DNA of 64,000 bases from a virus: positions 1 to 64,000 of the IMG/VR virus record IMGVR_UViG_3300032360_000003, one strand, 5' to 3'. Made by a program: the position numbers and the translations under genes. Position 1 is the stretch's first letter. Every line of letters begins with the position of its first letter. The notes beneath the pieces were generated by a model, which saw nothing but the letters and a program-made list of their open reading frames with translations, was not told where the DNA came from and did not search any database. This document shows, in pieces, positions 1 through 64,000 of this stretch.

Positions 1-2
1 TG

Positions 3-419
3 AAAGACAGTAATGTTATTACTAAGACTCTTACTCAATTGTATATGAGTTCTACATTAAATTCTACAGATCTTACGATGACTACTGGTGGCTCTGGTAC
101 ATTCAGTGTCGGAGAAACTGTTTTTCAAGGTGATAGATTAGATGTCGCTACAGTTACTGCAGTTGTTACTTCTTGGAATAGTAGTACAAGAGTTTTACAG
201 GTTACTTCCATGACTGACACTTTTGTTGTATCAATCAAGGTTCGCGGTGATAATAGTGGTGCAGAATGGACTTTAAGTACAATTGCTAATCTCTTTGAGA
301 GTCCGACAAGTACTCAATTTGAAACCGCGGTGGCCAGAATTACTCAAGTACCAGATCCAACTACTGCTGATGCAGATGATGATTATGATGTAACCACAAC
401 TATTTCGGAGAACTTATGA
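3..419 (+). CDS. C-terminal part of a virion structural protein (neck-like)
   Basis: The frame is open at the left edge, so only the last 138 codons are visible. They are rich in Ser, Thr, Asp and beta-prone residues. The segment FSVGETVFQG followed by VTSWNSSTRVLQV resembles the short F-x-V-G-E-x-V beta modules found in neck and fibre proteins of marine T4-like phages. It lies directly before gp16, where the gp13-gp14-gp15 neck genes sit in relatives, so a gp14-like neck protein is plausible but not proven. The stop overlaps the next ATG (ATGA). Confidence 0.55.
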   Translation, partial: KDSNVITKTLTQLYMSSTLNSTDLTMTTGGSGTFSVGETVFQGDRLDVATVTAVVTSWNSSTRVLQVTSMTDTFVVSIKVRGDNSGAEWTLSTIANLFESPTSTQFETAVARITQVPDPTTADADDDYDVTTTISENL

Positions 420-826
420 GAGATTCTACAATAGACAGAAAATTAAATAATACTTTTGAAATAGAAAATGTACCAACAGTGGAAGTTCAGAAAGTTGAAG
501 TCGAACTTGCAGAGCGTGAAAAAGATTTACAGAGTGATTATGAAGCTTCCAGAAAGAATTTTTATGAATTAGTGGCAAGGGGCAAAGAAGCCATCGATGG
601 TATAATGATAGTAGCTCAAGAGACTGATCAGCCAAGGGCATATGAAGTTGCTGGTCAATTAATAAAAACAGTAACAGAAACTAATCAACAATTTATGGAT
701 CTTCAAAAAAAGGTAGAAGATATAAAGAACATGGATAAAAAATTGGGTAATACCAATATTGAAAATGCATTGTTTGTAGGTTCTACTGCAGAATTACAAA
801 AATTATTAAAGGATAAGAGATCATGA
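416..826 (+). CDS. gp16: Terminase small subunit
   Basis: A 136-residue, mostly helical, charged protein placed immediately before the large terminase, overlapping it by 4 bases. Size, position and the predicted central coiled-coil hairpin (about residues 25-110) fit the T4 gp16 family, which forms rings that regulate the gp17 packaging motor and help choose the DNA end. The start at 416 overlaps the upstream stop. There is no catalytic motif to test, so the call rests on synteny, length and composition. Confidence 0.8.
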   Translation: MRDSTIDRKLNNTFEIENVPTVEVQKVEVELAEREKDLQSDYEASRKNFYELVARGKEAIDGIMIVAQETDQPRAYEVAGQLIKTVTETNQQFMDLQKKVEDIKNMDKKLGNTNIENALFVGSTAELQKLLKDKRS

Positions 827-2433
827 CTTCAGTAAATTATCTTGGCAATCCTTTATTAAAGAAATCTAATGTTCCTATTAATTTTAGTCAGACAGAAGTT
901 GAAGAATATTTAAAATGTGGTGAAGATCCTATTCATTTTATAAAAAATTATGTTAAGATAGTCACAGTTGATGAAGGATTACGTCCATTTGATTTATGGG
1001 ATTTCCAAGAAGATATGGTCAGGAAATTCATAGACAATCGTTTTGTTATTTGTAAGATGCCTAGACAGACGGGTAAATCCACTACAATTATTTCTTATTT
1101 ACTTCATTATATACTTTTTAATCAGGATGTCAGAGTTGGGATACTAGCCAATAAAGGTGGCACGGCTCGCGAGTTGTTGAGTAGGTTACAGTTAGCATAT
1201 GAAAATTTACCTTTGTGGCTGCAGCAAGGAGTTGTTGAGTGGAACAAAGGTAATATAGAGCTAGAAAATGGATCTAAGATATTGGCCAGTTCAACGTCAT
1301 CTAGTGCAATTCGTGGTGGAACATTTAATATTATATTTTTGGATGAATTTGCGTTTGTTCCAGATCATATTTCAGAGGAATTTTTTAGGTCTGTATATCC
1401 TACTATTTCATCTGGTAATACCACAAAAGTTTTGATTGTTTCTACTCCAAATGGTATGAATCAGTTTTATAAAATGTGGGTAAATGCAGTTGAAGGTAAA
1501 AGTGATTATTTGCCAATCGATGTTCATTGGTCAAAAGTGCCTGGTCGCGACGAGGCCTGGAAAGATCAAACAATAAGGAATACTTCAGAAGATCAATTTC
1601 GTGTTGAGTTTGAAACAGAATTTATAGGTTCAGTAGATACTCTTATTTCACCGAGCAAACTTAGGGATTTAGTATTTAAAGATCCAATATACGAAAAGGA
1701 TGGTTTGCAATTATGGGAACATCCAGATAAAGATAGGGTTTATTTTATGTCGTGTGATGTCGCGAGAGGAGCTGGGAAGGATTATTCAGCATTTACAGTA
1801 ATGGATATTACTGATACTCCATATAGAATGGTTGCGAGATATAGGGATAATCAAATATCTCCATTGTTATATCCAACTGTCATTCATACGGTAGCTACAG
1901 ATTTCAATGAAGCAATTGTTTTGGTGGAAGTTAATGATATAGGTGGACAGGTTGCTGACATACTATATCACGATTTAGAATATGAAAATATATTATCATC
2001 AATAGTAAAAGGGAGAGCAGGACAAGTATTATCTGCAGGTTTTGCAAGAGATACTTCTTTTGGAATAAAAACAACTCCGCAGGTAAAAAGAATAGGATGT
2101 AGAACTTTAAAAAATCTAATAGAGGAAGATAAACTTTTAATAAATGATTTTGATACAATTGCAGAGCTTACCTCTTTTGTTGTTAGGGGTAAAGGTTATC
2201 AAGCAGAGGAAGGGTCGCATGATGATTTGGTGATGACATTAGTTCTGTTTTCATGGGTGGCCAATCAAAGATATTTCAAGGATTTAATGGATCAAGATCT
2301 AAGAATGAAATTATACAAAGACCAGATGAAAGCTATTGAAGATGATTTATTACCATTCGGAGAAATGTGGGATGGTACGGACGATAGTTTTGTTGATGTG
2401 GATGGTCAGCGTTGGGCATATGCAGAAATGTAG
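823..2433 (+). CDS. gp17: Terminase large subunit, packaging ATPase/nuclease
   Basis: 536 residues. It is the DNA-translocating motor that docks on the portal and cuts concatemers. The N-terminal ATPase has a Walker A-like MPRQTGKST (79-87) and a Walker B IFLDEF (171-176). The C-terminal RNase H-like nuclease carries CDVARGAGKDYSAF (about 310-325), whose Asp is a metal ligand, with further acidic residues near SHDDLVMT (about 465). Length is somewhat below T4 gp17 (610). It sits between gp16 and the sheath gene as in T4. Confidence 0.96.
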   Translation: MTSVNYLGNPLLKKSNVPINFSQTEVEEYLKCGEDPIHFIKNYVKIVTVDEGLRPFDLWDFQEDMVRKFIDNRFVICKMPRQTGKSTTIISYLLHYILFNQDVRVGILANKGGTARELLSRLQLAYENLPLWLQQGVVEWNKGNIELENGSKILASSTSSSAIRGGTFNIIFLDEFAFVPDHISEEFFRSVYPTISSGNTTKVLIVSTPNGMNQFYKMWVNAVEGKSDYLPIDVHWSKVPGRDEAWKDQTIRNTSEDQFRVEFETEFIGSVDTLISPSKLRDLVFKDPIYEKDGLQLWEHPDKDRVYFMSCDVARGAGKDYSAFTVMDITDTPYRMVARYRDNQISPLLYPTVIHTVATDFNEAIVLVEVNDIGGQVADILYHDLEYENILSSIVKGRAGQVLSAGFARDTSFGIKTTPQVKRIGCRTLKNLIEEDKLLINDFDTIAELTSFVVRGKGYQAEEGSHDDLVMTLVLFSWVANQRYFKDLMDQDLRMKLYKDQMKAIEDDLLPFGEMWDGTDDSFVDVDGQRWAYAEM

Positions 2434-2449
2434 TCGAAAGTTGCAAAAA

Positions 2450-2457
2450 TATAAATA
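2450..2457 (+). promoter_or_regulatory. Late promoter-like TATAAATA box before the sheath gene
   Basis: TATAAATA, the T4 late -10 consensus recognised by gp55-programmed RNA polymerase, lies in the 79-base gap between gp17 and gp18. A second identical octamer follows 37 bases on. The genome is AT-rich, so single matches are weak, but two in one short intergenic gap before a highly expressed gene are suggestive. Confidence 0.55.
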
Positions 2458-2486
2458 CAATTAGCAAAAGTCCATTCGATTAGTTT

Positions 2487-2494
2487 TATAAATA
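2487..2494 (+). promoter_or_regulatory. Second late promoter-like TATAAATA box
   Basis: TATAAATA ends 18 bases upstream of the gp18 ATG. Transcription would begin about 6 bases downstream, giving a very short leader that contains the AAAGGAG ribosome site. It is a better candidate for the gp18 late start than the upstream copy. Confidence 0.55.
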
Positions 2495-2512
2495 GATCAA
2501 AGGAGAAAAAAC

Positions 2513-4840
2513 ATGGCATTTCAAATAAGCCCAGGCGTAAATGTATCGGAAATAGATGCTAGTCTACGAGTTTCGCCTGTTTCAACATCTGACGCAGTCA
2601 TTGCAGCCGGATTCAAATGGGGGCCCAGTAATAAAATTACTACGGTTACTTCCGAATCAGAATTGGCTAAAGTATATGGTAAGCCAGATACAGATACTGC
2701 AGCAAATTGGTTGACTGCAGCGAGTTTTTTGGCATATACCAATTCATTACAGGTAATTAGAACAATAGGTTCAGATGCAAAGAATGCAGTTTCTAATGAT
2801 ACAGGTACAACAGGTACTGCTACAATTATAAATGACGGTCTTGGGTATTCAGTCGGAACGTTAGATACAAATGCTAATATATTTTCAGTTGGTAAAACTC
2901 CAGCACAGTCAGGCACTGGTTTGTTGATAGATGTAACAGCAAATGCAGAAGGTGTTGTGACAGGTGTCACAGTTGATTCTGCACCTTCTGTAGAGTATAC
3001 TGATAGTACAACTTTTTATGTGGCATTACTGGCAGGAGATCAAAATGCTATTGTTAAAGTCGTTAAGGGTTCTAGTACTAACGTTGCAGGAGATTATACA
3101 GTAACATTAGTTACTGGTGCTACTGGTAGTAATTATGCACCAGGCATCACAAATGCAGTAGCAGTCACAGAAGGTAAAACTCATGATAATACAAAATATG
3201 ATATTTCGGTAAATACAATTGGTACTGGTGGTATTGTAACTTCTGCTTCATTTGTAACTGCTAGTGGCCATGGTTTAGTTTCTGGAGACTTGGCAGTTGA
3301 AAACAGTGGTACTAGTGCAAATGAACTAGTATTAAAATTTACTGGTAGTTCTTCAGCTTCTTTACTTGAAAATGAAGATCAAGTAGATGCAGGAGCTTCA
3401 TTGGGAACTTCAGCCTTTGTTGCTAGGTATCCTGGCGCGTTGGGTAACAGTCTACGGGTTTCTGTTTTTCACGATGATACTTTTGCCGATTGGGGTCAAA
3501 GTTTCATTCAAAATGGCGTATCAACGGCCGTTGAATATGATGCAGTCTTTGATCGTGTACCAGGCACTTCAAATTATGTTTTGACTAAAAATGGTAACGT
3601 TGCGACCCTAGATGAAATTCATATTGTTGTTGTCGATACGACAGGTGATATAAGTGGCATTGCAGGTACTATTTTAGAAAAATATGCTCATGTTTCACTT
3701 GCTTCTGATGCTAAAGATGAAAATGGAAATAGTAATTACTACAAAGATATAATTCGTAGAGATTCCAAATATGTTTATGCATCTGGTCAGTGGGATGATA
3801 ATTCTACTGTTGCAGCTGGTTGGGAAGCAGTCAGTTCAACATCAACGACTGTCGCTACGTCTGCAGGAGCTCCACTTCATCTGAGTTTATCAGGTGGTGT
3901 TGCTGATAATTCTTCCACTAATGGAAATAGTAATGCAGCTCGTTATTCAGAGGGCACAAAGGGGTATGGTCTACTTAGAGATGTTGATACTGCAGATGTC
4001 GGTATAATTATTTCTGGAGATGCAACTACTCAGGTACAGCAGGATGTTATTTCAAATGTTGCTGAATATAGGAAAGATGCGATTGCTGTAGTCAGTCCAG
4101 AAAATACTACTGCTAAAACAGCTATTATTGGTACTGGTTCAAATTCTACCAAGGCCACTGCAATTGGTACATGGATTACTGCATTGAGTAAATCTTCATC
4201 TTATGCAGTAGCTGATAGTGGTTATAAGAGAATGTATGATGCACATAACGATGTCTATCGCGATGTTCCTCTTAACGGTGATATTGCTGGGTTGATGGTC
4301 AGAACAGACCAAACCAATGATGCATGGTGGAGTCCAGCTGGATTTACCAGAGGTCAAATAAAAAATGTGGTTAAACTACATTTTAATCCAGATAAAGCTT
4401 CGAGGGATACCATTTATAAGATTGGTGTTAATCCAGTGGTTTCGATGGCAGGACAAGGTACATTACTCTATGGAGATAAAACTCTATATGCCAAGCCAAG
4501 TGCGTTTGATAGGATTAATGTTAGGAGATTGTTTGTTGTTCTTGAAAAATCTATTTCTCGTGCAGCTAAGAATTTACTATTTGAATTTAATGACGAATTT
4601 ACGCGTTCCTCATTCAGAAATATGGTAGAACCATTCTTGAGAGACATCAAAGCTCGTCGCGGTGTTCATGACTATAAAGTTGTTTGTGATTCTACAAATA
4701 ATACATCAGAAGTAATCGACAGGAACGAATTTGTTGGAGATATTTTCATTAAGCCAGCACGTTCAATTAACTTCATTCAGCTGAACTTTGTTGCAGTAAG
4801 AACAGGCGTAGACTTTAGTGAAGTTGTAGGTACTGTCTAA
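2513..4840 (+). CDS. gp18: Contractile tail sheath protein
   Basis: 775 residues, starting MAFQISPGVNVSEID, the usual sheath N-terminus. The C-terminal third has recognisable sheath core sequence (INVRRLFVVLEKSISRAAK, FEFNDEFTRSSF). The long Gly/Ser/Thr/Asp-rich middle (about 100-480) corresponds to surface-exposed insertion domains and makes the protein longer than T4 gp18 (659). An AAAGGAG ribosome site precedes the ATG. Synteny gp17-gp18-gp19 is exact. Confidence 0.95.
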   Translation: MAFQISPGVNVSEIDASLRVSPVSTSDAVIAAGFKWGPSNKITTVTSESELAKVYGKPDTDTAANWLTAASFLAYTNSLQVIRTIGSDAKNAVSNDTGTTGTATIINDGLGYSVGTLDTNANIFSVGKTPAQSGTGLLIDVTANAEGVVTGVTVDSAPSVEYTDSTTFYVALLAGDQNAIVKVVKGSSTNVAGDYTVTLVTGATGSNYAPGITNAVAVTEGKTHDNTKYDISVNTIGTGGIVTSASFVTASGHGLVSGDLAVENSGTSANELVLKFTGSSSASLLENEDQVDAGASLGTSAFVARYPGALGNSLRVSVFHDDTFADWGQSFIQNGVSTAVEYDAVFDRVPGTSNYVLTKNGNVATLDEIHIVVVDTTGDISGIAGTILEKYAHVSLASDAKDENGNSNYYKDIIRRDSKYVYASGQWDDNSTVAAGWEAVSSTSTTVATSAGAPLHLSLSGGVADNSSTNGNSNAARYSEGTKGYGLLRDVDTADVGIIISGDATTQVQQDVISNVAEYRKDAIAVVSPENTTAKTAIIGTGSNSTKATAIGTWITALSKSSSYAVADSGYKRMYDAHNDVYRDVPLNGDIAGLMVRTDQTNDAWWSPAGFTRGQIKNVVKLHFNPDKASRDTIYKIGVNPVVSMAGQGTLLYGDKTLYAKPSAFDRINVRRLFVVLEKSISRAAKNLLFEFNDEFTRSSFRNMVEPFLRDIKARRGVHDYKVVCDSTNNTSEVIDRNEFVGDIFIKPARSINFIQLNFVAVRTGVDFSEVVGTV

Positions 4841-4858
4841 TAAAGGGAGAAAATAAAT

Positions 4859-5464
4859 ATGGCTTTTAATATAAACGAATTTAGAGCTAATTTGCCCGGC
4901 GGCGGAGCTAGACCAAATCTCTTTGAGGTTAATATTCCAGTTCCTGCGGCTTTAGGTGGATTTCAAACTGAAGCTCGTAAGTTAACATTTTTGTGTAAAA
5001 CTGCATCAATTCCAGGCGGTACAATAGAGCCGGTAGAACTTAGTTATTTTGGTAGGATAGTAAAATTTGCAGGCCAGAAAACTTTTGAAGATTGGGAAAC
5101 TACTGTAATCAACGATGAAGATTTTGCTGTGCGACGCTTTATCGAGGTCTGGCAGGAGAAAATCATGGGGAATGCGACTAATAGAAGTACTGTTGTAAGT
5201 CCGCAAGATTACTCCGTTGATGCATCTGTCATTCAATTTGGTAAGAATGGTGATCCAATTCGTCAATATGTCATGCGAGGTGCATGGCCAACGACAACTG
5301 CAGCGATTGAGTTAGATTGGTCAACAGCCGAACCAGAAGAATTTTCCATTACATGGACATTCGATTGGTGGGAAAGTATAGATATAGACGAACCAACTTT
5401 CACATTCGATGCTTCTATCAAAGTACCATCTTTTGGTACAGTTGGTATTGGAGCTTCAGTCTAA
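4859..5464 (+). CDS. gp19: Tail tube protein
   Basis: 201 residues, close to T4 gp19 (163) plus a C-terminal extension. It contains RKLTFLCKTASIPGG and YFGRIVKFAGQKTFEDW (about residues 40-80), typical of the gp19 tube family. It polymerises into the inner tube inside the gp18 sheath. An AAGGGAG ribosome site lies 18 bases after the sheath stop, so it is probably co-transcribed with gp18. Confidence 0.93.
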   Translation: MAFNINEFRANLPGGGARPNLFEVNIPVPAALGGFQTEARKLTFLCKTASIPGGTIEPVELSYFGRIVKFAGQKTFEDWETTVINDEDFAVRRFIEVWQEKIMGNATNRSTVVSPQDYSVDASVIQFGKNGDPIRQYVMRGAWPTTTAAIELDWSTAEPEEFSITWTFDWWESIDIDEPTFTFDASIKVPSFGTVGIGASV

Positions 5465-5475
5465 ATATAATAACA

Positions 5476-5483
5476 TATAAATA
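5476..5483 (+). promoter_or_regulatory. Late promoter-like TATAAATA box before the portal gene
   Basis: TATAAATA is located 12 bases after the gp19 stop and 53 bases before the gp20 ATG. It overlaps the left arm of a long inverted repeat, so a transcript starting here would lack that arm. Confidence 0.5.
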
Positions 5484-5527
5484 TAGTTAAGTATAGGGGT
5501 AGTGTATCTACCCCATTAACTATATTT
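5479..5527 (+). repeat. Long two-part hairpin between gp19 and gp20
   Basis: A 12-bp perfect inverted repeat (AAATATAGTTAA at 5479-5490 with TTAACTATATTT at 5516-5527) encloses a second 7-bp GC-rich hairpin (GGGGTAG 5496-5502, loop TGTAT, CTACCCC 5508-5514). No U-tract follows, so it is not a classical terminator. It ends just before the GAGG ribosome site of gp20. It may stabilise or attenuate readthrough mRNA from the tail genes. Confidence 0.75.
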
Positions 5528-5536
5528 GAGGTATTC

Positions 5537-7204
5537 ATGGCACAATTTTTTGGTTTTGATATTACAAGAAAGAAGAAAGATCTAAAGGCATTTTCAGCAC
5601 CTGAAAATGTAGATGGGGCAGTAGATGTTTCTATCGGTGGAGCTCTCGGTCATTATATTGACATGGAGGGTAAAATAAAGAATGAAATTGAATTAATAAA
5701 CAGATATAGATCTCTGTCTACTGAATCTGAAGTCGATGCTGCTATTGATGATGTAATAAACGAAGCAGTAGTGATAGGTTCAGAACGTGAAGATGCTATA
5801 TTTTTAGATTTGAATGATTTAGGTGCAAGTGATGCAATAAAAGATAAGATTCATGATGAATTCACACATTTAATGAAGTTGTTGAGTTTTAATAAAGATG
5901 GTTATGAAATTTTTAGAAATTGGTATATTGATGGTCGTTTGTATTATCATATGATTATTGATGATGCGAAACCAAAACAAGGTATTCATGAATTAAGATT
6001 TATTGATCCGCGGAAGATAAGAAAAGTAAGAGAAGTAGAAAAAGAACGTGCTGAAAATGGTGTGGATATAGTTAACAAAGTCAGTGAATTTTATGTCTAT
6101 AATGATAAGCTCGATAATCCACAGTCTGAAATAACAAAAGGTATCAGAATTCAACCAGATGCAATTGCATATATACATTCTGGTATGTATGAAAATAAAA
6201 AAGGTCTTATACTGAGTTATTTGCATAAAGCTATCAAGCCGATGAATCAACTGAGAATGATGGAAGATTCTGTCGTCATATATAGAATTAGTCGTGCCCC
6301 CGAAAGACGGCTATTCTATATTGACGTTGGGAATTTACCCAAAGCAAAAGCAGAACAGTATTTACGAGATCAGATGAACCGTTTTCAGAATAAGTTGGTC
6401 TATGATGTGGATACTGGTGAAATTAAAGATGATCGTAAGCATATGTCGATGCTGGAAGATTTTTGGTTGCCTCGTAGGGAAGGTGGTCGTGGTACAGAAA
6501 TTTCTACATTGCCAGGCGGTCAGAATTTAGGCGAGATGGAAGATGTAATATTTTTCCAGACTAAATTGTACAGAGCATTAAATATCCCGCCAAGTAGATT
6601 GGAACAAGCTTCTGGTTTTTCACTAGGCAGAGAATCTGAAATAACCAGAGATGAATTAAAATTTTCAAAGTTTATTGGTCGGTTGCGCAATCAATTTACA
6701 ACTTTCTTTGATCAGTTACTTAGATCACAACTCATTCTAAAAGGTATCATACGCGAAGAGCAATGGGATGATATAAACAGTGAAATACAGTATAAATGGG
6801 CTGAAGATTCTTATTATAGAGAAACTAAAAACTCTGAAATGTTGATGGCTCGTTTGGGATTATTACGGGAAGTTTCTGATTATGCAGGAAGATATTTCTC
6901 TATGGAACATATCAAACGCACGGTATTGCAGATGACTGATGAAGAAATAAGAGAAATGCAAAAAGAAATTGATGCTGAAGTTACAGGTGATAAGATTCAC
7001 AAAGATGCTACTATTGAGTGGGGTGCAATGGGCCCACAGCCTGAAATGCCACCAGAAGAACCACCTGTAGAAGAACCACCTGTAGAAGAACCGCCACAAG
7101 AGGAAGAAATGATTCTTGGGAGTGTTGAAGACAAGAAGTTAAATAAAATTTTTGAAATGATGGGGGAAGGTAAGAATGGAAAACATAACGAATCTATTGG
7201 ATAG
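5537..7204 (+). CDS. gp20: Portal vertex protein
   Basis: 555 residues, matching T4 gp20 (524). Portal-family sequence includes INRYRSLSTESEVDAAIDDV near the N-terminus, RFIDPRKIRKVREV, and LPGGQNLGEMEDV with ALNIPPSRL in the wing/stem part. It forms the dodecameric vertex that nucleates the prohead and binds terminase. The C-terminus has an odd Pro/Glu tract with a tandem PPVEE repeat (15-base DNA repeat near 7060-7090). It overlaps the next gene by 29 bases. The ribosome site is GAGG before the ATG. Confidence 0.95.
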   Translation: MAQFFGFDITRKKKDLKAFSAPENVDGAVDVSIGGALGHYIDMEGKIKNEIELINRYRSLSTESEVDAAIDDVINEAVVIGSEREDAIFLDLNDLGASDAIKDKIHDEFTHLMKLLSFNKDGYEIFRNWYIDGRLYYHMIIDDAKPKQGIHELRFIDPRKIRKVREVEKERAENGVDIVNKVSEFYVYNDKLDNPQSEITKGIRIQPDAIAYIHSGMYENKKGLILSYLHKAIKPMNQLRMMEDSVVIYRISRAPERRLFYIDVGNLPKAKAEQYLRDQMNRFQNKLVYDVDTGEIKDDRKHMSMLEDFWLPRREGGRGTEISTLPGGQNLGEMEDVIFFQTKLYRALNIPPSRLEQASGFSLGRESEITRDELKFSKFIGRLRNQFTTFFDQLLRSQLILKGIIREEQWDDINSEIQYKWAEDSYYRETKNSEMLMARLGLLREVSDYAGRYFSMEHIKRTVLQMTDEEIREMQKEIDAEVTGDKIHKDATIEWGAMGPQPEMPPEEPPVEEPPVEEPPQEEEMILGSVEDKKLNKIFEMMGEGKNGKHNESIG

Positions 7205-7370
7205 GATTGTTGATGACGATGCAGTCGAGACTCAAAAAGAATTTGATAAGGTTTTGGCTGATAAAATAGCTATTGCAATAGATAACAAAAAGAAAGAAGT
7301 TTCTAAAAATCTGTTTGATGATCCATTAGGGGTAGAAGCAGAAGAAGAAACAGAAGATGAGGTAGAATAA
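7176..7370 (+). CDS. gp67: Prohead core protein, gp67-like
   Basis: 64 residues with an amphipathic helical N-terminus and a very acidic tail (EAEEETEDEVE). The layout (FDKVLADKI, then NKKKEVSKNLFDD, then an acidic run) parallels T4 gp67, a small scaffold-core protein encoded between the portal and gp21. The ATG overlaps the gp20 3' end; a GGGGGAAGG ribosome site lies upstream. Confidence 0.65.
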   Translation: MENITNLLDRIVDDDAVETQKEFDKVLADKIAIAIDNKKKEVSKNLFDDPLGVEAEEETEDEVE

Positions 7371-7846
7371 TGGCACATGGTACTGCAGTAAGAATTATTT
7401 ACGATCAGGGGTATATCGGTGGTCGTGTCATGGCACTGATTACGAATATAGGTGCTACTGATTTATCTAGGGCTAATACTACCACGCCGGGAACTGGTAC
7501 TATTGATGCATCTGTATTGGATAATCATGTTTCAAGTCCAGTATTATCTATTGAGAAAATTTCATGGAATACTTCAGGCCCAAGTGGTGATAAATATTTT
7601 AATGTTGTATTTGATGCTGCAGATAATGGTGATGATGAAATTGCATTTCCTCTTAGTGGTAGTGGTCATTGGGGGAAATCTCACACTGCAGCTTTGGATG
7701 CACCTATAACCAATAATGCTACAGGCCCAACAGGAGATATTTCTATTGAAACTGTTAATTTTGATGATGCTGCAGATATTATAAGCGTTGTTATAATTCT
7801 CAAAAAAGTATCGGGTTTTACAGCTAGACCAGATTATAGTGGATAG
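7370..7846 (+). CDS. Small head-region structural protein, unknown
   Basis: 158 residues, Gly/Ala/Asp/Thr-rich and predicted mostly beta, without Cys. No family is recognised. It occupies the slot between gp67 and the protease gp21, starts on the last base of the upstream stop and is presumably late-expressed. Composition resembles decoration or head-fibre-like proteins; this is inference from position only. Confidence 0.6.
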   Translation: MAHGTAVRIIYDQGYIGGRVMALITNIGATDLSRANTTTPGTGTIDASVLDNHVSSPVLSIEKISWNTSGPSGDKYFNVVFDAADNGDDEIAFPLSGSGHWGKSHTAALDAPITNNATGPTGDISIETVNFDDAADIISVVIILKKVSGFTARPDYSG

Positions 7847-7857
7847 GGGTTAGAACT

Positions 7858-8511
7858 ATGAAATTAATTACAGAACTTGTAGAAGATTTGGATATTGTTA
7901 CTGAAGCTGATTCAAACGGTAAGGAAAGTCTCTTTATTGAGGGGATTTTCCTACAGGCCGAACAAAAGAATCGTAATGGTAGAGTATATCCATTGGAAAT
8001 TTTAGAACGCGAAGTCAGGCGTTATAAAAAAGATTATGTTAAACAAAACAGAGCCTTTGGTGAATTAGGACATCCAGATGGCCCAGCTATTAATTTAGAA
8101 CGTGTTTCTCATATGATAACGGAATTGCGGAAAAGTGATACTGATTTTGTCGGTAAAGCAAAAGTTTTAAATTCAACTCCGTATGGTAAAATAGTCGAAG
8201 GACTACTTAAAGATGGTGCTAAATTGGGCGTTTCTTCTAGAGGAATGGGTTCATTAGATGAAACACAAAAGGGCACTAAAATTGTAAAAGACGATTTCTA
8301 TCTAGCGACTGCAGCTGATATAGTTGCTGATCCTTCTGCACCACATGCATTTGTTCAAGGTGTAATGGAAGGTCGTGAGTGGATTTATGAAAATAGTATG
8401 TTTCGCGAAGTGGATTTAGATAGTGTTAAAAAGACTATTGATAGTTCGAGTCGTAGGGAACGAGAACAAGAAATATTACACGTTTTTGAAACGTTTGTTT
8501 CAAAATTGTAA
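7858..8511 (+). CDS. gp21: Prohead maturation protease
   Basis: 217 residues, equal in size to T4 gp21 (212). It is a herpesvirus-assemblin-like serine protease that cleaves scaffold and head proteins after (L/I)-x-Glu. The conserved GRVYP, then GELGHPDGP (candidate His) and LGVSSRGMGS (candidate Ser) are present in order. Its specificity matters here because several proteins in this genome carry matching leader sites. Confidence 0.93.
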   Translation: MKLITELVEDLDIVTEADSNGKESLFIEGIFLQAEQKNRNGRVYPLEILEREVRRYKKDYVKQNRAFGELGHPDGPAINLERVSHMITELRKSDTDFVGKAKVLNSTPYGKIVEGLLKDGAKLGVSSRGMGSLDETQKGTKIVKDDFYLATAADIVADPSAPHAFVQGVMEGREWIYENSMFREVDLDSVKKTIDSSSRREREQEILHVFETFVSKL

Positions 8512-8515
8512 TATG

Positions 8516-8523
8516 TATAAATA
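8516..8523 (+). promoter_or_regulatory. Late promoter-like TATAAATA box before gp22
   Basis: TATAAATA lies 32 bases upstream of the gp22 ATG, immediately after the gp21 stop, with an AAAGGAG ribosome site downstream. Position and exact consensus suggest a gp55-dependent start for the scaffold and capsid genes. Confidence 0.55.
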
Positions 8524-8554
8524 GTTACCAGAATATAACAAAAGGAGAAAATCA

Positions 8555-9793
8555 ATGGAAGCTTTGGAAAAAGATTTTCAAGACCTAGTTGATTCAGAAG
8601 AAGTACTTCAAGAGGATGAAGCAGACGATACTAGTTCTGCTGATCTTTCAGCTGAAGTTTCTACTGATGATGAATTGTCTACTGATGATGAATTAATCAA
8701 CGAAAAGTCTGCAGCACAAGATATTGTTGATAAAGTTTTATCGGAAGAAGATGATGATGTTGTCGATGAGCAACAAGAAATTATAGAATTCTTATTATCT
8801 GAACTTGATGAAGAAGATCTCGATCTTATCAGTGAATTAGATGATGAAGAAGATTGGGATGCTACTTTAGATAGTATTTTTGAAAAGAAAAGTAAGGCAG
8901 AACGTAAGAAAGCTGCTAAGAAGAAGGCCAAATGGCTTAAAACTGGTGCTGGTAAAAAGTCACTCAAGAAAGCTGCTAAGCGTCAAAAGAAGGTTGCATC
9001 AGGTGCAATTAAAATTGATAAAAAGCTTTCAAAAGCAAGGAAAAAAACTGCTAAATTGTATAATACATATGATCCATCTGTAGATGTAACTGCTCTTGTT
9101 GGAGATTCGGAACTTTCAGAAGAATTTAAGACAAAAGCTTCGACTATTTTTGAAGCAGCAGTTAATCGAGAAGTTGAATCTCGTACAAAACAATTTGACG
9201 AAAATCTCAATGATATGTTAGTCGAGTGTACAGAAGAAGTTATGGATGGCTTGACAGAAAAAGTTGATTCATACTTGGATTATGTCGTTGAAGAATGGAT
9301 GCAGGAAAATGAGATTGCAATCGAAAGTGGAATCCGTGCAGAACTTACGGAAGATTTCATTGTCGGCTTGAAAACCCTCTTTACCCAGCATTATGTAGAT
9401 ATTCCAGATACCAAAGTAGATGTTCTTAGTGAACTGGCCACGAAGGTAGAGGAATTAGAAGAAAAACTTAATACTCAGATAAACGAAAATATCGAGTTGA
9501 AAAAAGAAGTTTCTTTAACTAAAAGGGATGAGCTCATCCGTGACATTTCTACGGATTTGGTCGAAACAGAAGTTGAGAAATTAAAAGAGCTTTCAGAAGG
9601 TATTGAGTATGAAGGCGACGATGAAGAATTTACTTCCAAGCTTCAAACATTATGTGAGAGTTACTTCCCGAAAGGAAAAGTATCCTCGCCGGTTACTAAT
9701 GAACCAGTAGTGTATGAAGATGAAGATTTAAGTGTTTCAATGTCAGCATATTCCAATGCTATATCAAGAACTAATCAAAGCTCCAAAGTATAA
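8555..9793 (+). CDS. gp22: Prohead core scaffold protein
   Basis: 412 residues. It is extremely charged: an acidic N-terminal part (about 1-105), a Lys/Arg/Ala-rich stretch (about 108-165), then an acidic coiled-coil C-terminal half. The T4 scaffold gp22 (269 residues) is likewise helical, acidic and degraded by gp21. The placement between gp21 and gp23 is invariant. The long basic segment is unusual and probably accounts for the extra length. Confidence 0.88.
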   Translation: MEALEKDFQDLVDSEEVLQEDEADDTSSADLSAEVSTDDELSTDDELINEKSAAQDIVDKVLSEEDDDVVDEQQEIIEFLLSELDEEDLDLISELDDEEDWDATLDSIFEKKSKAERKKAAKKKAKWLKTGAGKKSLKKAAKRQKKVASGAIKIDKKLSKARKKTAKLYNTYDPSVDVTALVGDSELSEEFKTKASTIFEAAVNREVESRTKQFDENLNDMLVECTEEVMDGLTEKVDSYLDYVVEEWMQENEIAIESGIRAELTEDFIVGLKTLFTQHYVDIPDTKVDVLSELATKVEELEEKLNTQINENIELKKEVSLTKRDELIRDISTDLVETEVEKLKELSEGIEYEGDDEEFTSKLQTLCESYFPKGKVSSPVTNEPVVYEDEDLSVSMSAYSNAISRTNQSSKV

Positions 9794-9819
9794 CATAGAA
9801 ATAAAAGGAGAAATATAAA

Positions 9820-11232
9820 ATGTCATTTTCACAACAATTAGCAGAAAAGTGGAAACCAGTACTTGATCATGAAGCTCTTCCTAGTATCGAAGATAACTAC
9901 AAGCGTCAAGTCACTGCGATTTTACTCGAAAATCAAGAAAAGGCTGTTGCAGAAGAACGGGCTATTAATAATAGTTCTGGTCTTTTGACAGAAGCTTCAC
10001 CCAATGTCACTACCGGCAGTACAGCTGCAGGCGTTGCTGGTTTTGGTGGCGATACCGCTGATGGTATTGGTCGAGCAGGCTATGATCCAGTTATGATTAG
10101 TCTTATTAGACGATCTACGCCACAATTAATCGCTTATGATATTGTTGGTGTTCAACCAATGACAGGCCCGACAGGACTTATCTTTTACATGAAAAGTGAT
10201 TATCTACAAAATGATCCAACTGATGGAGTATCTGTTCACAATGAAGCTCTATTTGATGAAGCTGTAGGTGGTCAATCAGGTACGGATTCTTCAGCTACTG
10301 TCGCTGGTGTTGATGCTGCATCCAATGCAGGTGATCCATTTTTGTCTACTTACTATGACAGTGCAGCCAATGCAGCGGATGTTGAATTAGGAGATACCCA
10401 ACGAGCTGCCGTCACGACTACGATGGAATCTGCTGGTGGAACTAATCAATTCCGTGAAATGTCTTTTTCGATTGAGAAAACTAGTGTTACGGCACGTAGT
10501 CGAGCTCTCAAAGCTGAATATAGTACGGAATTGGCTCAAGACTTAAAAGCAATTCATGGTCTTGATGCTGAAGCCGAATTGGCTAATATTCTGTCAACGG
10601 AAATTCTCGCAGAAATTAATCGCGAAATCATCCGTACAGTTAATGGTGTAGCCACTAGTGGAGCTCAACTTGGTACAGCAACTGCTGGTATTTTCGATCT
10701 AGATACAGATTCAAATGGTCGTTGGTCAGTTGAAAAGTTCAAAGGTCTTCATTTCGCCATTGAACGTGATGCTAATGCAATTGCAACTTCTACTCGTAGG
10801 GGTCGTGGTAATATTATTATCGCATCTGCAGATGTCGTTGCTGCTCTGTCGATGACAGGTAGTTTGGATACTGGTGCCGGTACTGGTGGCGGTGGACAAC
10901 TGTCAGCTGACGGTATTACTGGTAACACTTTTGTCGGTACACTTAATGGTCGCTATAAAGTATATGTCGATCCTTATTTTGTTAATGCAGCTGGTACTTC
11001 ACATGAATATGTCACCATTGGTTATAAAGGTTCTTCACCTTACGATGCTGGTATCTTCTATTGTCCGTATGTACCATTACAAATGGTCAAGGCTGTTGGT
11101 GAAGATACATTCCAACCGAAAATCGGTTTTAAAACCCGTTATGGAATGGTCGCCAATCCGTTTGGTCAAAGTAGCTTAGCAGAAGGTACTAACACTTACT
11201 ATCGTACAATCCAAGTCAACAATATAATGTAA
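9820..11232 (+). CDS. gp23: Major capsid protein
   Basis: 470 residues with a HK97-like fold expected. The N-terminal about 58 residues form a charged delta domain ending in LLTE followed by ASPN, a fitting gp21 cleavage site (after Glu58). Core sequence includes FGGDTADGIGRAGYDPV, PQLIAYDIVGVQPM and the C-terminal AEGTNTYYRTIQVNNI. Codon use is richer in G/C-ending codons than neighbours, as expected for the most highly expressed gene. An AAAGGAG ribosome site precedes it and a strong terminator follows. Confidence 0.97.
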   Translation: MSFSQQLAEKWKPVLDHEALPSIEDNYKRQVTAILLENQEKAVAEERAINNSSGLLTEASPNVTTGSTAAGVAGFGGDTADGIGRAGYDPVMISLIRRSTPQLIAYDIVGVQPMTGPTGLIFYMKSDYLQNDPTDGVSVHNEALFDEAVGGQSGTDSSATVAGVDAASNAGDPFLSTYYDSAANAADVELGDTQRAAVTTTMESAGGTNQFREMSFSIEKTSVTARSRALKAEYSTELAQDLKAIHGLDAEAELANILSTEILAEINREIIRTVNGVATSGAQLGTATAGIFDLDTDSNGRWSVEKFKGLHFAIERDANAIATSTRRGRGNIIIASADVVAALSMTGSLDTGAGTGGGGQLSADGITGNTFVGTLNGRYKVYVDPYFVNAAGTSHEYVTIGYKGSSPYDAGIFYCPYVPLQMVKAVGEDTFQPKIGFKTRYGMVANPFGQSSLAEGTNTYYRTIQVNNIM

Positions 11233-11255
11233 ACGTATTTCACCGTTACATTTCA

Positions 11256-11285
11256 GAGGGGGGAGAAATCCTCCCTCTTTTTTTT
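11256..11285 (+). terminator. Intrinsic terminator after the capsid gene
   Basis: A 9-bp stem (GAGGGGGGA with TCCTCCCTC, one G-U pair) closes a GAAA tetraloop and is followed by eight Ts. It is the strongest terminator in the left part of the window and ends the structural operon. Confidence 0.92.
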
Positions 11286-11288
11286 GTT

Positions 11289-11296
11289 TATAAATA
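11289..11296 (+). promoter_or_regulatory. Late promoter-like TATAAATA box after the terminator
   Basis: TATAAATA begins four bases after the U-tract and 25 bases before the ATG of the next structural gene. A terminator directly followed by a late promoter would uncouple this gene from capsid readthrough. Confidence 0.6.
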
Positions 11297-11313
11297 TATT
11301 TGGAGGTACAGAA

Positions 11314-11835
11314 ATGTCAATAATAGATAGTCTACCAGATAATTATAATATACTTTCACCAATTTCATTCCGTTTACAAATTGATAGATTGCCAAATGTG
11401 ACTTATTTTCTACAGACTGCCAATTTGCCTGGATTAACAGTTGCAGAATCGACTGTTCCTACTCCAACAAGAGCTTATCCAATAGCGGGTAGTATTTTAG
11501 AATTTGATGCGATGGATTGTTCGTTTGTAGTTGATGAAGATTTAAAAAATTATAGAGAAATAATTACATGGTTACGGGCGATGGCATCACCAAGTGGCGA
11601 TGAAGATTTGATAAAATTGAGATCAACCAGTAACAATGATATGGGAATGTATTCTGATGCAGCTTTGACAATATTAACAAATAGTATGAATGCTAATAAA
11701 TCAGTTGTATTCAAGGATATATTTCCAATATCTCTTTCTGCATTATCTTTCGAGAGTGCCGCGGATTCAGTTGAACCGATAACAGCTGATGTTTCATTTC
11801 AATTTACTGATTATATAATCGAGGACGTTACATAA
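11314..11835 (+). CDS. Tail tube-like structural protein (gp19 family)
   Basis: 173 residues from the ATG at 11314, chosen because GGAGGT sits 6 bases upstream; a more distal in-frame ATG at 11284 would lie in the terminator. LSPISFRLQIDRLPN and FLQTANLPGLTV match the pattern of gp19-like tube proteins and of their baseplate/tube-end paralogues. In marine T4-like phages a small tail-completion gene occupies the slot after gp23. The exact role (tube initiator, terminator or spacer) cannot be told. Confidence 0.65.
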   Translation: MSIIDSLPDNYNILSPISFRLQIDRLPNVTYFLQTANLPGLTVAESTVPTPTRAYPIAGSILEFDAMDCSFVVDEDLKNYREIITWLRAMASPSGDEDLIKLRSTSNNDMGMYSDAALTILTNSMNANKSVVFKDIFPISLSALSFESAADSVEPITADVSFQFTDYIIEDVT

Positions 11836-11838
11836 TAT

Positions 11839-12267
11839 ATGAATTTTGAACAATTGTTTTCGGAAGTAGATAAAGATTTATTAATCGATGATAGTGAATT
11901 GGATAGAGAGGCACTTAGGAATCCATATCTTTATGGTAAATATATGAAATTTCATTGCCAATCTAGAGCAGAATATAAGAATGCTGAAGAAGAATATAAA
12001 AAAATGTACCTCGATAAGCATCATTATTATATGGGTAAGGCTGATCCAGAAGTTTATAAAGAAAAGCCATTTGATTTAAAAGTTTTGAAAAGTGATGTAT
12101 CTATGTATCTTGATGCTGATGAAGATTTAAGTATTAAACGAAAAACTGTAGAATATTCTAAAACAAAAGTAGATTATTTGGAAAAAACGTTAAAGGCTAT
12201 TCAAGATAGAAGTTGGTCTATAAAACATGCTATTGATTGGAGAAAGTTCCTTGAAGGAGCCAATTGA
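11839..12267 (+). CDS. uvsY: Recombination mediator UvsY
   Basis: 142 residues (T4 UvsY 137). Alignment by eye is good throughout: LLIDDSELDREALRNPYLYGKY corresponds to T4 FIDSTKLQYEAANNVMLYSKW in layout, and SWSIKHAIDWRKF to the T4 C-terminal FAIKHIQDMRAF. It loads the UvsX recombinase on gp32-coated single-stranded DNA. It is followed by uvsW with overlapping ends. Confidence 0.92.
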   Translation: MNFEQLFSEVDKDLLIDDSELDREALRNPYLYGKYMKFHCQSRAEYKNAEEEYKKMYLDKHHYYMGKADPEVYKEKPFDLKVLKSDVSMYLDADEDLSIKRKTVEYSKTKVDYLEKTLKAIQDRSWSIKHAIDWRKFLEGAN

Positions 12268-13735
12268 TATTCTTAATGTCACAAAAATTGATGATGTGTT
12301 TGTAAAAGTGGATTGTGAAGCAAGTACAGCACAAGAATTATGTGATCATTTTACATTTGAAGTACCTGGCTATAAGTTCATGCCTTCCTATAGAAATAAA
12401 GTTTGGGATGGCAAGATACGTTTGTATTCAGTTTGGGATAAAAAGATTTATTCTGGACTCCTACCGCAAGTTACCAAATGGGCATATGACAATAGTTATG
12501 CAGTTGAAGGTTTATTAGAATTCAAGCCCGATTCTATAAAGCCAGAAGAATTGAAAGAATTTGTTGATGAACTGAATTTACATTCCAAAAATAAAAAACT
12601 TACCGTTAGACCATATCAATACGAAGCAATATTCCATTCACTCAAAAGTCGCCGATGCGTATTGGTTTCCCCCACTGCTTCTGGAAAATCACTTGTTATA
12701 TATTCCATTATAAGATATTTGGAAGATTTCAAAGTTTTATTAGTTGTGCCTACTATTTCATTGGTGGAGCAGATGTATAAAGATTTTATAGATTATTCAT
12801 CTGTAAATGAATGGGATGTCGAAACTAATTGTCATCGCATATATGCAGGATCTGATAAGAATACAGATAAAAGAGTTACAATATCTACATGGCAATCTCT
12901 ATTCCGTTTACCTAAGCAATATTTTAGCAATTTTGATTTAGTAATAGGCGATGAAGCACATTTGCATAAAGCAAATTCACTTAAAGGTATATTAGAAAAA
13001 TTGGTGAATTGTTCATATAGAATAGGTACAACTGGTACTTTAGATGGTACGAAAACTCATAAATTGGTTTTGGAAGGATTATTTGGCCCAGTTCATCAAG
13101 TAACAACCACTAAAGAATTGATGGATACTGAATATTTAGCAGATTTAAAAATTCAACCAGTTGTTATTAAGTATTCAAAAGTTGAATGTAAGATTGTAAA
13201 GGAATTAGATTATGTAAAGGAATTGCAATTCTTGGTTACTCATAGAGAAAGAAATGAGTTCATTGTCAATATGACATATGAATTACAAGGTAATACTTTA
13301 ATATTGTATCAATTGGTTGAAAAGCATGGAAAAATGTTATATGACTTGGTAGGCCAAAAGGAAGGAAAGAATGCGTTTTTTATACATGGTGGAATATCAG
13401 CTGAGGATCGTGAATCTGTACGGGATATTTGTGAAAGAACTAATAATAATATTATCGTTGCATCTTATGGCACATTTTCAACTGGTATAAATATAAAGAA
13501 TCTCAATAATGTTGTATTTGCATCACCTAGTAAAAGTAGAATTAGAAATCTACAAAGTATTGGTAGGGGATTGCGGAGAACTGATAGCAAAACAAAAGTG
13601 GTTCTAATTGATGTTATTGATGATTTAACATTAGGTAAATACTTGAATTATACCTTTCGTCATTATCTAGAAAGGGTCAAAATATACCATAGTGAGAAGT
13701 TTAATATACTTAAATCTTATACCCATTCCATATAG
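12263..13735 (+). CDS. uvsW: Recombination/repair helicase UvsW
   Basis: About 490 residues, a superfamily 2 helicase that branch-migrates and unwinds R-loops. Motif I is PTASGKS, motif II GDEAH, motif III TGTLDG, motif VI QSIGRGLRR. The N-terminus IDILNVTKIDDVFVKVDCE aligns with T4 MDIKVHFHDFSHVRIDCE. The residue matching T4 Met1 is encoded by ATT at 12263, which overlaps the uvsY stop (ATTGA) and follows AAGGAG. The nearest in-frame ATG (12227) lies inside uvsY and lacks a ribosome site. I chose ATT tentatively; 12227 is the alternative. Confidence 0.93.
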   Translation: MDILNVTKIDDVFVKVDCEASTAQELCDHFTFEVPGYKFMPSYRNKVWDGKIRLYSVWDKKIYSGLLPQVTKWAYDNSYAVEGLLEFKPDSIKPEELKEFVDELNLHSKNKKLTVRPYQYEAIFHSLKSRRCVLVSPTASGKSLVIYSIIRYLEDFKVLLVVPTISLVEQMYKDFIDYSSVNEWDVETNCHRIYAGSDKNTDKRVTISTWQSLFRLPKQYFSNFDLVIGDEAHLHKANSLKGILEKLVNCSYRIGTTGTLDGTKTHKLVLEGLFGPVHQVTTTKELMDTEYLADLKIQPVVIKYSKVECKIVKELDYVKELQFLVTHRERNEFIVNMTYELQGNTLILYQLVEKHGKMLYDLVGQKEGKNAFFIHGGISAEDRESVRDICERTNNNIIVASYGTFSTGINIKNLNNVVFASPSKSRIRNLQSIGRGLRRTDSKTKVVLIDVIDDLTLGKYLNYTFRHYLERVKIYHSEKFNILKSYTHSI

Positions 13736-13765
13736 TTACTCTCCCTCTCCCCTGCTAACACAGTA

Positions 13766-13794
13766 AGTATACCATATTTTTTGCTGTTTGTCAA
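13766..13794 (-). promoter_or_regulatory. Leftward sigma-70-type promoter, antisense to uvsW
   Basis: On the minus strand TTGACA (13794-13789) and TATACT (13771-13766) are separated by exactly 17 bases, with the same AGCC flank and extended -10 TGG as the rightward promoters here. It would transcribe leftward into the 3' end of uvsW. No leftward gene is apparent. Confidence 0.6.
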
Positions 13795-13827
13795 GGCTAA
13801 TTTTTAGCTAATTTTAGCCTTGACAAA
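13787..13827. repeat. 14-bp inverted repeat formed by two back-to-back -35 regions
   Basis: TTTGTCAAGGCTAA (13787-13800) and TTAGCCTTGACAAA (13814-13827) are perfect reverse complements with 13 bases between. Each arm contains the extended -35 element of one of two divergent promoters. Confidence 0.85.
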
Positions 13828-13848
13828 TGAAGTTTTTTATGGTATAAT
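13820..13848 (+). promoter_or_regulatory. Consensus sigma-70 promoter for gp55 operon
   Basis: TTGACA (13820-13825), 17-base spacer, TATAAT (13843-13848) with an extended TGG before the -10. The sequence from TTAGCC to about 45 bases downstream is almost identical to the promoter of gp45. It probably drives gp55-gp47-gp46. Confidence 0.9.
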
Positions 13849-13910
13849 ATAGGTATTAATTTAAAAGTGAGAATAATTTATATAATGACATTATGTTTGA
13901 GGTATTCCAT

Positions 13911-14450
13911 ATGTCTAAAAAAAGTCATTATATTGACAATAAAGAATTTTATAAAGCGTTTGTTGAATATAAGAAGAATGTGAGAGAGGCTGAAGCTTCT
14001 GGAGAATCCATGCCACCAGTAACAGAATATATTGGTAAGTGTTTTTTGGATATAGCTAAGGGCCTTTCTTTTCGGCCGAATTTCATCAATTACACATATA
14101 AGGATGATATGATTTCAGATGGTATAGAAAACTGTTTACAATACTGTCATAATTTTAACGAAGAAAAGTCCAAGAATCCTTTCGCATATTTCACACAAAT
14201 AATATACTATGCATTTATACGAAGAATAGAAAAAGAAAAGAAGCAATCTTATATTAAGCAAAAGATGACTGAAAAGGCGGGGATTATGCAACAATTGTCT
14301 GAACTGGGTGAGCAGGATCTTGAAGACTATAAAAGTGTTTTGGATTTTAATTTTGATCAAACTATGATTGATGAATTTGAGAAAAGGTTAGCAGAAAAGA
14401 AGAAATGTAGAAAAAAGAAGAAGAATAATTTGGAAAATTTTCTTACATGA
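13911..14450 (+). CDS. gp55: Late sigma factor
   Basis: 179 residues from ATG 13911, preferred over ATG 13893 because GAGG precedes it at good spacing and because the protein then begins like T4 gp55. KKSHYIDNKEFYKAFVEYK parallels T4 KYNYVNNKELLQAIIDWK; the middle (ISDGIENCLQYCHNFNEEK, NPFAYFTQIIYYAFIRRIEKEKK) is sigma region 2-like. It directs host core polymerase to TATAAATA late promoters, several of which lie in the structural region. It overlaps gp47 by 4 bases. Confidence 0.93.
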   Translation: MSKKSHYIDNKEFYKAFVEYKKNVREAEASGESMPPVTEYIGKCFLDIAKGLSFRPNFINYTYKDDMISDGIENCLQYCHNFNEEKSKNPFAYFTQIIYYAFIRRIEKEKKQSYIKQKMTEKAGIMQQLSELGEQDLEDYKSVLDFNFDQTMIDEFEKRLAEKKKCRKKKKNNLENFLT

Positions 14451-15490
14451 AAATATGTTTAATAACCGATACTCATTTCGGAATAAAAAATGATAATTTA
14501 GTGTTTCAGAAATATTTTCAAAAATTTTATGATAAGGTATTTTTCCCATACATTGAAGATAATAATATAAAAACTATAATTCATTTAGGAGATTTAGTAG
14601 ATAGGAGGAAATTTGTAAATTATGTTACGCTTAATAATCTTAGGTCTAATTTTATTTTTCGACTCCAAGATTATGGAATTGATACTCATGTTATTGTGGG
14701 CAATCACGATACATACTACAGAAACACAAACAGAATAAATGCGATTACCGAATTGCTTAGTGATTTGTCTTTTGTTAGCATTTATAACGAGCCAAGGGAT
14801 GTAAATATCGGCGGTCTTGATATCTGCATGATGCCGTGGATCTGTTCTGAAAATTTTGATCAGGGCATGAAAGTACTTAGGAATACTTCATCGCAGGTTC
14901 TTATGGGTCATTTGGAATTACAAGGGTTTTTAATGCAAAAGGGGGTGTATTCAGAAAGTGGACTCACCAAAGAAGATTTTAAAAATTTTGATGTGGTCTA
15001 TAGTGGCCATTTTCATTACAAATCTAGTTTGGACAGCATTTGTTACTTGGGCTCTCCATACGAATTAAGTTGGTCAGATTTTGAAGTGGATAAGGGTTTT
15101 CATGTATTTGATACTGAAACTAGGGAATTGGAGTTTATAAAAAATCCATATCGCTTGTATCATAAAATTTATTATGATGAAACTATTGATTACACTAACC
15201 ATGATTTGAGCTACTATACAGATGCATATATAAAGTTGATAGTTAAGAATAAGACTGATGCATATGCATTTGATAAATTTATAAACACTTTATATGCTGT
15301 TTCGCCTCAGGATATAAGTATCATAGAAGAATCTGAACTGTTTTTTGAAGGTGATGAGTCTGTGTATGAAGCAGAAGATACCTTGACTATTCTATCAAAA
15401 TATGTGGATGGATTGAGTATAGATTTGGATAAAGCAGTACTTGATGGTTTATTGAGAAATATTTATTCTGAGGCGGTTGATATAGTATGA
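14447..15490 (+). CDS. gp47: Recombination nuclease subunit (Mre11-like)
   Basis: 347 residues (T4 gp47 339). Metallophosphoesterase motifs occur in order: TDTHFG (7-12), HLGDLVDRR (46-54), GNHDTY (85-90), MGHLELQG (about 157) and SGHFHYKS (about 185). With gp46 it forms the Rad50/Mre11-type exonuclease that resects DNA ends for recombination-dependent replication. ATGA overlaps join gp55, gp47 and gp46. Confidence 0.95.
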   Translation: MKICLITDTHFGIKNDNLVFQKYFQKFYDKVFFPYIEDNNIKTIIHLGDLVDRRKFVNYVTLNNLRSNFIFRLQDYGIDTHVIVGNHDTYYRNTNRINAITELLSDLSFVSIYNEPRDVNIGGLDICMMPWICSENFDQGMKVLRNTSSQVLMGHLELQGFLMQKGVYSESGLTKEDFKNFDVVYSGHFHYKSSLDSICYLGSPYELSWSDFEVDKGFHVFDTETRELEFIKNPYRLYHKIYYDETIDYTNHDLSYYTDAYIKLIVKNKTDAYAFDKFINTLYAVSPQDISIIEESELFFEGDESVYEAEDTLTILSKYVDGLSIDLDKAVLDGLLRNIYSEAVDIV

Positions 15491-17199
15491 TACAATTTAA
15501 GAAATTGAGATGGAAGAATTTCCTGAGTACTGGTGATTCTTTTACTGAGATAGAATTGAATAAGCATCCAACTTCATTAGTAATTGGTGAAAATGGTTCT
15601 GGTAAATCTACCATGTTGGATGCTTTAACTTTTTCTTTATTCTCAAAGCCATTCCGTAAAGTTAATAAGACTCAGATGATCAATACAGTCAATGGTAAAG
15701 GGTGCTTGACAGAAGTAGAATTTGACATAGGTAATAAATCCTATATGATTAGGAGAGGTCAGAAGCCAAGTATTTTTGAAATATATGTTGATGATCAATT
15801 AATCAATCAAGATGCAAAGGTGAAGGATTATCAAGAGCGTCTTGAGAAGCAAATATTGAAACTCAACTACAAAAGTTTCACGCAAATTATTGTATTGGGT
15901 TCGAGTTCATTCCAGCCATTCATGCAACTTCCTGCATTTCACCGTAGAGAAGTTATTGAGGATTTATTGGATATTCAAATATTTTCATTAATGAATCAAA
16001 TAATAAAGGAGCGTATAACTGATAATAAAGATGAATTATTTGTTAATGATCAAACTCTTGAATTGAATTCTGATAAAATAGAAATACAAAGGAAGTACAT
16101 ACAAGAGGTAAAGGAGATCAATAATGATAAAATTACGAAAACTAAAGAATTTATTCGCATCTCGCAGAAAGAAGCATCAGTTCATAAAGGAAATATTGAT
16201 GAAAATAAGACCAAGGCAGAAGAATTGTTGGCAGAGGTGGAAGGATATGATGTATTATTGGGAGAAATAAAGGAATATGAAAAGTTAGAAAATAAAATAA
16301 AAAATGCATTAGAAAAGGTTCAAGGTGACATTGATTTTTTTGATAATCATGATGACTGTCCTTTATGTAAGCAGGGTATTGAGAATGACCATAAATTATC
16401 TATTATGCTAGAAAAAGATAAGATGATAGATGAAAAGGGGAAAGGTTTGAACGATTTGGATAATAAATTAGTTAGAATGAATGTCAAACGTAATTCAATG
16501 GAAAGTATACGCATTCAAATAAACAAGTTGGATAGTGAGTCAGAGAGGATAGGCTATCAGGTAGATGGTATTGTTGACTATGTTTTGAAGCTGGAAAAAG
16601 AAATTGATTATTTGAATGAGGTCAAGAAGCGGTCATATGGTGATGATGAGAAATTAGCAGTTTTGAAAGTGGATCGCGATAAGCTGGAATCTAAGAGGAA
16701 GCGACTTATTACAGATCGTGAATATTTCCATCTCGCGAGTGATCTATTGAAGGATACTGGAATCAAGACAAAAATCATTAAGCAATATCTACCTATTATG
16801 AATAAGCTGATCAATAAGCATTTAACTGCAATGGACTCGTATTTCAACTTCACATTGGATGAGAATTTCAATGAGCAGATCAAGAGTCGGTTTCGGGATG
16901 AGTTCAGCTATGATTCATTCAGTGAAGGTGAGAAAATGAGGATTGACTTGTCTTTGTTGTTCACTTGGAGAGCAATTGCAAAAATGAAGAACAGTGCAAA
17001 TACCAATCTATTGGTATTGGATGAAGTATTTGATAGTTCACTGGATACTGGGGGTACTGATGAATTTATGAAGCTGTTGCATAGCATGGGTCAGGGAATT
17101 AATATTTTTGTTATTTCGCATAAAGGGGATGCATTATTTGATAAATTTGAGAATGTAGTGAAATTTGAGAAAATTGGTAATTTTAGTAAAATTGTATGA
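15487..17199 (+). CDS. gp46: Recombination nuclease ATPase (Rad50/SbcC-like)
   Basis: 570 residues (T4 gp46 560). Walker A GENGSGKST (34-42), long coiled coil, zinc-hook CPLC (291-294), ABC signature FSEGEKM (478-484) and Walker B LLVLDEVFD (about 510) are all present. It partners gp47. In most marine T4-like phages the clamp gene follows closely; here a five-gene modification island intervenes. Confidence 0.95.
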   Translation: MIQFKKLRWKNFLSTGDSFTEIELNKHPTSLVIGENGSGKSTMLDALTFSLFSKPFRKVNKTQMINTVNGKGCLTEVEFDIGNKSYMIRRGQKPSIFEIYVDDQLINQDAKVKDYQERLEKQILKLNYKSFTQIIVLGSSSFQPFMQLPAFHRREVIEDLLDIQIFSLMNQIIKERITDNKDELFVNDQTLELNSDKIEIQRKYIQEVKEINNDKITKTKEFIRISQKEASVHKGNIDENKTKAEELLAEVEGYDVLLGEIKEYEKLENKIKNALEKVQGDIDFFDNHDDCPLCKQGIENDHKLSIMLEKDKMIDEKGKGLNDLDNKLVRMNVKRNSMESIRIQINKLDSESERIGYQVDGIVDYVLKLEKEIDYLNEVKKRSYGDDEKLAVLKVDRDKLESKRKRLITDREYFHLASDLLKDTGIKTKIIKQYLPIMNKLINKHLTAMDSYFNFTLDENFNEQIKSRFRDEFSYDSFSEGEKMRIDLSLLFTWRAIAKMKNSANTNLLVLDEVFDSSLDTGGTDEFMKLLHSMGQGINIFVISHKGDALFDKFENVVKFEKIGNFSKIV

Positions 17200-17207
17200 A
17201 AATAGCC

Positions 17208-17236
17208 TTGACATATGACTAAAAATATGGTATAAT
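17208..17236 (+). promoter_or_regulatory. Consensus sigma-70 promoter for the restriction-modification pair
   Basis: TTGACA (17208-17213), 17-base spacer, TATAAT (17231-17236) with extended TGG. It carries the same AGCC flank as the other promoters. It begins 9 bases after the gp46 stop and leaves a leader of about 57 bases before the endonuclease ATG. Confidence 0.9.
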
Positions 17237-17299
17237 AGTAATATTGAAAGGTTGAGAAATGGTCTTGACCAATTGAAACATTTATATTATGGAGTTATT

Positions 17300-18166
17300 A
17301 TGGTTACGCAAAAAGAATTTTTGAACAAGTTTGAGAATTTGACTAGTAATTCACATACACAAATAAAATTTTCCCGCGAATCCAACCTTGATCTGTTCCT
17401 AGAGGGGAAAGGTGGTATTGGTGAATATTTGGGTTATTTGGTTAGTGGCAAAAAAGGTACTGGTTCTGCTGGTAGTGGTTTTGACTTATCTGATGGTGTG
17501 AGTGCCGATGAAGTAAAATTGGCGTGTTTGGTGCAATCGTCAAAGTGTAAAGATTGTGGTACTAAAGTTTTATTTTGGTATGATGAGTGTAACCATTGTG
17601 GATCAACTGATTTGAAACGATTGAGGGATTCTCGGTGGGGCATTGATGCAGCTGCTGGTGTTAAGTACAAGGATGAATTGGATAATTATATCCTACAGGT
17701 TATTAAACCTAAAGAGTATGATGCCACATGCAGAACTTTCATCTATGAGTATTATGTTGTTGATAGCAAAGATCCTTATTTTGTTGAGTACCTAGTCAAT
17801 CAGTACAATGACGGAAAAAAGAGCAACTGTAATTATTTACCTTATTCATATGATTTTTATTTGAGCAGTCCTGTTAAGTTGATCGAGGTTGAATTTACGG
17901 TTGATGAAAATGGAAATCAGTATCAGGTTAATTATTGGAACTTAGAAAACAGTGAAGTGTGTGATGTTCCATTGAGTGTCTTGCGTAAAAGTGAATTGAT
18001 TACACTGTTAGGTGCTGAAGGAATTGATTACAAAAATAATTGGAATCTAACGAAAATTAAAACTGTTGTTGAAACTGAGTTTAGTGGAAACCCCAAAGAT
18101 CATTTGATTTCACGCAATAAGTCTCATGGTAAAGATAGAGGTATCACAAATCGAAAACTTATATGA
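17300..18166 (+). CDS. Type II restriction endonuclease, MamI-like
   Basis: 288 residues from ATG 17300, which has GGAG 5 bases upstream; a TTG at 17252 is less likely. The layout recalls the MamI restriction-enzyme family as I remember it: GKKGTGSAGSGFDLSDG (about 50-66), a zinc ribbon C83-x2-C86 ... C97-x2-C100 followed by GSTDLKRLRDSRW, and later YLPYSYDFYL. Asp62 with Glu71-Val-Lys73 is a plausible PD-(D/E)xK catalytic set. It overlaps the methyltransferase by 41 bases, as expected for a restriction-modification pair. Recognition sequence and activity are unknown. Confidence 0.75.
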   Translation: MVTQKEFLNKFENLTSNSHTQIKFSRESNLDLFLEGKGGIGEYLGYLVSGKKGTGSAGSGFDLSDGVSADEVKLACLVQSSKCKDCGTKVLFWYDECNHCGSTDLKRLRDSRWGIDAAAGVKYKDELDNYILQVIKPKEYDATCRTFIYEYYVVDSKDPYFVEYLVNQYNDGKKSNCNYLPYSYDFYLSSPVKLIEVEFTVDENGNQYQVNYWNLENSEVCDVPLSVLRKSELITLLGAEGIDYKNNWNLTKIKTVVETEFSGNPKDHLISRNKSHGKDRGITNRKLI

Positions 18167-19064
18167 AAACAAAATAGTTAATACTGATTGTATTACTTTT
18201 CTGCAATCGTTACCTAGTGAATCAATTGATTGTATTATTACTGATCCACCATATATGGGTGTTGTTGGTGAAAAATGGGATAATCAGTGGAAAACAGTTG
18301 ACGATTACATTTTTTGGTGTGGAGAATGGATCGTAGAATCTAAACGAGTTCTGAAAAAAAGTGGTTCTTTATATGTGTTTGGTTGGTCTTATCAGTTGGG
18401 AAAATTGATTGGAACTTTTGAGAATAATGGTTTTTCGTTTAGACAAGATATTGTTATCTGGAAGGGGTTAAAGAGTATTTCGGGTAGAGCATCAGATAAA
18501 TTGAAGATGTTTCCTACGGCAACTGAACACTTACATTTTTATCATGTAGATAGTAAAGACTATATTAGAGATCTTTTACAGGAACGAAAAAAAGCTTTGG
18601 GTTTACATGCAAAAGAGATCAATGAATATCTTGATAAGGCATCTAATGGTGGTGGTACATGGAGTACTATTGCTGGGCTGAAACAGAAAAACAGAACAGA
18701 ACCAACAAAAAGAGATTGGGAGATGTTGGATAAATTGTTTGGAAGTTTGCCGAAATACGAAGATGTGGTTTATACATTTAACTCATCGATGGGTTTGACT
18801 GATGTTTTTGATGATATAGATTTTTATGGTGCTAAAAAAATTCATCCAACTGAAAAACCTTTGAAGTTGATGGAACGTATTGTAAAATGTGGAAGTAATG
18901 TTGGTGATTTGGTATTGGATATTTTCAGTGGAAGTGGTAGTACTGCAATTGCATCAATAAATTGTGATCGTAGGTATTTGGGTTGTGAATTGGATTCGGA
19001 GTACTACGAAAAATCAATCAACAGAATAAAATTACATAATAGATTGGAAGATTTTTTTGAATGA
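18126..19064 (+). CDS. DNA amino-methyltransferase (N6-adenine or N4-cytosine)
   Basis: 312 residues. Catalytic motif IV is TDPPYMG (DPPY 40-43) and the AdoMet-binding motif I DIFSGSGSTAIA lies near the C-terminus (265-276), the class-beta order. HPTEKPLKLMERIV precedes motif I as is usual. DPPY favours adenine-N6. It overlaps the endonuclease gene and is probably its cognate protective enzyme. The ATG at 18126 has only a weak ribosome site (AATAAG), so translation may depend on coupling. Confidence 0.9.
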   Translation: MVKIEVSQIENLYENKIVNTDCITFLQSLPSESIDCIITDPPYMGVVGEKWDNQWKTVDDYIFWCGEWIVESKRVLKKSGSLYVFGWSYQLGKLIGTFENNGFSFRQDIVIWKGLKSISGRASDKLKMFPTATEHLHFYHVDSKDYIRDLLQERKKALGLHAKEINEYLDKASNGGGTWSTIAGLKQKNRTEPTKRDWEMLDKLFGSLPKYEDVVYTFNSSMGLTDVFDDIDFYGAKKIHPTEKPLKLMERIVKCGSNVGDLVLDIFSGSGSTAIASINCDRRYLGCELDSEYYEKSINRIKLHNRLEDFFE

Positions 19065-19083
19065 ATTTGAAATTAAAAAGGCC

Positions 19084-19112
19084 TTGACAAATGACTAAAA
19101 ATATGGTATAAT
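19084..19112 (+). promoter_or_regulatory. Consensus sigma-70 promoter for the cytosine-modification operon
   Basis: TTGACA (19084-19089), 17-base spacer, TATAAT (19107-19112), extended -10 TGG. The expected start, about 7 bases past the -10, falls at or just before the ATG at 19120, so the first gene would be read from a leaderless mRNA. Confidence 0.9.
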
Positions 19113-19119
19113 GGTGACT

Positions 19120-20475
19120 ATGTATAAAGATTACAGTTTAGATGATGTTAGAAAATCTGCAGAGCAGAAACTTTTCACAGTGGTATCAACCTTTTCTGGA
19201 GGCGGTGGAAGTTCCACAGGCTACAAGATGGCCGGCGGTGATGTGAAGTGTGTAGTCGAATTTCAAAAAATAGGAATACAAACGTATCTTGCAAATTATC
19301 CAAATACAAAGTTTTTCTGTAAGGATATCAGAAAGGTTACTGGTGAGCAGATATTGAAGCGTATTAAAATGAAACCAGGCGAATTGGATATTTTTGATGG
19401 TTCGCCTCCCTGCCCTCCATTTTCTATGTCTGGTTCCAAACGTGCAGGATGGAATAAGACCAAAAAAGTATATGGATTCCAGCAGAGCAATATTGAAGAT
19501 TTATCTTTTGATGTTGCCCGTCTGGTTGGTGAAGTCAAGCCCAAAGTTTTTATTTGTGAAAATGTAAAGGGTATGACTATGAAGTATGCACATGACCATT
19601 TCCAGACCATAATGGATGCATTTTCTGAGCATAATTATGAAGTGGGTTGGCGTGTTCTAAATTCAAAAAACTATGGAGTTCCGCAAGGTCGCGAGCGTGT
19701 TTTTGTGATTGGTATTAGGGATGATGTATATAAAGCTATAACTGGTAATAACTTAACTCCTAGATATGGTAGAATCGATTTATATGATGAAGAAAAGTTG
19801 AGTATTGATAATACTACTTTGGAAGGTATATGGCCGGAGGAAAATGAGGTTGTTCCTACTTTGAGAGATTCTATTGAGGTTTTGAAAGAAGATGAAGAAA
19901 ATATAAAAGAGCATGAAGAAATAATGCCACAAGTCAAAGCTAAAAAGGTATGGAAGTATTTTAGTAAAATGCCATTAGATATAGATTTAAAAACTGGTTT
20001 TGCTGAATTGGCTAGAACTTATTATGATGAAAGGGAAAAAGAATGGGAAGAATTGAGTAAGACAGATCCATATATTATACCAAAATTCTGTTGGAAGCAT
20101 AAAGAAACTGGTGATTATGTTTATGAAGATCCAAAAGATAGTGAGAATTGGAAAAATCTTTCTTATGTGAAATATTCAGGCTTTCAAGTTCGTAGAGTAT
20201 CTTGGGATAAACCATCTCATACATTAACTGAGCGTGGGTTACAGGTAGGTACTATGGCTCATTTACATCCAGATGAGCATAGAGGATTTACTGCAATTGA
20301 AGCCAAAAAAATTATGTCACTACCATCTGATTATATTTTAACTGGTGATCTAAATGAGCGTCTAGCTAGGGTTGGTTTGATGGTTGCACCTAAGCAGATG
20401 GAACATTTATCAAAAAGTATTTATGAAAAAGTATTACTACCATATAAGGAGGCGATTAATGCCAAAAGTATTTGA
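19120..20475 (+). CDS. C5-cytosine DNA methyltransferase
   Basis: 451 residues from ATG 19120; the ATG at 19111 overlaps the promoter -10 and cannot be transcribed from it. Motif I FSGGGGSSTG (25-34), motif IV GSPPCPPFS with catalytic Cys98, motif VI ENV (147-149), motif VIII QGRER (189-193) and motif X VGLMVAPKQMEHL near the end are intact. A variable target-recognition region lies at about 200-380, so the sequence specificity is not readable. It heads an operon with a TET-like dioxygenase and a DNA glucosyltransferase, implying that the 5mC it makes is a precursor. Confidence 0.94.
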   Translation: MYKDYSLDDVRKSAEQKLFTVVSTFSGGGGSSTGYKMAGGDVKCVVEFQKIGIQTYLANYPNTKFFCKDIRKVTGEQILKRIKMKPGELDIFDGSPPCPPFSMSGSKRAGWNKTKKVYGFQQSNIEDLSFDVARLVGEVKPKVFICENVKGMTMKYAHDHFQTIMDAFSEHNYEVGWRVLNSKNYGVPQGRERVFVIGIRDDVYKAITGNNLTPRYGRIDLYDEEKLSIDNTTLEGIWPEENEVVPTLRDSIEVLKEDEENIKEHEEIMPQVKAKKVWKYFSKMPLDIDLKTGFAELARTYYDEREKEWEELSKTDPYIIPKFCWKHKETGDYVYEDPKDSENWKNLSYVKYSGFQVRRVSWDKPSHTLTERGLQVGTMAHLHPDEHRGFTAIEAKKIMSLPSDYILTGDLNERLARVGLMVAPKQMEHLSKSIYEKVLLPYKEAINAKSI

Positions 20476-21433
20476 ATTTCCTGAGTTGATGTCGTTTGAA
20501 GAATCTAAAAAGTTACTTGGAGAATGGCCATTGCCAATGCATATTGAACATTGGTTAAATCCAGAAGAAGATACAATTGTATATAAGAAAACTGGTTCTT
20601 TGGGAGATCCACCTATTATGGGTGCAATCAAGAAAGGAGTATTTACAGGTCAGGATTATGATGAAATTAAAGGGTGTTTACTTTCCATAGATGAAACTAC
20701 AACTATGAGGGCCAATTGTGCAGGGCCTATCAATGTAGAAGAATTAGAAAAGCAAGGTTTGAATATTAGTTTGAGAACCAAAAATTCATACAAGATTATC
20801 GATGCTAAGGGTAATGAAAGTATGATTGCACAGGGAAATCCTATACATTCTGTGATGATGGGTTGTAAGCGTGGTAGGTTTACTGGAAAAATAGATAAAA
20901 GTGGCTGGTCGAAGACTAATCCAGAGAAGAACGAAATCCTTAGTAGAATTCCTGCAATCAATAATATTGGGTATAAGGAATTAGCACCAGCATATTTTGA
21001 AGGACAAAGGAATTTTGCTGAAACTTACGTTGAAGAAAAGTACAGGATTGCAGGTGGAATCTACACTACCTTGTCTGCAAATAAGTATACTGTTGGTGGA
21101 TCAAATCGAATGTCATACCACATAGATTCTGGTGATTTGCCAGAAGGATTGACAACCATAGCAAATTTCCATGAGGGAGATGTTGGAGGGTGTTATTTTG
21201 TATTACCTCGTTATGGCGTTGCAATTGCAAGAGGTGATGGTGATGTATTTCTTGGTGATAGTGGTGAGGTACATGGCATAATTGATATTGAGGGAGATGG
21301 TACTTCAATGAATTGCGTCTGCTACTGTGATACTAGATTGGCAACATTGGGAGAGCGTGGTAAGCCAGAAAAGTTGATTGGTAAGAATGCACCCAAAGAA
21401 GAAAGTAATAATTTAGAAGGATTTTTTGGATGA
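20459..21433 (+). CDS. TET/JBP-like 2-oxoglutarate Fe(II) dioxygenase, predicted 5mC hydroxylase
   Basis: 324 residues from ATG 20459, preceded by AAGGAGG at 6 bases; the more distal in-frame ATG at 20384 lies inside the methyltransferase gene. The double-stranded beta-helix core shows SYHIDSGD with Fe ligands His221 and Asp223, GGCYFVLPRYGVAI (243-256), GDVFLGD and the distal ligand His272 in GEVHG. This matches the TET/JBP pattern known from phage 5mC dioxygenases. The Arg that normally binds 2-oxoglutarate, six residues before the final strand Tyr, appears to be Ser (about 283). The methyltransferase and glucosyltransferase neighbours support 5mC-to-5hmC oxidation. Confidence 0.8.
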   Translation: MPKVFEFPELMSFEESKKLLGEWPLPMHIEHWLNPEEDTIVYKKTGSLGDPPIMGAIKKGVFTGQDYDEIKGCLLSIDETTTMRANCAGPINVEELEKQGLNISLRTKNSYKIIDAKGNESMIAQGNPIHSVMMGCKRGRFTGKIDKSGWSKTNPEKNEILSRIPAINNIGYKELAPAYFEGQRNFAETYVEEKYRIAGGIYTTLSANKYTVGGSNRMSYHIDSGDLPEGLTTIANFHEGDVGGCYFVLPRYGVAIARGDGDVFLGDSGEVHGIIDIEGDGTSMNCVCYCDTRLATLGERGKPEKLIGKNAPKEESNNLEGFFG

Positions 21434-22605
21434 AAATAGCACTTTTGATGGGTCGGGGTGTTGAAGGTTGCGGCGTCACCAGATATGTGGTAGAGCAATA
21501 TAATTACATGGTCAACAATGGTCATGATGTAAAAGTATTTTCTACAAAGGATAAGAACTGGGGTAGGAAGAAATCACATGAGCTCGTTGTTGAAGAAATC
21601 AAAAATGATGAATTATTGTCTCTGAAGCAAAGATTGGTTGATTATGATGTAGTGTTTATACATTCGGTGCCTAGTACTGGTCATAGTGATGAATGTCAAA
21701 ATAATTTCTTAGAATTGGTTAAGAGTATTGATTGCTTCAAGGTTTTTATACAGAATGATCATCTTAAAGCATCGATGATAAGAAACGCGTTTATGTGGGA
21801 AACTGTAGAAGAATGTGATTTAGTTTATGCGCATTCATTAGAAAGTTATTTTTCAGAAACTTTCAGTGTCAAGTATAACAATCCATTAGCTCAGTTGATG
21901 AATCCAACTGATATTGAACTAGTACAGTTCAATGGGCTGGGCATGGACTTTAAGCCGTTGGAAAAGTACAAGAAAAATTTTCATGAAAAGAAAAGGAGAT
22001 TTACATATATAGGACGATTTGCACGGTTTAAGCACCCTGAACGCGTAATTGATTTGCAAGAATATTTATCAAAGTATGCAATCATTACTGAACTGCGTGG
22101 AATTGAGAAGTCGATTGGAGCTAAATATCTTATATACGATAATCCTATAGTAGTTGAAGGTGAAAAATATAATAATCCAGATGATTTGTCTGTTGCACAT
22201 GTTTATGGGCCATATAAGAGGTCTGAAGTATTAGAGGAATTGAGCACATCAATGTTCGGGTGTAATTTCTTTGAATTGGAACCAGAATATTATGGCGGTC
22301 ATATGGAATATGCATCAATTGAGCCTATTGCTGTAGGAACTGTTCCAGTATTTTCTAAGCATTGGGGTGAGAATGTATTGCATCCAGAAATAGGAGAAAG
22401 GTTTATTGATATAGAAAAATCTGGAGTTTATATAGGCCCAGATAATTATGAAGAAAGTGCTGAGTTGATGTTTGAAATTTCAAATAGTGAAATTCTTTAT
22501 AATGAATATGTAGATACTTCTACTGAGGTATTTAGTATTTTTGATGAAAGATGTATTGAGAGAGTAGTTTTTAATGTTGAGGGTAAAATTAGCCTTGACA
22601 AATGA
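21430..22605 (+). CDS. agt: DNA alpha-glucosyltransferase homologue (T4 AGT-like)
   Basis: 391 residues (T4 AGT 400). The N-terminus MKIALLMGRGVEGCGVTRY closely follows T4 AGT MRICIFMARGLEGCGVTKF, followed by NGHDVKVFSTKDK and KKSH. Later matches are HSVPST, NDHLKASMIRN, FTYIGRFARFKH and GTVPVFSKHWGENV. T4 AGT transfers glucose from UDP-glucose to 5-hydroxymethylcytosine in DNA. ATGA overlap with the dioxygenase shows tight coupling. No dCMP hydroxymethylase or nucleotide-level hmC pathway is seen in the window, so its acceptor is presumably made in DNA by the two upstream enzymes. The stop lies inside the gp45 promoter. Confidence 0.88.
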   Translation: MKIALLMGRGVEGCGVTRYVVEQYNYMVNNGHDVKVFSTKDKNWGRKKSHELVVEEIKNDELLSLKQRLVDYDVVFIHSVPSTGHSDECQNNFLELVKSIDCFKVFIQNDHLKASMIRNAFMWETVEECDLVYAHSLESYFSETFSVKYNNPLAQLMNPTDIELVQFNGLGMDFKPLEKYKKNFHEKKRRFTYIGRFARFKHPERVIDLQEYLSKYAIITELRGIEKSIGAKYLIYDNPIVVEGEKYNNPDDLSVAHVYGPYKRSEVLEELSTSMFGCNFFELEPEYYGGHMEYASIEPIAVGTVPVFSKHWGENVLHPEIGERFIDIEKSGVYIGPDNYEESAELMFEISNSEILYNEYVDTSTEVFSIFDERCIERVVFNVEGKISLDK

Positions 22606-22623
22606 AGTTTTTTATGGTATAAT
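22595..22623 (+). promoter_or_regulatory. Consensus sigma-70 promoter for the clamp/clamp-loader operon
   Basis: TTGACA (22595-22600), 17-base spacer, TATAAT (22618-22623) with extended TGG. It overlaps the glucosyltransferase stop codon. The sequence through to TTTAAAAGTGAG before the ribosome site is nearly identical to that of the gp55 promoter. Confidence 0.92.
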
Positions 22624-22652
22624 ATAGTTATAATTTAAAAGTGAGGATATAA

Positions 22653-23324
22653 ATGAATCTTAGTAAGCAAACAGTGGATATACTTAAAAACTTTTCCACA
22701 ATCAATTCTTCTATCGCAGTTGATGCTGGAAGTGCACTACAAACAATGTCAGTAATGAAAAATATTTTGGTTAAATCAACAGTTGAGGAATATTTTGAAA
22801 CTGAATTTGCCATTTATGATTTGACTGAGTTTTTAAACCTAAGTACATCTGAAGCTTTTATTGGAGCTGATTTTGGCTTTAATGATAGTTATGTAGATAT
22901 TAGTAAAGATAGAGCTACTTCTAGGTATTACTATGCAGATCGTAGTAATATTGTCTCGCCAACAAAATCTATTACTATGCCAGATGCTGAAATTGAATTT
23001 CAATTAAAACAGGATGATTTGTCTACTATTAGGAATATGAGTTCAGTGTTGGCAAAGTCAGATATGGTTGTTAGAGGCGATGCGAATTCTATGATATTGT
23101 CTGTTTTGGATAAAAAAGATCCAACATCCAATGTGTTTAATTTAGAAGTTGGTGATGGAAATGGTGATGATTTTGAAATGTATTTTAAAGGAGAAAATCT
23201 TAAGCTACTTAGGGGGGATTATACTGTAAAAATTTCCAGTAAGGCTATTAGTCAATTTACACATAATGATATTGATTTGACTTATTGGATTGCACTTGAA
23301 CCAGATTCTAACTATGGTGGATAG
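22653..23324 (+). CDS. gp45: DNA polymerase sliding clamp
   Basis: 223 residues (T4 gp45 228). It has the PCNA-like two-domain pattern and the DAGSALQTMSVMKNI region, and sits directly before gp44 and gp62. The trimeric ring tethers gp43 to DNA and, in T4, also activates late transcription together with gp55. A GAGGAT ribosome site precedes ATG 22653. Confidence 0.92.
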   Translation: MNLSKQTVDILKNFSTINSSIAVDAGSALQTMSVMKNILVKSTVEEYFETEFAIYDLTEFLNLSTSEAFIGADFGFNDSYVDISKDRATSRYYYADRSNIVSPTKSITMPDAEIEFQLKQDDLSTIRNMSSVLAKSDMVVRGDANSMILSVLDKKDPTSNVFNLEVGDGNGDDFEMYFKGENLKLLRGDYTVKISSKAISQFTHNDIDLTYWIALEPDSNYGG

Positions 23325-23332
23325 GATATAAT

Positions 23333-24271
23333 ATGCGTGAAGAATTTCTTTGGGTCGAGAAGTATCGGCCTAAGAGTATTGAAGAATGTATACTCCAAGA
23401 GGGTTTGAAAAAAACCTTCTTGGAGTTTGTTGAGAATAGAGAAATTCCTAATTTGTTATTGTGTGGTACAGCAGGAGTTGGTAAAACAACTGTTGCAAGA
23501 GCTCTTTGTGAGCAGATGAATGTAGATTATATTATGATCAACGGCTCAGAAGAATCTGGAATAGATATTCTTAGGAATAAAATCAAGTCATTTGCAAGTA
23601 CAGTTTCAATGAGTGGTGGAAGAAAGGTGGTATTATTAGATGAAGCAGATTATCTCAATCCGCAATCAACTCAGCCAGCTCTACGAGGATTTATCGAAGA
23701 ATTTAGTGGGAATTGTGGTTTTATTTTCACTTGTAATTTTGCCAATAGGCTTATTCCTCCTATTCATTCGCGTACGAGCGTTATTGACTTCAAGACAAAA
23801 AAAGTCGAGTTACCAAAACTTGCTAGCCAGTTTCTTGTCAGGGTAAAAAACATACTGGCCAATGAGAATATAAATTATGATGAAAAAGTAGTTGCAGAAC
23901 TCATTATGAAGCATATTCCTGATTGGCGTAGGGTATTAAATGAACTCCAGAGATATAGTGCAAGTGGAACTATCGATGTAGGAATATTAACTGATTTTTC
24001 GCATGTAAATATTGAAATATTATGTAAATATTTGAAAGATAAAGATTTTGGGAGTATAAGAAAATGGACTGTTGATAATTTAGATAATGATCCGCATCTA
24101 CTTTATCGAAAGATTTATGATGTTTTGATAACTAAATTGGTGCCTAGTTCAGTACCTAATGCAGTTTTGATTATTGCAGATTATGTATACAAAGCAGCAT
24201 TTGTGGTAGATCAAGAAATTAATATGATAGCATGTTTGACTGAGTTGATGGGTAGGTGTGAGTTTTCGTAA
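23333..24271 (+). CDS. gp44: Clamp-loader ATPase subunit
   Basis: 312 residues (T4 gp44 319). AAA+ motifs: Walker A GTAGVGKTT (about 44-52), Walker B VVLLDEADYL (about 102), and an N-terminal LWVEKYRPKSIEECIL typical of RFC-type loaders. With gp62 it opens and loads the gp45 ring. TAATG overlaps the next start. Confidence 0.96.
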   Translation: MREEFLWVEKYRPKSIEECILQEGLKKTFLEFVENREIPNLLLCGTAGVGKTTVARALCEQMNVDYIMINGSEESGIDILRNKIKSFASTVSMSGGRKVVLLDEADYLNPQSTQPALRGFIEEFSGNCGFIFTCNFANRLIPPIHSRTSVIDFKTKKVELPKLASQFLVRVKNILANENINYDEKVVAELIMKHIPDWRRVLNELQRYSASGTIDVGILTDFSHVNIEILCKYLKDKDFGSIRKWTVDNLDNDPHLLYRKIYDVLITKLVPSSVPNAVLIIADYVYKAAFVVDQEINMIACLTELMGRCEFS

Positions 24272-24699
24272 TGGAAATATTTGATTATTTGAATGATATT
24301 ACTTATAAAAAAGAAAATATAATGGCCGATGGTGATGAACAAATAGAAAATGGTTATGAATCTTACCGTATAAATAAGTTTCTTTCGCAACATATCAATT
24401 GTATACTTTTTGTAAATGAAATGAATTATCATTCACATTTAGATAATAAGCTCCAGTTTGATTATTTTATAAATAGTATTAGGAAGAAGTTCCGCAAGTC
24501 AGAGAAATGGCTTAAGCCTGAAGATTTTAAAGCGATTGGTTTGGTAAAGGAATATTATGACTATAGTACTCCAAAAGCTAAAGAAGCTTTAAAGATTTTG
24601 GGTGATGGAGATATTGAATATATAAGAAAGAAACTTTTTAAAGGTGGTACTAGTCATGGTGGAAACGATGATAGAAGTGGAGCTAGACCAGCCAGATGA
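24271..24699 (+). CDS. gp62: Clamp-loader small subunit
   Basis: 142 residues, shorter than T4 gp62 (187). Identification rests on its invariant place between gp44 and regA, and on the segment LSQHINCILFVNEMN resembling gp62 proteins of marine relatives. It overlaps regA by 32 bases, favouring translational coupling. Confidence 0.82.
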   Translation: MEIFDYLNDITYKKENIMADGDEQIENGYESYRINKFLSQHINCILFVNEMNYHSHLDNKLQFDYFINSIRKKFRKSEKWLKPEDFKAIGLVKEYYDYSTPKAKEALKILGDGDIEYIRKKLFKGGTSHGGNDDRSGARPAR

Positions 24700-25039
24700 T
24701 TTTTTGAAAGTCAGAGAAACACTTAGTAGGATAGGAATTGCATCTAGGAAAGAAAGTACTCTGTATCAGTCTTGTCACATATTACATAAGCAAGGGAAAT
24801 ATTACATTGTACATTTTAAAGAATTGTTTGCATTAGATGGTAAACCTACTAATTTTTCAGAAAATGATGAGGCACGTAGAAATAGTATAACGAATTTATT
24901 AGATGAATGGGGCTTAATAAAAATAGTGAATGGTGATACAAAAACAAATGTAGCTCCATTGAGTCAAATCAAAATCCTTACATATGAAGAAAAAGATGGA
25001 TGGAATTTGGTGACTAAATATAATATAGGGAAGAAATAA
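24668..25039 (+). CDS. regA: Translational repressor RegA
   Basis: 123 residues. The start at ATG 24668 gives MIEVELDQPDDFLKVRETL, aligned with T4 RegA MIEITLKKPEDFLKVKETL; LYQSCHILHKQGKYYIVHFKE is almost identical to T4. RegA binds mRNAs near start codons of early genes, including clamp-loader and its own message. An upstream in-frame ATG at 24644 lies in gp62 and is not needed. Confidence 0.96.
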   Translation: MIEVELDQPDDFLKVRETLSRIGIASRKESTLYQSCHILHKQGKYYIVHFKELFALDGKPTNFSENDEARRNSITNLLDEWGLIKIVNGDTKTNVAPLSQIKILTYEEKDGWNLVTKYNIGKK

Positions 25040-25052
25040 TTCTCCCATATAG

Positions 25053-25084
25053 AATGGCGGGTCAATTGACAGCCATTAATTTTT
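25053..25084 (+). terminator. Probable terminator after regA
   Basis: AATGGC (25053-25058) pairs with GCCATT (25072-25077), with an inner GTC-AATT-GAC hairpin, followed by AATTTTT. The stem has a small mismatch, so it is weaker than the others. Confidence 0.55.
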
Positions 25085-25114
25085 AATCTCGCTTAAATAT
25101 AAGGAGATAATGTG

Positions 25115-25588
25115 ATGACAACATTACTTACAGATATACGCAGATTCGATCCTTTTTTTGTTGGGTTCGATCAACTTTTTGACCGTCTGGCTTCTTTTGA
25201 CGCAAAAGAAACCCTCCGTCCAACTACTTATCCACCATACAATATAGTCAAAAAAGACGAGTACAAGTATGAGATCGAGCTCGCTGTGGCTGGGATTAGT
25301 GCTAAGGATATTAATATCGAGCATAATCCAGAAACAAGTGTCTTGACAGTGGAAGGTTCAAAAGGTGGCACGGGAGACAATTACCTCCATAAAGGTATAG
25401 CCGAAAGAAACTTTGTCAGGACTTGGACATTAGCTGAGAATGTAGAAGTGACAGGTGCTGATTTAAATGACGGTCTACTCAAAGTCGAATTAGAAAGAAT
25501 TGTTCCAGAAGAAAAAAGACCAAAAACTATAAAAATTGGAACAAAAAAGGTTTCTAAATCAGAAAAACAGTTACTAACTGAGGAATAA
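25115..25588 (+). CDS. Small heat-shock protein (Hsp20/IbpA-like)
   Basis: 157 residues from ATG 25115; GTG at 25112 is the alternative, and AAGGAG lies upstream. The alpha-crystallin domain spans about 35-135: YPPYNIVKKDEYKYEIELAVAG, VLTVEGSK, FVRTWTLAENVEV and LNDGLLKVEL. These ATP-independent chaperones are common in marine T4-like phages, between regA and gp43. It is flanked on both sides by terminator-like hairpins, suggesting its own expression level. Codon use is less AT-biased than neighbours. Confidence 0.93.
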   Translation: MTTLLTDIRRFDPFFVGFDQLFDRLASFDAKETLRPTTYPPYNIVKKDEYKYEIELAVAGISAKDINIEHNPETSVLTVEGSKGGTGDNYLHKGIAERNFVRTWTLAENVEVTGADLNDGLLKVELERIVPEEKRPKTIKIGTKKVSKSEKQLLTEE

Positions 25589-25610
25589 ACCCAATTCGAC
25601 TTTGGCAATC

Positions 25611-25637
25611 AAAGGGGAGTCTATGGCTCCCTTTTTT
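25611..25637 (+). terminator. Intrinsic terminator between hsp20 and the polymerase gene
   Basis: AAAGGGGAG (25611-25619) pairs with CTCCCTTTT (25627-25635) around a 7-base loop and runs into a T tract. An ORF start at 25602 would read through it, which argues for the gp43 start at 25656. Confidence 0.88.
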
Positions 25638-25655
25638 AATTATGAAAAAGGAACT

Positions 25656-28127
25656 ATGAACGATTTTTATACAAACATCCAAGTAATTGGTGATGAAATG
25701 CTGGTTCGTGCAATAGTGGATGGTAAGCGAGAGAAATACAGAGAAGAATTTTATCCTACCTTATTTTGCCCAACCAAAAATCAAACAAAATTTAAAACAT
25801 TAGATGGTAAGAGTGTTGATAAAATCCAGCCAGGTACTATTACCGAGTGTCGGAATGAAGTTAGAAAATGGAAAAAGTCCTATAATATAAATTTATATGG
25901 TTCTACTGATTGGGTATGTCAATATATCGGTAAAGAATTTGATAATTGTAAGTATGATATGTCAAAAGTTAGGGTAATGAATATTGACATTGAATGCGGT
26001 TCTGAAAGTGGTTTTCCTACTGTTAGAGAAGCAAAAGAAAAGTTGACTGCTATTACATTCAAAGATAGTGAAACTGGTAAATATGTAACTTTGGGATGTG
26101 GGAATTATATAAATGCAAGAGATGATGTATTTTATGTAAAATGTGTAGATGAAGTTTCTTTAATCCGAAGATTTATAGAAATTTATAAGTCTATAGAACC
26201 AGATGTAATAACTGGTTGGAACACAAAGTGGTTTGATTTGCCATATCTTATTAGACGTATTAATAATGTATTGGGATCAAGTGCTAGTAAATTCTTATCG
26301 CCATGGGGATTGGTGAAAGAAAAAGTTGATAAGTGGATGGGTCGGGAACATATTGTTTATCACATTTCTGGAGTAGCACAGTTAGATTATTTTTTACTTT
26401 ATAAGAAATTTACATATGTAAATCAAGCAAGATATACATTAGATCATATTACAGATGTTGAGTTGGGGGAAGGGAAACTTTCATATAAAGAATATGGCAA
26501 CTTACACAATCTTTATAAAGAGGATTATCAGAAATTTATTGATTACAATCTTAAAGATGTTGAGTTAGTTGATAAGCTGGATGATAAGTTGAAATTGATT
26601 GATTTGACTTGTACAATGGCGTACGATTCTGGTACAAATTATGAAGATGTTCTTGGCCAAACGCGTTTTTGGGATGCCTACATTTATCATCATTTGAGAA
26701 GAAAAGATATAGTTATCCCGCCAAAGAGAGTAGTTGAGAAGAAAGAAAGGGTATATGAAGGTGCATATGTAAAAGATCCGATTATTGGATTGCATGATTG
26801 GGTTGTGTCTTTTGATTTGAATTCACTATATCCGCATTTGATAATGCAGTATAATATTTCACCAGAGACATTTTTGAAAGATGTACCTAGATTTTTTGTT
26901 GATGATGAAGAATTGATGAAGGGGGAAATCTCATTAACTGATTATCCTGATGCATGCATGGCTGGTAATGGATATTTCTTCTCTACAAAAGAAAAAGGGT
27001 TCCTTCCTGAGTTAATGGAAGAAATGTATAATGATCGGGTGAAATATAAAGATTTAATGTTTGATGCAATTAAGTCTGGTGATAAGGACAAGATTGCACA
27101 ATATAATACCATTCAAATGGCTAAAAAGATTTCGTTGAATAGTGCCTATGGTGCAATTGGCAGTGAATATTTTAGGTATTATGATTTACGTCAAGCCGAG
27201 GCAATTACCAAATCAGGACAACTTGCGATCCGTTGGATAGAGCGTAAGATGAATGATTATTTGAATAGTATTTTAGATACAGAAGATGAAGATTATGTCA
27301 TTGCAAGCGATACAGATTCTATTTATGTAACTTTGGGTAGTTTGATTGAGAAGGTGATGCCGGTATCAACAACTGATAAAATTGTTGATTTTATTGATAC
27401 AATATGCAATGATAAGATAGAGCCTTATATCGATAAGTCATTTGAAGAATTGGCCGAGTATATGAATTCTTATCGACAAAAAATGATAATGAAACGTGAG
27501 GTTATTGCAGAGAAGGGAATTTGGACTTCTAAGAAAAGATATGTATTAAATGTATGGGATAATGAAGGGGTTAGGAATGAAGAGCCAAAGATAAAAATTA
27601 TGGGCATTGAAGCAGTAAGGAGTTCAACTCCGCAATCCTGTCGAGATAAAATTTTAGAATCTATGAAGATAATATTAAATGGGGATGAAAATGAATTAAT
27701 TGAATATATAGAGGAATTTAAGAAGAATTTTAAGGATTTGCCTACGGAAGAAATTTCATTTCCAAGAACTGTAAGTGGTTTGAAAAAATATTTTGATTCG
27801 GTACATGGGTATATAAAAGGAACTCCAATACAGGTAAAAGGATCTTTGATTTATAATCAGATATTAAATGATAAAAAACTGAGTATGGATTATGAATCAA
27901 TAAAAGAAGGGGAAAAAATTAAGTATACATATTTAAAAGAGCCAAATCCTACTAGGGATAAAGTTATTGCTTTTGTTAATACTTTGCCAGAAGAATTTGG
28001 TTTGGATAAATATATAGACTACGATTTGCAATTTGAAAAATCATATATAGATCCAATCAAGACAGTTACAAATGCTATTGGTTGGAATCATGAAAGAATA
28101 TCAACATTAGAGGGGTTTTTTGGGTAA
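25656..28127 (+). CDS. gp43: Replicative DNA polymerase (family B)
   Basis: 823 residues from ATG 25656, chosen since MNDFYTNIQVIGDEMLVR aligns with T4 MKEFYISIETVGNNIVER and because the earlier start crosses a terminator. Exonuclease motifs: NIDIECGSESG (about 110), GWNTKWFDLPYL, YNLKDVELVD. Polymerase motifs: SFDLNSLYPHLIM, KISLNSAYGAIG, ASDTDSIY. T4 gp43 is 898 residues. It replicates phage DNA with gp44/62/45. The stop overlaps the next ATG. Confidence 0.97.
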   Translation: MNDFYTNIQVIGDEMLVRAIVDGKREKYREEFYPTLFCPTKNQTKFKTLDGKSVDKIQPGTITECRNEVRKWKKSYNINLYGSTDWVCQYIGKEFDNCKYDMSKVRVMNIDIECGSESGFPTVREAKEKLTAITFKDSETGKYVTLGCGNYINARDDVFYVKCVDEVSLIRRFIEIYKSIEPDVITGWNTKWFDLPYLIRRINNVLGSSASKFLSPWGLVKEKVDKWMGREHIVYHISGVAQLDYFLLYKKFTYVNQARYTLDHITDVELGEGKLSYKEYGNLHNLYKEDYQKFIDYNLKDVELVDKLDDKLKLIDLTCTMAYDSGTNYEDVLGQTRFWDAYIYHHLRRKDIVIPPKRVVEKKERVYEGAYVKDPIIGLHDWVVSFDLNSLYPHLIMQYNISPETFLKDVPRFFVDDEELMKGEISLTDYPDACMAGNGYFFSTKEKGFLPELMEEMYNDRVKYKDLMFDAIKSGDKDKIAQYNTIQMAKKISLNSAYGAIGSEYFRYYDLRQAEAITKSGQLAIRWIERKMNDYLNSILDTEDEDYVIASDTDSIYVTLGSLIEKVMPVSTTDKIVDFIDTICNDKIEPYIDKSFEELAEYMNSYRQKMIMKREVIAEKGIWTSKKRYVLNVWDNEGVRNEEPKIKIMGIEAVRSSTPQSCRDKILESMKIILNGDENELIEYIEEFKKNFKDLPTEEISFPRTVSGLKKYFDSVHGYIKGTPIQVKGSLIYNQILNDKKLSMDYESIKEGEKIKYTYLKEPNPTRDKVIAFVNTLPEEFGLDKYIDYDLQFEKSYIDPIKTVTNAIGWNHERISTLEGFFG

Positions 28128-28480
28128 TGTTTCAATATTACTGTGAATTGAAAAGGGTTATTGATGGAGATACTGTCGATGCATATATTGATTTAGGTTT
28201 TTCTGTCATTGTTAAAAAGCGTATAAGGTTTTATGGCATCGATACTCCAGAAAGTAGGACGCGTGATCTGGAAGAAAAGAAGCGTGGTCTTGCAGCGAAG
28301 GCACGTTTGATTGAATTGTTAGAAGCTAATGATAATAAATTTGTTTTAACTTCACATGGCGTCGGTAAATTTGGTCGGTGTTTGGGTGAATTATTTTTAA
28401 GTGATACTGATGATAAGTCTGTGCAATCAATCTTGATTGAGGAAGGTCATGGCACAGAATATTATGGAGGCAAAAGATGA
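28127..28480 (+). CDS. Staphylococcal-nuclease-like (thermonuclease) protein
   Basis: 117 residues. SNase-fold signatures: VIDGDTVDAYIDLGF (11-25, metal-binding DGDT), RIRFYGIDTPESR (32-44) and GVGKFGRCLGEL (about 78-90). No signal peptide is visible, so it acts in the cytoplasm on DNA or RNA. It lies directly after the polymerase and overlaps the next gene by 4 bases, suggesting a replication or host-DNA-degradation role. Confidence 0.88.
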   Translation: MFQYYCELKRVIDGDTVDAYIDLGFSVIVKKRIRFYGIDTPESRTRDLEEKKRGLAAKARLIELLEANDNKFVLTSHGVGKFGRCLGELFLSDTDDKSVQSILIEEGHGTEYYGGKR

Positions 28481-29019
28481 GAGTATATGAATTAGCCAAG
28501 GAATATGACAAAAAGGCTACTGATTTTGTAGATATTATTCAAAGTTTTGGAATTGATGTAAAAAGTCATTTGAGTTCGTTGGATGATGATAGAGTGGTTG
28601 AAATTCGGAATAAATTGGATACAAAGCAGGTTGCAATTGATTTAGAAAATGATTTACTTGAAAGGAAAATAGGAGTTAAGGAGCCACTTGAAGACAGTGA
28701 TCGCGATGTTTGGACTTTGGGTACTGAAGATACGGTTGTTGAACCAGACAAAGAAGGAGTTTCAACAGAGGATATTGAAGAAGCATTGGCAGCCAATATA
28801 AAAGCTGCAGGTGGTGCTCGTGAGAAATATGCAGAAACTGTTCAGGCTATAGTGGAAGATCCAAAAAATTGGTCAACGCCTACAGCTCGTCAGGATGACG
28901 ATAAAGAATGGGTAGAAAAGGTTACGGATGCAGATGTCTGGGCAGATGCAAAAATTGAAGAAGGTGAAGATGTTGAAAAACTAACTTTTTGGGGTTGGTT
29001 GAAGAAGATCTTTATTTAG
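28477..29019 (+). CDS. IF2 N-terminal-domain-like protein
   Basis: 180 residues. The N-terminal about 48 residues (MRVYELAKEYDKK, IIQSFGIDVKSHLSSLDDD) have the pattern of the small N-terminal domain of bacterial translation initiation factor IF2, but no GTPase domain follows. The rest is acidic, ending in WGWLKKIFI, a hydrophobic/basic tail. Function is unknown; the domain might bind 30S/50S subunits or nucleic acid. It is translationally coupled to the nuclease gene. Confidence 0.7.
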   Translation: MRVYELAKEYDKKATDFVDIIQSFGIDVKSHLSSLDDDRVVEIRNKLDTKQVAIDLENDLLERKIGVKEPLEDSDRDVWTLGTEDTVVEPDKEGVSTEDIEEALAANIKAAGGAREKYAETVQAIVEDPKNWSTPTARQDDDKEWVEKVTDADVWADAKIEEGEDVEKLTFWGWLKKIFI

Positions 29020-29028
29020 GAGAAAGTG

Positions 29029-30126
29029 ATGACTGAATTTTTAGAAAATATAGTAAAGGATTTAGATGATGAACATACCACAATTGCTTCAGAAGGTAAA
29101 TCTTCTGCAGAGTTCAGTGGTACGATGGATACTGGATCTTTTATCCTTAATGCTATTTTATCTGGATCACTCTATGGTGGAGTTGCAAATAATAAGATAA
29201 CTGCGTTTGCAGGTGAAGCTTCAACAGGAAAAACTTTTTTTGTGTTAGGAGTGATCAAGCAGTTTTTGATGGATAATGAACAAGGTGGAGTTATATATTT
29301 TGATACGGAATCTGCTGTTACTAATGAAATGATGCAGGTTCGTGGAATTGATACTACTAGGATAGTAAAATCGGAACCAGATACAATTCAAAAATTTAGA
29401 CATACATCAATCCAAATTTTAGACAATTATATTGCACAGGATGAAGAAGAGCGGAAACCTTTGGTTATGGTTTTGGATAGTCTTGGGCAGTTGTCATCAA
29501 CAAAAGAAATTGAAGATACTGCTGAAGGTAGTGAAACCAGAGATATGACCAAAGCTCAGATACTCAAAGCAACATTTAGAGTAATGAACTTGAAACTTGC
29601 GAAAGCAGGAGTTCCGTTACTTGTTTGTAATCATGTATATGATGTGGTAGGTTCGTACTTTCCACAAAAAGAAATGTCTGGTGGATCTGGTCTAAAATAT
29701 TCTGCATCAACAATACTCAACTTATCTAAGAAAAAGGAACGTGATAATGGTGAGGTAATCGGAAATATAATAAAAGTGCGAACTGAAAAAAGTAGACTGA
29801 CTAAAGAGAATCAATTGGTGGAATGCTTATTGACATATGAAAAAGGATTGGATAGATATTATGGTTTGGTGGAGTTAGGAGTTGAAACTGGCTTATTTAA
29901 GAAAGTATCAAATCGTGTCGAAATGCCAACTGGTGAAAAGATCTATGCAAAGGTTATATATGCAGAGCCGAGTAAATATTTTACAGATGAGATAATGGTA
30001 GAATTGGAAAAGATAGCAAAAGAGAAGTTTTGCTATGGTATGGAAACTGAATCCAATCCAACAAAAAAGGAAACTCAAGAGGAATTAACAGAAACTATAA
30101 CACTTATAGATAACGAGGTCGAATAG
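29029..30126 (+). CDS. uvsX: RecA-like recombinase
   Basis: 365 residues from ATG 29029 (GTG at 29026 is too close to AGGAG). Walker A GEASTGKTF (about 65-73), Walker B region VIYFDTESAV, LVMVLDSLGQL, and KEMSGGSGLKYSAS. T4 UvsX is 391. It performs strand exchange with UvsY and supports recombination-dependent replication. The stop overlaps the GTG start of gp41 by one base (TAGTG). Confidence 0.96.
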   Translation: MTEFLENIVKDLDDEHTTIASEGKSSAEFSGTMDTGSFILNAILSGSLYGGVANNKITAFAGEASTGKTFFVLGVIKQFLMDNEQGGVIYFDTESAVTNEMMQVRGIDTTRIVKSEPDTIQKFRHTSIQILDNYIAQDEEERKPLVMVLDSLGQLSSTKEIEDTAEGSETRDMTKAQILKATFRVMNLKLAKAGVPLLVCNHVYDVVGSYFPQKEMSGGSGLKYSASTILNLSKKKERDNGEVIGNIIKVRTEKSRLTKENQLVECLLTYEKGLDRYYGLVELGVETGLFKKVSNRVEMPTGEKIYAKVIYAEPSKYFTDEIMVELEKIAKEKFCYGMETESNPTKKETQEELTETITLIDNEVE

Positions 30127-31511
30127 TGAGTAGAATAGAATCTACTATTTTGAGAAATTTACTTTATAATGAGGATTACGCACGAAAGGTTATACCTTTT
30201 ATTGAGTCGGAATATTTTCATGATAGAACAGAGAAGTTAATATATCATGAAATATTTTCTCATATGGAGAACTATAATACATTACCTACAAAAGAAGTTA
30301 TAAGTATAGCAGTTGGTCAGGGCAATAAAATCACTGATGAAGAATATACAAAACTTATAGGATATGTGGATAATTTAGAGCAGGATGGGCCTATTGATAT
30401 TGATTGGCTCACTGATGAAACTGAAAAGTTTTGCAAAGATAAATCATTGTATAATGCAATAATGGAATCTATAAAGATATATGATGATAAATCAAAGGAA
30501 AAAACAGTAGAGAGTATACCAGAGTTGGTTGGTAAAGCACTTTCTATCAGTTTTGATCCTGATGTTGGTCATGATTATATTGATAACAGCGACGAGCGGT
30601 TTGATTATTATCATAGAAAAGAGGAAAAGATACCGTTTGATTTGGAGTTGATGAATAAGATAACTAAAGGTGGATTGTCTAAAAAATCATTGAATATAGT
30701 TATGGCGGGTACTGGAGTTGGTAAAAGTTTGTTCATGTGTCATTGTGCAGCTGGTAACTTAACTGATGGTAAGAATGTTTTGTATATTACACTGGAGATG
30801 GCAGAGGAAAGGATTGCAGAGAGAATTGATGCAAATTTATTGAATGTGTCAATGGAAGATTTGAGGCAATTGCCAAAGGATTTGTATGAACAAAAAATAG
30901 AAGGTATAAGAGAAAAAACAGTTGGTAAGTTGATTATAAAGGAATATCCAACAGCTGTTGCTCATGCAGGACATTTCCGTCATTTATTGAATGAATTGCG
31001 GTTAAAAATAAGTTTTACTCCCGATATAATTTACATAGATTATATAAATATTTGTGCGTCAAGTAGAATTAAAGCTAGTGCATATACAAATAGTTATAAT
31101 CATATAAAGTCGATTGCTGAGGAAATAAGAGGTTTGGCAGTTGAAAGAAATGTACCTATAATGAGTGCAACGCAGACCAATAGGGTTGGATTTTCAAATA
31201 CAGATGTTGAACTTACAGATACATCTGAAAGTTTTGGTTTACCGGCAACTGCTGACTTTATGATTGCAATTATAAGCACCGAAGATTTGGATAATCTCGA
31301 TCAGATAGCAGTTAAGCAATTGAAGAATCGTTATAATGACCCAACCATATATAAAAAATTTGTTGTTGGTTTGGATAGATCAAAAATGAGATTATATGAT
31401 GTTGAAGATAATGCACAGAGTGAAATAGTAGACAATAACATTGGTGATTTAACAACAACAAATGGCTTTAATAAGTCCAGAGATTATGATTTTGAGGGAA
31501 TACAACTATGA
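30126..31511 (+). CDS. gp41: Replicative DNA helicase
   Basis: 461 residues (T4 gp41 475), starting with GTG that shares a base with the uvsX stop. DnaB-like RecA core: LNIVMAGTGVGKS (Walker A), YITLEMAEERIAERIDAN, IIYIDYINIC, and ESFGLPATADFMIAII. SFDPDVGHDYID matches T4 SFDSYVGHDWMD. It unwinds the fork and recruits primase gp61. Confidence 0.96.
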   Translation: MSRIESTILRNLLYNEDYARKVIPFIESEYFHDRTEKLIYHEIFSHMENYNTLPTKEVISIAVGQGNKITDEEYTKLIGYVDNLEQDGPIDIDWLTDETEKFCKDKSLYNAIMESIKIYDDKSKEKTVESIPELVGKALSISFDPDVGHDYIDNSDERFDYYHRKEEKIPFDLELMNKITKGGLSKKSLNIVMAGTGVGKSLFMCHCAAGNLTDGKNVLYITLEMAEERIAERIDANLLNVSMEDLRQLPKDLYEQKIEGIREKTVGKLIIKEYPTAVAHAGHFRHLLNELRLKISFTPDIIYIDYINICASSRIKASAYTNSYNHIKSIAEEIRGLAVERNVPIMSATQTNRVGFSNTDVELTDTSESFGLPATADFMIAIISTEDLDNLDQIAVKQLKNRYNDPTIYKKFVVGLDRSKMRLYDVEDNAQSEIVDNNIGDLTTTNGFNKSRDYDFEGIQL

Positions 31512-31606
31512 TAAAAATGTCAGTACAAAAATTGATAGAGTGGGTACTATTGGTTTTTATTTTCACTGTAATTAGTTTACTCATAATGATGTTTAGCAAT
31601 TTATAG
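31508..31606 (+). CDS. Small single-pass membrane peptide
   Basis: 32 residues; ATG overlaps the gp41 stop (ATGA). Residues about 9-29 (LIEWVLLVFIFTVISLLIMM) are a hydrophobic segment. No function is recognised. Confidence 0.5.
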   Translation: MIKMSVQKLIEWVLLVFIFTVISLLIMMFSNL

Positions 31607-31616
31607 GGGGGAAGTA

Positions 31617-31820
31617 ATGAAAACATTTCGTATTACATATACTCAAGCTTCCGAGAATATGGTTGAGATCGAAGCAGAAAGTGCTAAGGATGCATGGAAG
31701 CAAATAGTTAATGAAGATTTAGATAAAAAAAATATAATTTTGAATATTGAAGGTAAAATTCATTATAAAGCAAAAGTTACTGAGGAAATAACAAAGCATA
31801 TTGCAACGAATCCAGTATAA
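31617..31820 (+). CDS. Small hypothetical protein
   Basis: 67 residues; a GGGGGG ribosome site precedes the ATG. The N-terminal half (FRITYTQASENMVEIEAESAKDAWKQI) looks like a small beta-alpha fold of the kind seen in DpnD/PcfM-like short proteins, but no call is made. Its stop overlaps the next start (TAATG). Confidence 0.6.
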   Translation: MKTFRITYTQASENMVEIEAESAKDAWKQIVNEDLDKKNIILNIEGKIHYKAKVTEEITKHIATNPV

Positions 31821-32128
31821 TGAGTATTTGGAAATTTACACATTTTATATCTGATCGGTATTTGTTTCATGAAAGATGGGATAGGGATGATCCTAACTTA
31901 AAAGAAGAATTAATGATGGTTATGCATAATTTTGATCCGTTGATGGGTATTGGTAGAATGGAGAAATCTACTCATTATGGATCTAGGAACGCATGGTATC
32001 ATTATAAAAAGTCAGTAGACAAAATAATCCTTTTCAAAGTTTCAAATATAATCGAGGTTTACCCAACTGGTGAAAATATGGATAAACCATATGTGAAACC
32101 TCATCACATTTTTGAATGTTGGAGTTAA
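31820..32128 (+). CDS. Hypothetical protein
   Basis: 102 residues, rich in His, Trp and Tyr, without Cys apart from one near the end. No domain is recognised. It begins on the last base of the previous stop, so it belongs to the same transcription unit as the small genes after gp41. Confidence 0.6.
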   Translation: MSIWKFTHFISDRYLFHERWDRDDPNLKEELMMVMHNFDPLMGIGRMEKSTHYGSRNAWYHYKKSVDKIILFKVSNIIEVYPTGENMDKPYVKPHHIFECWS

Positions 32129-32129
32129 T

Positions 32130-32714
32130 ATGTTAAAAACTACTTTAGAAATAGGTGTTATTATTGGTACTATATTTCTTGGGGGTTGTGTAGCTACGGT
32201 TGATTATGACCCATATCCTAGAGATGATTATCCAATTATTAGAGTACATCCGATACCGCATAGTGAATATTATAGTTATAATGGATTGTTTGCATATGTG
32301 CCAAAGCCAATTCCAAGACGGTTGTATTTCTATAATCAATTATGGTATGATGAACCATCAACGGTAGTCATACGAAGTAATGTCGATAGAGTACGAGTTC
32401 CGAATTCAAAATTATCAACCCATTTCCGTACCGCACCTAAGCGGAGAAATGTTGATAAAGAATTTAAGGAAATGCATCGCAAAAAGAATGAACAACTTTT
32501 GAAAAAAAGGAGAACTCCTGATGAGTCAAGCCGAATTAAACGTGACTCCAGACGCACTGAAAGTATTCCAAGAAGTAATCCAAAAAGGAGAAGAAGTAGA
32601 CCCAAGCAACGCCCTAGTTCGGGTGATGATAGCGGGAAAGACAGCAACAGAGTACGAGTACACGATGGGGATAGCGGAAAAAGACGAAGATCCAATAACC
32701 CACGCCAGAGATGA
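32130..32714 (+). CDS. Predicted lipoprotein with overprinted basic tail
   Basis: 194 residues from ATG 32130. Signal peptide LEIGVIIGTIFLGGC with lipobox LGGC, then a Pro/Tyr-rich region (YDPYPRDDYP, YVPKPIPRRLYFYNQ), so the protein is likely envelope-anchored in the host. Its last about 64 codons (Arg/Lys/Ser-rich, low complexity) coincide with the first about 64 codons of the NfuA gene in another frame. The N-terminal part is Tyr-rich and of unknown role. Confidence 0.7.
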   Translation: MLKTTLEIGVIIGTIFLGGCVATVDYDPYPRDDYPIIRVHPIPHSEYYSYNGLFAYVPKPIPRRLYFYNQLWYDEPSTVVIRSNVDRVRVPNSKLSTHFRTAPKRRNVDKEFKEMHRKKNEQLLKKRRTPDESSRIKRDSRRTESIPRSNPKRRRSRPKQRPSSGDDSGKDSNRVRVHDGDSGKRRRSNNPRQR

Positions 32715-33123
32715 TTTTTATGAATTTGATGATGTTACTCTTGTTATTGATGACGTTTCTATCAATAACCTTAAAGGATCGACTATAGATTATAAAGAGA
32801 GTGTTGATAAAATTGGGTTTGTTATAGATAATCCTAACAAGCCAATATGGAATGAAATAGAAAAGGGCTGTCAGCAATTACTGGATGAGCAAGTAAATCC
32901 GCAAGTTGCAATGCATAACGGTAGAATTGACGTAATTAGATTTGATGAGGACAACGGAGTTTTGTTTATTGAGATGAAAGGTGGATGTCAAGGTTGTGCA
33001 TCATCAGCACTTACACTGACGCAAGGTGTAGAAAATATTGTATTTGAACATTATTCAGAAGTTTATGAAATACAGGACGTAACGGATCATTCAACTGGTG
33101 AAAATCCATATTACGAAAGATAG
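32521..33123 (+). CDS. nfuA: Fe-S cluster carrier NfuA
   Basis: 200 residues (E. coli NfuA 191). It has an N-terminal degenerate A-type domain and a C-terminal Nfu domain with QVNPQVAMHNGRIDVIRF and the cluster-binding KGGCQGCASS (Cys156, Cys159). The end VTDHSTGENPYY mirrors E. coli LTEHQRGEHSYY. It starts at ATG 32521 after AAGGAG, inside the upstream lipoprotein gene. It would deliver [4Fe-4S] clusters to apoproteins. It is followed by glutaredoxin and IscA-like genes. Confidence 0.93.
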   Translation: MSQAELNVTPDALKVFQEVIQKGEEVDPSNALVRVMIAGKTATEYEYTMGIAEKDEDPITHARDDFYEFDDVTLVIDDVSINNLKGSTIDYKESVDKIGFVIDNPNKPIWNEIEKGCQQLLDEQVNPQVAMHNGRIDVIRFDEDNGVLFIEMKGGCQGCASSALTLTQGVENIVFEHYSEVYEIQDVTDHSTGENPYYER

Positions 33124-33136
33124 AAAGGAGAAATTA

Positions 33137-33523
33137 ATGGCGGTTATAGCATATCTAAAGCAACAGTGTGGTTGGAGTCGTGGTGTTAGGGAAATATTGG
33201 CGAAGTATGGTATAGAATATGAAGAAAGGCAGATACATATACCAGAAAATTTTCAAGAAATGGTAGAAAAGACAGGTCAGGCACAGCAGCCATGTGTACA
33301 GTTATCGGATAATTTGATTCTTTCTGATATCAGTGGCAAAGAGCTCCAAGATTACTTGATAGAAAATGGTGAAGAATATATTGTTAATGATGGGTCTGTG
33401 CCATTGGATAGATCATGTACTCCAGAGGAAGAATTGCTTAAGCAACAAGCAACAGGTCAGGCTAATGGTGGTTCGCGACCACATATTCCGATAAGAGATA
33501 CAGGGTTTTACGAGTCTCATTGA
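33137..33523 (+). CDS. grx: Monothiol glutaredoxin-like protein
   Basis: 128 residues from ATG 33137 after AAAGGAG. The thioredoxin-fold start AVIAYLKQQCGWSRGVREIL carries a CGWS active site (Cys11, Ser14), i.e. monothiol as in Grx proteins that bind and pass on Fe-S clusters. Then YGIEYEERQIH and a TVPQ-like loop (QQPCVQLSDNLI). The tail after about residue 85 is a non-conserved extension. The stop overlaps the IscA-like start (TGATG). Confidence 0.8.
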   Translation: MAVIAYLKQQCGWSRGVREILAKYGIEYEERQIHIPENFQEMVEKTGQAQQPCVQLSDNLILSDISGKELQDYLIENGEEYIVNDGSVPLDRSCTPEEELLKQQATGQANGGSRPHIPIRDTGFYESH

Positions 33524-33834
33524 TGCTTTCCATTACAGCTATAGCAAAATCTAAGGCAATGGAACTTAGAGAGGACGACAGTCATGGATTGCGAATAAAA
33601 GTAATCGGTGGCGGTTGTTCGGGGTTTATGTATGATTTGGGGTTTGATAATGAAGGAGATGCTGATAAGGTTGTTGATGTCGGCGGGATCAATCTTATTG
33701 TGGATAATCGTAGTATCCTGTATTTGGCGGGTTCTGCAATAGATTTTGAAGGTGGTTTGAATGGCACTGGATTTAAGATAGTTAATCCTAATGCAAATAG
33801 CACGTGTGGGTGTGGGGAGAGTTTTACAGTATGA
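33523..33834 (+). CDS. iscA: A-type Fe-S carrier (IscA/HesB-like)
   Basis: 103 residues from ATG 33523. It has the three conserved Cys: GGGCSGFMY (Cys32) and STCGCGESF (Cys95, Cys97). Family length is about 107. It carries or transfers Fe-S clusters downstream of the scaffold. With NfuA and glutaredoxin it forms a compact Fe-S module; HesB-like genes occur in cyanophages. The start of the next gene overlaps its stop (ATGA). Confidence 0.92.
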   Translation: MLSITAIAKSKAMELREDDSHGLRIKVIGGGCSGFMYDLGFDNEGDADKVVDVGGINLIVDNRSILYLAGSAIDFEGGLNGTGFKIVNPNANSTCGCGESFTV

Positions 33835-34019
33835 TATACGAATATGAGTGTTTGGATTGTAAGATTTTGAAACAAGATTGTGATCTTCTTGAAGGATATA
33901 AATTCAAAGTTAATTTGAAAGAAGGAAGTAAAAAAACATATTGTGGAAAGCGTTGTCTTATAAAATTGAGATATAGTGATTTGCAATATGGAAAGGGTAG
34001 AGTGAGACTAGTACAATGA
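33831..34019 (+). CDS. Small zinc-ribbon protein, FmdB-like, copy 1
   Basis: 62 residues beginning MIYEYECLDCK. The Y-x-Y-x-C-x2-C start is typical of FmdB-type zinc ribbons; a second Cys pair lies at YCGKRC. The start overlaps the iscA stop. It resembles the next gene and is probably a diverged duplicate; the GSGF tail of FmdB proteins is missing. Confidence 0.6.
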   Translation: MIYEYECLDCKILKQDCDLLEGYKFKVNLKEGSKKTYCGKRCLIKLRYSDLQYGKGRVRLVQ

Positions 34020-34294
34020 TATATGAATATGAGTGTCAGCTTTGTAAATTGATAGATGATTCTAGGGTTGAAGGATGTAAGTTTCTGGTAGATCAGAGTA
34101 TCAAAGATGAGTCATTGAAAAAATGTGGTGAATATTGTTTAGTACCAGAATATACTGGATCAAATCATGCTTATACTTGGATGCATGATCTTTTTGGTGA
34201 AGGTGCTGTAAAAAGGGTAATTACGGGTGGTTCTGGATTCATGCTCAAGGGTAGTGGATTTCATGCTAACGACTATAAAAAAGGAAATAAATGA
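34016..34294 (+). CDS. Small zinc-ribbon protein, FmdB-like, copy 2
   Basis: 92 residues starting MIYEYECQLCK, with a further Cys pair at KCGEYC and a C-terminal ITGGSGFMLKGSGFHANDY, matching the GSGFY..DY end of FmdB-family proteins. Role in phages is unknown. Four-base overlaps on both sides place it in the Fe-S gene operon. Confidence 0.65.
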   Translation: MIYEYECQLCKLIDDSRVEGCKFLVDQSIKDESLKKCGEYCLVPEYTGSNHAYTWMHDLFGEGAVKRVITGGSGFMLKGSGFHANDYKKGNK

Positions 34295-34467
34295 TGATAA
34301 TTGAAAGACCAGAATGGATGGATGTTCCATTAACAACTCAAAAAGGTATTAGTGATTATATAGATCTATTAGAAAAGAAGGTAATAGAACTAGGAAAGGA
34401 ATTGGATAAATATAAAGAGAACGAACGCCTTACAGAATTGTGGGCGAGAGGGGAGCTATTAAACTAG
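34291..34467 (+). CDS. Small coiled-coil hypothetical protein
   Basis: 58 residues (ATG 34291, second ATG 34294) after AAGGAAATAA, overlapping the previous stop. Residues about 22-50 (LLEKKVIELGKELDKYKENERL) form a heptad-like helix. No function is recognised. Confidence 0.55.
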   Translation: MMIIERPEWMDVPLTTQKGISDYIDLLEKKVIELGKELDKYKENERLTELWARGELLN

Positions 34468-34477
34468 AGGCATAAAA

Positions 34478-35401
34478 ATGGAAAAGGCAACGATACGATG
34501 GGTTGGTGTTGCAACTATATTTTTATTTTTGTCATTACTTTTTACGTTGAAAGCACATGGTAAGCATTATGATGATGTACGAATACCTAATAACGGAATA
34601 GTCAGTTACTACGACTTTGAAGATAGTCAGACTGGCGATCCGATTATTTTGGATAAAGTAGGGAAAAATGGTATGAAGGTTTTTGGCTTTCCCGAAATTA
34701 TTGATGGTACTAAGGGAGAAGGTTGGTACTCCAATTTGGTTCAAATATTGGGTGCAGATGGATTCAGTTATTTGGAAATACCTTTCATATCCGATTACAA
34801 TACCAGATCATTTTCTATAGGATTTCAAGGTGGATTTGGTACAGTTGGCCTTGATGTTGGTCGAGAATTCGGGCCATGGGATTTGGATAGAAACTATTAT
34901 TGGTCATGGGGCGATAAGATTGCACTATATATAACGTCTGAAACGGTTACTGAAGGACAGAGTTGGATGGAAGGTGTTATAGTAGATGGTGTGATGGTTG
35001 AAGAAGAAGTGGTAGCTGAGTATGAGTATGATCTATACACGACCAATTTGAGATTTGGTGACAAAACCTATAAGTTTCTTACGCATGATGCACAGTTTGC
35101 TTATCATCATTATGTTGTTGTTTATGATGGAACTAATCGCGTGTTGATGGGGTATTGGGATGGTCAGCAGCACATTCGCGAATCAAATGTACTAAGACCT
35201 GTGGTTAGTGGTCAGCCTATTATGTTTGCAACTGATCATAAGTTGGAGCATAATTTTTCTGGTAGATTTGATGAGATTGCAATCTATAACAGACCGCTGA
35301 CTCCAAATGAAGTAACGAGATACTACGGCGGTATGGGATTGAAAATTGAACCTAAAAATAAATTAGTAACAACTTGGGGAGAAATGAAGAAATGGAAATA
35401 A
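34478..35401 (+). CDS. Secreted/anchored LamG-like (concanavalin-fold) protein
   Basis: 307 residues. N-terminal signal anchor (VGVATIFLFLSLLFTLKAHG, about 9-28), then an about 240-residue beta-sandwich: YYDFEDSQTGDPIILDKVGKNG, FSIGFQGG, HYVVVYDGTNRVLMGYWDG and the LamG ending FSGRFDEIAIYNRPLTPNE. Such domains bind carbohydrates. It may be a moron-like envelope protein or part of the virion; no protease or hydrolase motif is seen. Confidence 0.7.
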   Translation: MEKATIRWVGVATIFLFLSLLFTLKAHGKHYDDVRIPNNGIVSYYDFEDSQTGDPIILDKVGKNGMKVFGFPEIIDGTKGEGWYSNLVQILGADGFSYLEIPFISDYNTRSFSIGFQGGFGTVGLDVGREFGPWDLDRNYYWSWGDKIALYITSETVTEGQSWMEGVIVDGVMVEEEVVAEYEYDLYTTNLRFGDKTYKFLTHDAQFAYHHYVVVYDGTNRVLMGYWDGQQHIRESNVLRPVVSGQPIMFATDHKLEHNFSGRFDEIAIYNRPLTPNEVTRYYGGMGLKIEPKNKLVTTWGEMKKWK

Positions 35402-35625
35402 AATTACTTATTTTTCTTTTTATTATTGGTTTTACTGCTTATTGTAGTCAAGTTGAAGAAGAACCTGTGGTTGCACCTAAGACCACAATTGAGATTGAAC
35501 CAGGCGAATCTGTAGAACTAATCATAGTTGAACCGAACATAGAAATACTGAAAGAACTGAAAGAACGTTGGGATTGGAGATCGCGAGAAAAATTGAGAAA
35601 AGAGCAGAAGGAAGTTGAAAAATAA
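35392..35625 (+). CDS. Small membrane or lipoprotein-like protein
   Basis: 77 residues from ATG 35392, overlapping the upstream stop by 10 bases. Hydrophobic start (IKLLIFLFIIGFTAYC) with a Cys at its end that could be lipidated, although Tyr at -1 is atypical. Then an acidic stretch and a charged helix. No family is recognised. Confidence 0.55.
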   Translation: MEIKLLIFLFIIGFTAYCSQVEEEPVVAPKTTIEIEPGESVELIIVEPNIEILKELKERWDWRSREKLRKEQKEVEK

Positions 35626-35640
35626 ATTTAGGGTATAGTC

Positions 35641-36201
35641 ATGGATGATGCAATTGGTATAAATGAATTAAGTCAAATGATACCAGAGGTAACAGATTTG
35701 ATATTACCGTGGCTTGGTGTTTTAGTATCCATAGTTATATTTCTATGGTTCAAAGATTTTGCAACGCAGCTTGCAAAAGGACTTGCATTCAAGCATGATC
35801 CTCATTTTCAAGAAGGGGATCTTGTTTGGTTGGAAGATGAACCTGCAACTATTATCAAGATTGGTGCAACGCAGACTATATTTGGAATTGTTAATGGTCG
35901 TGGAATGATATGGAGATTTGTACCCAATAGTGAAATCCATAGCGTGAAATTAGAAAAGATTGTAAGTGAAAAAATACATTATGATAGCGATCAAGAGCAG
36001 GCAAGACAACTTAGAGAATTATTAAAATTGACCGAAGAACAAGATGAAATGATTGAAGAAAATAGAGAACGTGATGTAGTGCAAGATGAAACTATTTCTA
36101 ATATTGAACAATATAATCAATTGCAAGATGATAAAATGGAGCAGCATCGAAAACATTTAGAGAAAATGATAAAATCATTGGAAGATAAGATAACGAAGTG
36201 A
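35641..36201 (+). CDS. MscS-like membrane protein with coiled-coil tail
   Basis: 186 residues. One predicted transmembrane helix (about 18-38, LILPWLGVLVSIVIFLWF), then a segment with the pattern of the MscS middle beta domain: FQEGDLVWLEDEPATIIKIG, TQTIFGIVNGR and RFVPNSEIHS. The C-terminal about 70 residues are a Glu/Gln-rich coiled coil instead of the MscS alpha/beta domain. It could be a minimal channel or a modifier of host mechanosensitive channels; this is inference. Confidence 0.6.
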   Translation: MDDAIGINELSQMIPEVTDLILPWLGVLVSIVIFLWFKDFATQLAKGLAFKHDPHFQEGDLVWLEDEPATIIKIGATQTIFGIVNGRGMIWRFVPNSEIHSVKLEKIVSEKIHYDSDQEQARQLRELLKLTEEQDEMIEENRERDVVQDETISNIEQYNQLQDDKMEQHRKHLEKMIKSLEDKITK

Positions 36202-36503
36202 AAGAATATAAAGTTAAATCTGTATTTACTATACCTGATGATTCTAGTATACTAGTTGATGATAGTAACTTACATAGTATGTGGTGTATATATCAAGGCA
36301 ATGGGAAAACTTATAGGTTTTATTGTAATTTTTGTTCTATGATTATTACAGTAAAATTTCCAAGATATTCGCGAGTAGTAAGAAGGGTATATGAAGTAGA
36401 AGATGTTATTAAATTTCATTGGGCATGTCCAAGCTGTTGTAAAACAGCTCCAGTTTTGGAATTGATGGAAGATGAAAAATGGAATTGGGGCGAGGAAGAA
36501 TGA
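36198..36503 (+). CDS. Zinc-finger-like hypothetical protein
   Basis: 101 residues with GTG start overlapping the previous stop. Two Cys pairs, FYCNFC and WACPSCC about 50 residues apart, suggest one zinc site. No named family. Confidence 0.55.
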   Translation: MKEYKVKSVFTIPDDSSILVDDSNLHSMWCIYQGNGKTYRFYCNFCSMIITVKFPRYSRVVRRVYEVEDVIKFHWACPSCCKTAPVLELMEDEKWNWGEEE

Positions 36504-36724
36504 TAATACTAACTCTATTGAAGTATGGTTGGAGAGTTAGAAGGAAGGGTTGGTGGCATAGGTTCCCGTTTCTACCTATACCGCCGAAGCAATGGTTAAT
36601 GTGGAGATTTGAAACGGCTTGGGGTATAGATGCAATGAAGCCCAATTGGGAAGATTTTCCACCAATAAAAATAATAATAAAAGATATTTACAACTTTGGG
36701 CACTTTTTAAGGCAAATGCCCTAA
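36500..36724 (+). CDS. Hypothetical basic, Trp-rich protein
   Basis: 74 residues from ATG 36500 (ATGA overlap with the previous gene). Rich in Trp, Pro and Arg; no domain recognised. Its stop codon lies in the first bases of a stem-loop/promoter-like repeat. Confidence 0.55.
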   Translation: MIILTLLKYGWRVRRKGWWHRFPFLPIPPKQWLMWRFETAWGIDAMKPNWEDFPPIKIIIKDIYNFGHFLRQMP

Positions 36725-36759
36725 ACCTTTTTGGTTTTAATACGTCTAATATAGTGTAG
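36721..36759 (+). repeat. Stem-loop/promoter-like cassette, copy A
   Basis: CTAAACC-TTTTT-GGTTT stem-loop followed by TAATACGTCTAATATAGTG. It is one of six copies in the window (others at 59050, 59511, 59751, 61561, 61899) and precedes a tiny membrane-peptide gene. Confidence 0.85.
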
Positions 36760-36767
36760 AGAAAGAT

Positions 36768-36851
36768 ATGAATGATAATTTTATTCCTGATTTGATAGGT
36801 TCAATACTTTTTTTAAGTGCTATATTATTGTATTGTATACTAAGGGGGTAG
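36768..36851 (+). CDS. Tiny membrane peptide
   Basis: 27 residues directly downstream of repeat copy A. Central hydrophobic run (LIGSILFLSAILLYCIL). The ribosome site is weak (GAAAG). Supported only by position and by the clean frame. Confidence 0.4.
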   Translation: MNDNFIPDLIGSILFLSAILLYCILRG

Positions 36852-36852
36852 T

Positions 36853-36993
36853 ATGAAAGGTCAAGTTGATATAACGACAGGTAAGAAGTTGAAGTTTGAA
36901 AAAAAGAAAAAAGTAAAGGTTGTTGAAAACAAACCTAAAACTCTTTGGCAAAAAATTATGGATTGGTTAAATACACCAATTGGTGGACATTAG
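36853..36993 (+). CDS. Small basic peptide
   Basis: 46 residues, Lys-rich (LKFEKKKKVKVVENK) with a Trp-containing amphipathic C-terminus. GGGGG two bases before its start region serves as ribosome site. Unknown function. Confidence 0.5.
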   Translation: MKGQVDITTGKKLKFEKKKKVKVVENKPKTLWQKIMDWLNTPIGGH

Positions 36994-37003
36994 GGGGGTT
37001 ATT

Positions 37004-37087
37004 ATGATTGGTAAATGGATTTTTAGTTTTTCAGTTGCTATTGTTATTGGTTTATTTTTATTAATGTTAGTTGCAAAATTGTGGTAA
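37004..37087 (+). CDS. Tiny membrane peptide
   Basis: 27 residues after GGGGGG; almost entirely hydrophobic (FSFSVAIVIGLFLLMLVA). It is a likely single-pass inner-membrane peptide of unknown role. Confidence 0.45.
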   Translation: MIGKWIFSFSVAIVIGLFLLMLVAKLW

Positions 37088-37099
37088 GGAGAAGTTAAA

Positions 37100-37393
37100 A
37101 TGAGTGAAGTGAAAATTGTAAGATTGAAAACAGGTGAAGAAATACTTTGTGAATATGGGGTATCAGAGCATCGGAAAATGACGCATATTAAAAATGGTTT
37201 GATAATTGTTCCCACTGAAACTGCAATAGGATTCGTACCTTTTATGGTCTATGCAGATCTACCTGATAATACTTTTACGTTGAAGTCTAGTCATGTCTTG
37301 TGGGTTGTAGATCCAGTTGCTGAGTTAATAGAGAAGCATCGAGATACGTTCAATGCAATTGTCACGCCCGAGTCAAAAATCATTGTTCCATAA
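37100..37393 (+). CDS. Conserved phage hypothetical protein, Sm-like start
   Basis: 97 residues. The opening VKIVRLKTGEEILCEYGVS and the later LWVVDPVAELIEKHRDTFN follow a small family I remember from marine T4-like phages whose N-terminal half looks like an Sm/Hfq-type beta barrel. Possible RNA-binding regulator; not proven. AAGGAG ribosome site. Confidence 0.6.
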   Translation: MSEVKIVRLKTGEEILCEYGVSEHRKMTHIKNGLIIVPTETAIGFVPFMVYADLPDNTFTLKSSHVLWVVDPVAELIEKHRDTFNAIVTPESKIIVP

Positions 37394-37424
37394 ATAGTTA
37401 GGAATTCTTTATTTGGGGTTGCAG

Positions 37425-39197
37425 ATGTTAAATTTCAGACAATATTTAAAAGTTATTAATGGTGAGTGGTTGAAGGAGTGGGATGAGATGGCTATTAGTT
37501 ATGGTTTGACTGAATTTATGAATGAAGGTGTTTCGATACCAGATCAGATAAAAGTTCTTCAGAAAGATATGTTCCCTAAAATTACTACAATACCAGCCTT
37601 AAAGGATTATTTGCATAAGGCTGGAGATATATTGGGTATTGAATTCAATAAGGATATGTTGCAATCAAACCCAAAAAGAATAGCTATGCCGGCCGAATGG
37701 ACAACTGATGATTTGGCGGTGAGTGCCGAAAAGTTTAGAGATTTTTTAAATAAAGTTTTGCCAGTTAAAACAAAAATAGTTGATCCTAATGATAGTGTTG
37801 ATGGATTAGAAAATGAGAGTACGGCATTTATGGGATTTGTTATAGATTTTGATGCTAAAAATGAATATCCAACTTCAAAATCTATGAAATATCTTATGCA
37901 ACTTGCAGGAAATCAAAAGCGTTCTGCAGGAACAGCGTATCAAGAATCTGGTTTTCTCTTTGCTTTAGCAGCAAGTTTTAAATATAAAGATGATGATATT
38001 TTCAATAAGACTTATTGGAAATCTGATGACTGTAGAGGAAAAATACTAGTTGATGGTAAAAAATATAGTGAGGATCAAGTTGAAAAAATATTCAATTTTT
38101 CTGTAGGTGTTGATTGGAAGAAATCAATAAGTAATGCAGCTGAAGCACTTAATGAACAATTAGGAAAAGCTCCTAAAAAATATTATAAAGATAGTGCTAA
38201 GTTTTTTATGAACAAACTTGCTAAAAAACTTTATGAAGATGACGAAACGATGTCAACGCCCTGGAATAATGATAAATGGAATCCTGCAGATGTTTGGTTT
38301 TCGTATGATGATGGTGTTGAGGAAAAAGTGAAACAATATGAGTCATTAGTTGATTTAAATGGCTATCTCAAAGAAAGTGTGGAAAATTCTACTGGTATTA
38401 TTGGATTGTCATTAAAGAAATTTGAAAAAGGTGGCAATGTAGAAGTTATAGATATTGGAAAAAAACTAAAGACAGTAGAAAGCTTTGAGATAGTTTTGGG
38501 AGCATTATTCACTCAAGGCATAAATCAAAACTTGGTATTGAGTGTTCCCGGCTCAAATGAACCAGATAAGATACATAGTATAAGTTACAGACTTTTTCAA
38601 AGTGGGGCTAAAGAATTAATTCGCGGTGAAGTTGTAAAAAAAGGTACTGAAGCTTCACATGGTAAAGTATTTTTGTCTTATATTGATGATGCAGCTGGGA
38701 GTAATACAATCACTAAAATTGTGAATAAAGTTCGTGGTGATGGTAACATAGAATATGAGAAGGGTAAATATGTTCTTACAGATAAAGGTAAAAAGAGATA
38801 TAGATTAGTTAGTAGAATGTATAGAACAAATGTTAAAAGAAGTACAGTAGTTTCGAGATCTGTTAGTGCACGAACTAAAGAAAAACCTACTCTTGAAAAG
38901 GAATATGAAGTTTTTGATTCGTCAAAGTTCGTTGAAGGTGTTGCAATTTTTGAAAAACGGATGAATGACTATATAGATTCTAAATTTTCTAGTAAAAGTA
39001 CAACTCAAGTGATAAATGAAATGAGTGTTAAGCTTAATGCAACTTTTCAAAATGTAGTTTTTGCTGGATGGTGGACTATTTTAGCTAGGAGTAAAAGAGG
39101 TAGGTTTGAAGAAGCAAATATGGTGGCCCAAAAGATGTTGTATTTTGGTTTGTCAATGGCTGATTTTTCTGCAGTACATCTTAAAATAGGTGGATAG
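37425..39197 (+). CDS. Large hypothetical protein with capsid-targeting-like N-terminus
   Basis: 590 residues from ATG 37425 (GGGG upstream; a TTG at 37413 is less likely). It starts MLNFRQYL, like capsid-targeting leaders, but with no Glu at position 10; the nearest (L/I)-x-E sites are LKE at 16-18 and LTE at 31-33. DKWNPADVWFSYDDG (about 286-300) may be a catalytic or binding motif. The C-terminus is Lys-rich. Unrecognised; adjacent to another leader-bearing gene. Confidence 0.65.
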   Translation: MLNFRQYLKVINGEWLKEWDEMAISYGLTEFMNEGVSIPDQIKVLQKDMFPKITTIPALKDYLHKAGDILGIEFNKDMLQSNPKRIAMPAEWTTDDLAVSAEKFRDFLNKVLPVKTKIVDPNDSVDGLENESTAFMGFVIDFDAKNEYPTSKSMKYLMQLAGNQKRSAGTAYQESGFLFALAASFKYKDDDIFNKTYWKSDDCRGKILVDGKKYSEDQVEKIFNFSVGVDWKKSISNAAEALNEQLGKAPKKYYKDSAKFFMNKLAKKLYEDDETMSTPWNNDKWNPADVWFSYDDGVEEKVKQYESLVDLNGYLKESVENSTGIIGLSLKKFEKGGNVEVIDIGKKLKTVESFEIVLGALFTQGINQNLVLSVPGSNEPDKIHSISYRLFQSGAKELIRGEVVKKGTEASHGKVFLSYIDDAAGSNTITKIVNKVRGDGNIEYEKGKYVLTDKGKKRYRLVSRMYRTNVKRSTVVSRSVSARTKEKPTLEKEYEVFDSSKFVEGVAIFEKRMNDYIDSKFSSKSTTQVINEMSVKLNATFQNVVFAGWWTILARSKRGRFEEANMVAQKMLYFGLSMADFSAVHLKIGG

Positions 39198-40457
39198 ATG
39201 TTAACCTTTAAACAATTTCTCAAAGAAGAATCCGCACCGAAAAAGAATCTTCACTTAGAGCATATTGAAGATGAAATTTTCAACTTTGGTACATATGGTG
39301 CGAGGGAAGCAATTAGCTTCTTACAGTCTCTCAGGGATATGTTATCTGGTGAATCAGCCAGTCGAGTAAAAGTTACAGTTAAATTTGATGGAGCTCCTGC
39401 GTTATTCGTAGGTACAGATCCATCTGATGGAAAGTTTTTTGTAGGTACAAAGGGTGTTTTCAACAAAAATGCCAAGTTAGTTAAGTCTATGGATGACATC
39501 GAAAAGTTAGGCTATAAAGGTGGACTAGCCAACAAACTAAAAATAGCATTCGAGGAACTTCAAACACTTGGTATTGATGGGGTCTTACAAGGTGACATGA
39601 TGTTTACCAAAGAAGATCTTTCATCGGTAAAAGTAGATGGAAAGCAATATACTATATTTCAACCTAATACAATCGTATATGCTGTTCCGACAGGATCGGC
39701 TCTTGACGATAAAATAAAAACAGCACAGATAGGAATTGTTTTCCATACTACTTATACTGGCGATTCACTAGAAAGCATGGGTGCCACATTTGGTGCAGAT
39801 GTATCTAATTTGAAGAAAACGCCGAGAGTATGGTATTCAGACGTTAATTATGAAGATTATTCAGGCTCAGTATCGATGACCAAATCAGAAACTAATGAGA
39901 TTACTAAGGCCTTGTCGGAAGCAGGGAAGTCATTTCGTAAAGTGGTTAGTGGTGATTTGGATGCATTCTTGAAGCACCAAAATAGTTTACCTTCCAGTGT
40001 AATTGGGGCGTCTATCAAAACCTATAACAATTCTAAAATTCGAGCTGGTGAAAAAGTAACCAATACAAGATCGCATGCAAGAGCCTATCCAGATTATATT
40101 GAAAAATATTATGAAACTAAGATTTTACCGAAAGTGAAAAGTGATGCTGGTAAGGATAAAAAGAACAAAGAAAAAGAAGATTTTGTAAAGAAAGTAAAAG
40201 GTTGGATGTCTGTTGTTGAGGCATCATTAGAATTGCATAATCATCTGGTGGATGCAAAAATGATGATTATAAATAAATTAGATAAGGGTTTTAAAAAGTT
40301 TCCTAATACGTTTGTAAGAACAGATAGTGGCTACAAAGTAGTTAATGATGAGGGATATGTTGCAATTGATACTATCAAGGGTGATGCAGTGAAGCTTGTT
40401 GACCGTTTAGAATTTTCATATAACAATTTCAATGGTATTAAAAATTGGGATAAATAG
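39198..40457 (+). CDS. Ligase-like nucleotidyltransferase with capsid-targeting leader
   Basis: 419 residues. The leader MLTFKQFLKE fits the T4 capsid-targeting pattern with LKE cleavage by gp21. VKFDGAPAL (61-69) matches motif I K-x-D-G of DNA/RNA ligases and capping enzymes, with Lys62 as candidate nucleotide acceptor; FVGTKG follows and LQGDMMF (130-136) could be motif III. A packaged, co-injected ligase-like enzyme is inferred. The rest, including a Lys-rich region near 310-330, is unassigned. It might instead be a divergent nucleotidyltransferase with another substrate. Confidence 0.6.
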   Translation: MLTFKQFLKEESAPKKNLHLEHIEDEIFNFGTYGAREAISFLQSLRDMLSGESASRVKVTVKFDGAPALFVGTDPSDGKFFVGTKGVFNKNAKLVKSMDDIEKLGYKGGLANKLKIAFEELQTLGIDGVLQGDMMFTKEDLSSVKVDGKQYTIFQPNTIVYAVPTGSALDDKIKTAQIGIVFHTTYTGDSLESMGATFGADVSNLKKTPRVWYSDVNYEDYSGSVSMTKSETNEITKALSEAGKSFRKVVSGDLDAFLKHQNSLPSSVIGASIKTYNNSKIRAGEKVTNTRSHARAYPDYIEKYYETKILPKVKSDAGKDKKNKEKEDFVKKVKGWMSVVEASLELHNHLVDAKMMIINKLDKGFKKFPNTFVRTDSGYKVVNDEGYVAIDTIKGDAVKLVDRLEFSYNNFNGIKNWDK

Positions 40458-40466
40458 GAGACTTAA

Positions 40467-40715
40467 ATGAAGACTTTTAATGAATTATACGGAGATAGTC
40501 AATTTAGATCTAGTCGTGGAATAAGAGAGCCAGCATTACAATATACTGAGCCAGATGAATTATCACAAGTATTGAATTTTGCATTGGATGAATTAAAGAT
40601 TGCTCTTGATAATGCAAGGAATCCAGAGCGTTATGCAGAAAAATTTTCAAGAAGTGTGCCTGGGTTGGTTGATAATATTGAAAGAATTACCAAATCGTTG
40701 GAAAAAATGAGATGA
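40467..40715 (+). CDS. Small hypothetical protein with leader-like start
   Basis: 82 residues, helical. It starts MKTFNELYGD, similar to the capsid-targeting leaders of neighbours but lacking (L/I)-x-E at the right place. Four-base overlap with the next gene. Confidence 0.55.
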   Translation: MKTFNELYGDSQFRSSRGIREPALQYTEPDELSQVLNFALDELKIALDNARNPERYAEKFSRSVPGLVDNIERITKSLEKMR

Positions 40716-41002
40716 AAAAGTATTCGGAATTAGTCAATGAACTAACTGAAAAATTTACCAATAAAGAATATGTAATAGACCAACTTTCAAATTCTATGGA
40801 GAATTATGATGAAACGAGTTTTGCTATGCATATGAAAAGGGAAACTGGAATTGATCAAAGTGTGTTTCGTGCAATCTACAAGTCTTGGTCAAAACTTTCT
40901 GGTCAGGTTAAAAATCAAAATGCATATGGTTGGGATAAGTGGTTGGATCAGTTTAGCAGGCTGTTACCATTTGGATGGGCTGGTGCAGACGGGCTCAAAT
41001 AG
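40712..41002 (+). CDS. Small hypothetical protein with leader-like start
   Basis: 96 residues starting MKKYSELVNELTE, where LTE (11-13) is a possible gp21 site. The C-terminal AIYKSWSKLSGQ...NAYGWDKWLDQF is partly repeated just downstream as a separate remnant. Function unknown. Confidence 0.55.
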   Translation: MKKYSELVNELTEKFTNKEYVIDQLSNSMENYDETSFAMHMKRETGIDQSVFRAIYKSWSKLSGQVKNQNAYGWDKWLDQFSRLLPFGWAGADGLK

Positions 41003-41078
41003 GTGCAAGGCAATCTACAACGTAGATGCATATGGTTGGGAACAATGGCTCAAAACCTATTCTGGTATAGGAAAATAA
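41003..41078 (+). pseudogene. Remnant duplicate of the preceding gene's C-terminus
   Basis: In the frame ending at 41078 the sequence reads CKAIYNVDAYGWEQWLKTYSG, resembling RAIYKSW...NAYGWDKWLDQFS of the upstream gene. There is no start codon or ribosome site of its own, so it looks like a decayed partial duplication. Confidence 0.4.
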
Positions 41079-41213
41079 ATGCGTTTTATTGATTATGTAC
41101 TTTTGCGAACTAGATTAGGTTTGTGGTTTTTTAAAAGTTTTTTGTGTGTTTTGTATGACGTATTTTTTATGATAGGTTTTTTAAGAACTAGAATAAAGAG
41201 GTTTTTTAGATGA
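41079..41213 (+). CDS. Small membrane protein
   Basis: 44 residues, Phe/Leu/Arg-rich (LWFFKSFLCVLYDVFFMIGFL) with basic ends. ATGA overlap with the following nucleotidyltransferase gene and GGAAAATAA upstream support translation. Confidence 0.45.
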   Translation: MRFIDYVLLRTRLGLWFFKSFLCVLYDVFFMIGFLRTRIKRFFR

Positions 41214-42232
41214 AAACTGTAGTGTTTTCTTTTGGTAGATTCAACCCGCCGACTGTAGGTCATGAAAAATTGATCAAGAAAGTTGAGAGTGTTGCCGAAC
41301 AGAATAAGGCTGATTTCTATATCTATCCTAGTTGGTCGCAAAGTCCAGATAAAGATCCTTTACCTCATGAAGTGAAATTTAAATATATGAAAAAGGCATT
41401 TCCTAAATATGTTAAGAACATCATATCCAATAAAAAGTGCAAGACAGCAATTCATATATTAACCAAATTATATGATGCTGGTTATGAAAAGGTGATGATG
41501 GTAGTTGGGTCGGATAGGATTTCAGAATTTGATAGGCTTTTGAATAAATATAATGGGAAGAAAGCAGTACATGGTTTTTATGATTTTTCTAATGGAATAG
41601 AAATCGTATCTGCTGGTGAAAGAGATCCAGATGCTCAGGGTGTAGAAGGTATGTCGGCATCCAAAATGAGAAAGGCTGTAGTAGATGGTGATCTCGATAG
41701 TTTTAAAAGTGGAGTACCAAATATGTCAGATTCAGATAAGGAAAAGTTGTACAACGATGTGCGAAAATGGATGAATGTCAAAGAACAAGTCCAAGAAAGA
41801 ACGCTGACATCTGACGAAAATAAAAGGTTAGAAAAATATGTATTGAAGTTAAAAAAGAAAACAGCAGAATTTAAAAAGAATTATGGCGATAAATGGAAAG
41901 AAGTAATGTATGCAATCGCTACCAAATTAGCCAAAGGGGAAAGTATGAAAACCGAAAAAAGAACTTTCAAATCTTTCAAAGAATTTGCACAAAGTTTAGA
42001 TATAGTAGAAGACACAGCAAATTTTGATGTAATTGATGATTCAAATACATTGAAGCAAGCTAAAAAGATGGTCAAACAAGTCAAAGACTCTGGCGGTATT
42101 GTATGGGTCGATTTAACGTCTGATAAACCAAACGTAAATCAATCATCAACAAAAGAAGAATTTGAGTCTGATGCGGGGGGTGATGGTGCAGTAGACAAGG
42201 GTGAAGTATTCATAGTTTATAAAAATTTGTAA
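41210..42232 (+). CDS. HIGH-type nucleotidyltransferase (NMN adenylyltransferase-like)
   Basis: 340 residues. The N-terminal domain has FGRFNPPTVGHEKL (8-21, the (H/T)-x-G-H motif), VVGSDRISEF (98-107) and GMSASKMR (147-154, ISSTxxR-like), as in cytidylyl- and NMN adenylyl-transferases. The C-terminal about 140 residues are an unrelated Lys-rich extension. An internal in-frame ATG at 41945 with AAGGGGA upstream could give a separate 95-residue product. It may act in NAD synthesis or salvage. Confidence 0.85.
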   Translation: MKTVVFSFGRFNPPTVGHEKLIKKVESVAEQNKADFYIYPSWSQSPDKDPLPHEVKFKYMKKAFPKYVKNIISNKKCKTAIHILTKLYDAGYEKVMMVVGSDRISEFDRLLNKYNGKKAVHGFYDFSNGIEIVSAGERDPDAQGVEGMSASKMRKAVVDGDLDSFKSGVPNMSDSDKEKLYNDVRKWMNVKEQVQERTLTSDENKRLEKYVLKLKKKTAEFKKNYGDKWKEVMYAIATKLAKGESMKTEKRTFKSFKEFAQSLDIVEDTANFDVIDDSNTLKQAKKMVKQVKDSGGIVWVDLTSDKPNVNQSSTKEEFESDAGGDGAVDKGEVFIVYKNL

Positions 42233-42290
42233 ATGTACAGTAACCTAAGGCGTAGGTGCAGGTTGCGATTCAATAGAAAATGGAGTGATT

Positions 42291-42890
42291 ATGGTTATCG
42301 GATTAAGTGGAAAGATAAGGTCTGGAAAGTCCAGAGTGGCAAAAATCTTCAAAGAGGCATTAGAAGAAAATGGAAAGACGTGCGAGATAAAGAGTTTTGC
42401 GAGTCCAATATATGAAATAGTTTCTAAATTATATAGAAGCAATAAAGAAGAAATACAAAGGGATAAAAGAGACAACATTCCAATATACATTCATACTAGG
42501 AAGTCTAATAGCGGATTGATTTTATCCAATTATCGTGAAATTCTTCAAACAATTGGTACTACAGCTAGAGATTGTGGCGATGAGAATGTTTGGGTAAATT
42601 CCCTTTTTGGTTGTGATAATGAAAAGATTATGGGTGAATTCACTTGGGCTACAGATTATTGGATTATTGATGATGTAAGATTTCCAAATGAAGCACAAAG
42701 GATTCTTGATTGCAATGGTAAACTGATACGAATAAATCGACCAGATGCCGAGGACAATAAACACGTTATAGAAAATTCTTTGAATGATTGGGATAAATGG
42801 GATTTAGTTATTGAAAATAATCATAAATCAAAGAAAAAGAGAAACAAGGAATTAACAAAAATAGTCGAGGACTTTTTAAAAGGAGAATAA
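42291..42890 (+). CDS. Deoxynucleoside monophosphate kinase-like (T4 gp1 family)
   Basis: 199 residues from ATG 42291 (TGGAG at 5 bases). P-loop GKIRSGKS (7-14), then WIIDDVRFPNEA (about 122-133) and LIRINRP, as in the T4 gp1 dNMP kinase family that phosphorylates dGMP, dTMP and hydroxymethyl-dCMP. It supplies dNTP precursors alongside the ribonucleotide reductase encoded nearby. The substrate range here is unknown. Confidence 0.75.
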   Translation: MVIGLSGKIRSGKSRVAKIFKEALEENGKTCEIKSFASPIYEIVSKLYRSNKEEIQRDKRDNIPIYIHTRKSNSGLILSNYREILQTIGTTARDCGDENVWVNSLFGCDNEKIMGEFTWATDYWIIDDVRFPNEAQRILDCNGKLIRINRPDAEDNKHVIENSLNDWDKWDLVIENNHKSKKKRNKELTKIVEDFLKGE

Positions 42891-42892
42891 AA

Positions 42893-43174
42893 ATGGATGA
42901 TAACCCATTTGTACAAGCACATGATCCCGATCTGGTGGATAAAATACGAAAGATTCTATCAGGGCCACCAAAAGAGGATGAAAAAAAAGAGCAAAAAGAA
43001 AAGGTTGATGGACGTACTAAGGTATATAAAACTACATCAACCAGATTAACAGATGGAAAGCGTAGATCAAAAGTCAATACATCATTTGATGGTCGAACCA
43101 AAGCATATAGGGAAACCGTAAAGCGTATTGAAGCACGCCGAACCAAAAAAGCTGAGAAATCAGAAGAAGACTAA
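42893..43174 (+). CDS. Small charged protein with internal repeat
   Basis: 93 residues, about half charged. DGRTKVYKTT and DGRTKAYRET are two copies of one short motif about 28 residues apart. No family recognised; possibly nucleic-acid or virion associated. Confidence 0.55.
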   Translation: MDDNPFVQAHDPDLVDKIRKILSGPPKEDEKKEQKEKVDGRTKVYKTTSTRLTDGKRRSKVNTSFDGRTKAYRETVKRIEARRTKKAEKSEED

Positions 43175-43196
43175 ATAATACAAAAGGAGAACAATC

Positions 43197-44156
43197 ATGA
43201 GTTTATGGGGAAATGTGGATAAATCAACACTGACAGGTACAGTAACAGTTGCCGGCAACAGTGCTACGGTCACTGGATCTGGTACATCGTTTACTGACGA
43301 AATTGATGTTGGTGATTTACTTATGGTTACGACAGACACCACTGCTAATAGAGTAAAGTCTATTACTAGTGATACTGTATTAACTTTGACTGCTAATTAT
43401 GCAGGGGCCGATGCTGGTGCTAGTAAAGCAGTCCATAAAAGAGAAACACCAAGAAATCTATCTATTTCAGATTCTAATGCTATTTTTGGAGTTACTACTG
43501 CTGAAACGACAGGTGGTGAAGGTATTATTGTTTCAATGTCTGTAGATAGTGGCGGAACTGGATATGCATCTGCACCAACCGTTACTGTCGCATCTGGTGC
43601 TGGAGCTGGTACTGCGGTTGTTAGTGCAACAACAGGAAAAGTTACATCAATTACTATAACAAATCAGGGAGCAAGTTATGATCCTGCACCGGCACTTGCG
43701 ATTACAGCACCTGTAGCAAAAACTTTTAATGGTGCTAGTGCAGTTGATCCAGCAACGGATCAAATTACGGTTACAGGACATAAAATGGAAACTGGTGATG
43801 AAGTAACTTTGGCTAGTAGTAATACACTTCCTACAGGACTATCTGCAGGAACTTATTATGTGATTTTTGTGGATGCTAATAATATAAAATTAGCATCAAA
43901 TGTTGACAATGCTAATAGTGGTATTGCAGTTGACATTACAGTTGACGGTTCTGGAAATAGTACTCTTACTGGTGTTACAGCAACAGCTGTGGCGACGTTG
44001 GGTTCTGGCTCACCTGCAACTGTTCAACATCCAGGCTGGGTCAAGAGAACTGTTGGAACAGGCGGTCGTGCTGGTCGGATTCAATATGAAACATTGGTAG
44101 CAATGAGTTCAATTACAGGTGAAGCAGAAGGGTCTATAGACGAATTTCCCGAATAA
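43197..44156 (+). CDS. Virion structural protein, fibre/neck-like
   Basis: 319 residues, Gly/Ser/Thr/Ala-rich beta protein. TVTVAGNSATVTGSGTSFTDEIDVGD, VSMSVDSGGTGYASAPTV and VTITNQGASYDPAP-type segments are short beta modules found in marine phage tail proteins. The C-terminus HPGWVKRTVGTGGRAGRIQYE is a shared ending of T4-like marine structural proteins. An AAAGGAG ribosome site precedes it. Confidence 0.75.
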   Translation: MSLWGNVDKSTLTGTVTVAGNSATVTGSGTSFTDEIDVGDLLMVTTDTTANRVKSITSDTVLTLTANYAGADAGASKAVHKRETPRNLSISDSNAIFGVTTAETTGGEGIIVSMSVDSGGTGYASAPTVTVASGAGAGTAVVSATTGKVTSITITNQGASYDPAPALAITAPVAKTFNGASAVDPATDQITVTGHKMETGDEVTLASSNTLPTGLSAGTYYVIFVDANNIKLASNVDNANSGIAVDITVDGSGNSTLTGVTATAVATLGSGSPATVQHPGWVKRTVGTGGRAGRIQYETLVAMSSITGEAEGSIDEFPE

Positions 44157-44174
44157 TTAAATTAAAGGTTTGTT

Positions 44175-44567
44175 ATGTTTGATGTGATTAATGATGACAA
44201 TTTTTTCTTGTACGCAGCGAAGAATTATGATAATCCTTCCTGTACAGGACTAGATGACTTTTATGAAGATCTTAATCACATTAAATATATCAAGCGTTTA
44301 TTCAATAGGTATGAAAACAAGGGAGAATTGAAGGACGGTCTAATAACCAATCACCTTCTCACTCTCTATAATATATTTGGAAATAGTACAACTACCATTT
44401 TGTTTTTTAAGTTGGAAGAATCCTATTGGTCACTATTAAAAACGTTTTTAGTAGGTTTGAATAGATTGCCTGACGTAGTTCATGGATTGGAGCAGGGTGA
44501 AATTAATACTGTAGACATACCGTTAAATCAAGAAGTTATAAAAAGGTTAAGAATACGATGGGAATAA
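44175..44567 (+). CDS. Conserved T4-like hypothetical protein
   Basis: 130 residues with YDNPSCTGLDDFYEDLNHIKYIKRL and NHLLTLYNIFGN, a pattern I associate with a conserved gene of unknown function in marine T4-like phages. Helical and soluble. Overlaps the next gene by 10 bases. Confidence 0.65.
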   Translation: MFDVINDDNFFLYAAKNYDNPSCTGLDDFYEDLNHIKYIKRLFNRYENKGELKDGLITNHLLTLYNIFGNSTTTILFFKLEESYWSLLKTFLVGLNRLPDVVHGLEQGEINTVDIPLNQEVIKRLRIRWE

Positions 44568-45076
44568 TATCAACTGGAGTAGATTATTATTTGGTGTTCA
44601 GATTTATCAAGGCTCTAGTCCAACCTTTCAACAAGACAAAAGCTTATAAGCTTGGAATTATTGATGATGAAGGTAATATATTGAAAAAGAAGCGAGAGTT
44701 GAGTGGTACTGCTGAAAAGAAAGCTTATGGTTATTTTGAGAGGATGGTATGGAATCTGAAAAAGTTGATAATGAAAGTACCTATAATTGGTAAGAGTCTT
44801 GGGAGCTTTGCAGCTGCATCTTATATGTTCTTCAAAGAAGAATATGATGACAGTGAGATAAATGTCCTAAGAGAAAAAACCTTCTTAAAATTTGTATGGG
44901 AAGATTTAGAAACCAGTGCAAAAAACTATTTAAGTGAAGTAGCACCATCAACAAGTATCAGTAGTGGTGGCATACCTAGCTTAACTGATCCTTCAATAGT
45001 ATCAAAAGCAGCACAGAAAAAGTTAATTCGGCGTAACAAAAAGAAAAAGAAAAAGAAATCGGGTCAGGTAAATTAA
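44558..45076 (+). CDS. Conserved T4-like hypothetical protein, basic tail
   Basis: 172 residues. AYKLGIIDDEGNILKK and YFERMVWNLKKLIMKVPIIGK are typical of the gene paired with the previous one in marine relatives. It ends in a Lys/Arg run (RRNKKKKKKK), suggesting DNA contact or a head-internal role. The pairing is conserved from memory only. Confidence 0.65.
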   Translation: MGIISTGVDYYLVFRFIKALVQPFNKTKAYKLGIIDDEGNILKKKRELSGTAEKKAYGYFERMVWNLKKLIMKVPIIGKSLGSFAAASYMFFKEEYDDSEINVLREKTFLKFVWEDLETSAKNYLSEVAPSTSISSGGIPSLTDPSIVSKAAQKKLIRRNKKKKKKKSGQVN

Positions 45077-45325
45077 ATGTCATTGGAACAAGAAAAAATC
45101 GAATTTAGTAAAGTTTTAGCAGAGCGTATTGGAGCAGTTAGTGACAGAGTTGACAAACTTTCTGCAACGATGGAGGAAATGCGAGACAATCATTTATATC
45201 ATATTGAACTTAGGCTGAAGGAAATAGAAACCACTTTAAAAATCTCTTGGAAGATTATTATATTTGGTGCTAGTGTTCCTGCATTTGCAAGTGCTATTTT
45301 ATCTATTTTTCAACTAATGAAATAA
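45077..45325 (+). CDS. Small coiled-coil membrane protein
   Basis: 82 residues: an N-terminal amphipathic coiled coil (about 1-50) and a C-terminal transmembrane helix (IIIFGASVPAFASAILSIF). Its stop lies 4 bases before the primase promoter. Confidence 0.6.
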   Translation: MSLEQEKIEFSKVLAERIGAVSDRVDKLSATMEEMRDNHLYHIELRLKEIETTLKISWKIIIFGASVPAFASAILSIFQLMK

Positions 45326-45328
45326 GCC

Positions 45329-45357
45329 TTGACAAACTAGTATTTTTATGGTATACT
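45329..45357 (+). promoter_or_regulatory. Sigma-70 promoter for primase
   Basis: TTGACA (45329-45334), 17-base spacer, TATACT (45352-45357), extended TGG. The start point would coincide with the primase ATG at 45364, so the message is leaderless. Confidence 0.88.
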
Positions 45358-45363
45358 ATAGGT

Positions 45364-46380
45364 ATGATACATATTGATATTAAATACATAAATACGCTAT
45401 CCGCACGTCTTAACAAGTTCCAATCAAAGGGTGATTATCTATTTCAATTCCGTTGCCCCTTTTGTGGTGATTCAAAGAGGAACCCAAATAAGGCTCGTGG
45501 ATTTTTTTATCGAAAGAATAATGATATGTTTTACAAATGTCATAATTGTGGGATAGGTAAAACAGCATCAACCTTTATTAAAGATTTTGATCCTGAGTTG
45601 CACAAAGAATATGTTATGGAAAGGTTCCGTTCTGGAGAAAATGGATTTTCAAATTACCAAAAACCAAAATTTAAATTCGAGCAACCAATTTTCAATATTA
45701 ACGAATTGGATGATTATATTACTACAGGTGATGTAATACCGATTAATAACTTAGATGATTCGCACGTGGCTAAGAAGTACCTACAAAGTAGGAAACTACC
45801 AAATCTTGATGAGCTTTATTATACAGACGATTTTAGAGAATTTGTAAATAAGCTCCTTCCTAAAAAACATGATGCTCTTGCTTCTGAAGGTCGTATTATA
45901 ATTCCATTTTATAGTAGAGAGAAGAATCTCGTTGCACTACAAGGGAGAAATCTAAATGGAAAAGGACTCCGATACATTACGATCAAAATTAGGGAAGATT
46001 TTCCTAAAATCTATGGGATGGATAAGGTGGATATTAATAAAAGGGTTTATATTCTTGAAGGGCCTTTTGATAGTATGTTTCTTCCTAATAGTATCGGTAT
46101 GGCTGGCTCTGATTGCACTGTTGCTACTGACATTTTTCATAGCGGATTAACTTTCGTTTATGATAATGAATGTAGGAATAAAGAAATAGTCAATAGAATG
46201 GAATCAGTAGTGGAGTTAGGTCATGATATTTTTGTCTGGCCAGATACCATAGAAAAAAAAGATATTAATGAAATTTTTTTATTGGGCATGAATACAAAAG
46301 AAATATTGAATTTGATAAATAGAAATACCCACAATGGATTGTCTGCAAAGATAGCTATAAATCATTGGAAACGTTGTTAA
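45364..46380 (+). CDS. gp61: DNA primase
   Basis: 338 residues (T4 gp61 342). N-terminal zinc ribbon CPFC (31-34) with CHNC (59-62), and Toprim core RVYILEGPFDSMFL (about 220) and LTFVYDNE. It makes RNA primers with gp41. The first residues (IDIKYINTLSARLNKF) match homologues, so ATG 45364 is probably the true start even though it lies about 7 bases from the promoter -10. Confidence 0.94.
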   Translation: MIHIDIKYINTLSARLNKFQSKGDYLFQFRCPFCGDSKRNPNKARGFFYRKNNDMFYKCHNCGIGKTASTFIKDFDPELHKEYVMERFRSGENGFSNYQKPKFKFEQPIFNINELDDYITTGDVIPINNLDDSHVAKKYLQSRKLPNLDELYYTDDFREFVNKLLPKKHDALASEGRIIIPFYSREKNLVALQGRNLNGKGLRYITIKIREDFPKIYGMDKVDINKRVYILEGPFDSMFLPNSIGMAGSDCTVATDIFHSGLTFVYDNECRNKEIVNRMESVVELGHDIFVWPDTIEKKDINEIFLLGMNTKEILNLINRNTHNGLSAKIAINHWKRC

Positions 46381-46390
46381 GGAGAATAGA

Positions 46391-47101
46391 ATGAAAGGTT
46401 TTATGGATTTTTTTGATACTGAGAATATATCTCATATGGATGCATATGGTATAGATAGTGATAATGTGAATTTAATCACAGAGGCAGGTTTGGCTAGATT
46501 ATTACAAAGGGTTGATACAGAAAAGAATGATTTTGTAATGATAACGGCATATAGAGCTGAATATAGTAAAGCAGAAAATATAAAAAGAAATAGAAACATG
46601 AGAAGTGAATGGAATAAGGTCAAATTAGGCCCTTATCAATTGGTCGGTCACTGGCGTGAATGTAGTATAGAAGGAACACCATATGATGCATGTCCAGAGG
46701 ATAAGTTAGTTGATGCAATTGAAAGGTCTTATTTAGTGGTAAGAACAGATGAAGTTTCCTCGAAGGATTTTTGGGAACTTGCAAATAAACTTGGAAAAGA
46801 ACACAAGCAGGATGCTATTGTCGTAAGGGTTGAAGAATATACAGGAGATGAGACTTGGGTGATAGGTGGAGCTTATAATTCAGACAGCCCTACTGTTTTT
46901 GAAAGGTATAAAAAGGTATCAATAGGACAAATAGCACAAGGTTGGTCGCAACACGTTAAGAAGATGGATGTTCCATTTACTTTTGAAGGTGTTGAAATTC
47001 CAGGCAGTAATAGTGGTAGAATGATATTTAGCAGAATAGGTTTGTCATATCCCGTAGGGAAATGGGATGATGCACGAAATTGGGAAGATATTTGTGGATA
47101 A
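46391..47101 (+). CDS. Hypothetical protein, DUF3293-like
   Basis: 236 residues. FVMITAYRAEYSKAENIKRNRNM and PYQLVGHWREC recall the ITA-Y...N...N...L / G-x-W-x-E pattern of DUF3293-type proteins; SYLVVRTDEVSSKDFWELA continues it. Function unknown. AAGGAG ribosome sites before and after place it between primase and reductase in one unit. Confidence 0.55.
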   Translation: MKGFMDFFDTENISHMDAYGIDSDNVNLITEAGLARLLQRVDTEKNDFVMITAYRAEYSKAENIKRNRNMRSEWNKVKLGPYQLVGHWRECSIEGTPYDACPEDKLVDAIERSYLVVRTDEVSSKDFWELANKLGKEHKQDAIVVRVEEYTGDETWVIGGAYNSDSPTVFERYKKVSIGQIAQGWSQHVKKMDVPFTFEGVEIPGSNSGRMIFSRIGLSYPVGKWDDARNWEDICG

Positions 47102-47113
47102 GGAGAATTAGAA

Positions 47114-49108
47114 ATGGAGAAGAATTTAGCAATACTTAGTGATTTGATACATCATATGAAATATGCTAAGTATTTGCCTGAGAAGAACAGGAGAGAAACA
47201 TACAAAGAAACGGTTGATAGAAATAAAGAAATGCATTTGGATAGATATCCAGATTTGAAAGGTGGAATTGAGGATATTTATAAAGATGTTTATAAAAAGA
47301 ATGTTATTCCATCTATGAGATCAATGCAATTCGCAGGAGATGCAATAGGTGTAAATCCTTCGCGAATGTTCAATTGTTCATACTTACCAGTACAGGATAT
47401 ATTGGCGTTTTCTGAAACAATGTTCCTACTCCTATCGGGGGCGGGAGTGGGATATAGTGTCCAGAGACATCATGTAGACAAATTACCAGAAATTAGGAAG
47501 CCTATAAAATCTCGTAGGTATTTGATACAAGATAGCATTGAAGGTTGGGCTGATGCAATAAAAGTTTTAATGAGAGCATATTTTGATAATAGGGCACTTC
47601 CATTATTTGATTATAGGTCAATACGAGATAAAGGTGCACGATTGGTTATAAGTGGTGGTAAAGCCCCTGGCCCAGAACCACTTAAAAAGTCATTGAATCA
47701 GATTCAAACCATGTTGGATAATAAAAAAGATGGCGAGAAGCTTACTCCACTTGAATGTCATGATATTCAATGTATAATTGCAGATGCAGTACTTGCTGGT
47801 GGAATTCGTAGGAGTGCACTTATTTCATTGTTTAGTATAGATGATGAAGAAATGATGGGCTGTAAATCAGCCTATGATGTACTTGAAGAAGAAATTTTAT
47901 CAGCTGAAGATGGTGTGTATAATATTCGTGTAAGTGTTTGGAAAAATGAAAAATACTATAAGACTGAAAATGTATTTTTGAATGAATCTACTTATACACA
48001 GTTCAAAGAAACTGGAAAGATTGAGTGGTATTATTTCTATCCAGAAAGAGCACGTTCTAACAATTCAATTGTAATTGCACGGCCATTAATTACTAAGGAT
48101 CTGTTTGATACAAAATGGGATGTCATCAAGTATTCTGGTTCTGGAGAGCCGGGTATGTACTTTACTAACAATGTTGAACTTGGGTCAAATCCTTGCTGTG
48201 AAATAAGTCTTAATCCATATCAATTCTGTAATTTGACATCTATTAATGTGTCTAATTTAGAATCGCAAGAGGATTTGAATAGACGTGCACGTGCAGCTGC
48301 TTTCTTGGGTACTTTGCAGGCATCATATACTGATTTTCATTATTTAAGAGCCCAATGGAAAAAGCAAACTGAAAAGGAAGCACTTCTTGGCGTGTCACTT
48401 ACAGGTATTGCATCTATAGATGAAAGTGAGTTTGATTTTACCGAAGCGGCATCTGAGGCGGTAAAAGAGAATGAGCGTGTTGCAAAATTGATTGGTATAA
48501 ATCCTGCAAAACGAGTGACTTGTATAAAGCCCGAGGGAACAGGATCACTTGTTCTGGGCACATCATCTGGTATCCATGCATGGCATAATCACTACTATAA
48601 AAGGAGAATACGCGTTGGAAAAAACGAAGCCATCTATCAATATCTATTGGAAACATTACCAGAACTTGTTGAAGATGAGAAATTCGGGCCTGGGGCGGTC
48701 ATCACAGTTCCAGTACAGGCTCCTTCACGTGCTAAGATTAGAACAGAAAAAGTCAACGAATTCCTTGATAGGGTTAAATACTTCACAAACAACTGGGTTA
48801 AGCCAGGGCATCAGTATGGAATGAATACTCACAACGTTTCTGCAACAGTTTCTATACAAGAGAAAGATTGGACTGAAGTTCGTGAGTGGTTGTGGGATAA
48901 TCAAGATTCTTTTAATGGTCTGTCGTTCTTGCCATATGACACAGGAACTTATGTGCAGGCACCATTTGAAGATATAGATGAAAATGAGTATCAGAGGTTT
49001 TCTAAATATGTACAAGAGATAAATCTTGAAAATGTTTTGGAGATGGATGATAATACAAACTTGCAAGGAGAATTAGCATGTGCAGGTGGGGCGTGTGAAA
49101 TAGTTTAA
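47114..49108 (+). CDS. nrdJ: Adenosylcobalamin-dependent ribonucleotide reductase (class II, monomeric type)
   Basis: 664 residues, resembling the Lactobacillus-type triphosphate reductase (739). MFNCSYLP (Cys88), LLLSGAGVGYSVQ, SNPCCEISLNPYQFCNL (thiyl-radical and redox Cys), KPEGTGSLVLGTSSGIHAWH and a C-terminal redox pair C656-x4-C661 (CAGGAC). It makes deoxynucleotides without an R2 subunit but needs host B12. Somewhat shorter than the type enzyme. Confidence 0.88.
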   Translation: MEKNLAILSDLIHHMKYAKYLPEKNRRETYKETVDRNKEMHLDRYPDLKGGIEDIYKDVYKKNVIPSMRSMQFAGDAIGVNPSRMFNCSYLPVQDILAFSETMFLLLSGAGVGYSVQRHHVDKLPEIRKPIKSRRYLIQDSIEGWADAIKVLMRAYFDNRALPLFDYRSIRDKGARLVISGGKAPGPEPLKKSLNQIQTMLDNKKDGEKLTPLECHDIQCIIADAVLAGGIRRSALISLFSIDDEEMMGCKSAYDVLEEEILSAEDGVYNIRVSVWKNEKYYKTENVFLNESTYTQFKETGKIEWYYFYPERARSNNSIVIARPLITKDLFDTKWDVIKYSGSGEPGMYFTNNVELGSNPCCEISLNPYQFCNLTSINVSNLESQEDLNRRARAAAFLGTLQASYTDFHYLRAQWKKQTEKEALLGVSLTGIASIDESEFDFTEAASEAVKENERVAKLIGINPAKRVTCIKPEGTGSLVLGTSSGIHAWHNHYYKRRIRVGKNEAIYQYLLETLPELVEDEKFGPGAVITVPVQAPSRAKIRTEKVNEFLDRVKYFTNNWVKPGHQYGMNTHNVSATVSIQEKDWTEVREWLWDNQDSFNGLSFLPYDTGTYVQAPFEDIDENEYQRFSKYVQEINLENVLEMDDNTNLQGELACAGGACEIV

Positions 49109-49227
49109 TGTTTGATGGCGATTTAATTAAAGTATTAGTATGGGCTTCTATATTAACATTTTGTACATTTCAATGGTTTTGTGCAGTAGTAGGATTTAAA
49201 GAAATAATTAGTTGGATAGGGGGATAA
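49108..49227 (+). CDS. Small membrane peptide
   Basis: 39 residues, ATG overlapping the reductase stop (TAATG). Hydrophobic core VLVWASILTFCTFQWFCAVVGF. Unknown function. Confidence 0.45.
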   Translation: MFDGDLIKVLVWASILTFCTFQWFCAVVGFKEIISWIGG

Positions 49228-49228
49228 A

Positions 49229-49576
49229 ATGCCAGTATATTACAATGAAGCAGATGCAAGAAAGGATTTCATCGAAAAGAGAGTAGATGATAATCCAAAC
49301 ATAACAGTCGATACTTCATATTTTTTAACTTGGCTATATGCAGATGAGATGTATGATTCAGTGGCATTCATAGCATATGAAGGGTTGATGAATGATCTTA
49401 TGAAAGAATTCCCAAATACTACTCATTCTGAAGCACTTTCTTCAATTACAGAAGTGTTTGTATCGCGAGAGAGGGCATGGGCTGATGGTTGGTCTGATTA
49501 TATAAAAAATAATCCTTTAAGGGTGAAAAAGGAGTTGATGTTAGATTATTATGATCCATCTTTACCTGATTGTTAG
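49229..49576 (+). CDS. Hypothetical protein
   Basis: 115 residues, acidic and helical, with many Tyr/Trp. No family recognised. GGGGG upstream of ATG 49229. It overlaps the next gene by 26 bases. Confidence 0.6.
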   Translation: MPVYYNEADARKDFIEKRVDDNPNITVDTSYFLTWLYADEMYDSVAFIAYEGLMNDLMKEFPNTTHSEALSSITEVFVSRERAWADGWSDYIKNNPLRVKKELMLDYYDPSLPDC

Positions 49577-50138
49577 TTTGTTGACTGCCCAACCATATCA
49601 ATTTGATGATGTTGGGTACGAATACTATAAGCCAATTATAAGTAACAATTTATTCAGGCCTTTGGGTTGGACTCTACCAGATAGATCTCCGAAGTATGAA
49701 TTGATTGCAACGATAATAGGTGAGAATTATGTTAAAGCATATGTGAGGGAAGTAAGAAATGGTAGAGATTATTTTGTTAGCGTTGGTGACACTATTGGTG
49801 ATACTATTGTTCAAAAAATTGTTAGAGGGATGGTTCGATTAGATGAAGAAGACATTAAAGGAGAAACTTTTGGACTTCTTGATACGTCATCTGCGAAAAG
49901 AGCCAAAACTCGGAAAGGAAATAGTACATCTATCAGTGGTGGAACTAGCGCTAAAGTCACTGAAAATAAAAAAGAGGATACAGGAACTAGACAAAGAACT
50001 AATAGCAGAAGAATGAGAGGTGGTGAACAATGGCAAGCACAGATACAACAATTTCAGAACGCATCTCCAGAAGAAAGGCAAAAGATGATACAGGAATTCC
50101 GAAGTCAGGGGAGGAATCGGCGAGGGAGAGGCGATTAA
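49551..50138 (+). CDS. Secreted protein with GspC/PilP-like segment
   Basis: 195 residues. Signal-peptide-like start (IHLYLIVSLLTAQ). ISNNLFRPLGW, YELIATIIGENYVKAYVRE and DYFVSVGDTIGDTIVQKI follow the pattern of the periplasmic homology region of GspC/PilP secretion and pilus proteins. The rest is low-complexity Thr/Ser then a Gln/Arg-rich tail (residues about 161-195), whose codons are shared with the start of the next gene in another frame. Confidence 0.55.
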   Translation: MIHLYLIVSLLTAQPYQFDDVGYEYYKPIISNNLFRPLGWTLPDRSPKYELIATIIGENYVKAYVREVRNGRDYFVSVGDTIGDTIVQKIVRGMVRLDEEDIKGETFGLLDTSSAKRAKTRKGNSTSISGGTSAKVTENKKEDTGTRQRTNSRRMRGGEQWQAQIQQFQNASPEERQKMIQEFRSQGRNRRGRGD

Positions 50139-50458
50139 AAAGAAAGGCAGAAGGTGAAGTTAGTATGGATGTATTGGAAGAGCAGAATGAACAAGCAATA
50201 AATGAGGAACTTTTGAAGTTGATTATGTATAGAAGTCAGAGAAAGTGGTATTCAACTATATCCATAATAGCCATTTTTGCGATGATTTTAGTACTAATGA
50301 TGATATTCATTGCAACAGAAAAAGAAATTAGTGAGGGTTGGAAAGATGTGCTTTTGGTATTAATCGGAGCATTTGTTGGAAGTTGGTCAAAAGTGATCGA
50401 TTTTTGGTTCAACAATGCAGAGCAAGATAACACTTTACTGGAGAACGCTAGTGATTAA
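50030..50458 (+). CDS. Membrane protein, holin-like
   Basis: 142 residues. A charged N-terminal half (about 1-70), then two transmembrane helices (YSTISIIAIFAMILVLMMIFI and VLLVLIGAFVGSWSKVIDFWF) and a polar end. Helix pair, GSW..VIDFWF turn and size recall small phage holins. The AGGTGG ribosome site lies inside the upstream gene; 109 bases are shared in two frames. Confidence 0.5.
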   Translation: MASTDTTISERISRRKAKDDTGIPKSGEESARERRLKRKAEGEVSMDVLEEQNEQAINEELLKLIMYRSQRKWYSTISIIAIFAMILVLMMIFIATEKEISEGWKDVLLVLIGAFVGSWSKVIDFWFNNAEQDNTLLENASD

Positions 50459-50699
50459 AGGCATCTGTTTTATGATGTGGTTAATCTTTGTTTGTTTGGT
50501 GGTAGTTAGTTGTGATTTCGCAGAGAGTGGATTAGTTAAGGAACAGGCAGTCACTTTTGAAGAAGAAATTTCATACAGACAACGGAAGGAGTTGGAATTA
50601 GAAAGAAAATTAAAGAAGGCAAACGAAACAATAGCTAAACTGGAAAGGCAATTAGAATGCAAAAACGACTTACCAGACGAGACAAATGTGAAGCAATAA
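50451..50699 (+). CDS. Small lipoprotein with coiled coil (spanin-like?)
   Basis: 82 residues from GTG 50451, chosen because GGAG lies 7 bases upstream and because it begins just at the end of the holin-like gene. Signal ICFMMWLIFVCLVVVSC with lipobox VVSC, then a coiled coil of about 45 residues. An envelope-spanning lysis role next to a holin-like gene is possible but speculative. Confidence 0.5.
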   Translation: MIKGICFMMWLIFVCLVVVSCDFAESGLVKEQAVTFEEEISYRQRKELELERKLKKANETIAKLERQLECKNDLPDETNVKQ

Positions 50700-50794
50700 A
50701 AAAACTGAAAATAGCATCACCTTTGATTGGTGGTAAATCTGGAATACTATTAAGAGAATATATTAGACAGACCACTGGAAAGGGGGGAAATTGA
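50657..50794 (+). CDS. Small basic hypothetical protein
   Basis: 45 residues overlapping the previous gene by 43 bases, Lys/Arg-rich (MQKRLTRRDK). A short frame with a TTGA overlap with the next start. Coding status is uncertain. Confidence 0.35.
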   Translation: MQKRLTRRDKCEAIKKLKIASPLIGGKSGILLREYIRQTTGKGGN

Positions 50795-50988
50795 ACATTG
50801 AGGAAATTACGAAAAAGTTGGGAATTTTAGAGATACAATTGAAACAAGTTTCGAGTTATTATATAGCACCAGATAAAGAACACACTTCTACTATGCCAGG
50901 CATTGATAATACAGCTATGGTAAATTGGAAGAAAAAACGAATGGAAGAAATAGGAAAAGAGATAGAAAATTTAAAAATGGAAAAATAA
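50791..50988 (+). CDS. Small hypothetical helical protein
   Basis: 65 residues starting with TTG, justified by GGGGGGAAA directly upstream and the TTGA overlap with the previous stop. Amphipathic helices at both ends. Unknown. Confidence 0.5.
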   Translation: MNIEEITKKLGILEIQLKQVSSYYIAPDKEHTSTMPGIDNTAMVNWKKKRMEEIGKEIENLKMEK

Positions 50989-51509
50989 TGAAATATTTTG
51001 TGATGTGTTGGGTGTTGTTGTGTGGTTGTGATGAATATACTATGACTGTAACTCAGATCATAAAAGATCCCGGCCAAGCAAAGGGGAAGTACCGTGTGTT
51101 GCAAGGTGATTATTTTGTTGATGTCCAAATATTGAATACAGATACAACTAGATTACGAGGCACAGTCCGTATATTGAAAGGTGCATATCTACGGATAGAA
51201 AATGGTTCTGTCGTTTATGGTGAATTGGAAACTAAGGGGAAATTAATTATCGAAAAGGGTGCATTTTGTATCGGTGTTGGTACAATGGAAACGCCTATTC
51301 GATTTACATCTGATCAAGTGAAAAGGCCACATTTAGGTGATTGGGAAGGTATTGTTTTGAATGGTCTTACTCGATTAGAGAATGTAGTGATTGAATATGC
51401 AAAAATAGGCGTAACTGTGAATAATGAGAGTGTACGGATATATAATGGATTATTTCGGAGAAATGGCATGGAATGCAAAGGCTTAGAAGAAACTGTATGG
51501 AGAAGATAA
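50988..51509 (+). CDS. Predicted lipoprotein with beta-helix-like repeats
   Basis: 173 residues from ATG 50988 (TAATG). Signal KYFVMCWVLLCGC with Cys at the end as lipidation site. The body (VRILKGAYLRIENGSVVYGELETKGKL and later VVIEYAKIGVTV) has short beta-turn repeats like right-handed beta-helix or bactofilin-type proteins. Surface or periplasmic role inferred. Confidence 0.55.
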   Translation: MKYFVMCWVLLCGCDEYTMTVTQIIKDPGQAKGKYRVLQGDYFVDVQILNTDTTRLRGTVRILKGAYLRIENGSVVYGELETKGKLIIEKGAFCIGVGTMETPIRFTSDQVKRPHLGDWEGIVLNGLTRLENVVIEYAKIGVTVNNESVRIYNGLFRRNGMECKGLEETVWRR

Positions 51510-51700
51510 TGCCTATTGATTATAATCAACTTTTTTTAGATAGTGGTACTGGAGTCAAAAAAAGTTGTAATGTTATTGTTGAAAAATTAGATAAATTAAT
51601 TTCCATGACGAAGAAGAAAGGTCAGAAAAAAAGAATGGAAAAATTAAGGAAGAAGGTTAAAAAAATCTATAAATTCGCCAAGAAGAATAGATATTTATAA
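51509..51700 (+). CDS. Small Lys-rich hypothetical protein
   Basis: 63 residues from ATG 51509 (TAATG overlap, GGAGAAGAT upstream). C-terminal half is nearly all Lys with spaced hydrophobics, suggesting nucleic-acid binding. Unknown. Confidence 0.5.
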   Translation: MPIDYNQLFLDSGTGVKKSCNVIVEKLDKLISMTKKKGQKKRMEKLRKKVKKIYKFAKKNRYL

Positions 51701-51703
51701 AAT

Positions 51704-51711
51704 TATAAATA
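51704..51711 (+). promoter_or_regulatory. Late promoter-like TATAAATA box
   Basis: Exact TATAAATA in a 122-base intergenic stretch, about 112 bases before the next clear ATG (51823). Confidence 0.4.
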
Positions 51712-51822
51712 CATATGTTATATGCAGTACTACTTTATTATATTTATTGGAAGATTTTTTTATCGGAAATCAGGTTACTGATAATACGGTTACTACAGTC
51801 GTTTGATTAGGGGGGCGATCTA

Positions 51823-52050
51823 ATGTCTAGTTTAGAAGGTGTATGCATAGAAGAAAAGTTATCCGTTTTGAATGAAGCAAAAACTAAGAAAAAAAAGGTT
51901 ACTGTATTGGCTTTAGGTCAATATAATGTATGTGAAGTCAAGAGAATATGGTGGGATGATTTTGATGATATAATTGAATTATTCATACCAGAAACAAAAA
52001 GGAAATGGAAAGTTGGTACTAATTCAATAACTCAGGTGAGAATGCTTTAA
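51823..52050 (+). CDS. Small hypothetical protein
   Basis: 75 residues, GGGGGGCG ribosome site. KKVTVLALGQYNVCEVKRIWWDD and later IELFIPETKRKWKVG suggest a small beta fold. No family. Confidence 0.55.
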   Translation: MSSLEGVCIEEKLSVLNEAKTKKKKVTVLALGQYNVCEVKRIWWDDFDDIIELFIPETKRKWKVGTNSITQVRML

Positions 52051-52066
52051 AAGTCTATATGTGATT

Positions 52067-52074
52067 TATAAATA
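52067..52074 (+). promoter_or_regulatory. Late promoter-like TATAAATA box
   Basis: TATAAATA lies 18 bases before the ATG of a small membrane protein and the protease gene that follows. Spacing is the same as for the second gp18 box. Confidence 0.45.
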
Positions 52075-52092
52075 ATATTGAGGAATCATATT

Positions 52093-52227
52093 ATGAATAC
52101 GTTATATAAATATTTCAAAATACGTTATTTTTTACTATTCATTTGGTATAAGTATTGGTTGCCATTGAGTATTACTTTATTTTTACATTGGATTGTGATA
52201 AGAATTATATGGGAGATTATAAAATGA
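52093..52227 (+). CDS. Small membrane protein
   Basis: 44 residues with aromatic transmembrane segment(s) (FLLFIWYKYWLPLSITLFLHWIVI split by a Lys). TGAGGAATC upstream serves as ribosome site, and the stop overlaps the protease start (ATGA), favouring real translation. Confidence 0.5.
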   Translation: MNTLYKYFKIRYFLLFIWYKYWLPLSITLFLHWIVIRIIWEIIK

Positions 52228-53084
52228 ACCAAGAACAATTGCACGAAAAGGTTTTGTATCCAGTTACTAGAGTACGAACTGCAAAGGCTGGTGGTAGTGG
52301 AGTAGTCGTATATAGTAAAGAAGATCCTGATAAGCCGGGTGAATTTATTAATGTCGTATTAACCTGTGAGCATGTTATTTCAGATGCAGTTACAGTTAAA
52401 TCCGAATGGGATTCCTTATTAAAAAGAGAAATCAAAAAGGACGTATCTGAAGAAGTTACAGTAGAAGTTTTTGATTATATAGGTTCAAAAATAGCTTCGG
52501 CAAACAGTACCCAAGCTGAAATTATTGCATATGACAAAAATCATGATCTCGCCGCAGTTAGACTTACCAATATCAAGCCCTTAGATTTTGTTTCTAATAT
52601 ATATCCAGAAAGTGGTATTGAAGATCTAAAACTATTTGATGAGGTTTGGACAAGTGGTTGTAGTTTATTGCATGATCCATTTGCAAATAAGGGTGAACTA
52701 ACCTACTTACGAGAGATGATAGATCAAAAAGCATATTTGATGTACAATGCACCGTCAATATTTGGTAATTCTGGCGGAGGTTTATTTCATGGTAATAATG
52801 GAGAATTGCTAGGTTTGTGTTCTCGTATTACTAACATACAATTGGGATTTGGTATTGATGTTATGACATGGATGGGATTTAGTACGCATCCTGATAGGAT
52901 ATATGAATTTATAGAACATCAGGAACTGCAGTTCATCTATGATGATGATGATAATTACTATGATGCTATGGAAAGAAGAAATAAGAAGCAAAAACAATCA
53001 TTGCGTCACTTGTTCTTAGAGGATAAGGGTGCAGACAAAGTACCAGAACCAGAAGAAACTAAAGGCGGAAAACGACACGATTAA
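52224..53084 (+). CDS. Trypsin-like serine protease
   Basis: 286 residues from ATG 52224. Catalytic triad: VVLTCEHVIS (His50), AYDKNHDLAAVRL (Asp108), FGNSGGGLFHG (Ser183). No signal peptide, so it acts inside the cell or in the virion. It precedes the run of genes with capsid-targeting leaders. C-terminal charged tail. Chymotrypsin/HtrA-like proteases without a PDZ domain are uncommon in T4-like phages. Confidence 0.85.
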   Translation: MNQEQLHEKVLYPVTRVRTAKAGGSGVVVYSKEDPDKPGEFINVVLTCEHVISDAVTVKSEWDSLLKREIKKDVSEEVTVEVFDYIGSKIASANSTQAEIIAYDKNHDLAAVRLTNIKPLDFVSNIYPESGIEDLKLFDEVWTSGCSLLHDPFANKGELTYLREMIDQKAYLMYNAPSIFGNSGGGLFHGNNGELLGLCSRITNIQLGFGIDVMTWMGFSTHPDRIYEFIEHQELQFIYDDDDNYYDAMERRNKKQKQSLRHLFLEDKGADKVPEPEETKGGKRHD

Positions 53085-53094
53085 GGAAGAATCA

Positions 53095-54165
53095 ATGCAA
53101 ACTTTCGAGGAATTTTTAATAGAGAAGCAGATCCTTTTCAATCAAGGAAAGAAGTACGGTCAGATTGTATTCATGGCAGGTGGTGCGGGTTCTGGTAAAG
53201 GGTTCGCACAGAAAAATTTCATGGAAATTTCCAAGTTCAAGGTTCGCGATGTAGATGAGTGGAAAAGGGCCTTTATGGAAATTTCTAGAATACAAAAAGA
53301 TTCTACTGATTGGGAAGGGAACGTTAATCCGAAATATTTAGACAAAAAGGGTCGATTATTGGGTGATCTTGACTTGAAAAATCCAGACCATGTATTTGCA
53401 CTTCATATGGCAGTCAAAAAAATAGGGGTCAAGAATAAATCTTTAACTCTTTTGTTGAAGGATTTGGATGCAAGACATTTACCCAATATATTATTTGATG
53501 TAACGTTGAAGGACATGGATGATATTGCAGAAGTCTTACCAGACTTACACAAAGTTGGATATGATGCGAGAAACGTTCATGTTGTATGGGTATTAACAAA
53601 TTATCATGTTGCAGTAGAAAGAAACCAATCGCGATCGCGGGTTGTTCCTGATGACATCCTCTTAAAAACTCATGAAGGTGCTGCGAATACTATGTATCAA
53701 TTGATACGGAGTAAGGGTGTTTTAGGACTAGATGGCGGGGTTCATGTAATACTGAACAATAAGGAAAATACTATTTTCTATACAGATCCAGAAGATGCGA
53801 AAGGTACGCGTCGTGGTAGGAGAGTTGGTGATTCTGAATTGGATACTGGTCTAGGTGGAGTTTTTCTAAAGAAGCCGGCATTCCCTATAATCAAGGATTT
53901 CACCTATATTACATTGAAGCGTGAAGGACAGCCGTTCTATGATCAGGATGAAGTCAATCAACAGGTTTTGGATTGGATAAAGGACAATGTGCCAAGAACT
54001 AAGGAAACTCAACATTTTTGGGGCGGTGGTAATACCAATGAAAGTACAAAATTAAAAAAGGAAAAGGAAAAAAAAGATTACTGGTGGCTGAAAGATAGAG
54101 TTGATTATAATAAAAAGCAGGTGAATCCAAAAACCAAGTACTCTATAATAAAAAGAAAAAAATGA
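53095..54165 (+). CDS. P-loop kinase-like (zeta-toxin-like) protein with capsid-targeting leader
   Basis: 356 residues from ATG 53095 (AAGGAAG upstream). The leader MQTFEEFLIE ends in LIE, a gp21 site. Walker A FMAGGAGSGKGFAQ (27-40); a LIKE-like Asp at residue about 54 (RDVDEWK); NILFDVTLKDM; then VVWVLTNYHVAVERNQSR, a lid-like Arg segment. The pattern recalls zeta toxin/gluconate-type kinases. A packaged kinase acting on host targets is inferred. Confidence 0.65.
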   Translation: MQTFEEFLIEKQILFNQGKKYGQIVFMAGGAGSGKGFAQKNFMEISKFKVRDVDEWKRAFMEISRIQKDSTDWEGNVNPKYLDKKGRLLGDLDLKNPDHVFALHMAVKKIGVKNKSLTLLLKDLDARHLPNILFDVTLKDMDDIAEVLPDLHKVGYDARNVHVVWVLTNYHVAVERNQSRSRVVPDDILLKTHEGAANTMYQLIRSKGVLGLDGGVHVILNNKENTIFYTDPEDAKGTRRGRRVGDSELDTGLGGVFLKKPAFPIIKDFTYITLKREGQPFYDQDEVNQQVLDWIKDNVPRTKETQHFWGGGNTNESTKLKKEKEKKDYWWLKDRVDYNKKQVNPKTKYSIIKRKK

Positions 54166-55796
54166 AATCATTTAAAGTATTTCTAACCGAAGAAACTCTT
54201 AAAACTGATAAGTTTGTATTTCATATAAACAGTCACTTTCCTATAAGTACTAAAATGCTTGAACGTATACAGGGAACTGCTAATGAACCTATGTATGCCA
54301 TACATATAACAGATGCCACTGGTGCACCAAACTTACTCAGAATTCAAAATACTGCAAAACAAATCTCTGTGATGACAGATCCTAGAGATCAGTTAAATTC
54401 GTTGGCATCTGGTGGAGTTGCAACTAGAGGTGGAGTAATCATGGTATTGCGTGGTTATCCTGTGTTAACATCTGAAGCAGATCTTTGGACTAAGTTGGAT
54501 ACGCAAGGTCGTAGGTGGATTAGTTTATCGAAATTGTATTTTCAGACCAGTAGAACTAACGATCCAGAAAGCCACAGACGTAAATTGAAGCATATTATGC
54601 TTGATGCCCATAGACTGAAATTTGAGATTGTTGAGGATGTAATTGATAAGTTTGCTGATAAGGATGAGGGCGTGGAAAATCTTAGGCTTGCTTATGAAGA
54701 AGTTAATACAAATTGGGGCCAAAAGAGTTTTAAAGAGTATGGTGCAATTTCTGATTTTAAAGAGGGAGTTGTTGAGGGGGATAAAACACCATTCACTACA
54801 GAAATTTGGCAACATTTGCATTATGGCGTGGGTTCAAGAATAGGCAGAAGATATACTGCTATTCCAATATCCAAAAAGACCAAGGCTTATATTATTAGAA
54901 GCTGGTATGATGGCGTTGAAACTATTATGAAAAGAGGTGGTCTTGAAATGCTTGAGGATATGCTTGCTGATGTCGGGGAGGATTATAGATCATGGGATGA
55001 GATTTCGATGAATCAGTTTGAAGTACTGTTGATGGGTGTGACCAATGATTTTTTGGGCCAAGACATAGAAGATTTAGGACAACAGAATAGCATACCAGTG
55101 GATCATATATATGTATCTAGCAAGGGTGTACAGTTTGATGATACGATTCAATCAAGAGTTGGGGTCTATTATGCACAGATAAGACAACAAACGCCGGATG
55201 CAATACGTCTGTTAATAGAATCCAGTACTGAACCAGCATCCGTGGATAGTGGTGCTGATGCAGTGCACTTAATGGAATTTTTACAAACTGGAAAAGTTAG
55301 TAATGATAATGAGTTTACAGATATAATGTTTTCATATGCTGGCGGTATCTATAAAGTACCATTTTGGGAAGTTTCTGGTACAACTAATAATTGGGCTCCA
55401 TATGTGGATTGTCCAGTAATAGGTGATTCGTTTGATGCAGGGGATTTAGTTAATCCGTTGATGTATGATGAATTGAATGTTCAAGATGGGGATTATATCA
55501 ATTCTCATCGTTCAAATGGGTACAATCCAGCACTCGATGTATTGGTAGATGGACTTGCAGTATTTGCAGATTTGTGTGATGGTAGGTATACAAATTATGA
55601 AGAAAAGGCATGGATATGGTTTGAAAATACTGGTTCTATGAGGGATAGGACTGCAGCTGGAGTTGCTGTTGGTATTATTTTTGGGATTTTTAAATCAGAT
55701 GATGGTTGGAAAATAGCACAAAGAGCAGCTGAAACGATGCGTCTATATTATGATGACTTCCCACAAGTACCAGTACAATACTTAGAACAGGGGTAA
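54162..55796 (+). CDS. Predicted internal head protein, paralogue family member 1
   Basis: 544 residues. Leader MKSFKVFLTE, whose LTE equals the gp23 cleavage triplet. The N-terminal domain shares with two downstream proteins the motifs YAIHITDATG, GGVATRGGVIMVLRG and TQGRRWISL; later SWDEISMNQFEV matches WDEIIMTKFKI of the 56039 protein. The His...Glu arrangement is compatible with an ADP-ribosyltransferase-like fold (T4 Alt is a packaged example), but this is speculation. The C-terminal about 250 residues are unique. Confidence 0.6.
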   Translation: MKSFKVFLTEETLKTDKFVFHINSHFPISTKMLERIQGTANEPMYAIHITDATGAPNLLRIQNTAKQISVMTDPRDQLNSLASGGVATRGGVIMVLRGYPVLTSEADLWTKLDTQGRRWISLSKLYFQTSRTNDPESHRRKLKHIMLDAHRLKFEIVEDVIDKFADKDEGVENLRLAYEEVNTNWGQKSFKEYGAISDFKEGVVEGDKTPFTTEIWQHLHYGVGSRIGRRYTAIPISKKTKAYIIRSWYDGVETIMKRGGLEMLEDMLADVGEDYRSWDEISMNQFEVLLMGVTNDFLGQDIEDLGQQNSIPVDHIYVSSKGVQFDDTIQSRVGVYYAQIRQQTPDAIRLLIESSTEPASVDSGADAVHLMEFLQTGKVSNDNEFTDIMFSYAGGIYKVPFWEVSGTTNNWAPYVDCPVIGDSFDAGDLVNPLMYDELNVQDGDYINSHRSNGYNPALDVLVDGLAVFADLCDGRYTNYEEKAWIWFENTGSMRDRTAAGVAVGIIFGIFKSDDGWKIAQRAAETMRLYYDDFPQVPVQYLEQG

Positions 55797-55799
55797 CAA

Positions 55800-56042
55800 A
55801 TGAAGAACTTTAAAGAATATATAACAGAAGCAGGATTTTCCCCAAGTCAGATTAAGAAGTTAAGAGCAGAATGGGGTAAGATAGAACTTATTGATCCAAC
55901 TTCTAAAACCTATAAAAGATTGGATGATATGCTAGAAAAGATGAGCATTGAGGATTTGGAAAAGATAATTGATGCCAAGATCAAATTTGTCTCTAGTCTG
56001 GCACTTGCAAAGGTAGTCAGGAAGAAGCGTGGGGTAAAATGA
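55800..56042 (+). CDS. Small predicted internal head protein
   Basis: 80 residues. Leader MKNFKEYITE, cleavable after ITE to leave about 70 residues of basic helical protein (FSPSQIKKLRAEWGKIEL). Comparable in size and charge to T4 internal proteins IPI-IPIII. Confidence 0.6.
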   Translation: MKNFKEYITEAGFSPSQIKKLRAEWGKIELIDPTSKTYKRLDDMLEKMSIEDLEKIIDAKIKFVSSLALAKVVRKKRGVK

Positions 56043-56974
56043 AATCTTTCAAGCAATATCTAATTGAAGGTAGTGATACATCTGTCAACGAGATAATTTT
56101 TGAGAGTGATGATGCCGATGTTCTAATTCCATTATCGCAAACTGTATGGGAGAGACTTACAGGCGAGAAAAAAGACAAATATGCTGTTCATATCACAGAT
56201 TTAGAAGGGCTGGATAGTATCAAGCGTATTTCTGGTAGTAAAAAAGGTGTTCCTGCAATGTCAGATACCAGTGATAAGGTAATTAAATCTTTTGTTGATA
56301 CCAAGTATGGTGTATTGACTGAGGGTGGCGTTTGGGTTGTTTTAAAAGGAAAGCCTGTTGTTGAAATGGGTATGGATTATGGTACTTGGAGAGACACTCA
56401 GGGTAGAAGATGGCTAAATATTACGCATAAGATGGATAGATTTGGAGATTTGCAGCACAAGATGGTAACAGGATTTAGGGATTTGCGTGAGGACATCTAT
56501 ATGGAAGTCATAGTTATGCAAGATGACAATCCAGAGTTGCAGAAAAAGATGGGTTCCTTTGATCCAGAAGATCCAGACCGCTGGCGAACAGATAATGTGT
56601 ATAATTTCAATCATATTGGTGGGGTTAATAGTAGGGGTACTGGTAAGGAAAAGGCACTTGCGATAAAGATGTTTGTTGATGGTGCAGAAAAACTCGTTAA
56701 AGAAAATTTACGAGAGATACAGATAATGATTACAACGCCAAGTAGTATGAGATATCATGCGGATTGGGATGAAATAATAATGACCAAATTCAAAATTGAT
56801 AGAATTGTGATAGAGTATCGTCAATATAAGAATATGACTATGGATGTTGATCAGATGGTCAAAAAATATAGAGCAGCAGTGTTCATTGCTGGTGGAATTG
56901 GATCGGGTAATGATAAAATAATTTCTGCAATAAAGAAGCAGGCATTCGATTATGTAAGGTCTAAAAACAAATGA
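56039..56974 (+). CDS. Predicted internal head protein, paralogue family member 2
   Basis: 311 residues with leader MKSFKQYLIE (LIE). Family motifs: IPLSQTVWERL, YAVHITDLEG, GVLTEGGVWVVLKG, DTQGRRWLNI, DWDEIIMTKFKI. A downstream GGIGSGNDK is Gly-rich but not a good P-loop. ATGA overlaps with both neighbours. Confidence 0.62.
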   Translation: MKSFKQYLIEGSDTSVNEIIFESDDADVLIPLSQTVWERLTGEKKDKYAVHITDLEGLDSIKRISGSKKGVPAMSDTSDKVIKSFVDTKYGVLTEGGVWVVLKGKPVVEMGMDYGTWRDTQGRRWLNITHKMDRFGDLQHKMVTGFRDLREDIYMEVIVMQDDNPELQKKMGSFDPEDPDRWRTDNVYNFNHIGGVNSRGTGKEKALAIKMFVDGAEKLVKENLREIQIMITTPSSMRYHADWDEIIMTKFKIDRIVIEYRQYKNMTMDVDQMVKKYRAAVFIAGGIGSGNDKIISAIKKQAFDYVRSKNK

Positions 56975-57930
56975 AAAACTTTAAAGATTTTCTATTAGCA
57001 GAGAATTCTCAATCTTGGTCTGTCAAAGATCTCATATTCGGAGAGGTCGCTAGAACCTATGTTCATATACCACTATCTCTACCTATGTGGAAGCGTATAA
57101 CAGAAGTGAAGAATATGTATGGGGTACATTCAACCACTATAAATGGCATGGAAAAATTGGTTAAGTTGCAAGGCAGCTCCGCACAGATATCTACTGTTGA
57201 TTGGGCATCAAAGGACGGAATCGAAACATTGGTATCTGGTATCGCAACAGAGGGTGGGGCAGTGGCACTTATTAAGGGATTGGCTATCTTTGAAGCAGAT
57301 GAAGATATTTATAGCTATCAGGACAATCAGGGTCGGAGATGGGTCGAAATAATGAATTTTAAGGATGCATTTCCCACTATAGGTAATGAAATTGATAAGA
57401 TAAAGCTCAAAATTATCAATAGACTAGAGCCAGAGCTTTCAAAATTGTGGCAAAAGGAATATGGTAAGCCATTAACTCAAGGTTCGTTTCCAGATCTAGC
57501 AAGGTTTGGTAGTACTGCAAATAAGGCAATTAGAATGTTCTTTGATGAGATTGAAAGGTTCCTTAAAAAGACTTCTACTCAAGGTAAGATTAAAAATGCA
57601 TTCAAAATGAAAAGTGCTGAAGATCCATCTGTAACTGCTTGGAATGAGAATATCATAACCAAATTCAAGATAGAAACGATTATATTCAACAAAAAGAGAT
57701 TGACAGTCAGGTTCAAAGATGTTGATCAAGGCGGAGAATATGATGCCAGTGATGTTCTTGCGAAGTTGTTCCCAAATGATCCAGTTGCAACCGATAGAGA
57801 GCCACTCAGTCCATTTTTAGAAAAGCTCCGTAAGAAAGTTGGTGCAATAATACTGGTACCGCAAGATGATTATAAACAGCGCGTTAAGGAATTAGTAGAT
57901 ACTGCTAATATGATGAATAAAAGATTATAA
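56971..57930 (+). CDS. Predicted internal head protein, paralogue family member 3
   Basis: 319 residues with leader MKNFKDFLLAE (LAE). Family motifs: IPLSLPMWKRI, YGVHSTTING, GIATEGGAVALIKG, DNQGRRWVEI, AWNENIITKFKIETI. The late-type TATAAATA lies across its last codons, upstream of the GIY-YIG-like gene. Confidence 0.62.
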   Translation: MKNFKDFLLAENSQSWSVKDLIFGEVARTYVHIPLSLPMWKRITEVKNMYGVHSTTINGMEKLVKLQGSSAQISTVDWASKDGIETLVSGIATEGGAVALIKGLAIFEADEDIYSYQDNQGRRWVEIMNFKDAFPTIGNEIDKIKLKIINRLEPELSKLWQKEYGKPLTQGSFPDLARFGSTANKAIRMFFDEIERFLKKTSTQGKIKNAFKMKSAEDPSVTAWNENIITKFKIETIIFNKKRLTVRFKDVDQGGEYDASDVLAKLFPNDPVATDREPLSPFLEKLRKKVGAIILVPQDDYKQRVKELVDTANMMNKRL

Positions 57931-57933
57931 ATA
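57926..57933 (+). promoter_or_regulatory. Late promoter-like TATAAATA box
   Basis: Exact TATAAATA overlapping the previous stop codon, 8 bases before ATG 57942. The mRNA from it would have almost no leader, so it may be fortuitous. Confidence 0.3.
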
Positions 57934-57941
57934 ATTGTGAT

Positions 57942-58355
57942 ATGGATTATGGTCATTGGACAACTGAGATTGATTTTGAATTTGATGAATGGTTTGGTTT
58001 TGTATATGAGATTATTCATAAAGAAACTGGACGTTCATATATTGGTAAGAAACAATTCAATTTTACAAATAGAAAAAAAGTCAAAGGTCGAATAAATAGA
58101 AAGAAGGTGATCAAAGAATCTGATTGGAAAACTTACACTGGTTCGTGTAAAGAATTGAATGAAGAAATTACAGAAATTGGTAAAGAACAGTACAAATTTG
58201 TTATTATCAAATTATGTAAAACAAAGCGTGAATTGGGTTATACAGAAACCGAATTACAAATAAAGAATGATGTTTTAACATCAAAATTTTCTGATGGTAT
58301 TAGGAAATATTATAATTCAAATATAATGAATAGATGGTTTACTGAGAAGGAGTAG
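57942..58355 (+). CDS. GIY-YIG-like endonuclease
   Basis: 137 residues. GFVYEIIHKETGRSYIGKKQF (19-39) is a GIY-YIG variant of the type found in marine phages, followed by DWKTYTGSCKEL and FVIIKLCKTKRELGYTETELQ, the latter with the catalytic-position Glu. No homing DNA-binding domain is fused. It may be a free-standing homing or repair-type nuclease. Confidence 0.75.
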   Translation: MDYGHWTTEIDFEFDEWFGFVYEIIHKETGRSYIGKKQFNFTNRKKVKGRINRKKVIKESDWKTYTGSCKELNEEITEIGKEQYKFVIIKLCKTKRELGYTETELQIKNDVLTSKFSDGIRKYYNSNIMNRWFTEKE

Positions 58356-58357
58356 AA

Positions 58358-58522
58358 ATGAAGATTGACATTAGCAAGTTAGATTTGGAAAAATTAGATG
58401 AAGATAGTTTGGAGAGGGCAAAATCCAAGAGTAAGATTAAGAGGTTTAGTAGTGGAATAGAGCGTAATAAAAAAGAATTAAATTGGAAAAAGACCCGTAA
58501 GCAGCATAGTCGTAATCGATGA
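58358..58522 (+). CDS. Small basic hypothetical protein
   Basis: 54 residues: an acidic N-terminal helix then a strongly basic end (NWKKTRKQHSRNR). AAGGAG upstream; ATGA overlap with the next gene. Confidence 0.55.
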   Translation: MKIDISKLDLEKLDEDSLERAKSKSKIKRFSSGIERNKKELNWKKTRKQHSRNR

Positions 58523-58728
58523 GATTTAGACCAAAAAAACTTGTTAAAAAATTGGGTGAAGTTGGTGCAAAGGTTGCAATGACAGCATCACCGATACCTA
58601 TACCAGATTCAATTAAGGATACGATTACAGGTGAAGTTGATAAAATTGGTGAAGTTTTAAAAACGGTAAAAAATATTGAGGAGCAATTAGAGATACTAAT
58701 TGAACTTTTAGAATTGGCAACTGAATAA
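58519..58728 (+). CDS. Small hypothetical protein
   Basis: 69 residues; a basic start (MRFRPKKLVKKLG), a short hydrophobic Pro-containing middle and a C-terminal amphipathic helix (VKNIEEQLEILIELLEL). Unknown. Confidence 0.5.
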   Translation: MRFRPKKLVKKLGEVGAKVAMTASPIPIPDSIKDTITGEVDKIGEVLKTVKNIEEQLEILIELLELATE

Positions 58729-58742
58729 GGAGTGATTACACA

Positions 58743-58982
58743 ATGAATGGTTTGGGCAGTAAAATAATAGATGCATCTAAAAGAGACTATCAAGGGCAAT
58801 TGGCAAAGATATTTGCAAATTTAGAAATACTTTGTAATCATCCTGTTGGTATTGGAGAGCACACTGATATAGTTAGAGAAGTACAAACCTATATTGAAAA
58901 AATTCATGATCTTGAAGGATGTATTCAAGTTATAGACAACATAGAAAAACAATTAAAGCAGACTCATGCTTCAATGAATTAA
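58743..58982 (+). CDS. Small helical hypothetical protein
   Basis: 79 residues, helical with two Cys. No family. It is the last gene before a strong terminator, which ends this transcription unit. Confidence 0.5.
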   Translation: MNGLGSKIIDASKRDYQGQLAKIFANLEILCNHPVGIGEHTDIVREVQTYIEKIHDLEGCIQVIDNIEKQLKQTHASMN

Positions 58983-58996
58983 TCGAAAATGGACGA

Positions 58997-59030
58997 AATA
59001 CCCAACCAAGATGGTTGGGTATTTTTTTTT
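58997..59030 (+). terminator. Strong intrinsic terminator
   Basis: AATACCCAACCA pairs perfectly with TGGTTGGGTATT (12 bp, 3-base loop), followed by a run of Ts. It separates the preceding operon from the repeat-flanked small genes. Confidence 0.95.
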
Positions 59031-59049
59031 GAAAAAAAGTGAAATTAGA

Positions 59050-59086
59050 CTAAACCTTTTGGGTTTTATTTCGTCTAATATAGTAG
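59050..59086 (+). repeat. Stem-loop/promoter-like cassette, copy B
   Basis: CTAAACC-TTTTG-GGTTT stem-loop, then a slightly diverged second part (TATTTCGTCTAATATAGTAG). Preceded by GTGAAATTAGA as in copies C and D. It follows the terminator and precedes a 55-residue gene. Confidence 0.85.
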
Positions 59087-59113
59087 AGACAACAAACAAA
59101 GGAGAGTTGCAAA

Positions 59114-59281
59114 ATGGCAAAAATACCAGAAGAAATCATGAATGGTTCGAGCCATACTCTGGGCATTTACATTGACAATATGATTCTTAGAGGACGTATT
59201 GTAGAATTACAAAAAGAAATCGCAGAATTGAAAAAAAAGTTAGAAAAAAATACCACCCCCGACATCAGGTGTCGGGGTTAA
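59114..59281 (+). CDS. Small coiled-coil hypothetical protein
   Basis: 55 residues after AAAGGAGAG. C-terminal half is a coiled coil (IVELQKEIAELKKKLEK). The last codons are part of a GC-rich hairpin (59257-59277), so coding and RNA structure overlap. Confidence 0.6.
   Translation: MAKIPEEIMNGSSHTLGIYIDNMILRGRIVELQKEIAELKKKLEKNTTPDIRCRG
59257..59277 (+). repeat. GC-rich hairpin overlapping a gene end
   Basis: CCCCGACA (59257-59264), loop TCAGG, TGTCGGGG (59270-59277): a perfect 8-bp stem at the 3' end of the 55-residue gene. No U-tract. It sits where the -35 of the next promoter should be. Confidence 0.7.
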
Positions 59282-59282
59282 A

Positions 59283-59291
59283 TGGTATAAT
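59283..59291 (+). promoter_or_regulatory. Extended -10 promoter without a -35
   Basis: TGGTATAAT with downstream AGTAGTATT is identical to the -10 region of the 60304 promoter, but TTGACA is absent 17 bases upstream, replaced by the GC-rich hairpin. It probably drives the gene at 59321 weakly or under regulation. Confidence 0.55.
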
Positions 59292-59320
59292 AGTAGTATT
59301 ACAAACAATTGGAGAATTTA

Positions 59321-59497
59321 ATGAAAAGTTTTGTGTGGATTGAATCAACTGATGATAATATTGTAGTTCGTGTTAAGATGACAGGTGAAGTATCATTACG
59401 ATATACCAGAATAGATCTCGCGTGTCGTGGTCTAATTACTGATAAGAATTCTGAGTATATTTTACCATCAGGAAAAATTTACAAATTTGAAAAATAA
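59321..59497 (+). CDS. Small hypothetical protein
   Basis: 58 residues from ATG 59321 (TTGGAG at 6 bases; the TTG at 59309 belongs to the ribosome site). Predicted beta-rich (FVWIESTDDNIVVRVKMTG). Followed directly by repeat copy C. Confidence 0.55.
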   Translation: MKSFVWIESTDDNIVVRVKMTGEVSLRYTRIDLACRGLITDKNSEYILPSGKIYKFEK

Positions 59498-59510
59498 AAG
59501 TGAAATTAGA

Positions 59511-59549
59511 CTAAACCTTTTGGGTTTTAATACGTCTAATATAGTGTAA
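59511..59549 (+). repeat. Stem-loop/promoter-like cassette, copy C
   Basis: CTAAACC-TTTTG-GGTTT stem-loop and TAATACGTCTAATATAGTG, preceded by AGTGAAATTAGA. Practically identical to copy D. Confidence 0.88.
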
Positions 59550-59575
59550 GAACAAAGTTGAGAGGTTACTAAAGA

Positions 59576-59728
59576 ATGAAAACGTATTTGTTGATATTTG
59601 GGATGTTGTTTTGTATGGGTTGCATGAGTAGTATCACTCGCATCGATATGGAAAAAACTGATAAGCGTGATGTCCATCAGAGAGTCTTTGATGAGATGGA
59701 CAAGATGTTTGATACATTTAAGAATTAA
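59576..59728 (+). CDS. Small predicted lipoprotein
   Basis: 50 residues. Signal MKTYLLIFGMLFCMGC with Cys16 as likely lipidation site, then a short charged tail. GAGAGG upstream. It lies between repeat copies C and D, a one-gene cassette. Confidence 0.5.
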   Translation: MKTYLLIFGMLFCMGCMSSITRIDMEKTDKRDVHQRVFDEMDKMFDTFKN

Positions 59729-59750
59729 AGTTGAAAAAAGTGAAATTAGA

Positions 59751-59789
59751 CTAAACCTTTTGGGTTTTAATACGTCTAATATAGTGTAG
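59751..59789 (+). repeat. Stem-loop/promoter-like cassette, copy D
   Basis: CTAAACC-TTTTG-GGTTT stem-loop and TAATACGTCTAATATAGTG with the same upstream AGTGAAATTAGA as copies B and C. Downstream ACAACAAACAAAGGA matches copy B. Confidence 0.88.
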
Positions 59790-59810
59790 ACAACAAACAA
59801 AGGATATAAT

Positions 59811-60002
59811 ATGAAATTAGGTGAATTAGTCAAGAAGTTACAAGAGTTGGAAACGCAACACGGTTCCGATACGAATATCGAATTCAACATCGACGCAGGT
59901 GATTGGTCGAGTGATGAAGATGCAATTGCACACGAAATAGATCAAACGCATGATTGGGAAGATGTCAAAAATCAAAAATGGGTCAACATCTACTTGAGGT
60001 AA
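59811..60002 (+). CDS. Small acidic hypothetical protein
   Basis: 63 residues, with an N-terminal helix (LGELVKKLQELETQ) and a very acidic middle (DAGDWSSDEDAIAHEID). Acidic DNA-mimic-like composition is notable but not proof. AAAGGA ribosome site after repeat copy D. Confidence 0.55.
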   Translation: MKLGELVKKLQELETQHGSDTNIEFNIDAGDWSSDEDAIAHEIDQTHDWEDVKNQKWVNIYLR

Positions 60003-60008
60003 TATGAT

Positions 60009-60290
60009 ATGGAAAAAAGAAGTAGAGCAGAACTTAGACGGCAAGAGCACCTGAAGAAGTACAGTAAAGGAACTAAGAAAAAGGAGGAAAAAATGTCAAT
60101 TGTAGATGAATGGGCAGGAGAAATTACTATCCAAAAGGAGTTAAAAGAGATTAAAGATTTGTTGATTAAGTTAAATACTGACGTGATTAAGTTGAAAAGT
60201 GTAACTTGTCTCAATCCTTTTTTTGATCGACGCACCTGTGAAAATAATGGCGAACCAGATCTGCAGATTTGGAAGGATAATGAAGAATAA
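60009..60290 (+). CDS. Small charged hypothetical protein with two possible starts
   Basis: 93 residues from ATG 60009 (GAGG upstream). A second in-frame ATG at 60093, after AAGGAGG, would give a 65-residue product (MSIVDEWAGEITI); the first 28 residues are a basic helix. Either or both may be made. Ends just before the 60304 promoter. Confidence 0.5.
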   Translation: MEKRSRAELRRQEHLKKYSKGTKKKEEKMSIVDEWAGEITIQKELKEIKDLLIKLNTDVIKLKSVTCLNPFFDRRTCENNGEPDLQIWKDNEE

Positions 60291-60303
60291 ATGCATTTTA
60301 GCC

Positions 60304-60332
60304 TTGACATACCTATAAAAATATGGTATAAT
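60304..60332 (+). promoter_or_regulatory. Consensus sigma-70 promoter for the AAA+ gene
   Basis: TTGACA (60304-60309), 17-base spacer, TATAAT (60327-60332), extended TGG, AGCC flank. Leader of about 48 bases before the TTG start. Confidence 0.92.
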
Positions 60333-60386
60333 AGTAGTATTGAATTGGTTGAGAAGCAGTTTTAAACTATATAATGGAGATGTGAA

Positions 60387-61559
60387 TTGACTAGTAAAAG
60401 AATTGAAGTTGTCCGTAAATTTTATAATGAACTTGGTAAAGAAGTTATTACTCGTAAGGAACTTTATAGTACTCGCGATAAATTAAAGGGTGAACTTCCT
60501 TTGGTTAGCGTACGTTGGATTGAGGATTCTTATAAAGTTTCTGGTAAGCCTGGACACTATCGCCTTCCTCTTGAAGTTCTCGATAATGAAACCTCAGATT
60601 CAGTAGAAATTTCACAGGTTTCTGTAAAAGGTAAAGTTGAACCTAAGGCAGAAGTTGAAGTTGAAGAAATCGTTTCTAACGCGTTTAATTTTATTCCTAC
60701 AAAAGATCCTAGCTATGTCTCATGGGGTCATCATCGCGACATAGAAGCAATCTTGAAATCCAAGATTTTTTATCCCGTTTTCCTCACTGGTCTATCTGGC
60801 AATGGTAAAACCTTTATGGTTGAGCAGATAGGTGCGAAGCTTAAGCGTGAAGTCATTCGCGTTAATGTTACTATTGAAACTGATGAAGATGATCTTCTTG
60901 GCGGTTTTCGTCTGGTTGATGGTGAAACTCAATTCCATAAAGGGCCTGTTGTCGAAGCCATGGAACGCGGTGCGATTTTGTTACTTGATGAAGTTGATCT
61001 CGCATCTACTAAGATTCTCGCACTTCAGCCAGTTCTTGAAGGCAAAGGTGTTTTTCTCAAAAAGATTAATCAGTGGATTACTCCAAAAGAAGGATTTAAT
61101 GTCATCGCAACTGCGAACACTAAGGGCAAAGGTTCTGAGTCTGGTTCTTTTATAGGAACTAACATCTTGAACGAGGCTTTCCTTGAGAGATTTGCAGTCA
61201 CCTTTGAGCAGGAATATCCGACTAACTCGACTGAAGTTAAGATCATCAAGAAAACCTTTGAAGACAATGATATTAATGACGATGATTTCGCGAACAAGTT
61301 GGTCAGATGGGCAGACATCATCCGTAAGACTTATTACGATGGTGGAGTTGATGAGGTGATTTCAACTCGTCGCTTGGTTCATGTTTCCAAAGCCTTTTCC
61401 ATCTTCCAAGATAAGTTGAAGGCGATCGAACTTTGTATTGCACGTTTTGATGAGGATACCAAGCAATCCTTTAAGGAACTATATGGTAAAGTTGACGCAG
61501 ATGTTGATGTTGATGTTGAAGAAAAAACTGAAAAAAAAGATGAACATATGCCATTTTAG
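60387..61559 (+). CDS. MoxR/CobS-like AAA+ ATPase
   Basis: 390 residues starting with TTG after GGAG at 7 bases. Walker A GLSGNGKT (135-142), Walker B AILLLDEVDLA (about 194-204), sensor FNVIATANTKG, arginine-finger region LNEAFLERFAVTFE. Annotated CobS in cyanophages, but the fold is MoxR-like. N-terminal about 100 residues are a separate domain. It is followed by a metalloprotease/VWA gene, the usual partner of MoxR ATPases. It uses more C-ending codons than its neighbours. Confidence 0.9.
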   Translation: MTSKRIEVVRKFYNELGKEVITRKELYSTRDKLKGELPLVSVRWIEDSYKVSGKPGHYRLPLEVLDNETSDSVEISQVSVKGKVEPKAEVEVEEIVSNAFNFIPTKDPSYVSWGHHRDIEAILKSKIFYPVFLTGLSGNGKTFMVEQIGAKLKREVIRVNVTIETDEDDLLGGFRLVDGETQFHKGPVVEAMERGAILLLDEVDLASTKILALQPVLEGKGVFLKKINQWITPKEGFNVIATANTKGKGSESGSFIGTNILNEAFLERFAVTFEQEYPTNSTEVKIIKKTFEDNDINDDDFANKLVRWADIIRKTYYDGGVDEVISTRRLVHVSKAFSIFQDKLKAIELCIARFDEDTKQSFKELYGKVDADVDVDVEEKTEKKDEHMPF

Positions 61560-61560
61560 C

Positions 61561-61599
61561 CTAAACCTTTTCGGTTTTAATACGTCTAATATAGTGTAA
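61561..61599 (+). repeat. Stem-loop/promoter-like cassette, copy E
   Basis: CTAAACC-TTTTC-GGTTT stem-loop and TAATACGTCTAATATAGTG, starting two bases after the AAA+ stop codon. The loop base is C, as in copy F. Confidence 0.88.
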
Positions 61600-61622
61600 G
61601 ACAAAAACAAAGGAGAGTTGTA

Positions 61623-61880
61623 ATGAATAGAGCAGTAAGAAGACGATTGGCAAGAGAGAAAAACAATAATAACGTTGATATTACCAGTAATGACGATATG
61701 ATGGGTATTTTTGGTAATGTTCCATTGGATGTTAAACAAAAACTGGCATTAGAACCTTGTGAAGAACTCAATGGTAAAACTCTTGCAGATTTGATTGTGG
61801 CAACACATCAGTTAACAGAAGTTGATAAAGTTGATGATGATGAGTTTAATACTCGTATAGATGAATGGATAAAAAGTTGA
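61623..61880 (+). CDS. Small hypothetical protein
   Basis: 85 residues, AAAGGAGAG ribosome site. A basic start (MNRAVRRRLAREK) and an acidic end. It sits between the ATPase and the VWA gene and is flanked by repeat copies E and F, so it may be a mobile one-gene insert or an adaptor. Confidence 0.6.
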   Translation: MNRAVRRRLAREKNNNNVDITSNDDMMGIFGNVPLDVKQKLALEPCEELNGKTLADLIVATHQLTEVDKVDDDEFNTRIDEWIKS

Positions 61881-61898
61881 AAAAACTTGTAAATTAGC

Positions 61899-61937
61899 CT
61901 AAACCTTTTCGGTTTTAATACGTCTAATATAGTGTAA
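61899..61937 (+). repeat. Stem-loop/promoter-like cassette, copy F
   Basis: CTAAACC-TTTTC-GGTTT stem-loop and TAATACGTCTAATATAGTG; matches copy E including the downstream AAGACAAAAA. It lies 24 bases before the TTG start of the VWA gene. Confidence 0.88.
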
Positions 61938-61960
61938 GACAAAAAACAAAGGAATAAAAG

Positions 61961-64000
61961 TTGATAAACAAAGTTACGAAAAACAATCTCGCAAAGCTCC
62001 TCGCGACTGAAAATATTGATGTAGAGCATCGTCAAGTTTCTACTGCAGCGTTTGACGTAAAGAATCGTAGACTGATTCTTCCGATTTGGGAAAATGTTTC
62101 AAATGACGTATATGATCTTTTGGTTGGTCATGAAGTTGGTCATGCACTATTTACGCCTCAAATTGAAATTGAAGAACTTTGCAAGAGTATTGACGAAAGT
62201 AATGCAGGTACGGTAAAGTCGTTCCTTAATGTTGTAGAGGACGCCCGTATCGAGAAGAAAATCAAGCGTAAATTTAATGGCCTTCGTAAGAACTTCAAGA
62301 ATGGTTATTCTGAGTTGTTAGAAAAGAATTTCTTTGGTATCAATGGTCGCGATTTGGATAGTTATTCTTTTATCGATCGCATCAACCTCCAATTCAAGCT
62401 TGGTAGTCATATTGACTTTATACCTTTTACACCAGAAGAAAAAACCATTATTAATCGTATTGAAAATCTTGAATCTTTTGATGAAGTTGTTAATGTTGTA
62501 AAAGAAATCTACGCGTCAACTGGTGATTCTGAAACTGAAAAGAATATAGATGATTCAGAATTTTTTGATGATGATGAGCAAGGTTTTGGGGATCAGGAAG
62601 CAAAAGAAACAACTTCTGGTACTGATAAAGATAATGAGGGCGGAGAAGAATCCGAAAATACTAATGATTCAGAAGAAGATACTGATTTAGAAGATGAATC
62701 TTCTGCCGGCAATGGCCCAAACAATGAGCCACCTCAAGATTCTGAAACTCAAAGAAAATTAGATCAAGAATTGGAAGAATTGGTAGATAATAAATCTGAA
62801 GGGCCCATTTATATTGGAATCCCTGATATTAACTCTGAAGATTTCGTTATTGATCAAAGTGCAGTTTATGATAAAGAAATCAAAGAATGGCTCTTTACGG
62901 GAACAGGTGTTGAAGATCTTAGTAACTTGAAAGAAGATTACAAAAAGTTTAAAAATGATTCCATCAAAACCGTTAACTATTTGGTTAAGGAATTTGAACT
63001 CAAGAAAAATGCAGAACAGCACATGAGGGCTCAAGTCAATAAGAGTGGCGTTCTTGATGTAAATAAATTGCATAGTTATAGGTTCTGTGAAGATGTATTC
63101 AAGAGAATTACTACATTGCCCGGCGGTAAAAATCATGGTTTGATATTATTCCTCGATTGGTCAGGTTCTATGTCTGGTTCGTTTGAATCTACAGTAAAGC
63201 AGTTATTAAATCTAGCATATTTCTGTAAGAAAGTGAATATTCCTTTTGACGTTTATAGTTTCCATTCAACATCATCTAATGTAGATATAAAAGGTAAAAC
63301 ACCGACATATATGCACAATGATTATGTTTTGGATAATTTCCATTTAAAGAATATTCTGTCATCGAGACAAAAAGGAAAATCTTTTGAAGATGCAGCATTC
63401 ATTCTATTTTGTATCGCAGACCACTTCCGGCCTGGATATTATAGGTATAAAAATGATCATTTGTTCCCAAGTGATTGGAGTCTTGGTGGAACCCCGTTAA
63501 ATGAAGCCATTATTACAGGTTTTGATATTGTAAAGAAATTTCGTTCAAAGTACGGTGTTTCTAAAGTCAATGTTGTTTTGTTGACTGATGGTGATGGACA
63601 TCCACCAACTGGAATCTATAATGATACTCCAGAATATGGTAGGAGTTTTGGGATTAAGTCAATCCGCATCAGAGATGAAAGATATTATCGCTATTATCCA
63701 AATACAACTGGTGATAGTTATCATAAAAATTACATAGTTGATAAATATACCAAAAAAGAATATGGTGTTGATAGTCGTACAGCTGTAACTCGCGGATTGT
63801 TAAGTGCAATGCGTGAAAGATTTGACGTTAATATTATCGGTTACTATATAGCCGATGGTTTGGGTAGTGATTTGAATAATGCAATTAACTACCAGTTAGA
63901 CATAGAAGATAATCAAGAATTCGCAAAATATAAAACTAATTTCCGAAAGAACGGATTTATAGTAGGCGAGCAACTTGGATATACTGCATTCTTTATCATC
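61961..64000 (+). CDS. Metalloprotease/VWA-domain protein (CobT-like), cut by the right edge
   Basis: At least 680 residues; the frame is still open at 64000. TTG start after AAAGGAAT. N-terminal zinc-protease motif HEVGH (57-61) with Asp/Glu further on (NVVEDARIE), a very acidic middle (about 180-270), and a C-terminal VWA domain with MIDAS motif DWSGSMSGS (399-407), Thr at LGGTPLNEA and Asp at LLTDGDG. MoxR ATPases and VWA proteins act together as chaperone-like complexes; the protease motif suggests a processing role. Cyanophage homologues are named CobT. Confidence 0.85.
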   Translation, partial: MINKVTKNNLAKLLATENIDVEHRQVSTAAFDVKNRRLILPIWENVSNDVYDLLVGHEVGHALFTPQIEIEELCKSIDESNAGTVKSFLNVVEDARIEKKIKRKFNGLRKNFKNGYSELLEKNFFGINGRDLDSYSFIDRINLQFKLGSHIDFIPFTPEEKTIINRIENLESFDEVVNVVKEIYASTGDSETEKNIDDSEFFDDDEQGFGDQEAKETTSGTDKDNEGGEESENTNDSEEDTDLEDESSAGNGPNNEPPQDSETQRKLDQELEELVDNKSEGPIYIGIPDINSEDFVIDQSAVYDKEIKEWLFTGTGVEDLSNLKEDYKKFKNDSIKTVNYLVKEFELKKNAEQHMRAQVNKSGVLDVNKLHSYRFCEDVFKRITTLPGGKNHGLILFLDWSGSMSGSFESTVKQLLNLAYFCKKVNIPFDVYSFHSTSSNVDIKGKTPTYMHNDYVLDNFHLKNILSSRQKGKSFEDAAFILFCIADHFRPGYYRYKNDHLFPSDWSLGGTPLNEAIITGFDIVKKFRSKYGVSKVNVVLLTDGDGHPPTGIYNDTPEYGRSFGIKSIRIRDERYYRYYPNTTGDSYHKNYIVDKYTKKEYGVDSRTAVTRGLLSAMRERFDVNIIGYYIADGLGSDLNNAINYQLDIEDNQEFAKYKTNFRKNGFIVGEQLGYTAFFII

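Follow-up and report, generated by a model that had tools for sequence, protein, structure and literature searches.

A probable T4-type capsid-targeting leader predicts a set of head-loaded enzymes in a marine T4-like virus

The T4 proteins IPI and Alt are injected, and Alt is an ADP-ribosyltransferase packaged in the head. The internal proteins IPII and IPIII begin with the leader MKTYQEFIAE; a preliminary description of the DNA studied here ascribed this exact sequence to IPI as well, whose start is merely similar (PMC9026906, PMC9958956). T4 mutagenesis assigned residues 4 and 7 of the leader to targeting and residues 8 and 10 to cleavage by gp21 (PMC9026906). In cyanophages, NMNAT, SAM hydrolase and kinases recur in virion proteomes, and the authors were unable to separate cargo from contamination. 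The portions of the cyanophage papers available to us do not tie the virion enzymes to a capsid-targeting leader, and our literature search found no paper describing this leader outside T4 relatives.

We analyzed a window of 64,000 nucleotides, positions 1 to 64,000 of the IMG/VR record IMGVR_UViG_3300032360_000003. Its plus strand encodes a T4-type prohead protease gp21 (7858..8511; phrog_207, 3.5e-74), the head scaffold gp22 (8555..9793; phrog_237, 1.8e-73) and the major capsid protein gp23 (9820..11232; phrog_138, 1.8e-149). The gp23 cleavage site, LLTE before Ala, is confirmed at residues 55-59, and it uses the same triplet as the leaders described below, as had been claimed.

We scanned every ATG, GTG and TTG on both strands of the window with the pattern M-x-x-[FY]-x-x-[FY]-[LIVM]-x(0,2)-E. 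Exactly six starts match, all on the plus strand and none on the minus strand: 39198, 53095, 54162, 55800, 56039 and 56971, the same six that had been picked out from the sequence alone. These leaders of about ten residues fit M-x-x-F-x-x-(F/Y)-(L/I)-x(1,2)-E and open otherwise different proteins. Residues 4 and 7 are aromatic in all six, and (L/I)-x-E occupies positions 8-10 in five, the LxE of 56971 being shifted so that its Glu lies at 11. The leader reproduces all four functional residues of T4 (4, 7, 8 and 10). The last 3 kb of the record were searched for a leader ORF, and none was found. The residues that follow the leaders at P1' are E, K, E, A, G and N; Ser or Ala is favoured elsewhere, so the window agrees only partly, a point against the capsid-targeting reading.

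That the six N-termini are alike through a common ancestor or an AT-rich codon composition can hardly be credited, even though three of them (54162, 56039 and 56971) belong to true paralogues. In 2000 residue shuffles of the first 30 amino acids at 969 plus-strand start codons, the mean expectation is 0.046 matches and the maximum 2, which argues against composition; the Poisson probability of six leaders is 1e-11, or 2e-7 when the three paralogues are counted once. Against ancestry, the bodies of 39198, 53095, 55800 and the paralogue trio are mutually unrelated by blastp. The proposed "family of proteins" accordingly stands as a set with a common tag but not as one protein family. Three weaker leaders had also been proposed, and each is partial: MLNFRQYLKV at 37425 has F4, Y7 and L8 but no Glu10, MKTFNELYGD at 40467 is missing the second aromatic residue, and MKKYSELVNE at 40712 has Y4, V8 and E10 but Leu at 7.

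The first leader (MLTFKQFLKE, 39198..39227, plus strand) starts a 419-aa DUF6267/phrog_455 protein (39198..40457) that matches the DUF6267 Pfam model over its full length with 350 bits (cut-off 27). The DUF6267 alignment runs from the leader through a variable linker to a conserved body; among 15 homologues E10 is invariant and F4 nearly so, with a linker of variable length following. Cyanophage orthologues are without the leader. An invariant KxDG motif (K62-D64-G65) bears out part of the earlier label "ligase-like", but no match to a solved ligase was detected; a PDB sequence search with the DUF6267 profile gave no significant match, and a literature search on DUF6267 found no paper.

The gene immediately upstream (37425..39197, plus strand; 590 aa) carries the weak leader without Glu10. 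Its product is a distant homologue (E 8e-6) of S-SCSM1_90, an annotated virion protein, and its homologue in locus L014 has the full leader MLKFKKYISE. An IMG/VR scan with the 37425 protein returned no relative; relatives are present among the loci fetched for DUF6267.

The remaining leaders lie in an operon at 52-58 kb, ahead of which are two T4-type late-promoter octamers, TATAAATA, at 52067 and 52105 (52067..52112, plus strand). The window holds 17 such octamers against 10.3 expected, 14 on the plus and 3 on the minus strand, which weakly suggests late expression of this operon. The leader MQTFEEFLIE opens a 356-aa P-loop protein (53095..54165, plus strand) that matches PF06414 Zeta_toxin with 35.4 bits (cut-off 22.3) and contains the P-loop GGAGSGKG. 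The match upholds the earlier "kinase-like" label, and by predicted activity the protein is a zeta-toxin-like kinase; a PDB sequence search with it gave no significant match. Its ATG is internal to an ORF open from 53029, and this start is backed by homologues, T4-type relatives aligning from residue 1. The leader MKNFKEYITE (55800..56042, plus strand) precedes an orphan body, 80 aa in all, with no homologue among the fetched loci.

The other three genes are true paralogues in three tandem copies on the plus strand: 54162..55796 (leader MKSFKVFLTE; 544 aa, including an additional C-terminal domain), 56039..56974 (MKSFKQYLIE; 311 aa) and 56971..57930 (MKNFKDFLLAE, Glu at 11; 319 aa). In the model of 56039 the leader is disordered (pLDDT <50) and a folded body follows. 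In a check for the H-(Y/S/T)-E type catalytic residues of the ADP-ribosyltransferase fold, H51-x-T, SIS and WDE-E245 were seen to be conserved in 20 relatives. Relatives from IMG/VR were found with a three-sequence alignment and with the leader among the search patterns, so that loci L093-L098 are biased to leader-bearing members; that bias does not apply to L125 or to L014, L015, L066 and L080, which came from the DUF6267 search. Models of the family (pLDDT 76 and 85) match TreTu/PARP in Foldseek below significance, and we therefore treat an ADP-ribosyltransferase identity only as a hypothesis. Foldseek against PDB and BFVD and a PDB sequence search gave no significant match; in Pfam and PHROG searches the trio matches neither Alt nor any ADP-ribosyltransferase, and tblastn with 54162 and L094:10930 found no match in the annotated phage collection. 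The trio belongs to a tandem-duplicating family whose ADP-ribosyltransferase-like signature is tentative.

A search for further leaders yielded a looser candidate absent from the earlier list. The gene at 46391..47101 (plus strand) encodes a SAM-lyase-family protein (PF23780, 5.6e-9; 36.5 bits, cut-off 28) with the leader-like start MKGFMDFFDTE and a gp21-type site, LITE before Ala, at residues 29-33. It is homologous (8e-8) to gp6 of S-CREM2, which is a virion protein with a leader, and is probably a seventh cargo protein. By Pfam, PHROG and its orthologues, the gene at 41210..42232 (plus strand) encodes a cytidylyltransferase/NMNAT-like protein. Its orthologues in Syn9, S-SZBM1, S-SCSM1 and S-CREM2 carry the leader, and those of the last three phages are virion proteins in published proteomics. 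The window protein has no N-terminal leader though its orthologues are virion proteins, an observation that counts against the packaging reading.

The leader extends far beyond the window. ORFs that begin with one leader pattern occur in at least 120 IMG/VR contigs, against 1 for a codon-permuted control, a difference that again argues against composition. Of the 120 complete leader ORFs among the matches listed, 115 have at least 60 aa, and the bodies fall into 57 clusters without detectable mutual similarity, including relatives of ADK, ART-PolyVal, HD, RNA ligase, GNAT, methyltransferase and NT5C. As in the DUF6267 alignment, the leader is a detachable module, here on unrelated bodies. It is also carried by the cultured relatives Methylophilales phage Melnitz and phage C48C1. 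The leader is linked to the T4-type head as well: gp23 is found in 12 of 15 leader contigs of at least 58 kb and in 5 of 14 random contigs, 2 of them strong (P = 0.02; 0.0006 against strong matches). In the T4 genome a looser pattern matches only three genes, 61.1, ipII and ipIII, in each case at the annotated start, which predicts gp61.1 (MKTFKEFIKE) as a new T4 head protein.

Published proteomics of relatives point the same way. All three strict-leader ORFs of S-CREM2 (SAM hydrolase, APH-like kinase and cytidylyltransferase) are virion proteins, as are five of its six relaxed-leader ORFs (P = 2e-4 outside structural genes). In S-CREM2 gp154 the residues behind the leader Glu read ADEKQQQAPK. 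The leader-bearing cytidylyltransferase/NMNAT proteins S-SZBM1_140 and S-SCSM1_91 occur in virions; S-SZBM1_191 and _192 have perfect leaders and are absent from the 30 proteins detected in that phage, a shallow data set. The S-CREM2 authors warn that enzymes may co-purify with CsCl virions, and the accessible parts of the published virion analyses of relatives do not report cleaved N-termini. Tagged homologues of window genes detected by mass spectrometry in purified S-CREM2, S-SZBM1 and S-SCSM1 virions agree with the earlier idea of enzymes loaded into the capsid. The leader might instead be a common N-terminal helix serving translation start, stability, or membrane or polymerase docking, its T4 likeness being incidental; its position no more than about 12 residues from the start codon and its presence on many kinds of protein would fit. 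We regard this as very improbable: conservation falls on the four residues that are functional in the T4 sequence, the leader marks known internal proteins in T4 and is linked to T4-type gp23, and leader proteins are enriched among S-CREM2 virion proteins.

The matched T4 functional positions, the co-occurring T4-type gp23 and gp21 and the modularity on unrelated bodies support the capsid-targeting function proposed in the preliminary description. We consider it highly likely that these are IPII/IPIII-type leaders whose proteins are loaded into the head, cut by gp21 and injected with the DNA. Because the common ten-residue tag is T4's head-loading tag, the particle of this marine T4-like virus very probably contains a set of enzymes that are delivered with its DNA to the bacterium. 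For this phage we infer core binding, cleavage, injection and the host role of each enzyme as follows. Late in infection, tagged proteins would attach by their aromatic residues 4 and 7 to the gp22 prohead core and become enclosed in the head; gp21 would then cut behind the Glu of (L/I)-x-E and release mature proteins in the capsid, to enter the next host cell together with the DNA. The cargo would comprise at least six proteins: the DUF6267 protein, the zeta-toxin-like kinase, the three paralogues (possibly ADP-ribosyltransferase-like) and the 80-aa protein.

IPIII of T4 takes part in assembly (PMC9026906), and the leader could likewise target the prohead core mainly for scaffold or assembly factors that are kept or degraded in the head instead of serving as effectors injected into the host. 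This appears unlikely, since T4 IPI and Alt are injected and most of the bodies that could be identified are enzymes with nucleotides, NAD, SAM, nucleic acids or proteins as substrates; such bodies fit host take-over better than scaffolding. Head loading followed by injection would point to a first wave of take-over before phage gene expression, with a SAM lyase acting against restriction, kinases and possible ADP-ribosyltransferases. A short targeting leader would also explain how the virion enzymes of cyanophages enter their particles, and the long-standing question of which proteins a phage sends into the cell along with its DNA could be answered by prediction from sequence across uncultured T4-like phages. 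The mechanism is known from T4; the breadth and the cargo are new. A wider proposal, towards which we do not quite lean, is that many T4-type phages, marine and other, use the T4 targeting sequence as a common delivery code, fused to dozens of unrelated enzyme families, that the injected set is predictable from sequence, and that the main cargo here is a new tandem-duplicating ADP-ribosyltransferase-like family in Alt's role.

Among known systems, the giant phages phiKZ and SPN3US have protease specificities and propeptides that differ from the T4 type. They resemble the present case in having many head-internal proteins, among them ejection proteins, whose propeptides the prohead protease removes (PMC5694885, PMC9026906). 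The cyanophages S-CREM2, S-SZBM1 and S-SCSM1 bear the same leader on reported virion proteins, and virion enzymes of these phages and of S-SM1 (T4-GC190) are homologues of window genes 41210 and 46391; the gene neighbourhood that lies between gp41 and gp61/nrdA is also common to these cyanophages and the window. They differ in that 41210 of the window is without a leader and the leader of 46391 is looser. T4 IPII and IPIII are alike in leader length, in F/Y at 4 and 7, L/I at 8 and E at 10, in the presence of gp21, gp22 and gp23 in the same genome and in unrelated bodies behind a common leader. No homology of the tagged window proteins to T4 internal proteins was detected, and in T4 the exact cases are two small basic proteins, whereas the window has at least six tagged proteins, mostly of 300-550 aa and partly enzymes. 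If the ADP-ribosyltransferase-like reading holds, the trio would resemble T4 Alt, a head-loaded ADP-ribosyltransferase entering with the DNA, but with an IPIII-type leader and in three tandem copies.

A scan of all start codons on both strands of the window for the leader M-x-x-F-x-x-(F/Y)-(L/I)-x(1,2)-E recovered exactly the six genes proposed in the preliminary description, all on the coding strand: 39198 (MLTFKQFLKE), 53095 (MQTFEEFLIE), 54162 (MKSFKVFLTE), 55800 (MKNFKEYITE), 56039 (MKSFKQYLIE) and 56971 (MKNFKDFLLAE). By chance, 0.046 leaders are expected per window (maximum of 2 in 2000 trials with the first 30 residues shuffled, 969 start codons), giving P ∼1e-11 for six leaders and 2e-7 if the three paralogues are counted once. 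Three further leaders, described as weaker, each miss one determinant: Glu10 in 37425, the second aromatic residue in 40467, and position 7 in 40712, which is Leu. In T4 IPIII (MKTYQEFIAE), targeting to the prohead core is reported to be governed mainly by residues 4 and 7 and cleavage by residues 8 and 10, the gp21 site lying after (L/I)-x-E (PMC9026906). The window leaders keep these positions as F4, F/Y7, L/I8 and E10 (E11 in 56971). The same DNA pattern has three matches in the 169 kb T4 genome, ipII, ipIII and 61.1, each at the annotated start, and the T4 scan serves as a positive control; IPI, previously said to share the leader, is not matched. The uncharacterised 54-residue gp61.1 (NC_000866, 18966-19130, minus strand) opens with a perfect leader, MKTFKEFIKE; we predict that it is an internal head protein of T4 that has so far been overlooked. 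A T4 review suggests that this sequence may be a means of incorporating varied proteins.

Judging by its genes, the head encoded in the window is T4-type, with a gp21-like protease (7858; phrog_207, 3.5e-74), a gp22-like scaffold (8555; phrog_237) and gp23 (9820; phrog_138, 1.8e-149). Since this gp23 is 59% identical to those of cyanophages S-SSM4 and S-CAM22, we consider the phage, whose source record comprises 66,974 bases with the window at positions 1-64000, Kyanoviridae-like and marine. The window also encodes a C-5 cytosine DNA methylase (19111-20475) adjoining a second putative methyltransferase (18126), and two iron-sulphur cluster assembly proteins (32521-33123 and 33520-33834; NifU-like fusion and Fe-S_biosyn). 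Five plus-strand copies of a 71-nt repeat lie between genes (59033-59103, 59494-59564, 59734-59804, 61544-61614 and 61882-61952); the repeat has a hairpin-like core (TTAG.CTAAACCTTTT.GGTTTTAATACGTCTAATATAGTGTA) and is possibly a repeated terminator/promoter unit.

The leader is, by sequence comparison, a detachable tag. The bodies behind it are unrelated: DUF6267 (39198), a zeta-toxin-like kinase (53095), an 80-aa orphan (55800) and a three-member paralogue family (54162, 56039, 56971). In 15 DUF6267 homologues E10 is invariant and F4 nearly so, and the leader is followed by a linker varying in length and sequence, then by the conserved body; the orthologues of cyanophages P-HM2, S-CAM9 and S-SZBM1 have no leader and begin with the body. 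The kinase family keeps the (L/I)-x-E triplet before the body even where the leader diverges. Nearly all of the 23 members of the paralogue family found by iterative search begin with a leader, in tandem arrays of three (the window and related IMG/VR loci L094 and L098) or up to four (L080). They conserve H-x-T, (K)SIS, GG, DxxGRRW and WDE. In AlphaFold2 models (pLDDT 75.6 and 85.2), residues 1-11 or 1-13 are of low confidence ahead of a folded body, as expected for a tag. ADP-ribosyltransferases (TreTu, PARP14/15, KptA) were among the best Foldseek matches, none of them significant, and an ART-like activity is a tentative candidate function. Paralogue 54162-55796 alone has an extra C-terminal domain (residues ∼340-544), for which no relatives were detected in the loci compared.

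A single exact DNA version of the leader occurs in at least 120 IMG/VR contigs, against 1 contig in the whole collection for a permuted-codon control. Of the 131 matches listed, 120 begin complete ORFs, 115 of which reach 60 aa or more (median 163 aa), and in 126 a stop codon lies in frame no more than 30 codons upstream. Their bodies fall into 57 blastp clusters, some of which may be distantly related, with Pfam matches to adenylate kinase, ADP-ribosyltransferase (ART-PolyVal, DUF3990), HD hydrolase, RNA ligase, GNAT, methyltransferase, 5'-nucleotidase, cytidylyltransferase, DUF6267 and others. Ser or Ala directly follows the leader Glu in 80 of the 131 matches listed and in 23 of 57 cluster representatives, which fits the expectation for a protease site. 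Among the matches listed, 15 leader contigs are 58 kb or longer; T4-type gp23 is present in 12 of them and gp21 in 11, compared with gp23 in 5 of 14 random contigs of that size, strong in only 2 (Fisher P = 0.02; strong matches, 0.0006). Within the random set, typical leaders occur mainly where gp23 is present.

Published virion proteomes support the packaging of leader proteins. We mapped the full virion protein table of S-CREM2 (PMC10665884) onto all 219 annotated ORFs. All three ORFs that open with a strict leader are listed as virion proteins (P = 0.0027 outside the 24 structural genes): gp6, a SAM hydrolase (MKDFDSFLEE), gp14, an APH-like kinase (MKRFDAFLTE), and gp154, a cytidylyltransferase (MKNFSSFLTEA). 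A relaxed leader gives 5 of 6 (P = 2e-4); the strict figure is safer because the relaxed form was chosen with the sequences already seen. The virion-detected Cas9-like nuclease gp12 (7704-10313 of S-CREM2, minus strand) has a leader-like RFASFMAEA at residues 18-26. S-SZBM1_140 (MRFRQFIIEA) is on the 30-protein virion list of S-SZBM1 (PMC9146016), the NMNAT S-SCSM1_91 (MKSFLQFLKEA) is reported as a virion protein (PMC9602691), and so is the cytidylyltransferase T4-GC190 in S-SM1 (PMC3037559), whose P-HM2 member adjoins DUF6267. Against packaging count the leader-bearing S-SZBM1_191 and _192, which are not on that 30-protein list, and possible co-purification, raised by the authors of two papers.

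Window gene 41210 is homologous to S-SCSM1_91 (47%, 9e-53), S-SZBM1_140 (44%, 2e-38) and S-CREM2 gp154 (32%, 2e-26), and 37425 to S-SCSM1_90, annotated 'virion protein' (8e-6). The cytidylyltransferase 41210-42232 has no N-terminal leader; a leader-like stretch at residues ∼245-270, KRTFKSFKEFAQSLDIVE, might serve for targeting from an internal or C-terminal position. Gene 46391, absent from the preliminary description, encodes an S-AdoMet-lyase-family protein (PF23780). Its homology to S-CREM2 gp6 (8e-8), its N-terminus MKGFMDFFDTE and a conserved LITE|A site (residues 29-33) make it a probable seventh cargo protein. Between gp41 and gp61/nrdA, the window, Syn9, P-HM2 and S-SZBM1 have a gene block in common (X, DUF6267, cytidylyltransferase, head protein), which is partly kept in HTVC008M, Melnitz and C48C1.

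Two TATAAATA octamers upstream of the 52-58 kb operon, together with its overlapping genes, weakly suggest late expression; the window has 17 such octamers (14 plus, 3 minus) versus 10.3 expected. The first gene of this operon, which holds five of the six leaders, encodes a trypsin-like protease without a leader (52224-53084; PF13365, 4.2e-12). Tagged proteins would be expressed late, bind the prohead core through leader residues 4 and 7, be cleaved by gp21 after the leader Glu, be kept inside the DNA-filled head and be released into the host along with the genome; both end links of this chain are extrapolations from T4. The parts of the literature covered by our search hold no earlier report of such leader use outside T4 relatives. 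The mechanism is a known one, with proteomic support across species; in comparison with T4, the predicted cargo set of the window is far larger and consists partly of enzymes.
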